A stretch of DNA of 64,000 nucleotides from Uloborus plumipes (taxonomy: Eukaryota > Arthropoda > Arachnida > Araneae > Uloboridae): the NCBI GenBank assembly GCA_038373865.1, contig JAXGGA010000070.1, positions 62,001 to 126,000 of the forward strand, given 5' to 3'. The notes below the pieces were generated by a model. That model was not told the origin of the DNA, did no database searches, and was given only the letters and a program-made list of their open reading frames with translations. Below, one piece after another: positions 1 to 64,000 of the stretch. The position numbers and the translations under genes are program-made. The first letter of the stretch is position 1. Each line of letters begins with the position of its first letter.

Positions 1-1452
1 AGCAAAATAACTGCCAAAAAGGAAAATAACACTTCACCGATAGTTGTATCTCAAAATATGTTATTCCTTCTTTACGTACACTGATTTTTAGAACAAATTT
101 CCAATTTGTTTATTTTAAAACAAGTGTTTTAACTTGACTATTTCACTTTGCCCTACAATCTCCTACTTAAAGTTATTCTGATTTTTTGATTTGGTGGAAG
201 AGACATGTTTCATGCTCCTTCCTGCTTCTAATTTATGGCACCCCACAGAAACTAGTAGTTTGTTCTTTTGCGTTGTAGATTGTTTTTGAGATTAGTTTAA
301 TGTATATATTTTTTTCTATGTATTTTTTTTTTTATTTTAACTTATATAAATAAAAACCACAGAAAAAAAGTTATAATATAAATGTTTTGCTTGAAAAATG
401 ACATGATGCTCTGAAAAAATAAATGAATAAATAATAATAAATGAATTAATTAAACCAAGCTTTTTTTTATTGTTTTAAAGTTTGTCTTTATATTTCAATG
501 AATTTATTTCTCTAATAAATAGTCAACTTATTAATTTGTTAATTGTTTTGAGAGTTATCTTTATTTTCAAAACATGCTCTTACTTTTTGATGTAGTGGAA
601 GATCTAATTACATTTCATTGGGATATGTCATTTATTCTAATGACGATAGCAATTTGCTGAAATTTTTTGAAAATCACTTTAAAAGCTTTAAAATAATTAA
701 AAAGCGTAAACAACTTATTCAGCTTTAAATAGATAGAGCTTTAGAATAGCTTGGTATAATAGAAATGCTTACGTGTAATAGAAATTATTGGAAAAGTCAA
801 GTCACACAAATTATGTATAAGTACATTGATGATATTTTTCTGTTTTAGCAAAATGATAATGGCAAAATTTTACAAGATCCAAATTATTAAAAACTGTTCA
901 TGATCTAATTTTTCTTCAAATTCAGTCCAGTTTTCAAAAATAATAGGAGCTCAGACTTTTAAAATATGTACGCCTCTGGGTAATATATTATCCATAACAT
1001 TGTTGCATTGTATGAAAAGCAGTGCATCTGGTCTTAACTTGGCTTTGTTGATGCAAATCTGTGTAAGGCAAGGATTGTGATTATATATTGCATAGCTTGT
1101 TGAAAAGCTTCCCAGGCACTCTCAGGAAATTGTATTTTCTTGTTATTCAATAAAAAATTAATAGATTAACTAATTGGTAGGATGTTTTTCTATGTCACAA
1201 AATGATGTTATGACTGTTCCTGGTACTTTCAAAGGCTAGTAACTGATTGGCATAGAAACTCTTGCAATTGACATTATACTAATAAGATACTAAACACTTT
1301 GTTTAATATATAACAAATAACTTGTTACAAATTATTAGACCAATTAAAATTATTATTAAAATGAAAAAAAAAAAAAAAAAATTGAAACCTTTTTATGTTG
1401 AATACTTATTGTATTTGATTTCTATGTTTTATCATTATTTATTACAAATATA
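1..1452. other. AT-rich non-coding DNA (intron or intergenic)
   Basis: No zinc-finger exon, splice-flanked reading frame or recognisable element was seen. A cluster of AATAAA-like motifs lies at about 418-446. It could end a transcript from an exon left of the window, but this is speculative. Short A and T runs are common. Confidence 0.4.
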
Positions 1453-2670
1453 CACTGAAGTGACAAAAGTCATGGGATACCTCTTAATATCGTGTCGGCC
1501 CTCCTTTTGCCCGGCGAAGTGCAACAACTCGACGTGGCATGGACTCAACAAGTCGTTGGAAGTCTTCTGCAGGAATATTGAGCCATGCTGTCTCGATAGA
1601 CGTCCATAATTGTGAAAGCGTTGATGGGGCAGGATTTTGGGCACGAACAGACCTCTCGATGGTGTCCCATAAATGCTCAATGGGATTCATGTCGGGCGAT
1701 CTAGGTGGCCAAATCATTCGTTGGAATTGTCCAGAATTTTCTTCAAACCAATTGCGAACAGTTGTGGCCCGGTGACATGGCGCATTGTCATCCATAAAAA
1801 TCCCATCGTTGTTTGGGTACATGAAGTCCATGAATGGCTGCAAGTGATCTCCAAGTAGCTGCACATAAGCATTTCCAGTCAATGTTCGGTCCAGTCGCAC
1901 TAAAGGACCAAGTCCATGCCATGAAAAAACAGCCCACACCATTACGGAGCCACCACCAGCTTGAACAGTGCCTTGCTGACAGTTTGGGTCCATGGCTTCG
2001 TGGGGTCTGCGCCACACTCGAACCCTACCATCGGCTCTTACCAGCTGAAATCGTGACTCATCGGACCAGGCCACGGTTTTCCATTCATCTAGGGACCAAC
2101 CGATATGCTCACGTGCCCACGAGAGTCGCTGCAAGCGATGTCGTTCTGTCAGTAAAGGCACTCGAGTCGGTCTTCTGCTGGAATAGCCCAAGAAATCCAA
2201 ATTTCTCCGCACAGTTCTAGCAGACACGTCCATTGTACGTCCCACATTGATTTCTACGGTGATTTGACGCAGTGTTGCTTGTCTGTTAGAATTTACGACT
2301 CTTTGCAGACGTCGCCGGTCTCGATCTTTAAGTGCAGGCGGTCGACCACTGTGCTGTCCATGGTGGGATGTTATGCCTGAAATTTCATACTCTCGGCACA
2401 CTCTTGACACAGTGGATCTGGGAATGTTGAATTCTCTAACGATTTCCGAAATGGCATGACCCATGCGTCTAGCTCCAACTAACATTCCGCGTTCAAAGTC
2501 TGTTAATTCACGTCGTGCGGTCATCATCACGTTAAAACCTCTTCACATGAATAACTTGAACAGAAATGAAAGCTCTGTAAAAGCACTGCGCATTTATACC
2601 TGTTCTATGCGATGCTACTGCCATCTGAAAATTTGCATATTGCTATCCCATGACTTTTGTCACTTCAGTG
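1453..2670 (-). mobile_element. Tc1/mariner-like DNA transposon, apparently full length
   Basis: The element is 1218 bp and is bounded by perfect 27-bp terminal inverted repeats (1453-1479 and 2644-2670, starting CACTGAAGTGAC). It is flanked on both sides by TA (1451-1452 and 2671-2672), the target duplication expected for this superfamily. It holds one uninterrupted transposase gene on the minus strand. Perfect repeats and an open frame suggest a recent insertion. It sits in the intron region before the first zinc-finger exon. Confidence 0.95.
1484..2530 (-). CDS. Tc1-like transposase (DDE), 348 aa, intact
   Basis: The enzyme cuts and pastes its own transposon by binding the terminal repeats in the nucleus. 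The N-terminal 100 residues form helix-turn-helix DNA-binding regions (for example EFNIPRSTVSRVCREY) followed by a GRPP motif. The catalytic domain shows the acidic triad: D in VAWSDESRF, D in FMDDNAPCH and E in PDMNPIEHLW. I count 36 residues between the second D and the E, rather than the 34 usual for classic Tc1. The length of 348 aa fits the family. The start is one of three adjacent Met codons at 2530-2522. The stop lies 4 bp inside the 27-bp repeat. No frameshift or internal stop was seen, so the protein may be active. Confidence 0.95.
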   Translation of the reverse strand: MMMTARRELTDFERGMLVGARRMGHAISEIVREFNIPRSTVSRVCREYEISGITSHHGQHSGRPPALKDRDRRRLQRVVNSNRQATLRQITVEINVGRTMDVSARTVRRNLDFLGYSSRRPTRVPLLTERHRLQRLSWAREHIGWSLDEWKTVAWSDESRFQLVRADGRVRVWRRPHEAMDPNCQQGTVQAGGGSVMVWAVFSWHGLGPLVRLDRTLTGNAYVQLLGDHLQPFMDFMYPNNDGIFMDDNAPCHRATTVRNWFEENSGQFQRMIWPPRSPDMNPIEHLWDTIERSVRAQNPAPSTLSQLWTSIETAWLNIPAEDFQRLVESMPRRVVALRRAKGGPTRY

Positions 2671-3187
2671 TATATGTATAGGAACTTATGATAACATCAA
2701 GTATTAGAACTACTATTCTTACATTTGGTGTGAGATGCTAAAAACACAAAGCAGTAAAATTGCAGACAAGTGTTGCGAGGTTAAAACTGACCCTTTTTTT
2801 CAATGAAAAAAAGAAAGAACTTAGGAATGAAAAGTCACTTCGCAAAAGTCAGACAAAAGAAGTTACGGGGGGGGGGGGGGGGGATCCTCATAAGCCAAAA
2901 GATTCTATTTTATCTTTGCTTTAAGAGAGCATACTATTCTTATACTATTGGAAGGCTGTTTCATAAATATATAAACTAATATAAAAAACCCATGTTCTTA
3001 GTACCAAAACTAAAACTTCATTCACCTCGATTACATTTCAATTTAGAAAGACAATGGTTTTTTCATTATTAAGTAGTTGTAACCAACCTACCTAAGCTTG
3101 TTTGCATTTTTGTTTATGATTTACAAATATTTTAAAGTAATTAGTATGGAGTTGAAAATTAACAAAAATTCTTTTGCATTATTCTAG
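2671..3187 (+). other. Intron sequence with poly-G tract, ending at the first acceptor
   Basis: There is no coding signal. A run of about 16 G lies near 2867-2883. The segment ends in the 3' splice site of the first zinc-finger exon, whose AG is at 3186-3187 after a T-rich stretch. Confidence 0.6.
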
Positions 3188-3468
3188 GTAATGATCAGAG
3201 CCAGCTGTGTGTTTATTTTTGCTCTGAGTGCACTTACTCCTCGCCGCATAAAGCAAATTATTTGGTTCACAGGCGAACTCATACAGGTGAACGTCCTTAC
3301 TCTTGTAGCATATGTCCAAAAAGCTTCAAGCAGTTGGGTCACCTCACACAGCACCTGGCTTCTCACAACAATGACCGTCGCTTTGTATGTGAAATTTGCA
3401 ACAAGAGCTTCACACGCAAAGACAGTTTACTGAACCATCTACTAGTTCGTCATGACAGGAACTTTTAA
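3188..3468 (+). CDS. Alternative 3'-terminal exon 1, three C2H2 zinc fingers
   Basis: This is a terminal coding exon for the DNA-binding end of a zinc-finger protein. It starts after TTCTAG with GT, the last two bases of a split codon (phase 1), and reads 92 further codons to TAA. Counting the split codon as residue 1, finger 1 is C12-C15-H28-H32, finger 2 is C40-C43-H56-H60 and finger 3 is C68-C71-H84-H89. A TGERPY linker joins fingers 1 and 2. The finger-2 helix reads QLGHLTQ. The frame continues upstream of any usable ATG, so the exon depends on splicing. A polyadenylation signal lies at 3609-3614. Gene identity (a BTB zinc-finger locus of the lola/tramtrack type) is inferred from array layout only. 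Confidence 0.9.
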
Positions 3469-3608
3469 GAAACAGTTTTATTTTCGTAGCAAAAAATGAA
3501 AGCTTATGCTTAGTGTGTAGCTTTATTATCAGGCTTTGCAATCTTTTTCTATGATGTAATAAGCATGTGAAATATTAAGCGATATTCAGTTCCTTTTGTT
3601 TAATTGAA

Positions 3609-3614
3609 AATAAA
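3609..3614 (+). promoter_or_regulatory. Candidate polyadenylation signal for exon 1
   Basis: AATAAA lies 141 bases after the exon 1 stop codon, consistent with a 3'-terminal exon. The motif is common by chance in AT-rich DNA. Confidence 0.5.
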
Positions 3615-3942
3615 ATATACCTACTATCGTGCATACTTTTTGTAAACATACTCTTTCTTAAATCAGTTTTGAAGTTTTGTGTCATGATACTAGTGTAACT
3701 ATTCCTTTTAAAAAGATTAACAATTAATGATGATGTAGTTTTCTTATAGAGATACAAAAGTTACCATTCTAAGATTTTTCAAAAAGTTTATTATTGGTTT
3801 GAAATTAGTTTTCGACTCTCATCCCCTCTTTGAGAGCATTTACATCAACTTGAATGCCATATTGCATACACTAACTACTTGAAAGAAGCATTGGACTGAA
3901 AATTTTAACATCTTGGCAATTTCTGTTCTGATAATTTATTAA

Positions 3943-4224
3943 CCTTTTAGAACCGGGTGGTACACATGCTGTACCGCAAGTCTTTTTTCCTATGAAGGCG
4001 GGGTTGAAATCTTTGCTTCTACCCTTTGGAACAGGGGATTTTTCCAAGATTTCATACCCCTTTATTGGGGGATTACGGTTTTGTAGTCGAACTGCGAAAT
4101 CATAAATCCTAAGTGCTTGCCGTTGCACCTTTCCGTTTTCAGAGGAAAAGGGATCTAAGGTTCAACAGTTGTGCCGCCTGTCTCGAAAGGAAAACTTCTA
4201 TACAAATAGTCCGAATCCAAAAGG
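3943..4224. mobile_element. piggyBac-like MITE with TTAA target duplication
   Basis: This is a 282-bp segment, less AT-rich than its surroundings. The imperfect inverted ends are CCTTTTAGAACCGG and, on the other strand, CCTTTTGGATTCGG. TTAA flanks both sides (3939-3942 and 4225-4228). TTAA sites and CC-starting ends are typical of piggyBac-type elements. There is no transposase, so it is non-autonomous. It lies in the 3' region of exon 1. Confidence 0.75.
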
Positions 4225-4228
4225 TTAA

Positions 4229-4976
4229 AATTCAATTATTTTAATTGCAATTCATTTCAATTAAATATCTTGCCAATTATTGGCTTTTTAAGATTTAAAA
4301 ATTAATGTTCGAAAGTGCCATTATGGTACACATTAATTTATTTCATTTAATATTGCCTGATAGTAGTTTTGAGGCTTCTTCACTTTGTTTCAAGATAAAA
4401 AGTTGATTTAAACATATATATTCTGCGTATCCTGGTTATTTATAGAAAAAAAAGTTTTTCCAATGAGTACATGTTTATTATTTCTGCTTCAAAGGAACAA
4501 CATTTTAAGAACATTTTAAGATGAAATTTTGACTAAAAGTGTTTTCTATGTTAGAAATTGTAATTTATAATCACCTATATAAATGTTGCAAGTTAAATAA
4601 GATTTTTATGCCATAAAACAACAAGACTTTAATTTCTTGATGAAAAGATAAATTTCTTTTGAGATGTTTTCAAAAGGCAGAAAGCAGCATTGAACACCTG
4701 TTGAATTAGGAATCTTTCAACTTATATTAGTGGAAAGCTAGACATTTGTTGCAATTCAGTGAAATTCTTTCTTTGCTCTGGAACTTTTTGGAGAGACTTT
4801 TTTGGGGGGGGGGGGAGGGAAGACAAAAACTCATCTGCCTTCAATGTCTCGCATGTATTCTAATGGGTTCCTGTCTGATCAAAACTTTTAAAAGATTTTT
4901 TTTTTTTTTTTTTTTTTTTTTGTCATGAAGGAAATGGTTGGGTGATCCAGCTCAATATGACCTGCAATCATTTTAA
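4229..4976. other. Intron with poly-G and poly-T tracts
   Basis: No gene or recognised element was seen. Homopolymer runs occur at about 4804-4816 (G) and 4897-4921 (T). Confidence 0.4.
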
Positions 4977-7565
4977 TTAAGAGCCGTTTTTTTTAAGAAT
5001 CAGGCAGTCAAAAAACTCGACATTTTTGATTTTGCTGAAAATTTCAGAATATGGTCTTTACTTAAAATTATTAAACACGTGTTTTTTTATTTTTGCAAAA
5101 AAAATTTGTTTCTTTCCATTTTGGGAGGTCAAAGTTGGACTTTGCTCTTTTTTCAGTAAAAACATGCCAACTTAGATAAGCCAATACTTTTTGCTTTAGG
5201 AGTGAACCGTGGAACTGACAATTATTTTGTATTCTACTATATCCCCACTAATTGTAAGTACATAAATATTTGTGGACGAGTCTTTGCGGAAAGGTCAGAG
5301 GTCACTCAAAGTTGTACGAAAAATAGTTTTTTAATGCAACTTTGACCGACCAAATTTTCTTGTAGCAACAGCGAACCACTAAAGTGTACATATCAGTAAA
5401 TAACCACTAAAGAGTAGTATCCAAAAACATAAAAATATTTGTTGTTGCTAATTTGTACATTGAAATATTTGACTCTGAAATTGCAGAAATCGCAAAATTA
5501 CATGACTTTGAGGGTCATTATCTTCTTGCACCACGAGTGACCAGCTATAAAACTAGCTGGAGTAGAAGCCTTTCTTGTCCCTGAAACAAAATCAGTTAAC
5601 AAACCTATGGCTACTCTTTCGGTTTTTGCAAAATTCGGCTCTAAACTTTGCAAAATGAGTGTTTTTCGGCGATAGAGAAAAAAGGCCAATTACCTGTTTT
5701 AAAATATGTATTGCTATTATTTGTTGCACTATTATATCACAGTTCCCTAACTAGCTGAAATGGCATCTAAAGATGGTTATACAGTTGAAATCAAATTGAA
5801 AATGAATTCCCGAAAATGCTCAGTATACGTCAAAAAACTATTTTTTTTATTTGTCCAGGCGACTTTTTTTGTTACTTCTCTCTTTATTCCGTTCGGCTCC
5901 AACATGGTGAGCAATTTCTGTACTTCTTGTCGTTCTAGTTGCTGTAAAACAGGAAAGCAGTGTATCTTAAGTCTGATATAAAGTAATATATCCTGTCATA
6001 TCAAGTTTATAATTCTAAAAGAATATTTTGAAATGGATAAAAGACACAATTTAAGTTAAAATCGTCCTGTAGCAAATCTACCATTTTAGCAACTGAACCT
6101 AAAAACCTTATAAAGAGTACCAAGAATCCAAATGTGTTCCAGAGAGGTTGGGCTCTTCCCAACAGAAAAAAAGACACATCTCTCTTATAAACAAAAGATG
6201 TATGTCTATAATATTTTCATGAAAGGAGAAGAAACTGGTATAAAATCATTACCAGAAAATACATCCAAACAAATGAGAAAACAAATAAATCATAATGGGG
6301 AAAAATATTTCAACATTCTGAATATATGACTTCTTCACAAATCAGAAGCCTCTTTAGCAGAATGTCACTTCTTAAAAATCTTGGTACATTAAAGCATCCC
6401 GGTGCAGGTCTGGAAATTTTTGATGACATTCACGACAATCGAGAGAAAGAGGGCACAGCTTAACAAGTAATTTTTTTTCAGATTATGTCTTTTATACATT
6501 TCAAAATATTCTTTTAGTATTACTAAACTGGATATTTCTATGATGAACTTGATATTATTTATATCAGACTTAAGGTACACTGCTTTCCTGTTTTACAACA
6601 ACTAGAACGACAAAAAGTACAGAAATTGCTTACCATGTTGGAGCCGAACGGAATAAATAGAGAAGTAACAAATAACGTCGCCGGGATAAATAAAAATATA
6701 TAGTTTTTGACGTATACTGAGTATTTTCGGGAATTCATTTACAAGTTGGTTTCAACTGTATAACCATCTTTAGATGCCATTTCAGCTAGTTAGGAAATTG
6801 TGATATAATAGTGCAACAAATAATAGCAATACATATTTTAAAACAGGTAATTGGCCTTTTTTCTCTAACGCCGAAAAACACTCATTTTGCAAAGTTTAGA
6901 GCCGAATTATGCAAAAACCGAAAGAGTAGCCATAGGTTTATTAACTGACTGTGTTTCTGGGACAAGAAAGGCTTCTACTCCAGCTAGTTTTATATCTGGT
7001 CACTCGTGGTGCAAGAAGATAATGACCCTCAAAGTCATGCAATTTTGCAATTTCTGCAATTTCAGAGTCAAATATTTCAATGTGCAAAATAGCAGCAGCA
7101 CATATTTTTATGTTTTTGGATACTACTCTTTAGTGGGTATTTACTGATATATACACTTCAGTGGTTCGCTGTTGCCACAAGAAAATTTGGTCGGTCAAAG
7201 TTGCATTAAAGAACTATTTTTCGTACAACTTCGAGTGACCTCTGACCTTTGCACCAAAACTCGTCCACAAATATTTATGTACTTACAATTAGTGGGGATA
7301 TAGTAGAACACAAAATAATTGTCAGTTCCACGGTTCACTCCTAAAGCAAAAAGTATTGGCCTATCTAAGTTGGCATGTTTTTACTGAAAAAAAGAGCAAA
7401 GTCCAACTTTGACCTCCCAAAACGGAAAGAAAAAAATTTTTTTTGCAAAAATAAAAAAACACGTGTTTAATAATTTTAAGTAAAGACCATATTCTGAAAT
7501 TTTCAGCAAAATCAAAAATGTCGAGTTTTTTGACTGCCTGATTCTTAAAAAAAAATGGCTCTTAA
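4977..7565. mobile_element. Long fold-back (inverted-repeat) element A, about 2.6 kb
   Basis: The left arm (about 4977-6055) and right arm (about 6478-7565) are near-identical reverse complements of roughly 1.08 kb, around a loop of about 420 bp. Both outer ends read TTAAGAGCC, so the flank is either TTAA or TA. Each arm carries the mirror copy of one open frame containing TERVAIGLLTD (minus strand at 5498-5689, plus strand at 6887-7147). It is conserved because the arms are copies and I do not recognise it. The loop has a short open frame (6132-6329) followed by a TSSQIRSLFSRM-like stretch that may be a transposase relic. The superfamily is uncertain. Confidence 0.85.
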
Positions 7566-9213
7566 AATAAAATTATACCTAATTGCTCCAGTGCCTAAAT
7601 GACTCCAAAGAGGTGTAAACATATCTGCTTTTTACTGTGGAGCTTTCAGAGATCTGTTTCCTATGATGAAGAAAACTATTAAACTAATTACTGTTGACAC
7701 TGCTCTAAAATAATATTCCACTTAGTACTGATCTCACACCTGTTTGTTTTAATGCCGTATAATATAATTCCCATGGTTTTTCAGCTGAAAATTCACTGAT
7801 TGACTGGAAAATGGTTATTGCTGTGTAAAGGAATGTTCCTCCCTTCATTTCTCTCCCACTTGATGTACTCTACTGTCTACTTTCTTTTAGTAACGTAGTG
7901 ATGTTAATGAGAAATGTACCGTCGGGCTATGTGCATGTAGACCAATTTTGTAGAATGGAATTTAAACAATTTGGTTCTTTGCATGCTATAAAGAAATGTA
8001 TTGTAATTTATTACAAATTTAATATGGATCAAGGCCCTCATTCACTATAAAATATTGCCTTGAAATCATTACAAAAGATAACATAGTTTCATACCAGTCT
8101 AGTCTTATTTTTTTTCCCTGGAAGCTATCCCCCTTTTTAGCGGTCTGAATTTGCCATTTAAGTATGCTTTTATGCTGTTTTTTAAAATGACTTGGAAAAC
8201 ATTATTTTTAAAAACTACTATTAACTTTTCAAAGATTGAAAGACGTAAAAATGGTAAAATATGCAAAAAAAATTCTCAAACTCTGACTTTTTTTTCTACC
8301 ATTAATTTTTAATTTACGGAGGAATTTTACCGATCATGTTAGTAATTCTTAAGATTGTTCACCATTTCTCAATTAAAATTAAATTCTAAAATTATTTTAT
8401 TTAGTAAAAAGTTGCGCTTTCCCTTTTTGCACCGTGAATGGGATGAAAAGTGTGATCTTTGTTCAGAATTAGATTTTTTTTTTCACCTTCGATTATTATT
8501 AAAAATTTTAAAAGACAATAAAATTTGTTTATTTTCATTGAAACCATAATTTTGAAATGTAAATGTTTAAACAAAATTCTGTGATAATTTTGAGTGCTAA
8601 TTTCGAAATGTTATTGAGTTGATTGCTAAATTGACTGAAATTTAATTGGAAAAGTGAAGTGCTGTCTTTAGACATTTTCAGTGTAAAATCTTGTTTTTCT
8701 TCTATTTTCTGGTACAAAAAAATTTATTATTTTCTCTCTTTTTTTTTTAATTAAAAGCTACTGTTAATGTTTCTAGTATATAACTCGGTTTATGTCTTGT
8801 TCATTTGATGAACATCTTTTTTAACTTCTTCCAGCAGTGCAAAAAATGCACTGTTTAAAGGCCTTTGAGAGAATATAGAATTTAATTCAGATTAGATTGT
8901 CTTGACAACTATGGTAACAGTAGCCAGGCAAAGGTGTTGTTATAAAAGAGTAGCATTTATCACCCAGGTTTATCTTCTGTCAACTAGTTTGTATTTAATT
9001 TTATGTAGAAAATCTCCATAGTTATATTTTTAGAGCTTTCATTCTTGCATTTGTTATCTCTAATTTATGAAGGTGCAAGAAAACTGCTGAGTAAACTTTT
9101 ATAAAAATGATGTTTTTGTGCATCCCTACCCCATGTTTTTGAAATATTTTTTTTTACATGTAAGTTGAGTGTAAAAATATAAAAACTTTATTTATTTCTC
9201 TTTTTCTTTTCAG
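7566..9213 (+). other. Intron before exon 2, nothing recognised
   Basis: AT-rich sequence with small T and A runs and no coding or element signal that I can support. It ends in a strong 3' splice site (TTTTTCTTTTCAG, AG at 9212-9213). Confidence 0.5.
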
Positions 9214-9506
9214 AAAACAGAAGTCTTGGAACGATATGCATATATAATTGCTCCAGTTGCTCTTATACAGCTTTATTCAAATCTGAATTTCTAAAGCATA
9301 TGAGAATTCATACTGGTGAACGACCTTACAGTTGCAGTTTTTGCCCTAAGAGTTTCAAACAGGGAAGTCACCTTAAGCAGCATTTAGCTACACACGGCAA
9401 TGAACGTCGCTACTCATGCAGCATTTGCAATAAGGGCTTCAATCGCAAAGGGTCCTTGCAGTACCATGTTCTTAGTCACAAGAAAAGCTTTGGATCAAAA
9501 AGTTAA
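9214..9506 (+). CDS. Alternative 3'-terminal exon 2, three C2H2 zinc fingers
   Basis: The exon follows a textbook acceptor and opens with AA of a split codon (phase 1), then 96 codons and TAA. Fingers lie at about residues 13-33 (CSSCSYTALFKSEFLKHMRIH), 41-61 and 69-89, all with complete Cys2His2 sets and a TGERPY linker. The finger-2 helix QGSHLKQ is close to exon 1 (QLGHLTQ), so exons 1 and 2 are probably an old duplication. An in-frame ATG exists inside finger 1 but would break the finger, so the exon is read by splicing. A polyadenylation signal lies at 9604-9609. Confidence 0.92.
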
Positions 9507-9603
9507 ACTCTCTTTCATTGTGTTTCGTTTATTCCCCTGAGCAGGATGTGCTCAAAGTTGTAATCTATTCTCAAGATAAACATTTTTAGCAAATATACTC
9601 TTG

Positions 9604-9609
9604 AATAAA
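9604..9609 (+). promoter_or_regulatory. Candidate polyadenylation signal for exon 2
   Basis: AATAAA lies 98 bases after the exon 2 stop. This fits a terminal exon with a short 3' untranslated region. Confidence 0.5.
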
Positions 9610-10737
9610 TCGCTAAACGGTTTCAAAATTATCCACTGGGTAGAGAATTCATTTGTTAGAAAGATTTTTCATGTCAGTGTGAACCTGTTAAATGAACTGA
9701 CATAGTTTCACTTTATTTTGCTTTCTGCTCTAATATTGGTTATAACAATCGCCCAAAGTTGAAAGAGAGTTAGACTTTTTCATCAGAATGCCTAGATAGC
9801 TTTGTTTTCAATTCTCTTGACTAATTATATTGACTGTTTGGTAAGCAATTATTTGGCTTTAATTTAATATCGTTAAAATGCTAGTTCTGTAACGGTGAAG
9901 TATATTTATAGGGCCTTAGTCTCTTTTTTTTTGGGCGAAGGTCTTTAGCATTTGAGAGGGTATGCCATTGCTCTTGTGGGAGACTGGCACCCTTGCATTA
10001 ATATTATTTTGAAAAAAATAATAGTTCTGTTTCTCTTCCTGGTCCTTTTTTTTTTTGAATATTAATATATTACTGCTAAAGTATTCTGATGTTTTATATG
10101 GTAATGAGTAAAAAATGCAAATATGCTCCTCCCTGTTTTTCCACTATCTTTTTTTTTAGATATAAGTTAAACGAAATAGAATAGAAAATTATTTTACTTT
10201 TTGTGCCACAGAAACGCAGGAAAACCAAAAGAAATATTTTCTGTTGTAGTACTTTCATGTAAAAGAAGTCTTTGCATAATTTTGCGTTTTTTTTTTTTTT
10301 TTTTTTTTTGGGGGGGGGGTTTAAGCATTTTAAAATATGTCACCATTTTTCTTGACATTTAAATATTCTGGCTGTTTTGTAACTATAATTTAAATTTTAG
10401 TTTATTAAGTGTAAAATAAAAGAATTTAAGTAACATTGCTTTGTTGATCCTATTTTAACAGACTGAAGCAGATCAGATGTCTGTGAGTACTTGATTTTTT
10501 TCTCAATTTTATAAAACTGAAATCCTAATGCTCTATCTGTTGTCTTCATTTTGAGTATTTAACGATATTTTTGTTTTATTAATAGTTATTAAGAGTAATA
10601 CAGTTACACTCAACTCTATTAAATCAGCACAGTTTGGTAATAAGCAATGTTATTTTTTGAATTTTGCTGGTTTCATGTCACTGATTTGTTTACAGATTTT
10701 GTATTATCTACTGAGTATACGCTTGCCAAATTTGCAG
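9610..10737. other. Non-coding, T-rich
   Basis: Nothing recognised. A T run followed by a G run lies at about 10287-10319. Confidence 0.4.
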
Positions 10738-10922
10738 GTCTGAAAGTCCTGAAGTGGATCCTTGGCAGTTACTGTCTGTTTGCTTTATTCCCTTTCAGTA
10801 CTTTGCCTAAATTGTGGAGATTTTTTGTGGAGGTGTTTGGTGCTACCGTCTACAAGGAGGCTGAAACATCTAAGTTTGTACTAGTCGTTAGGATGGTTGT
10901 CCTAAATACTGAAAAGATATAG
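10738..10922 (+). other. In-phase open frame after an acceptor (weak candidate terminal exon)
   Basis: After TTTGCAG, a 61-codon frame opens in the same phase as the zinc-finger exons (GT + CTG AAA GTC...) and stops at 10922. Its base composition is less AT-rich than its surroundings. It has no intact finger. The piece FPFSTLPKLWRF loosely recalls the conserved finger-1 segment CPYSTP-K, so it could be a decayed exon or a non-finger tail. Chance open frames of this length after one of many AG sites are plausible, hence low confidence. Confidence 0.2.
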
Positions 10923-10978
10923 ATCTATACAAATAGTATTAGAGGAAGTATAAATTTTTTAAATGATAGATTAATATA

Positions 10979-11235
10979 AGGGAGTATAGTGGCTTAGTGC
11001 TATAGCTTAAACCTGCAACGCCACAGACCCAGTTTGATTCCTAGGTTAGGCATGGTAGACTTTTTTATCCCTTCAGTAGGTCTATTTAATGAGTATCAAT
11101 CCTGCTTGGGAACTAAACTCTGGGGTTTTGTATTCGATTCACCCCCTAACCGGAACATCTGCGTTGCATCTCTGTGCCCACCGTCATAAAAACTGAAATG
11201 AGCACAGTGCTGCTGTGCTCATCGTATAACTCTTA
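10979..11235 (+). mobile_element. tRNA-derived SINE
   Basis: The head resembles a tRNA with an A-box-like TGGCTTAGTGCTATAGC and a B-box-like AGTTTGATTCC (11031-11041), followed by a non-tRNA body (CAGTAGGTCTATTTAATGAG and onward). It does not fold as a functional tRNA. Boundaries are approximate, and no clear target duplication was found. Confidence 0.6.
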
Positions 11236-11395
11236 TCTGCAGATAAGTTCAAAATGCGAAATTGCCATTTAAAATTTAGCCTCAATGTATTTGATTCAGA
11301 TGCAAATTTTTCTGTAATTTTTCAAAAATATTTCCTTACACATTACCATAAAACATTTTATTTAGGTGAAATATGTGACAAAGAACAATCTGTTA

Positions 11396-12785
11396 CAGGG
11401 TTCGTACGCTCCTTACAAACTCCTTATTAACTCCTGCTTTTTAAAAAGAGAATATTGGCCCTTAAAACTCCTGAATTTTGCTACAATCTCCGTATAAACT
11501 CCTTATTTTTAATTCTGTGAATGTAAGCCCTTGAATATTTTCTTCTACTACTAATCCCAAGATTGTGTTCGAATATTATACCAGAATTGTGGAATTGTTT
11601 CACGTGTAATACCGGAAATCTAGTATTTTTCGCTACTGTTTTATCTTCCTACCTCCGAAATTTTTTTCCTTACTCCAGACTTTCGACTATTAAGTCGATA
11701 ATTATTAATAATATTGACCAAGTAGACCTTTTAAAAGGACATTCTAAATTTTTTTGCTTTAGTGCATTATTTTATTTGCCATTTTTGTTCTTATGACGCC
11801 TTCATTTTAAATGGTGCAATCGGTTTGCATCCGGCTTGGGAATAGAATTTTTCTGATTTTTGGTGCGTACTTGGCTTTATTAAGGGGAAAATAAGTAAAA
11901 TGTCTTTTTATTTCTGTTAAAATTCGAAAATTAAAAGTTTTCCAGCGAAATTCTGTTCTTTATGAAAGACAAAAAATTTAAATTTAAATCACTGATTTAA
12001 TTAAAATTTTGCTTCAATTACTTTATTGCTATCACTATTATGCTTACCAAAGAGCTTTAAAATATTAATTTAAAACATTTCTAATAGAATAAATCCTTTT
12101 ATATGTCGCTTTTTTCTCCTTTTAATTCTTTCATTTTGGAAATCGCGATCTTTTTGCATCCGCCATTGGAATGAGATTTTTCTCATTTATGACGTTTACT
12201 ATACTCTGCCAAGAGGCAAACGACTAAAATTTATTTTAAATTTTCCTTTAAATCATTAATTTAAAAAAATTTAAACAAAATTTTGTGCACTTTAGTAGTA
12301 TCAGTCGTCAAAGTTTAAGAAAGTTGAAAATTGTTTTAACCTCTACTATTTTCAGTTAGCTTATTACAATCTTTATTTTAATAATTACTTTTTTAATGCT
12401 AATTTTAGTTACGAAATTATTAAAGAGTGTTGTTTTTGAAAAAACACTAATTTTCATTTTTTTTTTAATTCTTTTTTAATTTTTTTTAACTTTTATTTTA
12501 AATTCATCCTCAAAATAAATAATTTTCAATGGTTACCCCCACCCTCCTCCATACTTGAATTTGATTCTGAATCTGCTAACATTAGAAGAGCAATAACTGC
12601 ATATTTAACTTTCAATTTAGTATGTTACTCAATATATTTTATGACAGCAAAAATAAATAACATAAGCGTTGTAAAAAATGTTTTGAAAAAAAAATAAGTA
12701 TTTCGACTGAGAAAGTCCTTAAAAATTGAAATGAACTCCTGCAAAACTCCTTACTTTTAATTTTCAAATTTGAGTATGAACCTTG
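11396..12785. mobile_element. Interspersed repeat, copy 1 (hAT-like ends CAGGGTTCGTAC...GTATGAACCTTG)
   Basis: The termini are short inverted repeats (CAGGGTTCGTAC at the left and GTATGAACCTTG at the right). The right half, from about 12480, matches a second copy at 28195-29141. No transposase frame was seen, and the 8-bp flanks do not match clearly. The short open frame at 11563-11796 shows no domain and is not called. Confidence 0.6.
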
Positions 12786-13446
12786 TGTTAACCTTAGCTC
12801 AATTTTGATTTAAAAAGAAAAAAGGTAGCTACGATTTTTGTGCTTAGTACAGCCGAATATGCCTTGGCACTAGGGTGATTCAGAATTTTTTTTTGGGGAT
12901 TTCTTTGGTCTTACCCCGCAGTTCTTTTACACTATTCATAAATGTGGTGTATGTAAAATTTTATCTCAATTGAATAATATTTAAAGGTTACGCAACGTGA
13001 TTGAATTCTGTTGAAAACTAGCAATTTCGAGAGTTGGAGTATATTACTTCATTACCCGTAATAATATTGTTCTTCATATAAAATGGAATATTTTAAAATG
13101 TTAGTTTACTGCACTAAATAATTAGTCAATAAAATAATAGCTCAAAGTGTGGGCTATTGCGCCACTGAGTTTAGATTAATGTAAGACGTAGCAAAAATAA
13201 GCATTAATGAGTGAACGCTGTTGTGTATCTAGAATAAAACATAGCACAAAAATAATTCTAATGTTTTTGTAACTAAAATGATATCTATACATTTTAATTT
13301 AAAATGCAAGCCTTCATGCGATGCAAATTAGTGCTTGATGTCCCTAATTAAAAACCTGTGCTTACAATAGAACATTTAACATTCCTAATGTTGCTGTCAT
13401 CTTAAATTGCTACTAGGCACTCAGCTGTAATTTTCAGTGTTTACAT
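12786..13446. other. Non-coding, nothing recognised
   Basis: AT-rich sequence between two mobile elements. No exon or RNA gene was seen. Confidence 0.4.
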
Positions 13447-13459
13447 CTCAAATTTATGG

Positions 13460-14138
13460 TTGGTTGGTTGGTTGGTTACTTCGGGTTTACTGGCACAAGA
13501 GCCTTCATAGGCTATATTGCGCCAAACGATGATAACCCATAAAACTTATAAAAATTTAAAACCATTTTTAAAACAGACACATAAATGACGTTTAAAATCT
13601 TAACTGATCAAGAGAATGAAAAGACAAATAACTAAAACAAAGACAAAACAGACAAGACAAAGATAAAACCACTATATTAGAGATGTAAAACCAATATCAT
13701 GTAAAAAGGGGAACAAATTAGGATGAGGTATATCCCCAAGTAATTCAGTCAAAGATGGATAAAAGTTATTAAAATGTTTAAAACGAGTTTGATTAAAATT
13801 TGGGCATTTACACAGGATATGAAACACTGTCTGGTTGACATTGCAGTTAATACATATAGGCGCTGGTTCACGGCAAAGAAGGTGTTTGTGTGTGAACCGG
13901 GTATGGCCGATGCGAAGACGGGCTATGACGACTTGGTCCCTTCGTTTAATATTTAAGGATTTAAAAGCTTTTGTGAAGGGCTGGATAGAGTGCAGTTTGT
14001 TTTGCACTTCTCCATCCCAGTCACGCTGCCAAGAGTTGTATATACTACCCGTAATGGAATTTTTTACATCCTCATAAGGAACCAGGTCTTCGCAATGAGC
14101 ACTTGCGGCCTTAGTAGCTGTATCGGCTGCCTCATTGC
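13460..14138 (-). mobile_element. 5'-truncated non-LTR retrotransposon (LINE) insertion
   Basis: The insertion is bracketed by a perfect 13-bp direct repeat, CTCAAATTTATGG (13447-13459 and 14139-14151). Read on the minus strand it begins inside the coding region, continues through the C-terminal part of the polyprotein and ends in a (CCAA)n tail, seen on the plus strand as GGTTGGTTGG from 13460. Truncation at the 5' end, a simple-repeat tail and a target duplication are the signature of target-primed reverse transcription. Confidence 0.9.
13672..14138 (-). pseudogene. LINE polyprotein C-terminus (RNase H end and cysteine motif), truncated
   Basis: The open frame on the minus strand starts at the truncation point with GNEAADTATKAA, which matches the conserved end of a retrotransposon RNase H domain. 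It continues through RDQVVIARLRIGHTRFTH and a cysteine cluster (C-x-NC then HILCKCPNF) of the type that closes the Jockey/I-group ORF2. It stops at 13672. Only about 155 of more than 1000 expected residues remain, so it cannot move on its own. The visible frame is uninterrupted, so the insertion is fairly young. Confidence 0.85.
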
Positions 14139-14151
14139 CTCAAATTTATGG

Positions 14152-16659
14152 AGATTTAATTGTGAACTTAAACAAGATAATATCGGAAAGTTGATTTGCT
14201 TATATAAGTCGTATTATGATAAATCACCTTAAAACATTAGTAAAATATAGATAAAATTATCCCTGACATATTTTTCATTTTATCAATATATTAACTACCT
14301 CTAAAAGTAGTTGACTTTAGTATTAGCTGAGATAAATGTGAATTTTAGTAGAATTAAAATTATAGTATAAAATGGCAGTTTTTTCCTTCAAATGTTTATA
14401 TATTTTGCTTTAGACAAAAATTGGGAATATGTACAAAAGGATGTAAAGTTATTATCCTACATATACAAGAAGCACAAATAAAGATAGTCAGATCATTTTT
14501 ATTAGTGTCTGTGCAGGTATTTTCACCCTTTGAAGTTTAGTGCATGACTTTATTAAGTGTTATTACTGTTCTTCTAATTATCTTCAAAGAGTTTGCAGGT
14601 TAGTAAAGAGTTTGATTTTACAATAAGTTCTAACATATGTTTAGAAGATAATAATTACTATATAATGCAAAAGGGAAATAGTTTGTCAAGTGTTAAGTAT
14701 GAACTACTGTTTTGTTAATATGATGCCTTTTATTCCTTAAAATTTAGAATATAATCTCTTTTTCTAAGTATAATTTTTTTTGGTTAATTTTTTTAATGCT
14801 GCTTAATGCTATTTCTTCTATTTTTATATTAATAAGAAAAAAGTTTTTAAATTTTAAACATAAGTACAATTAAATTGACTTTAGTTACATTTTTCCATGT
14901 ATTTTAATTACAAATGTGTTACGCTTATTATTTATTATTATTACTTTTATTGCTATATCTTCTCATTATTTTAAACATTTAAGGCCATTATCTATTTATA
15001 AGAAGTGATACTTGTTGTGAAGTATGTAGCTGAAGTATTCTCATTTGCTATTAGCAGCATTTTAAATTTTGACAATAAATTTATAAGCAGAACTCGTTAA
15101 GAAATTTGCTATCACTATTTCACTTAGAAATTTTATTTAATACAATAAACTTCCGAATATCCGCTGAATAGGATAAGGCACAGGACCCGCAGATAATCCA
15201 CAACCTAGGTTAAGAAGAAAACTAGTGTGTACAATAACTTTAAAAAAGTCAATAATGCTCTCAAACATTTAAATTATAGCTAAAACTGGTTACAATTTAT
15301 GTAAAAAATGTGTGTGTAAAATCTCAAAAAGGATATTGTTGCAAACGAATTACACACATTCGCAATTTGAAACAGAGCAATCTGAAGGGCAGATCTAGAA
15401 ATGCTTTAAGGGAGGGGGCAGTTGATTTCATTATCTCCTTTACTACACATCCTTGTTTACAAATGTTGTCCTCATATGTTTTGGACTTAAATTATGAAAC
15501 ATACAATGAGGAGAGACCTGAACCTCTCTTCTGCTAGCTTCAAAGATAGTTAAAAAAATGCCTGTTTTGAACTTCAATATCGACCAATTTACCAATGGTA
15601 AGTCCCTATCTGTCCTTGATCAATCTAGGTTGCATTAAAACATACAGGGAAGTTGAGTGGAATTTTTTTCAAACAAAATTGGTTTGGTCACTGGCGTAAG
15701 TAGTGTAGAGCTAAGCATTAGTCAACAGTGCATGTTGAAAGCGTGAATAGAGTAGATCTGAAACTCAGTAAGTAGTGGAGATCTAAAAACCAAGTTTCAA
15801 TTAGGCTGGTTTTGGTAACCTTTTAAAGTTTGATGTTGCTGAAAAGGAGGAATGTCTTAAAAATATTCTGCATTTGTTAAGTTAAAATGGGTGCAGTTAT
15901 ATACATTCTGTACATTATCACCTTTTTTTTTTTTTTGCCAGTGTAAAAGATCGCAGATAGGCCATATGCAAAAAGTTTGCTGTAGATCTATTGGTAAAAC
16001 TTGACTAGGGGGGCATTGACACTTTGAGATTTGTTTACATTCGCCTTTGGCACAAAGCAAAAAGATATTGTTTCTGTCCCTGCCTTGTTTGCTCCACACG
16101 CCTTATTTTTTTTATTTTAATAAAACTTCCAGTGTTTTTTACTGGCTTAATATATTTTGCATTTTAACTGTGCTATTAAGGTTTAATTTTGTTGGTAGAT
16201 TATTTTAAATTTGATGAAACTTTTTATATTTATTTGATGGATTATTTTACTTTTAAAGGAAACTTATAATTTTATTTATTAATATTTGTTTATAGTTATA
16301 TTTTCATAGAAAAAAGTTTTTGTATGTAAAACTCCATATTCAATCCTTTTATGTTCTTAAAAATATTTGGGATACGCTTCATTTTTATTTTAATACTTTT
16401 CACATTGAGAATTTAAGCAACTTTCACATCTGAATTGAGTAAATAGTTTCCATGTAACTTTGATCAAATATTGTGACAAATAGTAGTGTTGCCATAAAGT
16501 TGTAGGATGTCATTAAACTACAAATTAATTGTTTTCAATAACCATGAACTCATATATCACTAATGCACTACTATTCTCATTTATGCTGATTTTTTTGTCA
16601 CTAATATCAAAGTTATAGTTATGGTATTTCTGCTCTAATCATACTTTTTTCAATTTCAG
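14152..16659 (+). other. Intron before exon 3, no gene recognised
   Basis: AT-rich sequence. A GGCAGATCTAGAAATGCTTTAAGGG-type repeat fragment lies near 15389. There is no splice-flanked frame that I can support. It ends in the acceptor TTTTTTCAATTTCAG (AG at 16658-16659). Confidence 0.4.
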
Positions 16660-16949
16660 AACGCAACCATAACAATGATGATTCTTCAGTTCAACCTATC
16701 CATTTTTGTCCTGAATGTTCTTATTCTACCTCATGGTTTCAAGATTACTCCATTCACTTACAATCCCATTATGAGGAACGTCCCTTCAAATGCAAATTTT
16801 GCCTAAGATGTTTCAAACGAAAAGATCATTTGAGGCGTCATGCACTCAGCCACAGCAGTGAGCGGCCATTTTCCTGTAACATGTGCGATCGAACATTTAT
16901 TCACAAAGATTATTTGCAGAGTCACCTAAACTCCCATGGTCTTCGCTGA
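16660..16949 (+). CDS. Alternative 3'-terminal exon 3, three C2H2 zinc fingers (no start codon)
   Basis: The exon opens with AA of a split codon in phase 1 and reads 95 codons to TGA at 16947-16949. Fingers lie at about residues 17-37 (CPECSYSTSWFQDYSIHLQSH), 45-65 (CKFCLRCFKRKDHLRRHALSH) and 73-93 (CNMCDRTFIHKDYLQSHLNSH), all with complete ligands. There is no usable in-frame ATG before the fingers, so translation must come from an upstream exon. Its finger-2 helix RKDHLRR is nearly that of exon 4 (RKDHLKR), pointing to neighbour duplication. Fold-back element B begins 69 bp after the stop, inside its 3' untranslated region. Confidence 0.92.
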
Positions 16950-17017
16950 TGAACATTTTACACTTTCCTTCAAAAAAAAAAAAAAAAGGAAAATCACCAG
17001 TTTTAGCAAAAGTATAA

Positions 17018-19269
17018 TAGTCCAGGCTAGTGTCCATTGAAAGGTCATCAAACCTAAAATTTTTATATATATGAGATTTTTTGGTGGTTTCTATATGAAT
17101 TTGACCTGCTGATTCCGAATTCGTTGAGTGCCCAGATGCTAAACCTTGAGCATTTTTGTCAAAATGGCGAAATCCAATATGGCTGCTGTAAATGGTATGA
17201 AGCAAATTAATGGAAACGTGAGTGCAATGAAACATTTTATACGCTTAAAAATGATTGTACTCTTTAGTCAAAATATTATTCTATTAAAAATTAATATTTA
17301 TGAAAAGTATACGAATAAAAAATTTATCAAAATGGTAAAATTCAAGATGTCAGCCTAAAAAGTTCTAAGGTTTGATTTTCAGGTACAAATCATTTTTTAA
17401 ATCGTAATTTACTTGAAAATAGAATGTTTTAACAAAGATAAATATTTAAAATGATATACAGGGAACATAAAAAATGGTTCAGCCTAAAAATAACACTGTA
17501 AAAATATTTGGAAACATTCCAAACTTAAGTTTTGGGATTTTGCCGATTTAGACTAATTTCCTGCAAGAAACAAGTTTCTTTTGCGAAAAAAATTCCTATA
17601 TTGATACAAGTTAGACGAATGCGAACTTCTCACTGGTGTGAAGCATATTTTTAGCTACCAGTTGGAAGGTATATCTAACGTGTTTGTTTAGTGTTTCGCC
17701 TTCAGCTGGATTATGGATTGTCCAGATTGAGTTCACCCAAGTAAGGGTATGTGCAATCTCTCGATGTTGTAGTTTTGGATGAATTGCAAAACAAATAAGC
17801 AGCTTAGTTATTTTCTTGCAATTTTAGCCTTGGCAGTAGCCATATTTTTTAAACTGCTTCAGGAGCTTTCCTCGTAAGCCAGAAAGGTGCTGAACTGTTA
17901 CCATAACCTATCTTTTTCGCAAGTTTCCGATTTATTGCCGTAAAGGGACTGACTTTTGTTTGGAAGCGGTATAAATTCTCTAGCAAGGTTACTGACTTCA
18001 GCAAGAAACTTTCCTGATTTCTTCCAGGTATGTTACTGGCACAAGTTAAGCCTATATTTGCCCATTATTTTCCAGGAGTTTTTTGGACTGTTTTTACAGT
18101 GAAACTGTGAAGAGAGAAATTGGCTTAAAACATATCAGACAAAAAAAAAATATTTTCCGGTAATAATAAAATCGTATGAGAAACAGCACTACAAAAAAAT
18201 TATTTTTTCCCAATGAAAAAGCGAAAAAATGCTTAGGGCTAATGAGATATATTCGATAGATGTTTTGTGATAACTTTAGAAGGGTCTGAATCAACCGAAC
18301 AAAACATTGTTACTAAACTAAAATGGAGGGAATGTCTTGAGAATGATCTAGTAGGTTCATTAAATATTTTGCAGTAATTTTAAAAACGCCTGTGAGACAG
18401 CAGAACAAAAAATTGTTACTACTTAACTAAAAAAATTTGCAAAATTTTCTATTTTGATGCTTTATTTTAACATAAAGCCTTTTCTTATTTTACTACTTCA
18501 TGCTTATTTGTTTTGCAATTCATCCAAAACTATAACATTGAGAGACTGCACATACCCTTACTTTCGCGAAGTCAATCTGGACAATCCATAATCCAGCTGA
18601 AGGCGAAACACTAAACACGTTGGATATACCTTCCAACTGGTAGCTAAAAATACGCTTCATACCAGTGAGAAGTTCGCATTCATGTAGCTTGTATCAATAT
18701 AGGAATTTTTTTCGCAAAAGAAACTTGTTTCTTGCAGGAAATTGGTCTAAATCGGCAAAATCCCGAAACTTAAGTTTGGAATGTTTCTAAATATTTTTAC
18801 ACTGTTATTTTTAGGCTGAATCACATTTTTTATGTTCCCTTTTTTTCATTTTAAATATTTATCTTTGTTAAAACATTCTATTTTCATGTAAATTACAGTT
18901 TAAAAAATGATTTGTACCTGAAAATCAAACCTTACAACTTTTAGGCTGACATCTTGAATTTTACCATTTTGATAAATTTTTTATTCGTATACTTTTCATA
19001 AATATTAATTTTCAATAGAATAATATTTTGACTAAAGAGTACAATCATTTTTAAGTGTATAAAATGTTTCATTGCACGCAAGTTTCCATTAATTTGCTTT
19101 ATACCGTTTACTGCAGCCATATTGGGTTTCGCCATTTTGACAAAAATGCTCAAGATTTAGCGTCCGGCACTCAACGGATTCGGAATCAGCAGGTCAAATT
19201 CATATAGAAACCACCAAAAAATCTCACATATATAAAAATTTTAGGTATATGGCCTTCTAGCCTGGACTA
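17018..19269. mobile_element. Long fold-back (inverted-repeat) element B, about 2.25 kb
   Basis: The left arm (about 17018-17803) and right arm (about 18503-19269) are near-identical reverse complements around a loop of about 700 bp. Outer ends read TAGTCCAGGCTAG on both sides, with a TA flank or terminus. The same reading frame (VKMAKSNMAAVNG / VKMAKPNMAAVNG) is found in mirror positions (17146-17358 plus, 18941-19153 minus) simply because the arms are copies. No transposase was recognised. Transcripts of exon 3 that read into it would form very long double-stranded RNA. Confidence 0.85.
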
Positions 19270-19542
19270 TAATTTGTGAATTTTCAAGGATAATTTATCT
19301 TTATTAGGTTGCCACAACAATAATGTGTAAAAAAAGTTCATCCAAAATTTCGCTTAAGAAGTTTAAATACCAAAATGTTTTTTTTTTTCTGTGTTGTTTT
19401 AGGTATTGGTTTATTCTTAATAGTAAATAGTTATTAGAAATAATTTGGATATTGCATATTAGAAAGTTAAGAAATAAAATCACTAAGTATATTTTTAGAG
19501 AACGAAGACTAGAACTAATTTATGTTCTTTCAAGGTACATAC

Positions 19543-19577
<35 letters not shown>

Positions 19578-21328
19578 GTACTAAAAAATCTGCATGTATC
19601 CTCAAAAACGCAAAATTTTAAGAAATCAATCATAAAGTACTTAGTTCAAAGCTAACATTGTAGCAACTTGTACATCTTATTTTTTTTCCATTTAGCCTTT
19701 GCTTCTTATCATTTATAATGATGTTGGTAATACTGAAATATTTTCAGCATTCATACTGTTCATTGGACTATAGAAGCTTTGAATAACTAGCAATCTTTGC
19801 AAAGCTAGGTATCAGCATCTTTTTGCTGCTCAAATTTCCATGACGCAACAGGAAGTCTCAGCAGACATTGAATGGTAAATAGCTTTATATAGTTATCTAT
19901 CAGAAATACTAACATAAAATAAAATATAAAGAATTCCCGACCCTGTCTGTGGATCTTACATTAACATGAACTCAGAACACATTTAAATTTTAACATTTCT
20001 GTATAATTTTTTTTTTTTTTTTTTGAGATTACATGAGAACAAATTGAGCTTTTAAATGTTAAGATGTCCCATAAAAGTGGTTTTGTCCAATTTTAGTTCT
20101 GAATTAATGTCTTGACATCCAAAGGCTCACATTTTTGTGCTGAAAAAAGGATTCCTTGAAACCATATAACGTGCTTATGCAATTGTCTGCAAAATTTTTG
20201 CGATTTGACGTTGTTATTGTCATTTATTTTTAATATAGTGTTATATGTTCTATGATTTGTAATCTTGTATCCAATGTTATACTTATGGAGAAATTGGCTC
20301 TTAATACAATGTTCGAGGTTTAATTGGTGGGTCGGAATGGCATTCCATATTTAATCTGATTGCTATATTTTGATTTTTTTCCCTCCCACCATTTTATTAC
20401 ATCACATTTCATTTTTAGGAGTGTTTGCTGTGATATTTTTAATGTTTTTATGCTCTGCATTGTATATCATCCTCTAATAGATCGAATTTGAAAAAAAAAA
20501 AAGCGATTTATTTCAAAATGTGTTCCCTAATGTGGTATCAATTCTATTTTTAGGTCCTTTTTTTGTGTTTTTTATTCCTTATAAGTTCGTGATTTTGTTT
20601 TAAAGAAGTGTGTATGAACCTAGATCTTTAGGATGAGTACTTTATTACTCCCTCATTTCTATGTCAATCTTTAGCTGAATTTTAGAACTTTCATTGTAAA
20701 ATTGTAAAAGTGTGTCGCATTTAATATGCATAACATTACACATGTTAATTTTGGTGCCAAATTTATTTGAAATTGTTCTTAAATTTATACTCCTGTTGAA
20801 GATAAGGTTTTTTATGTGTTCACAAGCATCAGCTTCTTCTATGCTTTCGTGCCAAATAAATGCAATGTGTGTAAAATGTTATCTCAGAACGTGTACAGCA
20901 ACCTCTCATTATATCGCGCCTTGTCATGTTAATACATATCGTATTTTTATCGCCTCTCAAAAATTAAATGGAAATAAAATCTTGCTTTAAATTGAGACCA
21001 CTAAAGTAAAAATATTGCATTTCTCAGAAAAAGTAGTTTTTTCTTATTATTAATTACAAAATATACTATAAGTGATATTATAATAAATATAATATAAATG
21101 ACACAAGTCACTTTTGTTTATCTAAATTTATTGCAGTTTAAGTTTTATTTCTTGAGCAAAAGTGATTATGATAAATTTCAAATTTTTTTTATGTGGATTA
21201 CTCAAACTTTTAAAATACCTTTTTTATGTGTGCGAAGCTGTACAGTTTTTGTTTTCTTTTTCTCCACTATTTTATCTCTCTACTCTTTGTTCTTTATAAA
21301 ATTAAGTGTCTCTCTAATTTTTTTATAG
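19270..21328. other. Intron, AT-rich, no supported gene
   Basis: Long A and T runs occur (for example near 19548-19575 and 20010-20024). The open frame at 20712-20990 has several Cys and His residues but no proper finger spacing and no good acceptor, so it is not called. Confidence 0.4.
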
Positions 21329-21462
21329 TCCACATATACCGAGTTGATGTTGGTCCAGAGACCAACTCGGATTCTCAGTATTTGACTTCATTTTTATCGG
21401 GACTATTTGTATTCATGCCATTTTTAAGGCGATTCCAAGTTAATTCATCTTTTCATTTATAG
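21329..21462 (+). other. In-phase open frame after an acceptor (weak candidate terminal exon)
   Basis: A T-rich tract ending in TTTTTTATAG is followed by TC plus 43 codons in phase 1 (VHIYRVDVGPETNSD... to the stop at 21462), with no finger. Its start overlaps a small hairpin (CCGAGTTG...CAACTCGG, about 21339-21370). The length is within chance expectation for this base composition. Confidence 0.15.
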
Positions 21463-24235
21463 ACTGTAACAAAATTTCATCTGTGGTCTCGAATAGTCGC
21501 TAAAATTATATATGCATAGTATGAACACTGCAGCTAGTTTTTATTACCAAAAGAAGCATTACATGTTTTAATTTTGCAATGTGACATTTGGACTGCATCA
21601 AACTTTTTAAAAAAATCTTTGCTGCACTGTGCTGATTTTTTCTTCTGTGTGTTTGTTTTATAAAGTTGCATCAAAAAATATGTGTTTATGACCTTTTACC
21701 TCATAATTTAAGAGAGATACAACAGAGAACTAGTGCTGTGTTCATTGCAATTGACGTCTTCATGTTGAGACGAGTTTTATAAGAATTTGATTTTAAAGTT
21801 TGCGCTAAATCGCCGTAAGTTTATGTCAGTAGTAAAGCAAACCTGTGTAATTTGTAATGATTCCCCATCAAGTGATATAAACTTATTTGCTGCATTCATT
21901 ATAGATTTTTTTTCTTCTTATTTGTAACTTTTCCAAATTCTAGAAAGAATTCTGCTCCATTATATATTTCGATAATGTAAAAAAAAATGGTGATTTTCTT
22001 TACTGAACAGCTATTGTATAACTATCTAAACTAACCGCATTATTAATCTGAAAGTGATCTCTGTTCATTCTGTGCTTTCAATATAACTGATTTTAACTGC
22101 TTTCTTCTTGCCATTGTTTCTTCACTGCTGCTAATGTAATCACTGATTTCTTTCTTTTTTCTTTTGTTTGCATAATTGTCTGGAAAGCTGAATAATAAAG
22201 ATTTTTTTCTTTAAGATGTTTTTGATTATTCATTATATGATTATTTTTGCAAGACTATTTTATACATGAAAACTCATTACATTTTACATGCCTCCTCTTA
22301 GCAATGTTATAATACTGTTTGATTTTGGTTTAAAGAGATGTTTAGTAGTATGTTTAGTTTATTTTTATTTAAAAATTTTTGTCATATTTTTTGTGCTTCA
22401 CTGTAGTATTGATGGAGTGTTGAATAGTATTTGAATCTGAGTTTTACAAAATGTTAGTATTACTTTTAGTTTTAGTTTTAAGTTTTATTGCCTTATTTTT
22501 ACTGTTTGAACTAATGCATTGCTGCATGTTTTTTCAAAAATAATCTGCATGAAAAGTTGAAAGATTAATTTTTACTTTTATATTTCATTGTTATTATTAT
22601 TTTAAAAATTAACTTTGACTAAATGCTTCTATTTTTGTACTTGTTGCTTAATGTCCTTGTGCTTACAAATATTTCCTTAAATATAAGTTCAAATGAATTG
22701 CTTTTCTAAACAATGCTTTGTGTAATTGCTCTTTAGTTTTTTCTCCTCGTGTAACAATTAGTATAACAAATATTCAGTGACAGTGGCAAATCTTAAAAAC
22801 GTGAAGAAAAGTAAAAACGATAGATCAAAAATTTATAAATTTAGTGTTCTTTCTTACCACAATACTAGCATAAAGATAGTTTACGTAACTGGTGCATAGT
22901 GGTATTAAAATGGTGCAAGCTATGGTCGCAACTATTAAATATTATGTAAAAGAAATTTTTCAAACTTAAACTGTACAGAATTAATTTAGACTGTAAAAAC
23001 TAACTGGCAAACATATCATCCATAAGATTTTGTTGCTGCTGTAGTGTTGAAAAATAAATCAGCTGAAAGTAGTGTTGTGTAAAATCATAATTTTCTCCGC
23101 TACTGTTTTTTTTTCTTTCTTTTGCTTCTTTTTTTGAAGCACCACTATTGTTCCCTGTGAACTGACAGAAAAAAAAAAAGGTTCAGGACTGTGTGCTTGA
23201 AAGATTGATCAAATGAATGATCGAAATAAATGAAGAAATGAATGATGTGACAAATCTTTGTCCATTCCATTAACAAAATTAACGATATACCCATTTATAA
23301 ATGAAACTTTTGAGTATAAAAAGAATGTCTAACATTGTTGTTTTAAATGCTCATTATAATTGCTGACAATTATTTTTAATGTTATTTTACTTTTCTTTTG
23401 ATTATTGTTACAATTATATTAATATGAGACACATTAGGATTAAAGATAAATTGGAATGGAAAAATATTTTTGTGTTATTTTTGGGAAAGAATTATTTTTA
23501 AAATTCTAGAAAAGCATTTTCTATTTGTATAAACAATATATATGTAACTGCAATGACCTTTTTTTCTCAACCGTTCGTTCTAGATGCATACGTCCAATTT
23601 CAAAAATGCTCAAAATGAGATGCGGAGTAAAGATAATAAAGGTTTGAAACGAAAAATAAATGTTGTCAAAGAACACAAAGTGTATCTTTTTGCATGGATC
23701 CTAGGTCCCCTCACTTATATTTAGGGTAGTCAAGAGAATAAAAAAAATTTGAACATAAAAAGTTTGACAGAAGAACTTCCAATGTTCACCAAAATTTGAA
23801 ATGCAGCTTTTTTGTGATTTGCACCACTTTACACTAGCTGTCAATAATGAATTTGGGGGGAAAACTGCTTTTCTGCTGCGTAGAGTGAAGGTCGGTCATT
23901 CTACTGAAGGGGCAGTATGCTCCAATCTTATTTTCTGCTGGGACTCCTAAAACTGAGCTCAAGTATCTCTTTTAAGTTTTAATCGCAAATCTTTTAAATT
24001 TTTTGTGTTGGAATTATTGTTCAATTGAGATTTTTTTTTGTCTTAAATAAAAGCATAGGTACCTGGAATATGTATGAAATGTTAGATTTCATATTTTTTG
24101 ACAACTTTTACTATCTTAACTCTGTACTTCATTTTCAAAATTTTTACAATTGGATGAAAACATCTAGGACAAACTGCTGTGAAAATAAAGTTCATGACAG
24201 TTAAAGCGCAACATCCTGTGTATATATATATCTAC
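21463..24235. other. Intron, AT-rich, nothing recognised
   Basis: No exon, RNA gene or bounded element could be supported in this stretch. Confidence 0.4.
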
Positions 24236-24239
24236 ACAC

Positions 24240-24395
24240 AGTCATGTCTCGATTACTCGAGGTCCCAAGGAACGGGTCAAAAGCGACAAGTTATCAGTAG
24301 TTCGAGTAATGGCATATTTCCACAGCCTTCCCAAGAGTTTTGCTTTGCTATAGACTTTGAGATGAAGGCGTATTCAAGTTATCGAGACTGAATTG
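24240..24395. mobile_element. pogo/Tigger-like MITE upstream of exon 4
   Basis: The ends are related inverted repeats (CAGTCATGTCTCGATTACTCG and, inverted, CAGTCTCGATAACTTG). The length is about 155 bp with no coding capacity. It lies about 120 bp before the exon 4 acceptor region. Boundaries are approximate. Confidence 0.5.
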
Positions 24396-24517
24396 TGTGT
24401 ATATATATTTATGTATTATTTCTTCATTATTTTAATTTATTTATTGTGATAATTAATAGCAAGTATTTGTGTGTAATTCGTTGCCCTTTTCAACAACTCT
24501 CGTTTCTTTAATTGCAG

Positions 24518-24852
24518 GAATTGAGTTTGGTAACAATTTTTTCTCCTACTTCCACCATTGTCCTGAGTGCCCATATGCTACGAACTCCAAAAATGATTTA
24601 TGCTCCCATATGGTGAAACACTATGGTGGTCGTCCCTATGAATGCTCGTTTTGTTTGAGAATTTTCAAACGAAAAGATCATCTTAAGCGGCATTTCGTTA
24701 GCCATACAGGAGAACGTCGCTTTAGCTGTGCTTTGTGCGGGAAGAAATACATTCGAAGAGATCATGTGCAGACCCATATTTTAAGTAGTCATAGTGAACG
24801 TGTTAATGATATGAATAACTTAATTCTAGTGAATGACTTCTGTCAAACATGA
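24518..24852 (+). CDS. Alternative 3'-terminal exon 4, three C2H2 zinc fingers
   Basis: The exon follows TCTTTAATTGCAG and opens with GA of a split codon (Gly if the donor base is G), then 110 codons to TGA. Fingers lie at about residues 15-35 (CPECPYATNSKNDLCSHMVKH), 43-63 (CSFCLRIFKRKDHLKRHFVSH) and 71-92, where finger 3 has H-x4-H spacing (HILSSH). A 19-residue tail follows (RVNDMNNLILVNDFCQT end), longer than in most sister exons. The linker between fingers 1 and 2 reads YGGRPY and that between 2 and 3 reads TGERRF. It is closest to exon 3 in finger 2. Confidence 0.92.
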
Positions 24853-25118
24853 AATTGAAAATACTTAAATTTTTTTGTCTTTCCTGTTGTGAGTTTCGGA
24901 TAATAATGTTTTTTTTTACGATGTTTTACTTTCCAGAGATAAAATTTGACTTTCAGTAAACTCCCGGCTATCTTCAGGGTTTTTCTCACTTCAGGATGCT
25001 TTTGAATAATTACTTTATTTGCAACTTAAGAAGAAGAATTTTAAATTAAAAAAGCAAAAACAACAAACCGACTTTTTTGAAAAAAATTAAGGTACTGTCA
25101 ACCCCACTTAAACAAATA

Positions 25119-25293
25119 CAGTCGACGCTCGATATAACGACCATCTCCGTCCGACAGAAAAGGGTCTTTATAATGAGTGGTCGCTATAAGAGGTAGAAAA
25201 TAGAGTATATTGGGATAGAGTTGGGCTTTTCCCACCGGTCGTTATATCGGAATAGTCTTTATAACGAGTGGTCGTTATAACGAACGTCGACTG
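25119..25293. mobile_element. pogo/Tigger-like MITE, 175 bp, TA duplication
   Basis: The inverted ends are CAGTCGACGCTCGATATAACGACCA and its partner CAGTCGACGTTCGTTATAACGACCA, flanked by TA at 25117-25118 and 25294-25295. There are extra internal copies of the ATAACGA motif. The flanking text (ACTGTCAACCCCACTTAAACAAA before, GATTAAGCGGGG after) looks like part of another element of the same style, so the insertion may be nested. Confidence 0.8.
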
Positions 25294-26384
25294 TACTGTT
25301 AACTTCGAAAGATATTATCCGATTAAGCGGGGAAATTTTCTTCCCCTTCCCCAGATGAAAACATCTCTCAAAATGTAATAATAATAAATCAGTAGCAAAA
25401 TAAAGAAAATAATTGATGTTTTTGATAAGTTTTTGAAAGAAGCTAAATAATCAGAAAAATAGTATGATAACAAGTACATATATTGTAAGTACGTGTGAAC
25501 ATTATAAAAAGGGAACTCACAACTTGACTTACATAATCCTCAATTTGGCACTTTTTTTCACTATATTGGGTATTTTTTGAAAAAGTCATTATAGTGGATT
25601 GCTTGCTCAAAGTCTCTTTGGAAAACTTTGTAACGGCTTTTCCCCCACCTGCTGTGAATCTACTGTGTTTTAAAATGATAGTTAACTATTTATGGTTAGT
25701 AATGTTTATTTTTAGTTGTGTTGTTGTTATAAATAATTTGTATCTGTGTTGTGTTGTGTCCGTTGTCGGCAGAGAACTTTATTTATATTTTCACGTTAGT
25801 TCTTACTACTTAATTTTTATTTCTTCAAAATTTTTTTGCAAAATTATTTGCCAAACAGAACAATATTATTCAATTATTCGGGGAAATTATTCGATTGAGC
25901 AGGGATCTTTTAACATTGTGTGATTGAGTCTATGGGGAAATATTTTCTCTCCGAGTTGTTTTATTCATATATATTCGTTTTTCCGTTACCCGGTTAAGCA
26001 GCGCTGACATTATATGCTATAAAATGGCTATTTATAATATTATGGCTATTAATTTTTTTATAATGTATGAGTTTTGTTGTTCAGTGTTACCGTTGCATAA
26101 TGTTTTACATTCAATGTTATTGTTCTTAGCTATAATTTAAATGTGTGTGAGTAAATTTTTGTCATCCATTGAACTATTTCAGTAAGGGAAGCAGAGCATC
26201 GGAAATAATCATACAAACTTTTCAAATCATTTGATTGAAGTTCAGAATGTGAGGAATATAAAAATGGAATTAGTTTAATGCTGTTGTAAATTGCTATTTT
26301 TTGTTTATTTATTTATTTATTTTTTTGAAATGCTATGTATTTATATCATTTCCTTGTGATGAAGCTTATGTGCCAATTTTTATT
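25294..26384. other. Intron with repeat-like text, no gene
   Basis: The open frame at 25594-25923 is hydrophobic and T-rich with no domain, so it is not called. The segment 26290-26384 is half of a duplicated unit whose other part is at 27497-27690. Confidence 0.35.
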
Positions 26385-27496
26385 AGCCTACTTTCCCGTT
26401 AAAAATAAAAGAAAGACGAAAAAAGTATTAAAAGTAGCTTAATGCATCTAAAAAATATCGCCAAGTCCAAAAAATATCGCCAAGTTAAAAAATATCGCCA
26501 AGTCAAAAAAAAATATCGCCAAGTGAAAAAAATAAAAAGGTAAAATGAATATCGAAAAATTAAAAATTTGAAAGTAGGGTATTGAGATGGGGAATTTGTG
26601 TGTCGGTCGGTCGGTCGGTCGGTCTGTCTGTCCCCCCCTAATAACTTTTGAATGAACAGTCCGATTTGGACAAACTTTTTTTTGTTGGAAAGATCTCGGC
26701 GAGTACAGCTCATTCCCATATTTGATTTTTTGATTTGAACAATTTTTGGTTCAAATTTGAACCGTTCAAACAACCGGTCCCGCGATACTAACTTTTTAAT
26801 GAACAGTCCGATTTGAACAAACTTTTTTTTGTTGGAAAGAACTTTTCAAGGATACTTCATTCCCGTATTTACATTTCCGATTTGAACAATTTTTCGTTCA
26901 ACATTGAACCGCTCAAGCAAGCTGTCACCCCTAATAACTTTTGAGTAAACAGTCCGAAAAAAAATGACTGACTGTGCAGACGATTTTTTGTTTATTTATT
27001 CATTTGTTTTATTGAATTTATTATTATTATTATTATTATTTTTGGCAGACGATTTTTTTTTGTAAAATAAATGTTTCATTCACGAGGGCATTTTATTCTT
27101 TATTTATATTTAACAACTGGCAACGGATTAAAAGTGAAATTCGAGACATTTATCAACGGACGAGTTTTTTTTTTTTCTTTTTTTTTTTTTCTTTCTTTGA
27201 TAAAATGTGTTTTGATGTACTTTGTACTTTTAATTTTTTTTTTGAAAACAATTGAGGAATTTTTCTACGGAAGAACTGTAACAGTTACATTCTTTAAAAG
27301 GTGCGACAAAACTTTATTTATTCATTAATTTACTTTTTATGTGTCTATTTCATCTGATGAGAGGGGTATATTTTGCTTTTAGAAATCAGCTTCAAGTGCT
27401 AAAAAGGTATGTTTGACATAATTTTTAGTCTTAGATAATCAAGAGAATAATGATCAGATGCTAGAATGCCGATGTCGATGTACGGGAAAGTAGGCT
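26385..27496. mobile_element. 1.1-kb element with 15-bp inverted ends and internal repeats
   Basis: Both ends are AGCCTACTTTCCCGT (26385-26399) and its exact reverse complement (27482-27496). Inside are four tandem units of AAAAAATATCGCCAAGT (about 26450-26524), a (TCGG)n/(TCTG)n stretch near 26601-26630, and two tandem copies of a segment of about 150 bp built on ACAGTCCGATTTG.ACAAAC. No transposase was seen. It interrupts one copy of a duplicated host segment, which shows it is an insertion. Confidence 0.7.
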
Positions 27497-27840
27497 CGTT
27501 TAGTTCTTGACAGAACTTCTTGTTTTAATTATGATTGATCTTTGCCTCATCAAAGATTTTGAAAGTGGTGTTAAATATTGATGGATCATAAGCAGTGGCA
27601 GGGAAACTATAGCCCTGTGAATTCTAATTCCATAGCATGTGAAACTTTTGAAACTGTTGAAACTAGAGGAAGTAGGGGAACTCACTCTCAGCTTCAGTGA
27701 GTTAACATCTGCCCCCAGCTCGGTTATTTGCCTTTTACAGGCTGATGAGTCCGTAACAAGAATGAACTGCAGTCTCTGATTGGCATTACCTGTCTCTTAG
27801 TACTTGGCATGTAGTTCTACCTTAACTCTGGCAACTTACT

Positions 27841-28120
27841 GCTTAATAGTTCAATTTTGTTATAAATTATTATTACTGTATTTTTATTTATTCTTTAAAG
27901 TGCTGTACATTTATATCATTTTTCTGTGATAAACCTTATGTGCCAATTTTTATTTTAATTAAGAGTGATTTACGTTTCATCAAAGAAATTGAAAATAGAT
28001 ATGGTATTGATGGATCACAAGCAAAAACAGGTAACTGAAGGCTTGTGAGTCTAAGTAGTGCAACGTGTAAAATTTTTGAAATTATGTGAAACCAAAGATT
28101 CTGAACATTCTGGGAATAAT
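27841..28120. repeat. Intact copy of a duplicated segment (other copy split at 26290-26384 + 27497-27690)
   Basis: Both copies share ATTTATATCATTT..TGTGAT, then TTATGTGCCAATTTTTATT, then TTGATGGATCA.AAGCA. In the upstream copy the 1.1-kb element is inserted just after CCAATTTTTATT. Identity is moderate, so the duplication is old. No coding function was seen. Confidence 0.65.
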
Positions 28121-28194
28121 CAGTGGTGCCCATGAAAGGTGGTCACCCCTTATTTTTTAGAAAATACTAGTTTTCAAACAGTTTTTTTACCTTA

Positions 28195-29141
28195 TTTATT
28201 TATTCATTTTTTAAAATTGATTTTCAAAATAAAATACTTTTCAATGGTCCCCCCCCCCCCCCCTTCCAAATTTGAATTTTATTCTGAGTCTGCTAACATT
28301 CAAGAAGCAGTAAATGCAGGGTTTGAAAAAACTCGAGTTTTTTTGAAAAAGCCCAGCGCACCTGGGTTTTTGATGAATAACCCGGGCGTTTTCGGGGTTT
28401 TTTCAAGAATCATTTTAACATCATTCTTTATTCAACCATTACGCACCTACTTTTACTTTTCATAGAATCAGGAAGTCCTGAATAGAGGTCACTGTGACTT
28501 CCTAAACGAATCCTTATTCCGCAAATATGGAAACAGCATTGTAGTATGGAATTTTTTTAACTGATACTATATTTTAAATTGATATTGAATTGAATTAATA
28601 GTTTAGAATAATTATTTTGTTCTTCTAAGTATTAAAAAAAAAAAAAAAGGAAATAGAGTGAAATTCACTTGCAGTTTTATTTTAATACCTAATAAATTGT
28701 CATGGAGGGAAGATGGCAATTTCTGGACCAGGTACTGACCACGACTAAATATTCTAACAAATTAAATTTTATAACTAAATGGATCAATACCAATTTCTAG
28801 GCTTCGTATTGATCAAATTATTTGTAACATTTAGTTTGTTTCTAAAATAAAAATTTTCAATTTGCAGTAAATTTTGAAAAAACCCTCTTCACCGACATAA
28901 TGGGTTTTTCGGGTGGGGTCCACTTTGGCTAACCCTGAGTAAATGCATATTTGACTTTCAATTTAGTATGTTATTCAATATATTGTATGACGGCATAAAT
29001 AATGCTAGAGTTGTAAACTTTTTTTTCCCCAAATATGTTGTTAAAAAATGCGTCTTTAGATTGGAAAACAATCCTTAAAAAATGAAATGATCTCCTGCAA
29101 AGCTCCATGCTTTTAATTTTTAAATTTGAGTATGAACCCTG
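28195..29141. mobile_element. Interspersed repeat, copy 2 (partial), interrupted by a hAT-like MITE
   Basis: It matches the right half of copy 1 (12480-12785), with shared text such as GAATTTGATTCTGAATCTGC / GAATTTTATTCTGAGTCTGC and the end GAGTATGAACCCTG. It is interrupted at 28317-28937 by another element. A run of C (about 28246-28262) differs in length from copy 1. Confidence 0.75.
28317..28937. mobile_element. hAT-like MITE, 621 bp, perfect 8-bp target duplication
   Basis: The ends are CAGGGTTTG at the left and CTAACCCTG at the right. AGTAAATG is duplicated exactly at 28309-28316 and 28938-28945. The related copy at 12.6 kb has an uninterrupted equivalent of this site (ATAACTGCATATTT), which serves as an empty-site control. 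No transposase frame was seen. Confidence 0.85.
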
Positions 29142-29165
29142 AAAAAGAAACCAAAAATCTTGCAT

Positions 29166-29386
29166 AGGGCCATTCCACGATGACACCGCATTTTGTCTCC
29201 TGCACGTGACACTCATATATTTCAGTTAAAAGTAGTAATTTTAGAGGGTAATAAAAGTCCCGCACCGGTTTGTGATTTCTTAACCAACAAAATTCCGTTC
29301 ATCACCTTTTAAAGTAACTACTTTTTAATGAAATGCACAATCGTCATGTGCGGGATCAAATGCCAGTTTTTTCGTTTAATGGCCCT
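29166..29386. mobile_element. MITE with AGGGCCATT ends
   Basis: Inverted ends AGGGCCATT...AATGGCCCT with TA/T at both borders, about 221 bp. The inner text ATTTTGTCTCCTGCACGTGAC relates it to a second element at 57201-57437 (CATTTTGTCTCGCACA). Non-coding. Confidence 0.6.
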
Positions 29387-29796
29387 ATTTATTTCATATA
29401 AATTAAATATTTGATATACTACCCATTCCTTTTGACGTAAACAAAATATATTTACAAACAACAGACTGAAAATAATATCAGTTACAAGATTACCAGGTTA
29501 AAATTGCTACTGCGTAGCAATTTCAATAATGATAAATTTTTCATTGCTCTAAAAAGTTCAGTCTTGCAATTCAGCTTTACGTTAAATTATGGAATATTAA
29601 TTTTTTGTAAATATTTTTAAATGATGAAATGAAGTTATATTTATAGTTTATTTGATCACATGTCATTTTTTAATCATTAAAGTTGTTAAATGTGTTTTTT
29701 TTTTAGTTTCTGCCAATTTTTGCGGTTTCTGCCGGTTTTTACCTGTTATAGCCAGATTCTGCTACTGACAGGTCAAAAACTGGTTTCTGCTAAGTG

Positions 29797-30072
29797 CAGT
29801 AAGCTCCCATTTATCTATAGTCGGTTTATCGACGTGATGTACATGCTTCTGTTCCCCTTTTTGCGGTGATTTTGTGTGCTATTGCTCATTTTTAGCAGTT
29901 GAAAGATTTTTTTACATTCAATGTTTTCATGTCTAGCCTTAATATAAATGTATATATGATTATTATTGATTTTTTTTAGTATCGTATACATTGGTATTGC
30001 TATTTATCTATTTTTTCGGATTATCTGTGGTTACCATGTTACCGTATTCTATGGGTAATTGGGAGTTTACTG
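29797..30072. mobile_element. pogo/Tigger-like MITE (CAGTAARCTCCCA ends)
   Basis: Inverted ends CAGTAAGCTCCCATTTATC and CAGTAAACTCCCAATTACC, about 276 bp, non-coding. A TA flank is present only at the right. Confidence 0.55.
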
Positions 30073-31987
30073 TAGTGATAATGTGACTTATGTTAGTCTG
30101 GCTTTGAGGTACAGATTTGTGATAATGATTGCGTAATGATTTTTAGTTCCTATAAGTTGTGTTTCATTTGTATTTTGTTCTATTTGATTAAATTAATCAT
30201 TGTTGGGAATTGAACTGTTTTGAAATGTTTCAACAATTATAAATGTTACTTACTAAACTTACATTGAAAATATAATGCATATGTGTTTCATGTATTCTGA
30301 AATTTAAATTTGAATAAAGTTAGCCATAGTTTTTGAATAAGTAATTGATGTTGTGATTTTAAAATGCATTCTATTTACATGATCTAAAAATTGTTGCCAC
30401 ATAGTTAAACTATAGTATATGGCATTAAAAATCGTCCAATTGTTAAATTTAGGTTTTCAAACTTAAAAAGAAATATTAGCTACATTTATTAAAGGAAAAT
30501 AATATATTCTGCAAGATGTTCTTTATAATGTTTTGGGTAAGCACTATTATTTTGTATTAAAGTGTATTTTTATATTATTGAATGTGCTACTTTTTAAAAT
30601 GTAGGGACTAAATTTTTTATGGGGAAAAAATGCAAGCTTTTAAACTCCTAAATTAACAATGCATTTTTGACTACATAATTGTCTTGACTATTTTTCTCGA
30701 AGAGGGGAGCGGTAAGCTCCCCTCAGTGTTAAACAACTGAATTCAGTGCACCTAACAATCTGAGCTTAAAATTTGTATCTAGTAAATATTTTTCTTAGTG
30801 ATTTTCATTAAAAGTAAGCTTTTCTGGCTTCAATATTATTCGTTATAGGGGCTTAATGATGAATTAATACCTGCTTTTATTCAAAGCTTAACATATTCAG
30901 TATATGCCTTGTTATTGTTTTGGCACAACTGCTTCAAATATTGATAGCAGAATTTATTTTATTGCATCATGACTGAAAATTGGCATGGGATTAAAAAAAA
31001 TATTCTTGAAATTCAGATACAATTTTTTAGAGCTGGATTTCATATGAAGTTATTTTTCAAAAAAATGGAATAATAATTGTATTTTTAAGGTACTTTTTCA
31101 TGGTACAAATCATTGTGATTTTCTTGCTGCAAATCAGTTCTCTTCTAAAAATAGGGACCAATTGAAAAGCAGCAAGGCATCCAAATAATATTTTGCATAA
31201 ACAATATGGAAAACTCTGGTTTGATTTAGAACTAAAAAGTTAATAACATCTTGAGTGACTTTTCTCTTTAAATAACACTATTAAAGGGCTATATTACTTT
31301 TGCTTTGCCTCTGTATCAATTTTTTTAGCAGAAACTTTGCTACAGATATAAAGTTTTATGCATGTTATTTTATTACATTTGCTATTTATGAAAATTAGCT
31401 GAATGAATAATCCTGTCATAAGAAAAGCTTTTTGTCCTGTAATGACATAAAGTCAAGTTATAAACCAAAATTTGAAATGTTTTTAAAAAATTGATTCATT
31501 TTTTTGCGCTTTGAAAATGTATTTATTTTAAAAGGATATGAATGAAGTTCTTTGCTTATTTCCCAATTGCTACAAATTAATAGATTTAAACAATAATGCC
31601 AATATTAAATATTAATTTTTATTCACTTTAATTATTTAGCCTAACAATTTTTTTATATGCATATTTCTTTTCACTAATATATTGAGGAAATTACGCTAGT
31701 TAATATGTATCAGAAATATGAAATTCTTTAAAAATTCTTATTTACCTATCACTGGTAGTTAGAGCTAAAATCATAGATACCAAGAAATCCCTTAGTTTTA
31801 CTTTTGACCTCAAGTCCACCCCCCCCCCCCTCGCTGTTTTCCTTCTCAAGAATCAGATACTAAAAACTCTGATATATCAAATACATATCTTTATAAAATT
31901 ATTTTAATATACTTAATTTTATTCAAGGATACACTAACCATCAAAGAAGTAATGCTCAGCTCTCTGAGTTTCACATCTCTTTTTCAG
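30073..31987 (+). other. Intron before exon 5, nothing recognised
   Basis: AT-rich sequence with a C run near 31820-31830. It ends with the acceptor CATCTCTTTTTCAG (AG at 31986-31987). Confidence 0.45.
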
Positions 31988-32223
31988 CTCCAGATGAAGT
32001 AATTTTGAATAATCGTGTGCCTGGTAGCTCCATAGACCGTCCATTTGGTTGCAGACTTTGCCTGAAATCCTTCAAGCGGAAAAGCCACTTGCATCAGCAT
32101 TTGATCACTCATAGTGGCGCACGTCGCTTTAGCTGTCATATATGCAGTAAGTGCTTTACTCGTAAAGAAAATTTGCAGTACCATATCATCACTCACCATC
32201 AAGAATTCAATAACTTTATCTAG
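31988..32223 (+). CDS. Alternative 3'-terminal exon 5, two C2H2 zinc fingers (finger 1 lost)
   Basis: The exon opens with CT of a split codon in phase 1 (Ala if the donor base is G) and reads 77 codons to TAG. Where all sister exons have finger 1, it has about 20 residues without any Cys pair (PDEVILNNRVPGSSIDRPFG). Two complete fingers follow at about 22-42 (CRLCLKSFKRKSHLHQHLITH) and 50-70 (CHICSKCFTRKENLQYHIITH). The first Cys comes about 20 residues earlier than finger 2 of the other exons, so finger 1 was deleted as well as mutated. The frame is clean, so the two-finger form may be functional. The finger-2 helix RKSHLHQ is closest to exon 12 (RKSHLQQ). Confidence 0.88.
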
Positions 32224-32861
32224 TGAAAAATTAAGTATAGAAATATATTTGTTGTACTCTAAGGCAAATTAATTGAAACAAAAACTTACGAAATTTATCA
32301 TAATAGTTACTATAATATGAAGGAAGATACTGTGTTGACTCCTAGATTCCAATAGAAATCATGTTAAAAAGATATTGAATAAGAATGTAATGCATTTATA
32401 AGTCATTGTTTGAATTTTTTTTTACATCTGAAATTGGCCTGTTGTTTTACTTCAATAGAGCTTCAATATTTGTTTTGATTTGAAGAATACGAAAAATGTA
32501 ATGAAGCCATAATGGAACATTAATAATCGGAAAATTGAAAAGGAAAAGAAATCCGTCCACTAATTCTACGACTGCCTAAAATGTTGGCTGTCATTTTGAA
32601 GTCATGATAAACTAACACCAATCTGCGAGAATCTATGAGAAATGTTTATAAATAATGTTATTATGTAGCTTCTAAGAAAACAGAAATAAGAGTCTTTTGT
32701 AAGAATGGTTTACTTTAATAGTTGTTGAAACATTTACATGACTTTAATGTTGTATTTTAAATTTTCTGCACTAATGAAATCAAATGAAGCTTATAAAGAT
32801 CCAGCAAGGTGCCTAGCAGTTTAGTAGCATCCAATTCTGGTTTTTAGTGAATGGTCTAGAT

Positions 32862-34542
32862 CAGTGGTTCTCAACGGGGGCGATACTGCCCCCCGATGGG
32901 CAGTGGGAAGATGTTGAGGGGCGGTGAACATATTTTGAGCGGTAAGGGGGCGGTATGTATATTTTGAAATGTGCTAGTGAGGACATGTTTCGAGCGGGGG
33001 TGTAATCAAACCTTCTGCTCTTGTATCGCCAAGGGATGGCTTTAACATTTATTTTCTGGGGTAATCTCCCGAACCCTCGGGTAACAATCCAGGACCACCC
33101 ACCCCTTATCCTACATAACCATACAAAGCTTAAAATTTCGTTTTTAGACATTTCCGTCGAAGAGCTACAAAAGCCTTAATTGTCCAAGACACCTTAATGT
33201 TTTTTTAAAACTAATTTCGGGATAGAATTTCGAACTACTTGCCTCTTCTCCAATCGTGATCAAACAGAACCTAAAATTGCGTTTTTCGTAAGTCAGTTTC
33301 TGAAAATGACTAGATGAGAGTCACTTGACTTGACCGACTCTTTGTACCCTCAGAGTATCCCTCTAGCAACATCAAAGGTAATAATCGAATTCTTCAGAGT
33401 ACAATGTGAAAAAAAATTCTAGAGGAAACTCCCGAACCTTTACTATTTAGTCAACATCAACAAAAAAAAAGGTTAAATTTGCGCTTTTCATACTTCAATT
33501 TCAGAGAGCACTGGAAGGAGCTCTGAACCCTTAACATTTCTAAACTTAGCCTAAAAAAATAAAAAAATAAATCATTACAAGGGATCTCTTTCTCCCTAGT
33601 TAACGTTACCTAAAATTGCGTCAATTTTAAATGTTTCACTTGGGGTGGAATCTGAACCTAAATGTTTTATCTGGGGTAGAATCTGAACCTTACTCAACAC
33701 CACGAAACCTAAAATTAAAGAAACTGCATTTTTAAGATTTTGTTTTCAAAAATAATTTCGGAAGATATCCCCAATCCAATATCTCACCGCCGACTTTACT
33801 CTGATGTCGCCTAGGGTATACTTATAGCTTTAGTTGTCTTATATAACCTTCACAGCAACAAATTACTCAAAAAGAATTTCTTTGAAATTAACTTATCTTG
33901 TGATTTGTAAATTCAACTTATTTCTTTAAAAAAAAATTATAGAACTTGGTTTATAATCTTTAAGGGTGACAGGTGTGGGTCATAGTGTTACGTCTTTGTC
34001 CTTCCTTGGAAAATTAGAAGCTCTGGCTTTGTTATAGCACTTCTACAATAAAATCCTATATTCGTATGCGTAGTAAAGAGGGGATGCGTATTGCATAGGT
34101 GCAAGTAAATAAGAACAATACTGTGCACACTGTTTGGAATGGGAATGTTCAAGGAACTATTAGTGTAGTGTATTTTTCAAAATATACTGGTTTTTAAATT
34201 AAAAAGTTGAAAACAGTAAATTTTTATTTCATACCGTGTTGTTCTTATTTACCTTAAAAATGGTTCACTCATTTAATGGTTTCACTCTATGCACTTGATT
34301 ATTACTCTGACACAACTTTTCAGAGAAAAAAACTGCTCGCTTGAAAAAAAAATCACATAAAAAAACTTTAAGCAGAAGTTTTTCTGCTCTATAGTCATTT
34401 ACAAAGAATCTGGTTGGGCAAAATTATAGAGTTAAACTGGTCAAAAAAACTGCTTTACCTCCCCTCCCTCCTTCCAGTTTTACCCCTGTCCTCAATGGGG
34501 GCGTTGAAAAAAAAATTCAGTCCTAAAGGGGGCAGACCACTG
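32862..34542. mobile_element. Non-autonomous hAT-like element, 1.68 kb
   Basis: The left end is CAGTGGTTCTCAACGGGGGC, a typical hAT terminus, and the right end closes with GGGGGCAGACCACTG. The flanks GTCTAGAT (32854-32861) and GTGTAGAT (34543-34550) are an 8-bp duplication with one mismatch. The interior is less AT-rich than the surroundings and has no transposase frame. The minus-strand open frame at 32861-33151 starts in the terminus and is not a supported gene. It lies in the 3' region of exon 5. Confidence 0.85.
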
Positions 34543-34550
34543 GTGTAGAT

Positions 34551-35307
34551 ACACTTTAAATCTTTCTTTTCATGAAAAATTTAATGCATTTTTTTCCGAT
34601 TAGGATGCCATTTTTATAACGATCTAAATTTTATATCACTTGTGATTTTGCAAATGCATAAGAACATTGGTGTATCCATTAGAACTTGATGATTTTTATA
34701 ATGAAATATAGACCGTGATGGTTATTGATTGTACGCCAGGGAAGGACCTTGTTATTCAAATTTCCTGAACCTGTAATGAAGTCAATTTAACTCCCATTTT
34801 AATTTTTTCTTATTGTATGTTAACTTGACTTGGATCTCTTTTCACTTATTCCAAAAATTACACCTACTTATTATGACTAATGCACCATGCAAAAGAGACA
34901 CTTTGAACTAATAGTGTCCTTTTTCTGTTACATAATTGTATAAAATAGCTCATTTTAGCAAAATACCACTTGAATACTTCATAAAAGATTAAATTCACCA
35001 GTTCAATTCTGCAAATTTTAAAGCCCAGTTCACAATATTATTTATACTTTAAGTCATATGTAAAATATTAAACGCTATTGGAAATATCTTTACAGGCTAT
35101 TTGCTACCAAAGTAGTTTTAGGCTGCACTTTCAGATAAGACTATCGGGACTTAGTTAAAATGTCTCATTTTTATACGGCACAGCAGGCAATGACTAAAAA
35201 AATTTATTAAACAGTTTCAGATGGTCTTTATTCAAGAAAGAGGAATACACCTTAGTTGAACAATAATATTTTATTAAAAATAAACCTTTATTGTCTTTAC
35301 TTTAATT
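34551..35307. other. Non-coding, nothing recognised
   Basis: AT-rich sequence between two mobile elements. Confidence 0.4.
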
Positions 35308-36025
35308 AAAACCAATATAAATGAAAAATGATCAAATAGGCTTTGTGCTGAACTATATTTGAAGTTAAAAATCAACGTAAATAAAGCACAAATAAGGTAG
35401 AAAGTACAGCAAATAGCTATTTCAAGGCTACAATGGAGCCCCTTCATCAGTGCAAGAAGCTCAGCAAACAACATGAAAGCTGTAAGAGAACTGAGCGCGA
35501 AGCACGTGTGCCCCGGTATTTATAACAAATGGGCGAGTGCGCTTGAGCTCACAACAAAGCGGGAAAACACCGACCAATCAGCGATCAGCAAAACGTCAGG
35601 AGAGCGAAGAAAAGGGGGGAGGCGGCAAAGGAAAGTAGGGGAAAAAAAACGCGGGAGAAAACACTAGAAGACGAAATTATAAAAATTGCTTCCAGATGTC
35701 AGGGAAAAATGGAACACTGGAAAAATCATTCACCAGAGAATGGGAATTTTTCCAAATATGGTAAGCTTCCCAAAAATCGAGGTCATAAACTGACGAACAT
35801 TTACAAATAATTCTAGCCGAAGAAAAATCAAAGCAGTGACCAGAGGTCCAACAATGCTGAGCAATGGAAGAGCGTGCTAGTTCTTTATGTTTAACATAAT
35901 TTTGATGCTCTTTCAGACGGTGCTTAAGAGGCCGCTTAGTCTGGCCTACATAGCTAATTGCTGTACTTTCTACCTTATTTGTGCTTTATTTACGTTGATT
36001 TTTAACTTCAAATAAAACCAATATA
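35308..36025 (-). mobile_element. Penelope-like element remnant with inverted terminal segments
   Basis: The 12-bp direct repeat AAAACCAATATA borders the unit (35308-35319 and 36014-36025). Inside, a segment of about 62 bp at 35354-35419 is repeated in inverted orientation at 35951-36012. Between them, on the minus strand, lies the end of a GIY-YIG-type frame. The central part (35470-35660) is unusually G+C-rich for this window. The reverse transcriptase is absent, so this is a truncated or internally deleted copy. Confidence 0.7.
35677..35985 (-). pseudogene. GIY-YIG endonuclease end of a Penelope-like element (partial)
   Basis: On the minus strand a frame of about 100 codons runs from the inverted segment to TAA at 35677-35679. 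It begins SYVGQTKRPLKHRLKEHQ, which fits the Y-V-G-Q-T-x-R-x3-R-x2-EH pattern of the GIY-YIG nuclease domain. It continues with IAQHCWTSGHCFDFSSARII and FWEAYHIWK, matching the C-terminal part of Penelope-like retroelement proteins. No ATG precedes it and the polymerase is missing, so it is a fragment. No internal stop was seen. Confidence 0.75.
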
Positions 36026-37190
36026 GTTTAATGTTTTTTATCATAAGCAGTTTTACTCTTTTTAAGATTGGAAATAGCAAATTTGATCAGGCCCGTCATT
36101 TGGGGGTAGGGGGGTCAGTGCCTCCCCCCCCCCCCCTCTGGCTTTAAGAAATCAATGTATTTGCATATAAGTGGGCGTGTTTTTTTTTTTTGTGTTTTCT
36201 GATGAAATTGCATTGTGTTTGGACCCTTTGCATCCCCCCCCCCCCGGGAAAAACCTGAAATGACAACCCTGCATTTGATTTCATTACTGAAAACTAAAGT
36301 AAAAGTAAAAATGTAAAATATACGTAATTATAAAATGCTGCAAAATCACATTTTAAGGAACATTAGGGACTACACTGAATTTCATTTTCATGTACTTCAA
36401 AAGGTTTTTTGTATGAAAACTTATTTTTCTGATTAAGAACTATTGTTTGGACACCAGAGTAATAATTGATTGCTCATTACTTACAACATTTTCATTAATT
36501 TAGAAGCTTCTTCAGATATATTCCTATTTCTTTGGTTTGCTCTGCACAAATTGTATGAATAAAATTTTTTAAACTGCTTTATTCATTTTTGCAATCCTTT
36601 CAAATTATCTTATTTAAGTTGGAAATATTTTGTAAATAGTCGGAAAGTTTCAATAAATTCTCAAAATCATTTGTGTGTTAGTATTTTTTCTCTTGTTAAC
36701 TTGAAAGTGTTTTAATAAAGCAGACTTCTGTTTCTATTATATCCTTCACAACACATTATTTTTCATTTTTTCCTCAAATAATTCACTTTGGGAATTTTTG
36801 TTTGATTTGGTGGTTCTGTTATTACAAACACTAACTTTCTTCTTCTTGAGTTAACATGTTTAGTTTTATTTTTTATTATTTATTTGTTTTCATTTTAGTA
36901 TTTAGTAGGTACATGTATACAACATTGAAGTTGTTGCTCAAGATATGCTGTATTCATTGATTAAATGTATTAATTCATTTGACGTAAGGATTGGATAAAT
37001 TAAAAAAACTGAATCATGTTCCCTCGAACTATCCTTTGCTTGATTTTTTTAAAAGGCGGGGATGCTTGTTGAAGACCAAGTTGACAGTTAACAAATCCTG
37101 GTATAATTTTGTATTGCCAACAATTCCATTTCATCTATGTGCTTTATAAATTTTAATCAACTGACGGATTTAATTTCAGAGTTGTGATGT
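36026..37190. other. Intron with homopolymer C tracts
   Basis: C runs occur at about 36124-36135 and 36234-36245 inside a repeat that starts GGCCCGTCATTTGGGGG. The same motif recurs inverted near 62790-62832. No exon is supported. Confidence 0.4.
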
Positions 37191-37350
37191 TGCTGCTTTT
37201 TTCAGCAACTTTTTATCTGTCCTGCAAGCACTCAAGACATAGAGAAAAGAATGATTTCTTGTGTCTTTTTTCACTAAGAGAAGCATACCAGGTGGAAAGA
37301 AGAAAAGTGTTTGGGAGTTTAGATGATAAAGATACTATGACAGGTTATTA
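37191..37350 (+). other. In-phase open frame after an acceptor (weak candidate terminal exon)
   Basis: GCTTTTTTCAG is followed by CA plus about 50 codons in phase 1 ending ...DDKDTMTGY stop. It contains KNDFLC, faintly like KNDLCSH in finger 1 of exon 4, but no intact finger. It could be a decayed exon, a non-finger tail or chance. Confidence 0.2.
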
Positions 37351-38694
37351 AAATTTTCAATTGGAGCATATTTGGGTTAGACTTTTGGAAATAACTCTGA
37401 TAAACTATATACATTTCAGTCATGCACACAAATACAAGTCATCCAGATCCTGTTTTTGCAATTTTGTGAAAAATAATTTAGAAGTTAGTGAAATTTAACT
37501 TTTACTTGAAACAAGACTCTGTTTCGACAAAATGTTTTTAATTCTATGAAAAACTATTTTTTAAAACATACATAAGAAGTAACAAGCAAGTATTTTTTTT
37601 CGTGCTATATTTCATATTCAGCAGTTTCGTATTAATGAGTTTTGACCTTATATATTGCTCTCTGTTTGTTTCTATATACATAATGCTACCTTTTTTAAAA
37701 TTTTGCTATTAATACTAATAATAAATATTTTCCTAACTGTTTAATTGTTTTAATAATGGATTTAATATAGCACTGAGCAATAATTTTTAGAGACTAATTT
37801 ATGCTCTAAAAATTGTGAAAATTAGTGCAAAATTAATAACCTTTTTTTTTAGTAGAATCAAAAATGCTTCATAAAAGTTTATAATTAGAAAAAAATCAAT
37901 CTTTCAATTAAACTATTTTCTAATACACACTTTTATTATAAACAAAAGCATTCCAAAAGGAACTTTTCAGCGAGCTGTTAAATGCTCTATCTGTTTAGAA
38001 TTTACAAACAAAATTTGCTGCAATGTTATGTTATAAATAACATATTTTTAACTAAAAATAAATTATACTGATATTGTTAGTATTCTCGACTATCAATTTT
38101 AACATTATGAGTTTGTAATTGATCTCAACATGAACACAAAATGTGTTCAATTGAGTTCAGCCTTGAACATTTAAACAACTTTTAAGTAATTTAAGTTTGG
38201 CTGCGTTACTATAGCAACTTATTTTGGTGTTTTCCTTCTTCTATCTCTCTTATTGTGTTGTGATGTGTTTTTGTGTTTGTTAAATTAAATACCTTTTTAT
38301 TCTTCATGTATTTGCAATCCGGGCTTTAACTTCCACAACTCTCCTAAAGTTCAACAAAATGTGCATTGTATTTTTGCATTGCATCAGTTTTGTGTGGGAT
38401 AAGTAAATTAAGCCAAAATCAGATGCAAGTTTTTGCCATATTCTCGTTTTTTGAAATAAATGTTAACTTTTAGTGTAGGGTTAAAGCTTTTACTAAGAGA
38501 ATGTAGCATTAATGTTGATATGTACCTTTTTAGTTTTCTGAAAGTTTACTTCAAGCCTTCAATTCTGGAACTTTTTAATGTTGAACACGCATTTTTTGGC
38601 ATGTATTTTAGCTTATTTATTTGCTCTTTCATATCACTTGTATATGTCCCTCAAAACTGCTCTTGTAATATGTTACTTGTCCAACACTCTACTT

Positions 38695-38730
<36 letters not shown>

Positions 38731-38930
38731 TTTTTTTTTTTTTTTGAAACTCAAATATTTGAATATATTTTTCCTGTACAATGCATTCCCAAAACTTTCA
38801 TTTCGTGTATTCTATATTCTTACTAATTTAAAACTCATTTTATGTTTCTCTTAGTTCTTGAAATGAAGTGTGTTTTTTTCCCCCTTTTTTGCTTAGTACT
38901 GGTTATTTTCTAAATTTTCTGTTTTACAGC

Positions 38931-39190
38931 TAACTTTGCACAATCAAACGTTTTAACATGCAACGAAGGATTTTATTCACCCCTCCCCCAAGGGATCAAG
39001 TCAGATGCATACCTATCCTGTTAAGGTATCACATTATTGCTACATTTGCTCAAAAAATTTCAAGCGGTCCTTAGTATCTTCTGTAGCACTCAATGATTAA
39101 TACTATCAAGAGTAAATTCAAATGAAGTACAGCTCACAATAATAACTTGCTGACTTATTTTTAAACTCGACATCCAGATATGGTACTATT
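38931..39190 (+). pseudogene. Decayed zinc-finger exon A
   Basis: A good acceptor (TTCTGTTTTACAG) is followed by CT in phase 1 and the recognisable start ANFAQSNVLTCNEGFYSP. This aligns with ..FAQPVLLHLCPECPYSTP of exon 7, with the second Cys lost. A TAA ends that frame near 39031. One base shift later the finger-2 start is readable (HYCYICSKNFKRS). Further on, the segment S-K-F-K-stop aligns with the R-K-F-K-C start of finger 3, with Cys replaced by TGA. At least one frameshift and two stops make it a dead exon. The end is approximate. It fills the otherwise wide gap between exons 5 and 6. Confidence 0.75.
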
Positions 39191-40011
39191 TAACTAATGG
39201 TGTAAATAATAATATTGTCTTCCTTTTTGCATGCAATAAAAATCTTGCTGGTAGGAACTAATTTAAATAACTGAAATATTCATTTATATTTAATATGTTT
39301 AATATTCATATCTGAAATCCTTGCAGTTTTTGTTTTTATCATTGAAAATGTATTTCTCGACATATAGATGTTGAAACTGCAACATGTTTCTCTCTGTCTC
39401 CTATCTTCAAATTAAAAAAAAAAAGCCATTTACTGCAAATGTTTCAAAAAAAAAAAACATTTTTTTTTCAGGCAACCTTTCCATTTTAACTAAAATTATT
39501 CAGTATACTCATCACTGTTTGAAAGAGCAAATTGTTCAATTTTGCTTCTAAGAATAAAAATAACATTCAAGTAGGACCCACATTTACTTAATTTCGTCTG
39601 GATAATCATTTTCTTTCCATCACCTGCCGGATCATCCGTTAGTCCTTTTAATTTCAATTCTTTCTGATGCCATTTTAATAATTACTTTTGCACTAAACTG
39701 AATTTATTTGCTTTTATGAAAACTACACAGGGCTACTTTGCCTAGTAGCTGCACTGGGAAAAACATCTCTTAATAGCTTTTAGTAGGAAAGCAAATTAGG
39801 GGGGGTGGGGTGCAGATCTGAAAAACGGCATGAGAGTAAGACAAATAGGATTTGAAGTACCACTTTGTACATTGTTAGATGAGAGAAAGTTTTGTTAAAG
39901 AATTCAAAATGGAACGATTTTTGGTATCTGTCCCGTAATCAGAGCTTCTGCTATTTAGAGTTCATATAGAACGACCTATATGGTGGCTGGGGTTCACTAA
40001 AATTTCAGCTA

Positions 40012-40719
40012 CCGTATTTTCGGGTAGATAAGCCGCACCACCGTATACGCCGCACTTCGCAAAATTCAGGAGAAAAAAATGTGTTTCATCAGATAGGCCG
40101 CATCCGCGTATAAGCTGCATAAAACTTAGTTAAAAATTTAATCTGCAAGAACCTATGATGCAGTATACTCGTGTTGACATAGTTAAAAAACAATGACAAA
40201 GAATTTGTAACATTGATTTGAAAACAGTGTTTTAATATCCTAGATAATTAAAAGTTGCAACATTTTGGCGATAACTGCAACTTATAGTAACCCTGTCCTA
40301 CTCTGGTAGTTTCTACGGCAACCTTACTTCCCATTCCCTCAGCAAAGGCAGCTGGCAATTTTGTTTTTCCATTTGGAGTTATTGTTGATGTTTTTTTTTC
40401 TTAATTTATTCTGCTTTCTTATTGCTTTCTTATCACTGGCGCTTTTTTTTATTTGTTTTTGATATGTTGGTTATTGTTGATGGTATTTTTTTTTTTCTTA
40501 ATTTATTCCCCTTTCTTTATCCCTGTTCAAGGGCATTGCAGTTGTGGCTTTGGATGTCAGACTCTAATTTGCTTGGTTTTAGGTAATAAATAAACATATC
40601 ATGTACTTAAAAAAAAAAAAAAAACTTTTACATTGTATAAGCAGCCATGACATATAAGCAGCGGGAGTTAAAATTCAGGTTTTAAACAGGCATAGCAGCT
40701 TATCTACCCGAAAATACGA
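40012..40719. mobile_element. pogo/Tigger-like MITE, about 0.7 kb, TA flanks
   Basis: Inverted ends CCGTATTTTCGGGTAGATAAGC and TCGTATTTTCGGGTAGATAAGC, with TA at both borders. There are internal repeats of ATAAGCCGCA / ATAAGCAGC and a poly-A run at 40609-40624. No transposase. Confidence 0.75.
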
Positions 40720-40721
40720 TA

Positions 40722-41535
40722 TATTTTAGTTATTTTTAACTCCTTAAATGATCTCAATAATTTAATATCTCAAAAATTTAATATTTTTCTTGTTTCATTC
40801 AAGTGCATACATATTACGATATTTTGTAAATTATTTATTTGGGCAAAGTTTTTTTTTTTTTAATTTTATTATTATTATTTAACTTATAAATTTACATGCT
40901 TGTGTTTTACTATTATCTATTTCTAGATGCGATAACCAGCTAAGTCTCTCAGCCCTTCTAACCTGATTCTTGTCAAGTTAACATTTCTCAATTACAATTT
41001 TAAGCTTTAATTGAAATGTTATTACATTGCAATTAACTGCTAATTTCTGCACACTAATCCAAATACCTGTAACTATTTTGAAGTGCAGTCAAACCTCGTC
41101 ACCATGCCACCTTTCAGACTGTCCACAAATTATCGTCATAGGCAAAATGATATCCTAAACAGAACAGCCTTGAGATATAGTATTGACAAATAACTTAGAA
41201 CACAATTATGAATTTTACAAATCAAAGAATAGTTCAATGTTCTAAATTCAATGCAATCAATAAGTTTGAACCGTTAATGTTTTTATATAAATGATTGATA
41301 TGTGATACATGTGATTTATATTTTGTTTGTTTAAATCAAGCATGCATGTTTTTTCTCAGCCCTTAATTTCTTTCTTTTGAAATCCCCCCTCCCTCTTCCC
41401 ACTTTTTTTTTTCAATATTTTATCACATGCTTGCGAATTTCCTTAAACAAGCCCAATACTAAGCTGGTGATAGATGCTGCTCATATGTGGCTGGTTAACA
41501 TTAATATGATACTCACTTTTTAAAATTCCTTATAG
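40722..41535 (+). other. Intron before exon 6
   Basis: AT-rich. A CAGTCAAACCTCG motif at 41085-41099 looks like one end of a Tigger-type element with no partner nearby. It ends with the acceptor AAATTCCTTATAG (AG at 41534-41535). Confidence 0.4.
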
Positions 41536-41813
41536 GGAATGCCTCCCAACTTTCCCTTCACTTGTGCCCAGAATGTCCCTATTCTACTCCACGTAAGGTA
41601 GATATGTGCAGGCACATGCGCACCCACTCCGGGGAACGCCCTTACCATTGCGATGCCTGCCCCAAGTCCTTTAAGCTGCATCATCATCTCACTCGGCACT
41701 CGTTGGTCCACACAGAAGAGAGAAACTTTCAGTGTACTGTGTGCAATAAACTATTTAATCATAAAGGACATTTACAGCGCCATTACATGTATCATCATAC
41801 ATTTTCCTTGTAA
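41536..41813 (+). CDS. Alternative 3'-terminal exon 6, three C2H2 zinc fingers
   Basis: The exon opens with GG of a split codon (Gly), then NASQLSLHLCPECPYSTP and on for 91 codons to TAA. Fingers lie at about residues 11-31, 39-59 (CDACPKSFKLHHHLTRHSLVH) and 67-88 (CTVCNKLFNHKGHLQRHYMYHH), with SGERPY and TEERNF linkers. All Cys and His ligands are present. The finger-2 helix LHHHLTR groups it with exons 7, 8, 10 and 11. The surrounding exon text is clearly richer in G+C than the introns. No ATG precedes the first finger. Confidence 0.93.
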
Positions 41814-44039
41814 ACCAAATAATTTTATTAAACAGATAATTTTAAAAACTAGTCAAACGACAAACCAGTGTTGGAAATAAGCGGCCGTTAGTCGCATTTT
41901 GCAATCAAAAACTTTCACCTAGATTTCCAACTCTAGGGGCCAAATTTGATACCTAAAATTTTGGTCACATTAATGTGATTTTTTCATAACGCATTGTGTT
42001 AAGAATCATGTTTGGGTCGATGGAAAAATTACTAAAAGCAATTTTCCAATGCAATGAATTTTGTCTTTAAAAAATCATTTCCTAGAATTACTTTATGTAG
42101 CCTAGATTTACTTTATTTAACATGGCTCCAGTTCGTGGATTTTCAAGATGCAGAAAATGGACAGCGTTCATGTCATATGTTTATGTGGTACTTAAAAGAT
42201 CCCCGGAGTACTTGTTTGGCACGACGCTTGATAAAATTAAATTTTTAATGCAGTTTTGTATTGAATAGAGCCTAGGTGCTACCATCTTGTGGAGAAATTT
42301 TGTGTCAAAATTCTTGTGGCAATGGACTTTGCTAATAGCAATGCCACAGAAAAAAGTGATTGACGTCTCTGGGAATACCCGAAATCTGCAAATAATTAGC
42401 AGCAATATGTAGCCTCGTTTAAAACAAACAAACAATATTTTAAACTGGAATATATTCATATTCAAATGTTTTTCTTTCAATGGAAAGTGCTCTAATTCTG
42501 ATTAAATAATTTTATGTAGTGGAATAAGTATTTTCTTAAAGAAATTTGTTGTTTGACTAGTTTTTGAATGAAACGATTCAATTGATTAATGTGTGTGTTC
42601 TCACACATCTTTTGTCGTAGACTTCATCTTTTCTACTTTCTTTGTTCAGTCTTATGTAAAATAGTGACTACATTTAGTAGTGCAATAAATAATTTTTTTT
42701 TAATTATATGTGGCCAAGTTTTTGTCACACTACTATTTTTGAAATGTCTCAACCGGCTCTTATATTTAGATATTTGTACAAATGCTTTTAATTTTCTTGA
42801 CCAATTATTCTGAATGTTCTTTTTCTTCTCCTCGAAAACATAAGAGCGTTTGTGTTTAATTTTGTAACTTAAAAATAAATATGTTAAGTCGTAGTTTCTT
42901 TTCTCCTCCATGCCCCACCTATTAGCATGAAGCCTTAGGTTAAGTCGTAGTTTCTGAAAATTTTATTTTCCTCATTATCCGCTTAAAGTAAAATGATACC
43001 TAACTTTATTTGTAATGCATTTCATACTATCATTTTGTGAGCCTTAGACAAAAGCGTTCTTAAAGCAATTTTTTAAACTTAAGAATTTAACTTATATACA
43101 TGTGAGATATTTAATTAAGCTTATCACATTTTGAGTTTTTAAAAAAATACTCCTTTTATGGTAAATATACTAGCCTATCTCTTTCTATATAAAAATTGTA
43201 TTGCTTAACAAAAAATTGCGTTCTGTGTGACATAATTCTCTTCTCTTTCTCTTTCGGTAAAGATAAATTTTTTTTAGCACAAACTAAAGCTTTTTTTTCC
43301 TCTGTTATTTGTCAGCCCTGAAAAACTGCTACTTTTTTGAAACAAATTTTCATTTGTTTGCTAATCAGTATAACCTTTGTTAGCACATATCAAGTGTAAT
43401 TATTAAGTATTTAGCCATCCATCTAAAACAAAAATTAATGCATAAATTCACAGCCAAAATTACGATTGCTTGGTAGCTTTGTTAATCTTAACTTCTGGCT
43501 TCTGACTAGTTGATGTTTCATCTAATGTTGTTCTACTTAGCATATTGTCAATGAGTTACAAGAATCCTTGCACTTTCCTTGTTTTATCAAATTGCTGTCA
43601 GCTGAAATCACAAGGTTTTATGCGGTTATAACTCTCATGCAATCTTTAATTTTTTTGTGAACTTCTGTTTAGCTCTAGAGGTTTGTGCTGATAGTCTCGG
43701 CTATTAACTGAATATTCTTGAAATATTTTACTATTCCATTCATACATCATTGGTCCTCAATGTATTCCTGTTAAGTTTTTCGTAACCAGGGTTCGCCATA
43801 TATCACTTGATATATATCCGGTATTTATTTTGAAAATATCATGATATTTAATGCTTGTTTTCAACTACACATTTTCGCCCCACCAATATAAGACTTGACT
43901 ACAGTACAGCATTTTTTTACATTAATTAATCAATTAATTTTTGTAAAAAATTTTAAAAGAAATTACTTGTGTTGGCAAAAAGTTTCAAATTTTATCTGCA
44001 TGTATGAATGTTTATTGATGAGAGTTTTCAATTTTTCAG
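41814..44039. other. 3' region and intron, no gene recognised
   Basis: Possible polyadenylation signals lie near 42684 and 42864. The open frames here (42054-42248, 42589-42813 and minus-strand partners) have no domains and are AT-driven. Confidence 0.4.
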
Positions 44040-44289
44040 AATTAGTTCAATCAAATCTGCCTCATTCCTGCCCTGATTTTACTCTTTTAACTCTTTTTAG
44101 AGCTAGTACGAATTAGATGCCAGCTGTTCTGTTGCGAACTTTTGCCCAAAATTTTTCAGGCAACACCATCATCTTCATCGACACTTGCTAACTTGCACTG
44201 AGGAAGCAAGTTCATATGTTCAGAGTGAAACAAAACATATACATAGTCATTCAGGAATAAATGTGCCGTTGAGACACCTAAAACATTAA
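44040..44289 (+). pseudogene. Decayed zinc-finger exon B
   Basis: After CAATTTTTCAG, AA opens in phase 1 and reads ELVQSNLPHSCPDFTLL. This aligns with the conserved start and first Cys of sister exons but with finger 1 broken, and it stops at TAG 44114-44116. In another frame, from about 44140, finger 2 is still readable as FCPKFFRQHHHLHRHLL. It is followed by TCTEE in place of the linker and a ligand-less finger-3 relic (ending PLRHLKH) to TAA at 44287-44289. A frameshift, a stop and lost Cys residues show it is non-functional. It is nearest the exon 6/7/11 type (HHHL helix). Confidence 0.85.
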
Positions 44290-45120
44290 ACACACATAGA
44301 TAATGTTCAGTTGGTTAGTGCTTTTCTTTTACAGTTTAGCAGTGATATTTTTATTTTTTGTTTTTCTTTTGCTAGCATAAATATTAAACTTGTTTTGTGT
44401 TAAATTCGAAAGAAAGAATACTAATAATATTAGCTGCATATTTATGCACAATAAATTACATTTATTTTGTAAATATTTATTTTTTACATATTACATCTTT
44501 TTTATCCTAAGTGTTGTTTTAAGGGCTGCATGCCCGAGTAACAACTTTTTATGGACAATTTTGTGGAAACTATTTTCTGAAATTAAAACGTGTGTGCTGT
44601 AGGTTTTTAATAAAATATTCAAAAAATTATTCTTAAGTAAGGAAGTCCCTAAATTGTAAATTTATCAAAGCAATATTTGGCATAAAGCAATGAGTTATTT
44701 AAAAAGTGCTCAAAATGTGCGGTAAACTCATAAAACCAGAAAAGCTTCTTTGAACATGTTCAAAGTCAAAAATTATTTCGAATGAAATTCGTTTGAAGTG
44801 CTTGGATTTCTATAGCTGGTTTTCTTGCATTTTGTGATTGTTATAAGCTTCTGAAATTGCATTAATTGCATAGTGCTTGAGTTCTTACCAGTAAAAAGTT
44901 TCGTTACAACCGGGGTATCGCTATAGCGGGGTTCGACTGTACCAATAGAAATATATAATCTTACTGTGAAAGTCTAAAATCTGGTAAATGATGGCAGTCA
45001 CTAGGGAGAGAGTTTCAACAATCGCAATGCACTTAAGAGTAATGAATGGAATATTTTTTTTACATTTCTGCACATCAATCAGCAAGTGTTGACATTCATC
45101 AATTTTGCTCTTTCACAGTA
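44290..45120. other. Non-coding
   Basis: The end of a Tigger-like element (CGGGGTTCGACTGTA, 44926-44940) is visible without a clear partner. Nothing else was recognised. Confidence 0.35.
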
Positions 45121-46182
45121 ACATGTGCATGAACTCACGGGACGCGGGAGCGTCCCGCCCCGCCAAGAAAACCAAATACAAGACGCCAAGAAATTTCCGT
45201 CACCAATAAAAATGTAAAAGAGAGACTAAGAACTGTTTACGCGAGTAACCAAACCGGGGTTTTCACCCCTCTGTATCTCAGCCCCATAAAGTTCCTTAGA
45301 GTTCATTTTTGGTATACTCAATCTTCAGCGGCCCTGACGGCACATACTAAAGCAAAACATCCAGGACCCTCAGGGGGAGGGGTGATATATGTTATAAAAT
45401 CGCTATTTTTCGCACTTTTTAAAAATTGTTTGATAGGGGTTCAGACTAAACGGTAACTCGGATTGAGCTCTGCTTTTGCACCCACATTTATTTTGTCTCA
45501 AAGCTTGGCATAGGGGGTTTTTCGACCCCCCACCCCCTCCCCCCTCGTTTTTATTTTCCGTATCTTTTCTCCCCGGGGGTCTTTAGTGTTGATTTTTGGT
45601 ATGAATATTCTCGATGAGACATTGAGGACATTTTCCCAAAATTTACCCCCCGGGGTCATCACACCCCGGAGTTATTAATGCTTAAAATTGGTCCGATTTC
45701 TATCTACTAGCTTTGTTCAACATCTGAGCATTTATGTTTTCATTGTTGGGCCACGAGGAAAGAAAACTCAATGATTTATAATTTCATCTGTTGCCAGTTT
45801 CTATTTGTTAACAAATAAAATATTTGTAATTGATTTTATTGCATAAGGCTTTTAAAAGGGATCTTCAATTTAGTTCATTTTAATATGAGATCGGCAGTAA
45901 GGGTTGGGGTTTTTTTTTAAACTTTTAATTTAATCGTAGTATTGTTAGCAACTAGCTTTGTTTTGCGTCGGTTCGGGTGGTACATTGTGATTGATTTCAA
46001 ATTTATCCTAGACTGAAGAAGATCCTTGAACTTTTGCACCAAATGCATGCCGCCAAGAAAACCACAGATGTCGGACCGCCAACAAAAATGTTGAAGGGAA
46101 AAAAAACATGCAAAGTAAATTTTGAAGACAAAAAAAAAAAAAAAAACAGGCAAAGAAATAATATTAATGCAAAAACATGTGA
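45121..46182. repeat. G+C-richer repeat region with recurring CGCCAAGAAAACC
   Basis: CGCCAAGAAAACC occurs near 45160 and 46050 and again inside the hairpin that follows (46221, and inverted near 46512). C- and G-runs such as CCCCCCACCCCCTCCCCCC near 45527 mark it off from the host introns. It may be one composite mobile element together with the hairpin. No coding frame was recognised. Confidence 0.45.
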
Positions 46183-46557
46183 TATCTCCCCAAAAACAAC
46201 AGTGTTGTAAAAAAATCCCCCGCCAAGAAAACCTTAAATACTCATCCTTAAAAAGTTATGATATCGAGTTTTCCCGCCAAGTTTGTGCCAAACTACAACT
46301 AACCTGTATGTATAGTTCTTTTAAATTGTTTTCAGTCCTGCCAGGCGGGAAGTTTTTACTCATTAAGCAACCACCTCACAAGACAAAGCTTCCCGCCTGG
46401 CAAAACTGAAAACAATTTAAAAGAACTATACATACAGGTTAGTTGTAGTTTGGCACAAACTTGGCGGGAAAACTCGATATCATAACTTTTTAAGGCTGAG
46501 TATTTAAGGTTTTCTTGGCGGGGGATTTTTTTACAACACTGTTGTTTTTGGGGAGAT
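46183..46557. repeat. Near-perfect hairpin, arms about 170 bp, loop about 36 bp
   Basis: The left arm is 46183-46352 and the right arm 46389-46557. They match with very few differences, from ATATCTCCCCAAAAACAAC at the outside to CCAGGCGGGAAG next to the loop. The plus-strand transcript would fold into a single long hairpin in the intron about 240 bp before exon 7. It could be a compact fold-back MITE or a small-RNA precursor. The sequence alone does not decide this. Confidence 0.9.
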
Positions 46558-46797
46558 AATATTTACATGAAGTATTCATTATTTAAATTCTGTGGTGAGA
46601 TGGTTCCAAATTAAACCTCACATTATTAGTGCTCTGAAAATAAATCAAGAAGACAGTTTATTTTATAAATAATATTATCAATTTCGAGTATTAAACTGAT
46701 GTATTATACATTCCACAAAGGACTATTCTACTGGTTCATTTCCCTTTGTCTTTTCTTTTGTGTACATTTATTGATGAGCATTTTGTCTTTGTTTCAG

Positions 46798-47102
46798 ATG
46801 ATTTTGCACAACCAGTGCTGCTTCATTTATGCCCTGAATGTCCATATGCCACTCCATACAAATCAAATATGAGGAATCATATGCCTACCCATTCTCTGCA
46901 GAGACCACATACGTGCACCTTTTGCGAAAAGTCTTTTAAGTTGCAGCATCACCTCCAACGCCACATGCTTACTCATTCTGGAGAGCGCAAATTCAAATGT
47001 TCTGATTGTGACAAAACATTTTCTCTCAAGGAAAATTTACAGAGACATTTTCTGAATAAGCATGCTGTTGAGACTGGAGAACCATCAAATATGCAAATAT
47101 AA
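46798..47102 (+). CDS. Alternative 3'-terminal exon 7, three C2H2 zinc fingers
   Basis: The exon follows CTTTGTTTCAG and opens with AT of a split codon (Asp with a G donor), then DFAQPVLLHLCPECPYATP and on for 100 codons to TAA. Fingers lie at about residues 12-32, 40-60 (CTFCEKSFKLQHHLQRHMLTH) and 68-89 (CSDCDKTFSLKENLQRHFLNKH), all with complete ligands. Finger 3 has H-x4-H spacing. The first linker is SLQRPH instead of TGERPY and the second is SGERKF. A short hydrophilic tail (AVETGEPSNMQI) ends the protein. It groups with exons 6, 8 and 11. Confidence 0.93.
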
Positions 47103-47219
47103 TGACTAATTTATCAGTGTGCTTTCAGCTATACTGTTTATATACCAATACAAATGTAACTTCCAGCAATAGGCTTTGGGCCCAGCCAGGCTCATCCTAG
47201 TCAATTTATAGTCTCCAGT

Positions 47220-47770
47220 CGCCCTTTTAAAGCTATCTACTTACTCCCTTGCTCCTTACAACCTCTTCCGGTAAACTGTTCCAAGTTCCCACTACACTGC
47301 TAAAATAGTAATTTTTCCTAATTTCAAGGTTAGCCCGACATTTAAATTGCTTAAAACAATCACCTCTTCTGCTGCTTTCCATGTCAAATTTTAATGCATA
47401 AGCATCTTTTATTATTTTTATAAACTTCAACAACTGAATCATGTCCCCTCTGAATTCGGAGACTATACATGAAAATCATTCTAAACCTGTAATCTTAGTT
47501 TAAATTAAAAAATCCATTCACTAACTTTATAGCCTTTCTTTGTACTCTTTCCAATAAATTAATATCTTGCATTAGATAAAGAGACCAAAACTGCTGAACA
47601 GCATACTCCAAATGAAGTCCTACCAAACTCCTATATCAAGGCAGAAGAACATTCTTAGATTTTTTTTGAAATAGATCTATTAATAAACCCAAGCATCCTA
47701 TTGACTTTCTTACAAGCTATGCTGCTCTGTTGACTAAACTAGAAGTCCTGATTTTTTATGTTTAATGATA
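47220..47770 (-). pseudogene. Degenerate LINE (CR1/Jockey-like) reverse-transcriptase tail
   Basis: On the minus strand, pieces of the C-terminal region of a non-LTR retrotransposon ORF2 are readable across frame changes. They are AVQQFWSLYLMQDINLLERVQRKAIKLV, then RGHDSVV/RGDMIQLL, and finally RRGDCFKQFKCRANLEIRKNYYF with VVGTWNSLPEEVV (open frame 47233-47442). The VVxxWNSLPxxVV ending is a hallmark of these elements. Stops and frameshifts show it is an old fragment. It lies just downstream of exon 7. Confidence 0.8.
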
Positions 47771-48245
47771 TTTTCTTCTTTTATTTATGTTAAAAGTTTA
47801 TCCTTCAATAAATTTTTATGCTTGTTATTGCAATAACTGTTGGCTAATCTATGTGCTGTTTCTTTCTTTTCTTTTTAAGTAATGACATTGTTCTTAAAAC
47901 TTCTTGCTCCAGTCCTATAAATTTGTGATAGTCATATGCATCAAATATATTGAATGGCTTTTCTAAAATCCTAAATGCATAATTTGTTTTAAATTTCCCA
48001 ATTATTCTTATAGATTACTAAGTACCAGGGGACCGAGCCCGCTCAGTTAAAAAAAAAAGAAGTTTGTAAACTCGTGTTTTTTTCTAAACTGCGAAGTACT
48101 TATTTAGATAAACTTGAAAAGCATTTTTAAGCTTTTGGTTGCAATTATGCTTTTAAAACAGCCGTAATTTGTTTTAAAAAACACAACCTTATTTAATCAT
48201 TGCTCACCGTAAAATTACACCCAATTTCATTTTATTTGGCGCCTA

Positions 48246-48632
48246 AGCGCGGGAGGGGTTGATGAGAATGGATGCAGAGTCCATGTTCTCCAGTACGCAT
48301 TTGGTTCCAGTTGGTTTTGACTTTCACTTTACTTCACACTCCAAGGTTCCCCCGTACATACCACAACTCGTGGTTTAACCGGAATGGAACCCTGAAGAGC
48401 GCTCTGTTCATTTTTGAACCAGGCCCAAGGGCCGAGCAAACAATTGTCCCAGCATCCCCCGGAGGTATCATTTCACTTGGAGGATTTTATGACCACGAAC
48501 ATTTTTAACGTCCCCCAGCCACCATTAATGAAGACGGTGGATCTTTGATCAGCTCGGCTCCCTCTATATGATCGGCCCGGGACCCTCCGGTTACGAGTCC
48601 AACGACTTACCGATTGGACTACTGCCGCCCAC
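48246..48632 (-). mobile_element. tRNA-derived SINE, minus strand
   Basis: Reverse-complemented, the head reads GGGCGGCAGTAGTCCAATCGGTAAGTCGTTGGACTCGTAACC with an A-box-like and a degenerate B-box-like (GGTCCCGGGCCGATC) segment. An anticodon-like CGT sits in a 7-base loop (CTCGTAA), recalling a tRNA-Thr head. A G+C-rich body follows. It is not a functional tRNA gene, because the T arm is altered and it is fused to the SINE body. The 3' boundary is approximate. Confidence 0.65.
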
Positions 48633-48692
48633 ACCAAATTCTAACTTTATTTTGATCAATCTCTTTTAAATTTCAAAAGCAATAGTAATTCT

Positions 48693-49052
48693 AACGTGTT
48701 GCCAAAACTCCTTAGCCAAATACCATAAAATTTAAATCTATGCTGATGTGATTAAATATGAAATCCATTGTTATAATAAAACGTGGTTGCTATGAAACAG
48801 TAACAATAAGAGTAATCACAAAGAAAATGGCGAAAGAAAGCTCGTCAAACTTTTAATGAAGGCACAAAAAACAGGGGTAGGGTGGGGTAAAAACTCACAT
48901 TCTTACAGAAAAAACGCCGATGTAGATGAACTCAAAAACCAAAACTTTATTTAAATACAAAATTTTATCAAAATCGTTAGAGCCGTTTTCGAGATCCGAA
49001 ATATATATATACAAGAATTGCTCGTCTAAAGATATTAGATGTAATTTTGTTT
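48693..49052. repeat. Dispersed repeat, copy 1 of a direct pair
   Basis: It shares with copy 2 the segments CCAAATACCATAAAATTTAAA, ACGTGGTTGCTATGA, TCAGAAAC-like text, GTTAGAGCCGTTTTCGAGATCCGAAA and TATATACAAGAATTGCTCG.. AAAGATATTAGAT. The class is unknown, and the AT-rich tail suggests a retroelement end. The open frames read through it on both strands (48895-49120) are not genes. Confidence 0.7.
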
Positions 49053-49375
49053 TGAAACTTAATATTTTAAGAAAATTGAGATTCGTATTCATTGATTTTT
49101 TACCTGAAATATCTTACTAAACACTCTTGAGGAGGAAAAAAAGTATTTTAAAACTAACTATAACACTTTTATACACAATTTTGGAATCGCACTTGAAAAG
49201 TAAAAAGTAATCTGATTTTTATATAATGTAAGTTACCATAAAATTCAATAAATGTCGGTGGACAATCACCACTGCTTTTATTCCATGGCTTTTGAATAAA
49301 TGAAACAGCCTGTATAAGACACTTATCTAGTGAAGCCTTGCTTTAACATTTCAAAAACAATAACAATATAACGTT

Positions 49376-49709
49376 GCCAAATACCATAAAATTTAAACTT
49401 GCGCTGATATGTTTAAATATGAAATCCATTGTTATACTAAACGTGGTTGCTATGAGCCAGTAACAATAACAGTAATCATAAAGAAAATGGGGAAGAAAAG
49501 CGTCTCAAACTTACTTAATGAAGGCACAAAAAACGGGGTTTTTTGCGAAAACTCGCGTTTTTACAGAAAAAACGCCGACGTAGCTGAACTCAGAAACCGA
49601 AACTCTATCAAATACAAATTTTATCGAAATCGTTAGAGCCGTTTTCGAGATCCGAAAAATAAATAAATATATATACAAGAATTGCTCGTTTAAAGATATT
49701 AGATAATAA
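49376..49709. repeat. Dispersed repeat, copy 2 of a direct pair
   Basis: Same orientation and same order of segments as copy 1, about 680 bp downstream. The similar open frames in both copies (49409-49636 here) reflect the duplication, not coding selection that I can show. Confidence 0.7.
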
Positions 49710-50210
49710 AAGAAAAATACATTTCTCGTTCCCATATTATTTTTTACCATTACCAATTTGAAATATCTGGACAAACTTACTGTAATAAATCTATTATATT
49801 TATTATTAATCAAGTTCCTGGTTGTTTTTGTACTTTCTTATTATACAGTGTTTGAAAAAGTATTAAAGAAGTTTAATTTATGACTTTTTATGTTATTGCA
49901 ATTCATGGTTTCCCAAATTCACTTGATATCAACTAAAAGCTCAATTCCAAAATATAGCGTGGTCCATTTTGCTTTAAATTCCAAAAAGTGTTCAGATTTT
50001 TGTCTGAATCCGACTTTTCTAACATTATTTTTCAAAAATTTAAAATTTTTATTCATGTTTTTTTAAATTTTTTTATTTTTTTTTATAAACTTAAAATCAC
50101 TCTATATAAAATAAGTTTAACCAACATTTTGTGCTCTAAATTTTCTTGATCAAATTATGGGCTATTATTTTTTTATTTCTGCTACTGGAGTACTAGCACA
50201 ACCTAGTGCA

Positions 50211-50374
50211 ACAGCGGATCCGGAGGGGAGGTGTCATGACCCCCCCCTTAAGCTTCCAAATATAGCATAAAACTGCATTTTTTTTTGCCTAATATTACAA
50301 AAAAATTTGCTAAACACCCATTTTTTGCTCAAAAATTGACCCCCCCTCCTTAACCACTAGCTGGATCCGCCCTG
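50211..50374. mobile_element. Small MITE, 164 bp, perfect 10-bp flanking repeat
   Basis: Inverted ends (A)CAGCGGATCCGGAGGGG and CAGGGCGGATCCAGC, with ACCTAGTGCA repeated exactly on both sides (50201-50210 and 50375-50384). C- and G-rich inside. hAT-like ends are likely. Non-coding. Confidence 0.8.
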
Positions 50375-50384
50375 ACCTAGTGCA

Positions 50385-52157
50385 CATCATGCTGTTAAGT
50401 TGTTATGAAATTGAATGTATATCTGTGTTTATATTATCTTCATCATCTGTTTTAAACATATAAATTATAAATGAGCTCAATAAGTAACCTGTTTTGCTAA
50501 TCATACTTTCATGAATCTGACTTCTTACCAATCGAGCCACCACGGCTCCCATACGCACAGCGCACAATACCAAAGATTGAAACAGCTACTCAAGGAGTGA
50601 GTGCTCTCATAGCCCGATCATTCTGACATCGGACATGGGGCACATTTCTATTTTAAAGCCGCCCCGCCCCCTTCTCATATAAGTTAAATAAAAGTTTTGT
50701 TCAAGGATCGAACTTTAAAAAAAATCATGCTATTAAATTATTAAGAGGAAAATATACGTCGACATACACAGTAGGCTTTTAGTATAATAGTAAAACATAC
50801 AGTTAGCATTTTAGTAAAATATACAGTAGGCATAGGCATTGTATGAAATAAGAGGATTTTGGGCCCCCCTGAAATCTAAGAGGAGGGGCCTGTGCCCCTG
50901 CGGTAATCAGGCTCTGGGTGCTCTAACTCACAAAATTAATTTTTAAGGAAAATGGGTACTGTCTTTATTTTCTTCTTTTTTCAGTTGCAAGTTTTTACCT
51001 TATTAGAGTATTAAATATTTTCTACTTATAAAGCTAAGTTAAGTTTCAACATAAATTTCCCGATTTCAGATACAGGAGGAACATTCCTTAAATACTTGAA
51101 ATAAAAAAACTTTTTAACTAAATTGTATCTAAGATTTTTTTTTAAATTTAAATTGTCTCTTTATTTATTCATTTGATGTATTCAAATATATTACTATTTT
51201 TGTGAGAATATTTCACATTGATGATCGACGTTATGTATTCATAATTGTGTTATTTGATTGCAAATAAATTCATTGTTCTGTGTTTGTATACATTTTTAAT
51301 TACTCACAAATAAATCTCATATTGTTTTTGGTAATTTAAATAACGTTGGTTGAATATTGTTCTTGTTGATTTTTATTGAAAAGTCGTTGCATGCTTAGTG
51401 ACATTTTTAATCATATACTGATGGATTTCTATGTGCATGTAGTATCAAAACTTCGCTTGTAATATCTTAACTACTACCCACCGAGTATAAAGATCTCCCA
51501 CAGAGGGCTAAACAAATATTTATTTTTCACATAATCTCAAATTGCTCCCCACATACTAAATAATAAAATTTAAGTTTAAAGAATAGAAGATATTTTTAGA
51601 TTTTTTTTTTTTTCCTACTTGTATAGGAAGCAATATCCTTCATGAAAGGTATTAGTGCAGAAACTGGAGCTACTGAGGTTAGGAGGGAGGCTCATTAACT
51701 TGTTATGAAATGAGCCATGTGAAAAGTCTTTCTTTCCTTGAAATGGCATTTTAAAGAGGGAGTTTAGGAGATGCAAGCATTTCTCTGGAAATTCTGTTTC
51801 TGTAACATACAATAGTAAATTTTTAAGTTGGTTTTTAATGGAGAGGCAGTGAAAACTCTTTGTAGCAAATACCACAATGCAATGAAATATCTATTTAAGG
51901 AAAATAAATGCTTGGTTCAGTTTTAATTGCCTTTGTATGGCTTGAATTCCATTACAAAGAAATTCCCGTTACAGTAAACAGAATTTGCATTCCCTCATTA
52001 TAACAGGTTGAAGGTTCATTGTAGCGGAATTCCAAAGTATTTTAGCGAATGTACCGTTTTAGAATTGTTAATTTTCTATTGTTTGATAGTTGCTTTGTTA
52101 TATGTTGCATTTATTTTAATTTTAACTTCGTTTTTTTTTTTTTTTTCTTTTTTGTAG
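50385..52157 (+). other. Intron before exon 8
   Basis: AT-rich. The minus-strand open frame at 51615-51875 has no domain. A small hairpin-like segment (AATTCCATTACAAAG ... TGTAGCGGAATTCC, about 51946-52033) resembles a MITE. It ends with a long T tract and TTTGTAG (AG at 52156-52157). Confidence 0.4.
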
Positions 52158-52429
52158 GCTCTCAGCATGCTTTTCTACTTCATCTGTGCCCCGATTGTCC
52201 GTATTCCACTCCGCGTAAGGCAGATATGTGCAGGCACTTGCGCCTTCATTCCGGAGAACGGCCTTTTACTTGCAATTTCTGTCCAAAGACCTTTAAGTTA
52301 AAGCAGCATCTTACACAACATTTGCCACGACATTCATTACAGCCTAGCATCAAATGTGCTAAGTGCAACAAAACTTTTGCTCACAAAAATAGTTTGCATC
52401 ATCATTGCAAGACTCAATGCAAAATATGA
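52158..52429 (+). CDS. Alternative 3'-terminal exon 8, three zinc fingers (finger 3 Cys2HisCys)
   Basis: The exon opens with GC of a split codon (Gly) and reads SQHAFLLHLCPDCPYSTP and on for 89 codons to TGA. Fingers 1 and 2 (about 11-31 and 39-59, CNFCPKTFKLKQHLTQHLPRH) are complete. Finger 3 (about 67-88) reads CAKCNKTFAHKNSLHHHCKTQC, where the last zinc ligand is Cys instead of His, an arrangement that can still hold zinc. The linker before finger 3 is SLQPSIKC, unlike the TGER type. A polyadenylation signal lies at 52567. Close relative: exon 6. Confidence 0.93.
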
Positions 52430-52566
52430 GTGATGTAACTGATTATTAACTTTTATATACTTATTTGCAGCAGATTGCTTCTTTCTAATTACTCTTTTTA
52501 CATATGCAAGCTTTTTTTTTCCTCGAGAAAGCTGGGAAAAAATGATGTATAATACGTCAATACTTC

Positions 52567-52572
52567 AATAAA
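52567..52572 (+). promoter_or_regulatory. Candidate polyadenylation signal for exon 8
   Basis: AATAAA lies 138 bases after the exon 8 stop, at a distance similar to that after exons 1, 2 and 12. Confidence 0.55.
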
Positions 52573-53407
52573 AAACATTTGTAATACTTTTTATTGCTAA
52601 ACACTAACCAACAATGGCAAAATTAAAGCTTATGCAAATTCACTTCATTTTTCTCTTTCCTGAAATTTTTTCAAGCTTTCTTCTCGACAAATTGTGTATG
52701 GATTTTCAATTCAGTGCTTTCTTAATACATAATTCAAATTCGTTATACATATTTTGAAATATTTTTGGTAAATGAAAATGTTTTTTTACCCCTGGAAAAT
52801 TAAGCTAGGGAAACTAGTTCAAATGAGTTAAAGCAACTATTTGAACTTGGATAGTAGAAAATGCTATGCAGTGATATCAGTTATGTTATTTTCACTATGG
52901 TATTGATTTTGGCTGATTTTTTCTTTGAGGTGTGGTGTTACCATCATACTTCAATTTTGAGATCTCAATATGCAGATACATGATAGCATTATCTTGCAAA
53001 ATGAATCGGCCCAGAGTGTAAGCTAATTATGCGATAGTGTGCAAAACCAATAGATTTTTACTAATGAATTTTCAAAATTTGTACTTGTTAACTTTTTCTC
53101 ATTTTTAAGCACATTCCTATGAGCGAATTGAAAATGACAAGTAATTAAAGAGGAAGGGAATCAAGAAATTTTTTTGAAAAATTCAGAAGACATTTTGTTT
53201 TGCAAAATTACCTTAATAAAGAAATAAACTTAATTTCAACTGTGTATTGGGGTTATTCGTTTATTTATTTCCTTTCAGTTTTTTCTTCTGATTTTAAAGT
53301 CATATTTTATACAATGTAACCTTCAGTGTTTCATTAAAAGTAATTTTTATGTTCATTAAAACTTTGTTTCTCTGCATTTCACTCTTCTCAAAACATTTTT
53401 TTTATAG
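52573..53407 (+). other. Intron before exon 9
   Basis: No element or frame was recognised. It ends in a T-rich acceptor (ACATTTTTTTTATAG, AG at 53406-53407). Confidence 0.45.
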
Positions 53408-53667
53408 GCGACTTCCCGGAGCCGGGTGCGATTTATTTGTGCTCTAAATGCTTCAACTCAAAACCGAGCACGACAGATTGGTGTTTACACTTGCGTAACT
53501 ACTCGAGAAAGAAGCCTTACGGATGCAGATTCTGTCGCAAGTCCTTCGTGCAGCGGGGCCAGTTTCAAAGGCACCTACTCAGTCATACCGGAGAGATATG
53601 CAACTCCAGATGCGCCATGTGTGGGAGATATTTGGCCATAGAGAATGAGCACAAGCTCATTGTGTAA
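53408..53667 (+). CDS. Alternative 3'-terminal exon 9, one intact zinc finger (eroding exon)
   Basis: The exon opens with GC of a split codon (Gly) and reads DFPEPGAIYLCSKC and on for 85 codons to TAA with no frameshift. Finger 1 (about 12-32) keeps Cys, Cys and the first His, but the second His is Tyr (CLHLRNY). Finger 2 (CRFCRKSFVQRGQFQRHLLSH) is complete with an unusual helix QRGQFQR. Finger 3 keeps CAMC but ends GRYLAIENEHKLIV without a His pair and with an extra C upstream. It is unusually G+C-rich for the window. Either it is an isoform with a reduced DNA-binding domain or the exon is early in decay. A MITE begins about 70 bp after the stop. Confidence 0.8.
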
Positions 53668-53735
53668 CTCTAGCTCATTATGCAGATCATTTTTTATGCC
53701 ATTTGTTTTAGAGCAAGAGCTCATGAGCGCCAGCC

Positions 53736-54248
53736 TTACGTAATTTTATAAAGGCCCAAAATTTTTCTGCGTAAGCACACCACGTCAGGTAAAAACAATG
53801 CTTTGTTAGTTGATCTTTGACAGGAAAGAGGTAGCAAAGATGCGTCAAAAACTAAACATTATAGAATCATTTTAAGTACAATGACCTTGTCCTATCCACC
53901 CTACCATTTCTGATTTGTGCAAAATTTATACACGTTCAGACATGCCTTGGAAACTTATCCTAGATGCTCATTATTTGTGCTTTGTTGCTGAAATTTGAAT
54001 CGGTCATTTTCTAAGGCATGTCAGCACCTCGCTAAAATGCCCTCAGAGTCGGAGATGGTTTTGTGGGGAACACCAGGTCACGTAACATAGATTGACTCTA
54101 TGCTTCTATTTTTGCAGCAATTTTACACACCTTTGTAACTTGTTTTCTGCCAAAGCCAGCTCAACTCAGCTTGACTAATAGCAAACAGTTTTTACCCATT
54201 GCTGTGTGCTCACGCAGAAAAATTTTGGGCCTTTATAAAATGACGTAA
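53736..54248. mobile_element. MITE with long inverted ends in the exon 9 3' region
   Basis: The left end TTACGTAATTTTATAAAGGCCCAAAATTTTTCTGCGT is mirrored at the right (ACGCAGAAAAATTTTGGGCCTTTATAAAATGACGTAA). Weaker pairing continues inward (GGTAAAAACAATGC / GCAAACAGTTTTTACC). Length about 513 bp, non-coding. The target duplication is unclear. Confidence 0.75.
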
Positions 54249-56133
54249 ACCTGGGGGCACATAGGCTCTTGGACTATTTGGGATACACCTATGTGCAAAA
54301 TGCCCAATTACCAATTAATTGCCTGTTGATAATCGGCACCACCTATTGATTATGATGATTTTTAATACTAAAATTTCTTCAATGCAACTTTTTTATTACA
54401 ATTCTGACTTCTTACTAGAAATAGATAATACAGTAGTACCTCATTATATTGCACTTGTTTTTAAACAACCAAAAATAGCTATAAGTCTGAAAATGCGAAA
54501 TAACTGAGGTCCTAATAAAAGCAACAGACAGTTAGCTCACCAATTGTTCTTTTTAGATAAAAAATAATTTGAAACTTTTTTCCCCCGGAATGAAAATTCA
54601 AAGTTGCAGCTTAAACTAGAACAAATTTAAAGGTTTGCAAACGTACTAGTTTTATTCATTAATAGATTTTTTTTATGAGTAATAACTTTTTTCTGTGGTA
54701 TCAAATGTAAAGCAAGTTATTTTTTTAATATAATTTTTATTCGGACAAATGAAAGTCAATAAATCTAGGTGAGTGATGTCACGAGGGTTTACTGTAGGTT
54801 AATGATTCATTTTTCTCTGTTGGCTTAATTTTTTTCAAGATAATATTTCAGCATTTCATTCAATTTCTGGAAGGAAAACTTCATATTATGGTTGTGAAGT
54901 TACCTTAAGTTAACTGGATCTGCAAATTGAAAACATTTTTTGTAGCCTATGTTCAGCAGACAATTTTAATTTAGTGTAGCTGCTTTTTTTTTAGTAGCCA
55001 CTTGATCCAATTCTTTAATTCCTTATATAAATTATACGATAATCTTAAAGCGCCATGCTAAGAGTAGGGCATAGAGAAAATCATTGACATTGTAAACATT
55101 ACATCATTGCAAATATGCATATTTATTCAAAATTGAAACAAAAAAAAAAAATGCATTACTTCAACCTTAAATTTTTGTAAAAGAGGAAATAAAAAAGCAT
55201 GGGCTTGAATTTTTTAATAATCGAGTCTTAAATGGAATAATAAATGGAAGATTTAGTGCAGGAGAAAACATATATCAACCAGTCATAATTAAGTTATATC
55301 CTAAAAGTGCTATAATACTCATGATTTTTACATTATGATTTGAAAATACTCTGATTTAATTAGTCTTAATAGTATATGTGAATGTCGACTATGAGGATTA
55401 GTTTCAATATTTTGTAGTTTTGCAGTTTTTGTAGTATTTGTTTTTATTTTAGTTAATACTTTTATGCTACATGTTATAGTATTTATATTGTCAAAAATTA
55501 AATTTACTTATTGTTAATAAATTTTTTCATCTTGGTTTCTTCGACAAAGAATACTTTCAGAAATTAAAACCAAACTTGTTTTTTCTACTGATTAATTGGC
55601 TGAGTGGCCAGTTACTGATTACTGCCCATGCACTGGTGTGTCCCAACCTTTTATTGAAATTATCCCACAGGTTGTAGCGAAACAACTTTTTTTGTTAATG
55701 CGTAATATACATGAATTAAAGGAATTAGTTCAGATACACATAAATATTGTGTGCTAAGTGCAATTAAATATTATGTGTTGTGTATAAAAAAATGTGTTAT
55801 GCGTTCTTTTCTGGAGACAATTGAGAAATGAGTTTTTGACATTTAGAGTGAAATTTGTGAGTATCAATTTTTTTTTTCCCATATTCATTGCTACCCTTTA
55901 CCATCCTTGTATTTATTGTGAGTATTTTACTGAGATTGTTGTACTGTGTTTTTGTAAGAACAATGATATAAATTGAAAAGGCTCACATGAAACATGAAGT
56001 CATACATACTGTTGAGCTCTGGGCTATTCCACAGCCTGTTTAGTGAGAATAGAAAGTAAATGTAAAGCTGTGCTACTGTATGGCCAAAACATTCTGTTTA
56101 TTTCTTTTATTTTTATTTTTGTTTTGGATATAG
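54249..56133. other. Intron, no gene recognised
   Basis: CAGTAGTACCTCATTATATTG near 54431 and GGTTTACTGTAGG near 54786 may be ends of an old Tigger-type element. A hAT-like terminus (CACTGGTGTGTCCCAACCTTTT) lies at 55631-55652. No exon is supported. Confidence 0.4.
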
Positions 56134-56252
56134 AGCTTAATATTGTTGAATCAAATAATCCATCATTTCTAATCAAAGTTAATCATGGTGGAGTCATCAA
56201 TCCACCATCAAAATCAATCATCCCTCTCCTCACAGATGTGCCACGTAGATGA
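56134..56252 (+). other. Candidate non-finger alternative 3'-terminal exon
   Basis: A long pyrimidine tract ending TTTTGGATATAG is followed by AG (Glu with a G donor) and 38 codons in the shared phase 1, LNIVESNNPSFLIKVNHGG and on to ...LLTDVPRR stop. The composition is protein-like and richer in G+C than the flanks. AATAAA follows at 56559-56564. There are no Cys pairs, so the isoform would lack fingers. BTB genes of this kind are known to make finger-less forms. The open length is within chance limits, so transcript evidence would be decisive. Confidence 0.35.
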
Positions 56253-57045
56253 AAGATTCGCTCACAAAGGCTCATTTTGTAACTTAGAATCCTTGTATTG
56301 GTGACATGGATAATTTTTTATGTCTATATTATTTCCCAAGAATTTGATATCTTTTTTTATTGCTTCATTTTGTAGCATAAACAGAGTACATTTTTATTTT
56401 TCTAAAATGTATAATAGACTTGAATTGTCTGAAGTAATTTTAACATCATTATGAATGATAGTAGCATTTTAACATTGCTTAACTTTTCCATGAAATGTGT
56501 TGTGCGCAACGGAGAAGTGAAGTTTTGATAAGACCTTCTTGTGCTTGTTATTTTTTGAAATAAAATTCTTGTTTCCCGGTATTTTCAACTGAGATATTGA
56601 TTGAATTTTTTAATTCTCTTTATTGTGTTGCATCTTCTTTATATAGATATATGTGTTTTTATTTATTTATTTATTTATTATTATTATTTCTTTTTTGTAG
56701 TTTTCGCAGCTCATAAGGGCTTCTTTAATAACACGTAGCAACTAAAACGCATAATGGTATTGTAAAATCACATATTTCGTTTGCCCCCAAAGATCTTGCT
56801 GCTGCTTCAGGCTATTCTATTTCCTACTCTATGAGAACTGATAGCGCAAGTAAATGTTTGGTTGAAAGTCTAAGGTTAGCTGCTTTCTGTCTGTATTTGC
56901 TGCACTCATTGCTCAATAGGCGAATTCTGTTCGTTTTGACTGAATGTTAGTTGGCGTAGGCTTTCCCCCTTCTAAATTATGCATCAGGCTAAATTATTGC
57001 AGACATGAAGTTTGTACAAAAAGAAAACATTCTTCCGTCTTTCAG
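56253..57045 (+). other. Intron before the mini-exon
   Basis: It contains a (TTTA)n/(TTA)n microsatellite near 56659-56690. Nothing else was recognised. It ends with CATTCTTCCGTCTTTCAG. Confidence 0.4.
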
Positions 57046-57084
57046 TGGATACCGATCAATTTGACAATTCAGCAGAGCCTTTAG
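57046..57084 (+). CDS. Candidate 39-nt internal mini-exon upstream of exon 10
   Basis: It is bounded by a strong acceptor (CTTCCGTCTTTCAG) and a consensus donor (TTAG followed by GTGAGT at 57085-57090). Length 39 is divisible by three. In phase 1 it starts with TG of a split codon and reads DTDQFDNSAEPL, then leaves one G to pair with GC of exon 10, giving Gly. So it can be included or skipped without changing frame, and its final G is exactly the donor base inferred for the common exon. The peptide is acidic. It may be a private linker for the exon 10 isoform. Support is from splice signals and phase only. Confidence 0.5.
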   Translation, partial: WIPINLTIQQSL

Positions 57085-57200
57085 GTGAGTTCAACTAAAT
57101 GTTTAAAGTTGAGTATAATTTTGATCAGAATAGTACGGAAATCAAATTCCTTTTAAATAACTTGCATTTGTATCTACATTCGGTTTCATGTTATGAATTT

Positions 57201-57437
57201 GGGCCATTTCAGGAAAAGGCAGACATTTTGTCTCGCACATTTTAAATCTGTATGGGAAATCAAAATGTGTAATAAGCAAGAAAAAAAATTTTTCCTAGGA
57301 AATCACTAGTGTCTGTCTGTGTGGGTTTTTAGAAAAATGTAAATTTTGTTTATTATATCTTTAAAATATTACTTTTTACATGAAGTATAAAACATTCATG
57401 TGTGAGACAAAATGTCAGATTTTCTGTGGGATGGCCC
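57201..57437. mobile_element. MITE with GGGCCATTT ends, between mini-exon and exon 10
   Basis: Inverted ends GGGCCATTTCAGGAAAAGGCAGACATTTTGTCTCGCACA and, from the right, GGGCCATCCCACAGAAAATCTGACATTTTGTCTCACACA, about 237 bp. It is related to the element at 29166-29386. Confidence 0.7.
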
Positions 57438-57898
57438 ACTATCTATTTTGTTTATTTATTTATTTATTTAAAAAAAAAAACTTGGAAAAGATAATTAGGC
57501 AAAGTATACATTTAACGACTTGCAACAACAAGCTCGAAAAATAAGTTACTGAAATCAAGAGGTGGATGTCTAAAAGTGCATCTTAGGTATAATAAGTTAA
57601 CTTCATTAAAAAAAATACCAATTGTAAATTTAATTAGAAAAAGAAATTGCTCAACCAATCATTCAAGTCAAGTACTTTCACCTGGTCAACAAACTTAAAA
57701 CTTTCAGTTCTTATTAATTTGTATGTTTTTGATATTATAAGGAAAATTGAGTTCAAATTATCTCACACGAGACCTCAGAGTCTTGTTTTAGCAAAAAAAT
57801 TACAACATTAAAGCAGCATAAGAACTTCCATGCCAAAGTTATTGCTATTTACTTCACTGCCATAGAATATCTTTCTCTAACAATTTATCCAATTACAG

Positions 57899-58194
57899 GC
57901 AGTCTCCCACATTCTTCGCTTCATTGGTGTACTCACTGCTCCTACTCCACACCACGCAGAGCTGATTTACGCAGGCACTCGCTCATTCATTCCGGGGAAC
58001 GTCCTTACCAGTGCAAATTTTGTCCCAAGTCCTTCAAGCTGAAAGGCCATCTGCAACAGCATTTACAAAGTCATGGTGGTGAACGCCGCTTCAAGTGTGG
58101 TTTGTGCAACAAAAGTTTCACTCGTAAGGAAGGTTTACAGTACCATGTTATTGCCCATCATCATCGTGCTAATGATTTGAAAAAGTGGCTTTGA
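57899..58194 (+). CDS. Alternative 3'-terminal exon 10, three C2H2 zinc fingers (no start codon)
   Basis: The exon follows TTTATCCAATTACAG and opens with GC of a split codon (Gly), then SLPHSSLHWCTHCSYSTP and on for 97 codons to TGA at 58192-58194. Fingers lie at about residues 11-31, 39-59 (CKFCPKSFKLKGHLQQHLQSH) and 67-87 (CGLCNKSFTRKEGLQYHVIAH), all complete, with SGERPY and GGERRF linkers. The tail is HHRANDLKKWL. It has no in-frame ATG before the fingers, so it is easily missed by start-codon-based gene finding. Finger 2 is of the KLKxHL type (exons 6, 8, 11) while finger 3 resembles exons 2, 5 and 12 (LQYH), so the exon is mosaic in similarity. Confidence 0.93.
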
Positions 58195-58721
58195 ATTTGC
58201 ATAATTCTTTTTGCTGTTTTGGAAGAAACATCGAAACCCCTGTTCTGGAAGAGTGGGTAAGATTTTTGCACTCTAATGTCATTGTTTTTTTCTTGGTAAT
58301 GCATATTATGCCTATAATCTTTGTCTGTAGCAGGAATTTTTAATTTTTTGAGCGAAGTCTAGTTTATATAAATCTTGTATTGAAGTGATATACAAATTGA
58401 TAGTTTGTGCAATGTTGAAATAATTCAGTCAGGTGTAGAAATATTTTTCAATGTGAAATAGATTGCTATATTAATATTGAGAGATCTTTTGTTTGCAATC
58501 ATGAGGGGTGTATAAAAGTTGTCAAAGCTTTTTATATTTCTTTCTTTTGATTTTATCCATGTATTTGTAAAAGGTGTCATTTTAACTGTTTCTTTGAGTT
58601 TTCTTTTATAATTTTTTCTTGCAGAGACGATGCATTTTAAGCATGTTGTGTTCAAATATGCTTTTTTTTTTTAAATACATAATGAAGAATGCATGTCCTT
58701 TACCCTACATCCAAAAGAATG

Positions 58722-58727
58722 AATAAA
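58722..58727 (+). promoter_or_regulatory. Candidate polyadenylation signal for exon 10
   Basis: AATAAATAAA lies about 530 bases after the exon 10 stop, the first clear signal downstream. Confidence 0.4.
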
Positions 58728-59290
58728 TAAACAATAATTACAATTTTAAGAGAATGCAATTTGATTCATAATGCATTGTATGACTAATTTTCTTCATATT
58801 GTTATATAGTATTATTTGAGATCATAGCTGCTGCTTGAAACCATTTTCTAGGCTCATGTTGATGTGTGAACGTGAACAAGGTTTATTTGTGATCCATTTC
58901 AGTCTTAATACAGAATGAATACTACTTCCCAAAATCACTATTTCAATGCAGCAAACTCATTCATTTTGTATGACCCCAAATATTTTCCATCAGGATTAAG
59001 AATTCAAAGTCTTCATCATATTATATCCAGTGTGAAAATCATTAAAATATTATTTTTTTGCATTGCAAAGTGTAAAATCTATTCTACAATTGAAATTCGG
59101 TTTAATATCAATGCATATTTATATAGACCATTCTAAGCTCGAAACAATCTTGAGATAAAGTGGACTCAACACTACAATTAAAAGAAACTTCATTCCATTT
59201 CAATACAAATTGTCTGTTTGGCTATTGATTTGTTATCTCTGAGTACTTAATGATTTTGTGGTGTATTAACCCTAGGGCTATTAAAAACTA
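58728..59290. other. Non-coding
   Basis: AT-rich. The open frame at 58915-59136 has no domain. Confidence 0.4.
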
Positions 59291-60195
59291 AAGGGGAACA
59301 ATAAATGCAAGGCTATAAAACAAGGGGACCCCTCCCAAAATTTGTACGAAAACAGGCCAAAAGATCGTTAGCGATAGCCAAAAGCGTTCCCTGTGTCCGA
59401 CAATACTTCAAGTTAGAGCACGGTTTATTGCCGCTGCGAATTCAAAAAATAAAGGTGAATTAATGGGTGACTTACCCCATATGGCGTATTGTGTCGAAGG
59501 CACACAAAAAAGAAGACAAACTTCTCTGGAGTAGATGCATATATTTGGGAAACGGGTAGTACACTGTCACACACAAATTTGCTCGGCCGAGAATTACTAT
59601 ATCTTTATGTGCGAGAAAATAAGAAGAATCACAAGGATGATGGTCTTTGAGTGTTGAGGAGTCCGGGAAAACCGTCGATCCTAAAGAAAACTGGCGTCCT
59701 CCATCTTGGTCCTCGAGCCGGCCTTTAGGCCTAACTCAGCGAGCATGTGGCGGGGGAAAGATTTAGGGGAACATCTTGGACATGTTTTCCTCTATATGGT
59801 GGACTCCTTCCTCGATTTCCTTTGCTACATCTCCTTTATGGTTTCATTCTATACTTCGTTATCACCACTTGGAGTTTCTTCGTGCTATGTGTGGCGCAGA
59901 CTTAGATTAATCGTGGAGCTCCTCTCGGCATGTCTGATCGCAGCCACGGTCCTTCCAAGTCTGCCCTCAAAAACTCCTGAATGGCCATCCTCCCTCTCGC
60001 ATGTTGCCGATCGCGCCCGAATAGTCATTCGGAATCATTCGGGTGTCGTTCCTCCGAACGCACAGCCGATCAGTGCCCCGCTTCCCCAACATCGTAAAAT
60101 TACTCCGGGTGGCGGGAAACTGTAAAAAAACTACGCACAAAATGGCGAAGGACAAAAAAAATGGAGGGAACCGACGGTTTCATATGAAATGGGGA
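59291..60195. mobile_element. G+C-rich island of probable mobile origin (possible solo LTR or other element)
   Basis: About 900 bp stand out from the AT-rich surroundings, with an abrupt change at both ends. A 139-aa open frame (59706-60125 plus) has hydrophobic stretches but no domain I recognise, and the minus strand also has open text. On the minus strand there is TATA-like and AATAAA-like text ahead of repeat-like ends. No clear terminal repeat or target duplication was found, so the class is unknown. No gene is called. Confidence 0.4.
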
Positions 60196-60580
60196 AAGTA
60201 AAGCGATAAGACATTTGTTAACTGAACACAAAAGAAAAACATGTGAAGTATCACAGATTTTATGAATACACAACCTAAAATTATCAAGTCCAACTAACCA
60301 ATGATTTCATTTAATGAGTTATGAAAATTTGCACATCTCTCTGCTTTTAGCAATGTCATTTGCACTGGCAAATTTCTTTAATATTACTATTTAATTTTTA
60401 ATAATCAATGTAATGAAAGTATTGTTGCAGTTTGACTTATATTTAACAAGTCTTCAATTAAAAAAAAAAATATCTGAGGCTGATGCATTTTATTGTAACA
60501 ACTAAATTAGTGATGCATATATACTGCATGATTGTATTTGGTGCTCTGATCTAAAATAAATAATTATTACTTTCTTGTAG

Positions 60581-60846
60581 GATACTTTTCCCAACCTTCT
60601 TGACTCCATTTGTGCCCTTAGTGTTCATATACCACTGTACATGAAGCAGATATTTGGCAACACATGTTAACCCATTACAGGGAGCGCCCTCATCAATGCA
60701 ACTTGTGTCCAAAATCTTTTAAGTGACATCATCACCTTACTCAGCACTTTTTGAGCCAGACAAAACAGCACAACTTTTCTTAAGCTAAGTGCTACAAAAC
60801 TTTCACCTGCTGAGAAAGTACAGAATTGTTTCATTACAGCAAGTAA
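60581..60846 (+). pseudogene. Decayed zinc-finger exon C (five in-frame stops, frame otherwise intact)
   Basis: After TTTCTTGTAG, GA opens in phase 1 and the reading runs the full normal length of 88 codons without any indel. It is interrupted by TGA (after YFSQPS), TAG (in place of the E of CPEC), TGA (after CNLCPKSFK), TAA and TGA before the final TAA. Finger 1 (CP-stop-CSYTTVHEADIWQHMLTH) and finger 2 (stop-HHHLTQHFLSQ) are still readable. Finger 3 has lost its Cys and His. It is nearest to exons 6, 7 and 11. An AATAAA at 60916-60921 survives. Confidence 0.92.
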
Positions 60847-60921
60847 ATGATGTAACTAATTCATGTGTAATTTGTCTGTGAAGATCAGGACTCTCTTTTC
60901 TTTCCTTAATGTAAAAATAAA

Positions 60922-62175
60922 GATAATTATGTCATCAAATCTCAAGAAAAACTTTTTTTTTCTTAACACTCCCTCGGTTAAAAAAAGGGATTAATTTCCC
61001 CCCTTTTATTCTTGAAGTGAAAAAATCCATCCAGAATGAAAATGTCGTTACTCTGTTCTGAGTACAATACTCATGTAGTATTTTACTCATGAGGTGGAAA
61101 AAATAAGCAGAATTGGTTTTCTTTTAGGATAACATTGACTAAAGGTGTAATATACATGATGAGCATTGCTTCTTAGATATCAAACACCACAGATAAAGCA
61201 CATTCATGTAATGATTTACAACGGTTTGCCTCTCTCTACTTTATATTTTTTTACTTAGAAATTTCAGTTAATTTCTTACATAAATTGTAAGGAAAGTGGT
61301 GATTTCACAATAGTCTAGCCTGAAATGCTGATTTAATTATTAATTCTCAAATTATTATTTTATGTTTGTTTGAAATCTTATGTCTTCATCTTCCATATTC
61401 GCACAATAAATCAAATACACATGATATTGTTGAACTGTTGTTATTGAAATGAAAATGTTTTTTGATATTGGAAAACACAAATAATTTGTCCCCTGAAAAT
61501 GTTGAATCTTCATATAGAGGGAAAAATTTGTACAGAAAAGTTCAACTTATCATTTATCAAAAGTGAGAATTTAAAAAAGAAACTTTAAGATATAATAATG
61601 TTCTTTAGAAAAATTGGCAGCAGTAAGTGCATTGAAACAAAATTAACAGTCACTCCCTATGCTTTTCTGTAAGCACTTTTGTAAGATACACAATGCAATA
61701 TGAAAAAGTTAAAAACTTTGCTGTAAATAAAAAGTGATTTTTGGACATGTTGCTCTGCTGTGTTAGTGTTACTTATTTATTTCAACAGCTCATTTTTATA
61801 CATGTTTATTTTTAAAGGAAAGATAATTTGAAAAACAGACGTATTAAAACACATTTTATTTTCCTTTTTTAATAATGCATTTTGTTTTTTGCTGATAAGT
61901 TTTACTTTGCACCCCTCAACAAAGTATTATTTCAAATACCATGACTGCCCTTACATGAATTTTGTTTGTTCTGAAGTTTTGATTCAATAACACTGATAAT
62001 TGAATAATGCTGGATATTGTTTTGATTTTGGCGACTTGATTCATTAAAGTGGCTGATTCAATTAACCAGCGTCCACTGTACTATACATGGTCAAGTAATA
62101 TCACAAATATTACATTGTTATTTTTGTTTCTCCACATAACTTTGTCTTCAATTCTAACTTATTATTTTCTTTTAG
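60922..62175 (+). other. Intron before exon 11
   Basis: AT-rich, nothing recognised. It ends with the acceptor TTATTTTCTTTTAG (AG at 62174-62175). Confidence 0.45.
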
Positions 62176-62453
62176 GGAACCCTTCAAAATCTTGTGTTCT
62201 TCATTTGTGCCCAAAGTGTTCATATTCTACTCCATTTAAAGGGGATCTTCGGATACACTTTTGCATTCACGAGAAGCGGCCTTATCAATGCGAGTTCTGT
62301 CCAAAATCCTTCAAATTACGTCATCATCTTGCTCAGCATGTGCTAATTCATACAGGAGAGCGTAACTTCAAGTGTTCTGAGTGCTTCAAAACATTTCCTC
62401 GCAAGGAGACCTTGCAACGTCATCAGATAAATAAACATGTCTCTTCCGTTTAA
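62176..62453 (+). CDS. Alternative 3'-terminal exon 11, three C2H2 zinc fingers
   Basis: The exon opens with GG of a split codon (Gly), then NPSKSCVLHLCPKCSYSTP and on for 91 codons to TAA. Fingers lie at about residues 12-32, 39-59 (CEFCPKSFKLRHHLAQHVLIH) and 67-88 (CSECFKTFPRKETLQRHQINKH). The linker between fingers 1 and 2 is HEKRPYQC, one residue shorter than the TGERPYxC of most sister exons, which may change how fingers 1 and 2 sit on DNA. All ligands are present and finger 3 has H-x4-H. It groups with exons 6 and 7. Confidence 0.93.
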
Positions 62454-63440
62454 ACTTAAATCTTGTTATCAATATATTTTCATGTTCTGTGTACTCCTTT
62501 CTACTTTTCTTTTGTATGCATAAATGTTTTTGACTAATTTTGTTCATTTTGTTTGTTTGTTTTTTGTAGTTTGTATGCATATTAAATTGTGATTTGAGTT
62601 AAAAATTCATCGTTCCGTAGTCTATTTTTAAACCACTAATCAATTATTTTCTTCAGTTGAACTTTCGTCTCATCTGTCATTTAAAATTTTTCTGTCAGGG
62701 AGCGGTGCAAATCCCAATGCAAATTTGTCTGGAAAACAAAAACCATAGCCGCTTGTATATGTAAATATGTTGATTTTTCAAAGTCAGTTGGGAGGGGGGG
62801 GGGCAATTGACCCCCATAAATGATGGGCCTGACTTTCACTCGAAATTTCTTTGGCAACTATGTATAATATTATTAGATTTCAGTCGGGCAATGAGAGCTG
62901 AAATTTAATCCCGCTATAATTGAAAGCATTGCTATGCTGTGCGATCCGTAAGCATGCATCAGCTTCCCAAGCTAGTGGGATGAGTAGTGCAACTTTCGCA
63001 ACCTGATTTTGCTACTCAGGAATAGTCATCGAAAACTACAAGGAAAGATTTTTAGATTCAGAAACTTACTTATCAAAATCTGTAGGAAAACTGATCCATT
63101 ATATTAACATGTATGGAATTTGAGTCACCAATTACAACAGGTTAACGTAATGTATGCATGAAAATAAGCCATAGTTTATTTGAAAAATCACATTTCAGGA
63201 ACAATTTTGAAAGAAAAGGAAAAAAAAATGGTTACAATGATTAAATTATTGCATGTAATTTGTCCAAGTGTGAGAGATATTGGCTCATTAGATCTATCAA
63301 TAACAGATCACTTCACATGAAAAATGTTCACAGTTGAGTTTTAGTAATGATGTTGCATAATTGCTGGGATTTATTATTTTTGATTTCATTATACTTAGAT
63401 TTATCTATTTCTATTAATTTTAATAATAATGATATTATAG
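62454..63440 (+). other. 3' region of exon 11 and intron before exon 12
   Basis: It has a G run (about 62791-62802) in a repeat ending GATGGGCCTGAC, which is inverted relative to the repeat near 36090. No AATAAA is close to exon 11. ATTAAA at 62581 is the nearest variant. Confidence 0.4.
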
Positions 63441-63748
63441 ATTTCAATTCTCTATCCTGCCTGCTTCATTTGTGTCCTGAGTGTCCATATTCTACTCCAC
63501 GAAAACAAGATTTAAGCAAGCACATGTGCATCCATTCCGGAGAACGGCCCTATCTGTGCAAGTCCTGCCCAAAGTCTTTCAAGCGGAAGAGCCACTTGCA
63601 GCAGCATACACTGATTCACACTGGTAAACGGCACCACTTCAGATGCGATGTGTGTAACAAAAGTTTCATTCGCAAAGATAGCTTGCAGTATCATCTACTT
63701 ACAAATATTCGCTGCTCAAAAAGCTTGAATAAAACAATTCAAATTTGA
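63441..63748 (+). CDS. Alternative 3'-terminal exon 12, three zinc fingers (last ligand altered)
   Basis: The exon opens with AT of a split codon (Asp with a G donor), then FNSLSCLLHLCPECPYSTP and on for 101 codons to TGA. The acceptor (AATAATGATATTATAG) has a poor pyrimidine tract, the weakest in the array. Fingers 1 (about 12-32) and 2 (about 40-60, CKSCPKSFKRKSHLQQHTLIH) are complete. The linker to finger 3 is one residue longer (TGKRHHFRC). Finger 3 reads CDVCNKSFIRKDSLQYHLLTNIRC, with the second His missing and a Cys seven positions after the first His. A polyadenylation signal lies at 63849-63854. Confidence 0.92.
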
Positions 63749-63848
63749 GCATATTTTTATTTTTGACTTTGAATTTCTGTTTAACATTTTAGTGCTAAGA
63801 GCTGAATACATGGTGCAAAACGTCACATTGTTCAGCATTTCAACAGAC

Positions 63849-63854
63849 AATAAA
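63849..63854 (+). promoter_or_regulatory. Candidate polyadenylation signal for exon 12
   Basis: AATAAA lies 101 bases after the exon 12 stop. The rest of the window to 64000 shows no further exon. Confidence 0.55.
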
Positions 63855-64000
63855 ACTTATACTATCACTACTGACCTCTTTTTGTGCCATTATCATTTTG
63901 CTGAATTTCAGTTCTCACAAATTTAATTAATGCTTTGTATATATAATTGTACTTACCTGTGTGTGTGTATTAAAGCATTAATTGTATCAAACTGTTACTA

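What the first reader, a model, noticed from the sequence alone, without database searches (positions are those of the whole stretch)
3188..63748. Array of at least 12 phase-1, terminal zinc-finger exons across more than 60 kb
All exons are on one strand, begin after a 3' splice site with two bases of a split codon, encode a short spacer plus about three fingers, and stop. None has a useful start codon. This is the design of a gene with mutually exclusive 3' exons (lola/tramtrack/broad type). The first two bases (GT, AA, AA, GA, CT, GG, AT, GC, GC, GC, GG, AT) rule out T as the donor base, since T plus AA or GA would be a stop. With G they all give small or acidic residues. A predicted common exon ending in G and probably encoding a BTB domain lies left of the window.
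Basis: partly seen in the sequence, partly recalled or inferred. Interest (0 to 1): 0.9.

Follow-up and report, generated by a model that had tools for sequence, protein, structure and literature searches.

The report
Spider array of alternative zinc-finger endings
This stretch of what is probably spider DNA carries twelve related, interchangeable-looking gene endings, most encoding a different three-finger DNA-binding tip, laid out as in fruit-fly genes that swap endings to make many regulators from one start.

Summary
Twelve open, stop-terminated C2H2 exons lie on the + strand, each behind a phase-1 3' splice site. Ten encode three fingers, E5 two, E9 one. Two broken relics at 44.0 and 60.6 kb keep the phase, making 14 copies. 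Three of the twelve (E1, E3, E4) have reciprocal-best orthologues in the spider Uloborus diversus (92, 80, 85%; next paralogue 53-60%), with 31 of 32 comparable DNA-contact residues unchanged; for the other nine none was identified. The host is most likely a spider. Best reading: alternative 3'-terminal exons joined to one shared 5' part, a design like lola or mod(mdg4). The shared donor and the BTB start are unproven. No BTB was found in the window's ORFs of 80+ residues or seen in listed relatives; Uloborus models chain neighbouring exons; and the one named arachnid isoform pair found, from a tick, shares a 36-residue start that is too short for a BTB. Cis and trans splicing cannot be told apart. 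The host assembly search did not complete.

The parts
3188..3468 (+). E1: phase-1 terminal exon, three C2H2 fingers; 92% identical over 66 aa to Uloborus P0134
9214..9506 (+). E2: phase-1 terminal exon, three fingers
16660..16949 (+). E3: phase-1 terminal exon, three fingers; 80% identical over 94 columns to Uloborus P0134
24518..24852 (+). E4: phase-1 terminal exon, three fingers; 85% identical over 108 columns to Uloborus P0127
31928..32223 (+). E5: phase-1 terminal exon, two fingers, first finger lost; stronger in-phase AGs at 31988 and 31994
41536..41813 (+). E6: phase-1 terminal exon, three fingers; stronger in-phase AG at 41572 inside the coding part
44040..44286 (+). relic copy: acceptor-like AG and phase kept, finger-like part in another frame, in-frame stops; end approximate
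46798..47102 (+). E7: phase-1 terminal exon, three fingers
52158..52429 (+). E8: phase-1 terminal exon, three fingers (third ends in Cys)
53408..53667 (+). E9: phase-1 terminal exon, open, only the middle finger intact; most diverged member
57899..58194 (+). E10: phase-1 terminal exon, three fingers; weak acceptor, 57866 is an in-phase alternative and 57960 (other phase) scores higher
60581..60850 (+). relic copy: acceptor and phase kept, six in-frame stops in 90 codons, 69% DNA identity to E11 over 241 columns; end approximate
62176..62453 (+). E11: phase-1 terminal exon, three fingers
63441..63748 (+). E12: phase-1 terminal exon, three fingers (third ends in Cys); weak acceptor, 63399 is a stronger in-phase one

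Best explanation
The window holds part of one large arthropod, most likely spider, transcription-factor locus. One upstream constant part (outside the window) ends one base into a codon and is spliced to any one of at least twelve downstream terminal exons. Each terminal exon adds a short spacer, its own set of C2H2 fingers and a stop, so one N-terminus is paired with many DNA-binding tips. The array grew by old tandem exon duplication and loses copies by decay. Shown: exon anatomy, one strand, one phase, homology of the copies, two relics, cross-species constraint on three exons. Inferred: the shared donor, the choice of one exon per mRNA, cis rather than trans splicing, and DNA binding.
For: Best acceptor in one phase in 12 of 12 frames or 11 of 12 over the full range, against 20 of 46 controls; both relics keep it. 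Acceptor-to-finger-2 length is 37-43 codons. First exon bases are G or A in all 12 (31928 taken for E5), so a donor G would give only Gly, Asp or Glu. The profile found no minus-strand copy. No sequence recurs once per gap, as separate duplicated genes would show. Uloborus orthologues of three exons: E1 92%, E3 80%, E4 85%, reciprocal best, E1 before E3 in one model; for E1 the similarity starts at the first full codon after the acceptor. 31 of 32 comparable contact residues agree between species, while the ten three-finger exons have ten different contact sets. Third codon positions vary most (0.59 against 0.43 and 0.40, 66 pairs). A tick gene has two named isoforms with one N-terminus and different three-finger ends.
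Against: No transcript data, and no common exon was found. Uloborus models string neighbouring exons together and list no BTB; nine of the twelve exons have no identified orthologue there. For E3 and E4 the alignment with the Uloborus models runs a few codons upstream of the acceptor. Shared phase can be inherited from one ancestral exon, so it does not itself prove a shared donor. Acceptors of E5, E10 and E12 are weak or ambiguous. Poly(A)-like signals do not help: 7 of 12 first signals are nearer than the random median of 258 bases, range 13-1334. Gap comparison would miss 5' exons under 25 codons.
Confidence: 0.62

Rival explanations
1. Same shared 5' part and same exons, but the exons are transcribed from their own promoters and joined in trans, as reported for mod(mdg4) and lola in flies.
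For: Exons are spread over 60 kb; trans-splicing is reported for loci of this design (PMC12692577 passages; PMC4667647 passages).
Against: All 14 copies found are on one strand, so cis splicing is enough. PMC4667647 reports cis-spliced mod(mdg4)-like homologues in Daphnia, beetle and Hymenoptera, so trans-splicing looks derived within insects (the last step is my inference). No promoter data.
Confidence: 0.15
2. A cluster of separate small zinc-finger genes, each with its own short 5' exon, that arose by tandem duplication.
For: Public models of the Uloborus orthologues are named as separate genes; 5' exons under 25 codons would have escaped the gap comparison.
Against: No sequence family recurs once per gap at DNA or protein level. 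In the BLAST hits, DNA similarity between copies covers exon and at most about 20 bases before it. No start codon lies between acceptor and fingers in any of the 12.
Confidence: 0.17
3. The exons are non-functional remnants or an assembly artefact.
For: Two relics and two reduced exons (E5, E9) show decay; repeats and a Tc1-like element lie nearby.
Against: Twelve open frames, third-position bias, and for three exons 80-92% cross-species identity with contact residues kept.
Confidence: 0.04

Closest known systems
lola (longitudinals lacking), Drosophila
   Same: A constant 5' part with many alternative terminal exons, most encoding C2H2 fingers (17 of 20 isoforms with different C-terminal fingers, PMC11426971 passages).
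   Different: No BTB shown here. Most exons here encode three fingers of one close family; PMC11426971 says TTK-type BTB proteins usually carry one or two C2H2 fingers (section 9). Host is probably a chelicerate.
mod(mdg4), Drosophila and other insects
   Same: Large array of alternative 3' exons behind a common start.
   Different: Most of its variable exons encode FLYWCH domains, some lie on the opposite strand, and joining is in trans (PMC4667647 and PMC12692577 passages). Here C2H2 and one strand.
Uloborus diversus models P0134 and P0127
   Same: Carry orthologues of E1, E3 and E4, E1 before E3; probably the same locus.
   Different: Named as ordinary zinc-finger genes, with exons chained; no orthologue identified for the other nine exons; one extra finger exon before E1 and two segments in P0127 without a clear partner.
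Amblyomma americanum LOC144106833 isoforms X1 and X2
   Same: One N-terminus with alternative three-finger ends.
   Different: Only two isoforms seen; shared start is 36 residues, too short for a BTB; 38-42% identity to E1.

Membership tests
lola/TTK-type BTB-zinc finger genes | Common N-terminal BTB domain | not testable with these tools
   Upstream sequence lies outside the window and the host assembly search did not complete. No BTB in the 51 non-exon ORFs of 80+ aa in the window.
lola/TTK-type BTB-zinc finger genes | Several alternative 3'-terminal DNA-binding exons in one compatible phase | tested here: met
   12 exons, each with a stop and a phase-1 acceptor; best AG in that phase in 12 of 12 or 11 of 12 over the full range. 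That they are alternatives is inferred.
lola/TTK-type BTB-zinc finger genes | One shared donor joined to each terminal exon | not testable with these tools
   No RNA data; first-base pattern is compatible with donor base G
lola/TTK-type BTB-zinc finger genes | One or two C2H2 fingers per isoform, as usual (not universal) for the TTK group | tested here: not met
   10 of 12 exons carry three fingers; the usual count is from PMC11426971, section 9 read
mod(mdg4) | FLYWCH domain in the variable exons | tested here: not met
   6 of 12 exons scanned against Pfam at E 0.001 gave zinc-finger families and no FLYWCH; the other six were not scanned but align with them
C2H2 zinc-finger proteins | C-X2-C-X12-H fingers | tested here: met
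   PF00096 above its cut-off in all 6 of 12 exons scanned; at least one patterned finger in 12 of 12

The most novel reading that the evidence does not exclude
Arachnids evolved their own exon-swapping transcription-factor locus with a short non-BTB N-terminus: a bank of three-finger terminal exons, each kept for its own DNA target, independent of the insect lola and mod(mdg4) genes.
Probability: 0.25. Interest if true: 0.75.

Novelty: new member of a known kind. Interest (0 to 1): 0.5.

Why it matters
[quoted passage not shown] A chelicerate array with orthologous exons in two species would let one ask when this design arose, whether it needs a BTB start, and how one splice donor chooses among a dozen distant acceptors. 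It also suggests that automatic annotation can hide such loci as ordinary multi-finger genes.

Tried and rejected
Chance origin of the phase was tested against 46 control open frames. The loose finger pattern also hit 2601, 44125 and 58452 (+) and 14414 and 46047 (-); of these only 44125 (the first relic) was supported by the profile. Per-unit 5' exons were sought by self-BLAST and by translated comparison of gaps: only pairs of repeats, none once per unit. BTB in the window was sought with Pfam (E 0.01) on all 51 non-exon ORFs of 80+ aa: a Tc1 transposase passed its cut-offs, a zf-met2 match (45133-45453, E 0.0085) did not, and there was no BTB. BTB-linked relatives of up to about 500 residues were sought twice: no PF00651 seen by eye in the 120 rows listed of 4862 and of 139. 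One row bears a BTB name (P0054, a barnacle) but lists no PF00651. Poly(A) signals were uninformative. RNA family and tRNA scans were empty. The solved-structure search listed ordinary C2H2 proteins in its best 60 of 305. Literature: searches listed no paper that, by title and start of abstract, describes such an array in a chelicerate; several lists were capped, and only the openly licensed literature is held.

Full report
What is there. The window is AT-rich (about 32% G+C) eukaryotic DNA. A finger pattern search and frame reading found twelve open C2H2 exons on the + strand. Each begins behind a 3' splice site that leaves two bases of a split codon, runs 37-43 codons to its second finger, and ends at a stop. 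Ten carry three fingers, E5 two and E9 one. The best-scoring paralogue of each exon is 51-61% identical, except for E9 (32%). In the self-BLAST hits, DNA similarity covers the exon and at most about 20 bases before it.

Two more copies. Self-BLAST and a profile scan of six-frame fragments found two relics, at 44040 and 60581, with several in-frame stops but the same acceptor phase. Beyond the twelve exons and these relics, the profile gave nothing better than E = 0.1 on either strand.

Is it more than chance? With a home-made acceptor matrix the best AG of each exon frame is in phase 1 in 12 of 12 cases if AGs within 75 bases of finger 2 are left out. Over the whole frame it is 11 of 12, the exception being E10, whose top AG (57960) lies inside finger 1. 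In 46 control frames it is 20. The copies are homologous, so this shows a conserved splice phase rather than twelve independent events. The chosen acceptor is itself the top AG in 8 of 12. For E5, E6 and E12 the stronger AGs are in the same phase. E12's acceptor is weak: 61% of the + strand AGs in the window score at least as high, against 12-16% for E5 (31928) and E10.

Constraint. Third codon positions differ most among the 66 exon pairs (0.43, 0.40, 0.59 for positions 1-3). Three exons, E1, E3 and E4, have reciprocal best matches in two Uloborus diversus models at 92% over 66, 80% over 94 and 85% over 108 columns, against 53-60% for the next paralogue. E1 precedes E3 in one model, and its similarity starts at the first full codon after the acceptor; for E3 and E4 the alignment runs a few codons further upstream. 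No orthologue was identified for the other nine exons. Three segments of the two models, one of them ahead of E1, have no clear partner here (best 45-55%), so gene content differs or the array continues to the left. Of 32 predicted DNA-contact residues comparable in the three exons, 31 agree between species, while the ten three-finger exons have ten different contact sets. Contact positions are named from recalled knowledge of the C2H2 fold. Entropy is higher at contact than other positions in fingers 1 and 3 (2.09 against 1.25, 1.96 against 1.42) but hardly so in finger 2 (1.18 against 1.13). The host is most likely a spider, though no tool named it.

How it probably works. Terminal exons of one phase and one strand, without a start codon ahead of the fingers and without a repeated 5' exon found in the gaps, are best explained as alternative 3' ends of one transcription unit. 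T cannot be the donor base. G would give Gly, Glu or Asp throughout (E5 read from 31928), with all four bases used at the third position of the glycine codons. The shared donor, the choice of a single exon and the cis mode are inferences.

The BTB part. It cannot be decided here. The window's ORFs of 80 or more residues show none. Reading by eye I saw no PF00651 in the 120 rows listed in each, of 155, 4862 and 139 proteins that passed. Among 356 fetched proteins, five pairs share their first 15 residues; the only pair named as arachnid is Amblyomma LOC144106833 X1 and X2, with a shared 36-residue start and different three-finger ends. The host assembly search did not complete.

What is known. 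PMC11426971 (passages and section 9 read) places TTK-type BTB proteins in arthropods including Arachnida, counts lola among the oldest, and notes that many members have several isoforms differing in the DNA-binding part, usually with one or two C2H2 fingers. PMC12692577 and PMC4667647 (passages) describe trans-splicing of mod(mdg4) and lola, with cis-spliced mod(mdg4)-like genes in Daphnia, beetle and Hymenoptera. This locus looks as if it works like those; membership in the lola family is not shown, and the three-finger exons depart from the usual count.

Verdict.

Noticed in passing
1429-2694: Tc1-like transposon: open transposase frame on the minus strand (1484-2542; HTH_Tnp_Tc3_2 and DDE_3 in Pfam) between inverted ends of 51 bases, 88% alike.
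   Followed up: partly
4967-7576: Large inverted repeat, arms 4967-6050 and 6482-7576, 94% identical; origin not identified.
   Followed up: no
17014-19273: Second large inverted repeat just after E3, arms 17014-17801 and 18501-19273, 92% identical.
   Followed up: no
26449-26957: 147-base tandem repeat, about two copies (26635-26957), next to a 19-base repeat array at 26450-26534.
   Followed up: no
13672-14139 and 35677-35985, minus strand: Frames that by eye look like retroelement remnants (RNase H-like and GIY-YIG-like); Pfam gave no match at E 0.01.
   Followed up: partly
proteins P0121 (Uloborus) and P0124 (Parasteatoda), no window coordinates: Two other spider models look by eye like chains of related finger exons, so spiders may hold several such arrays.
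   Followed up: no
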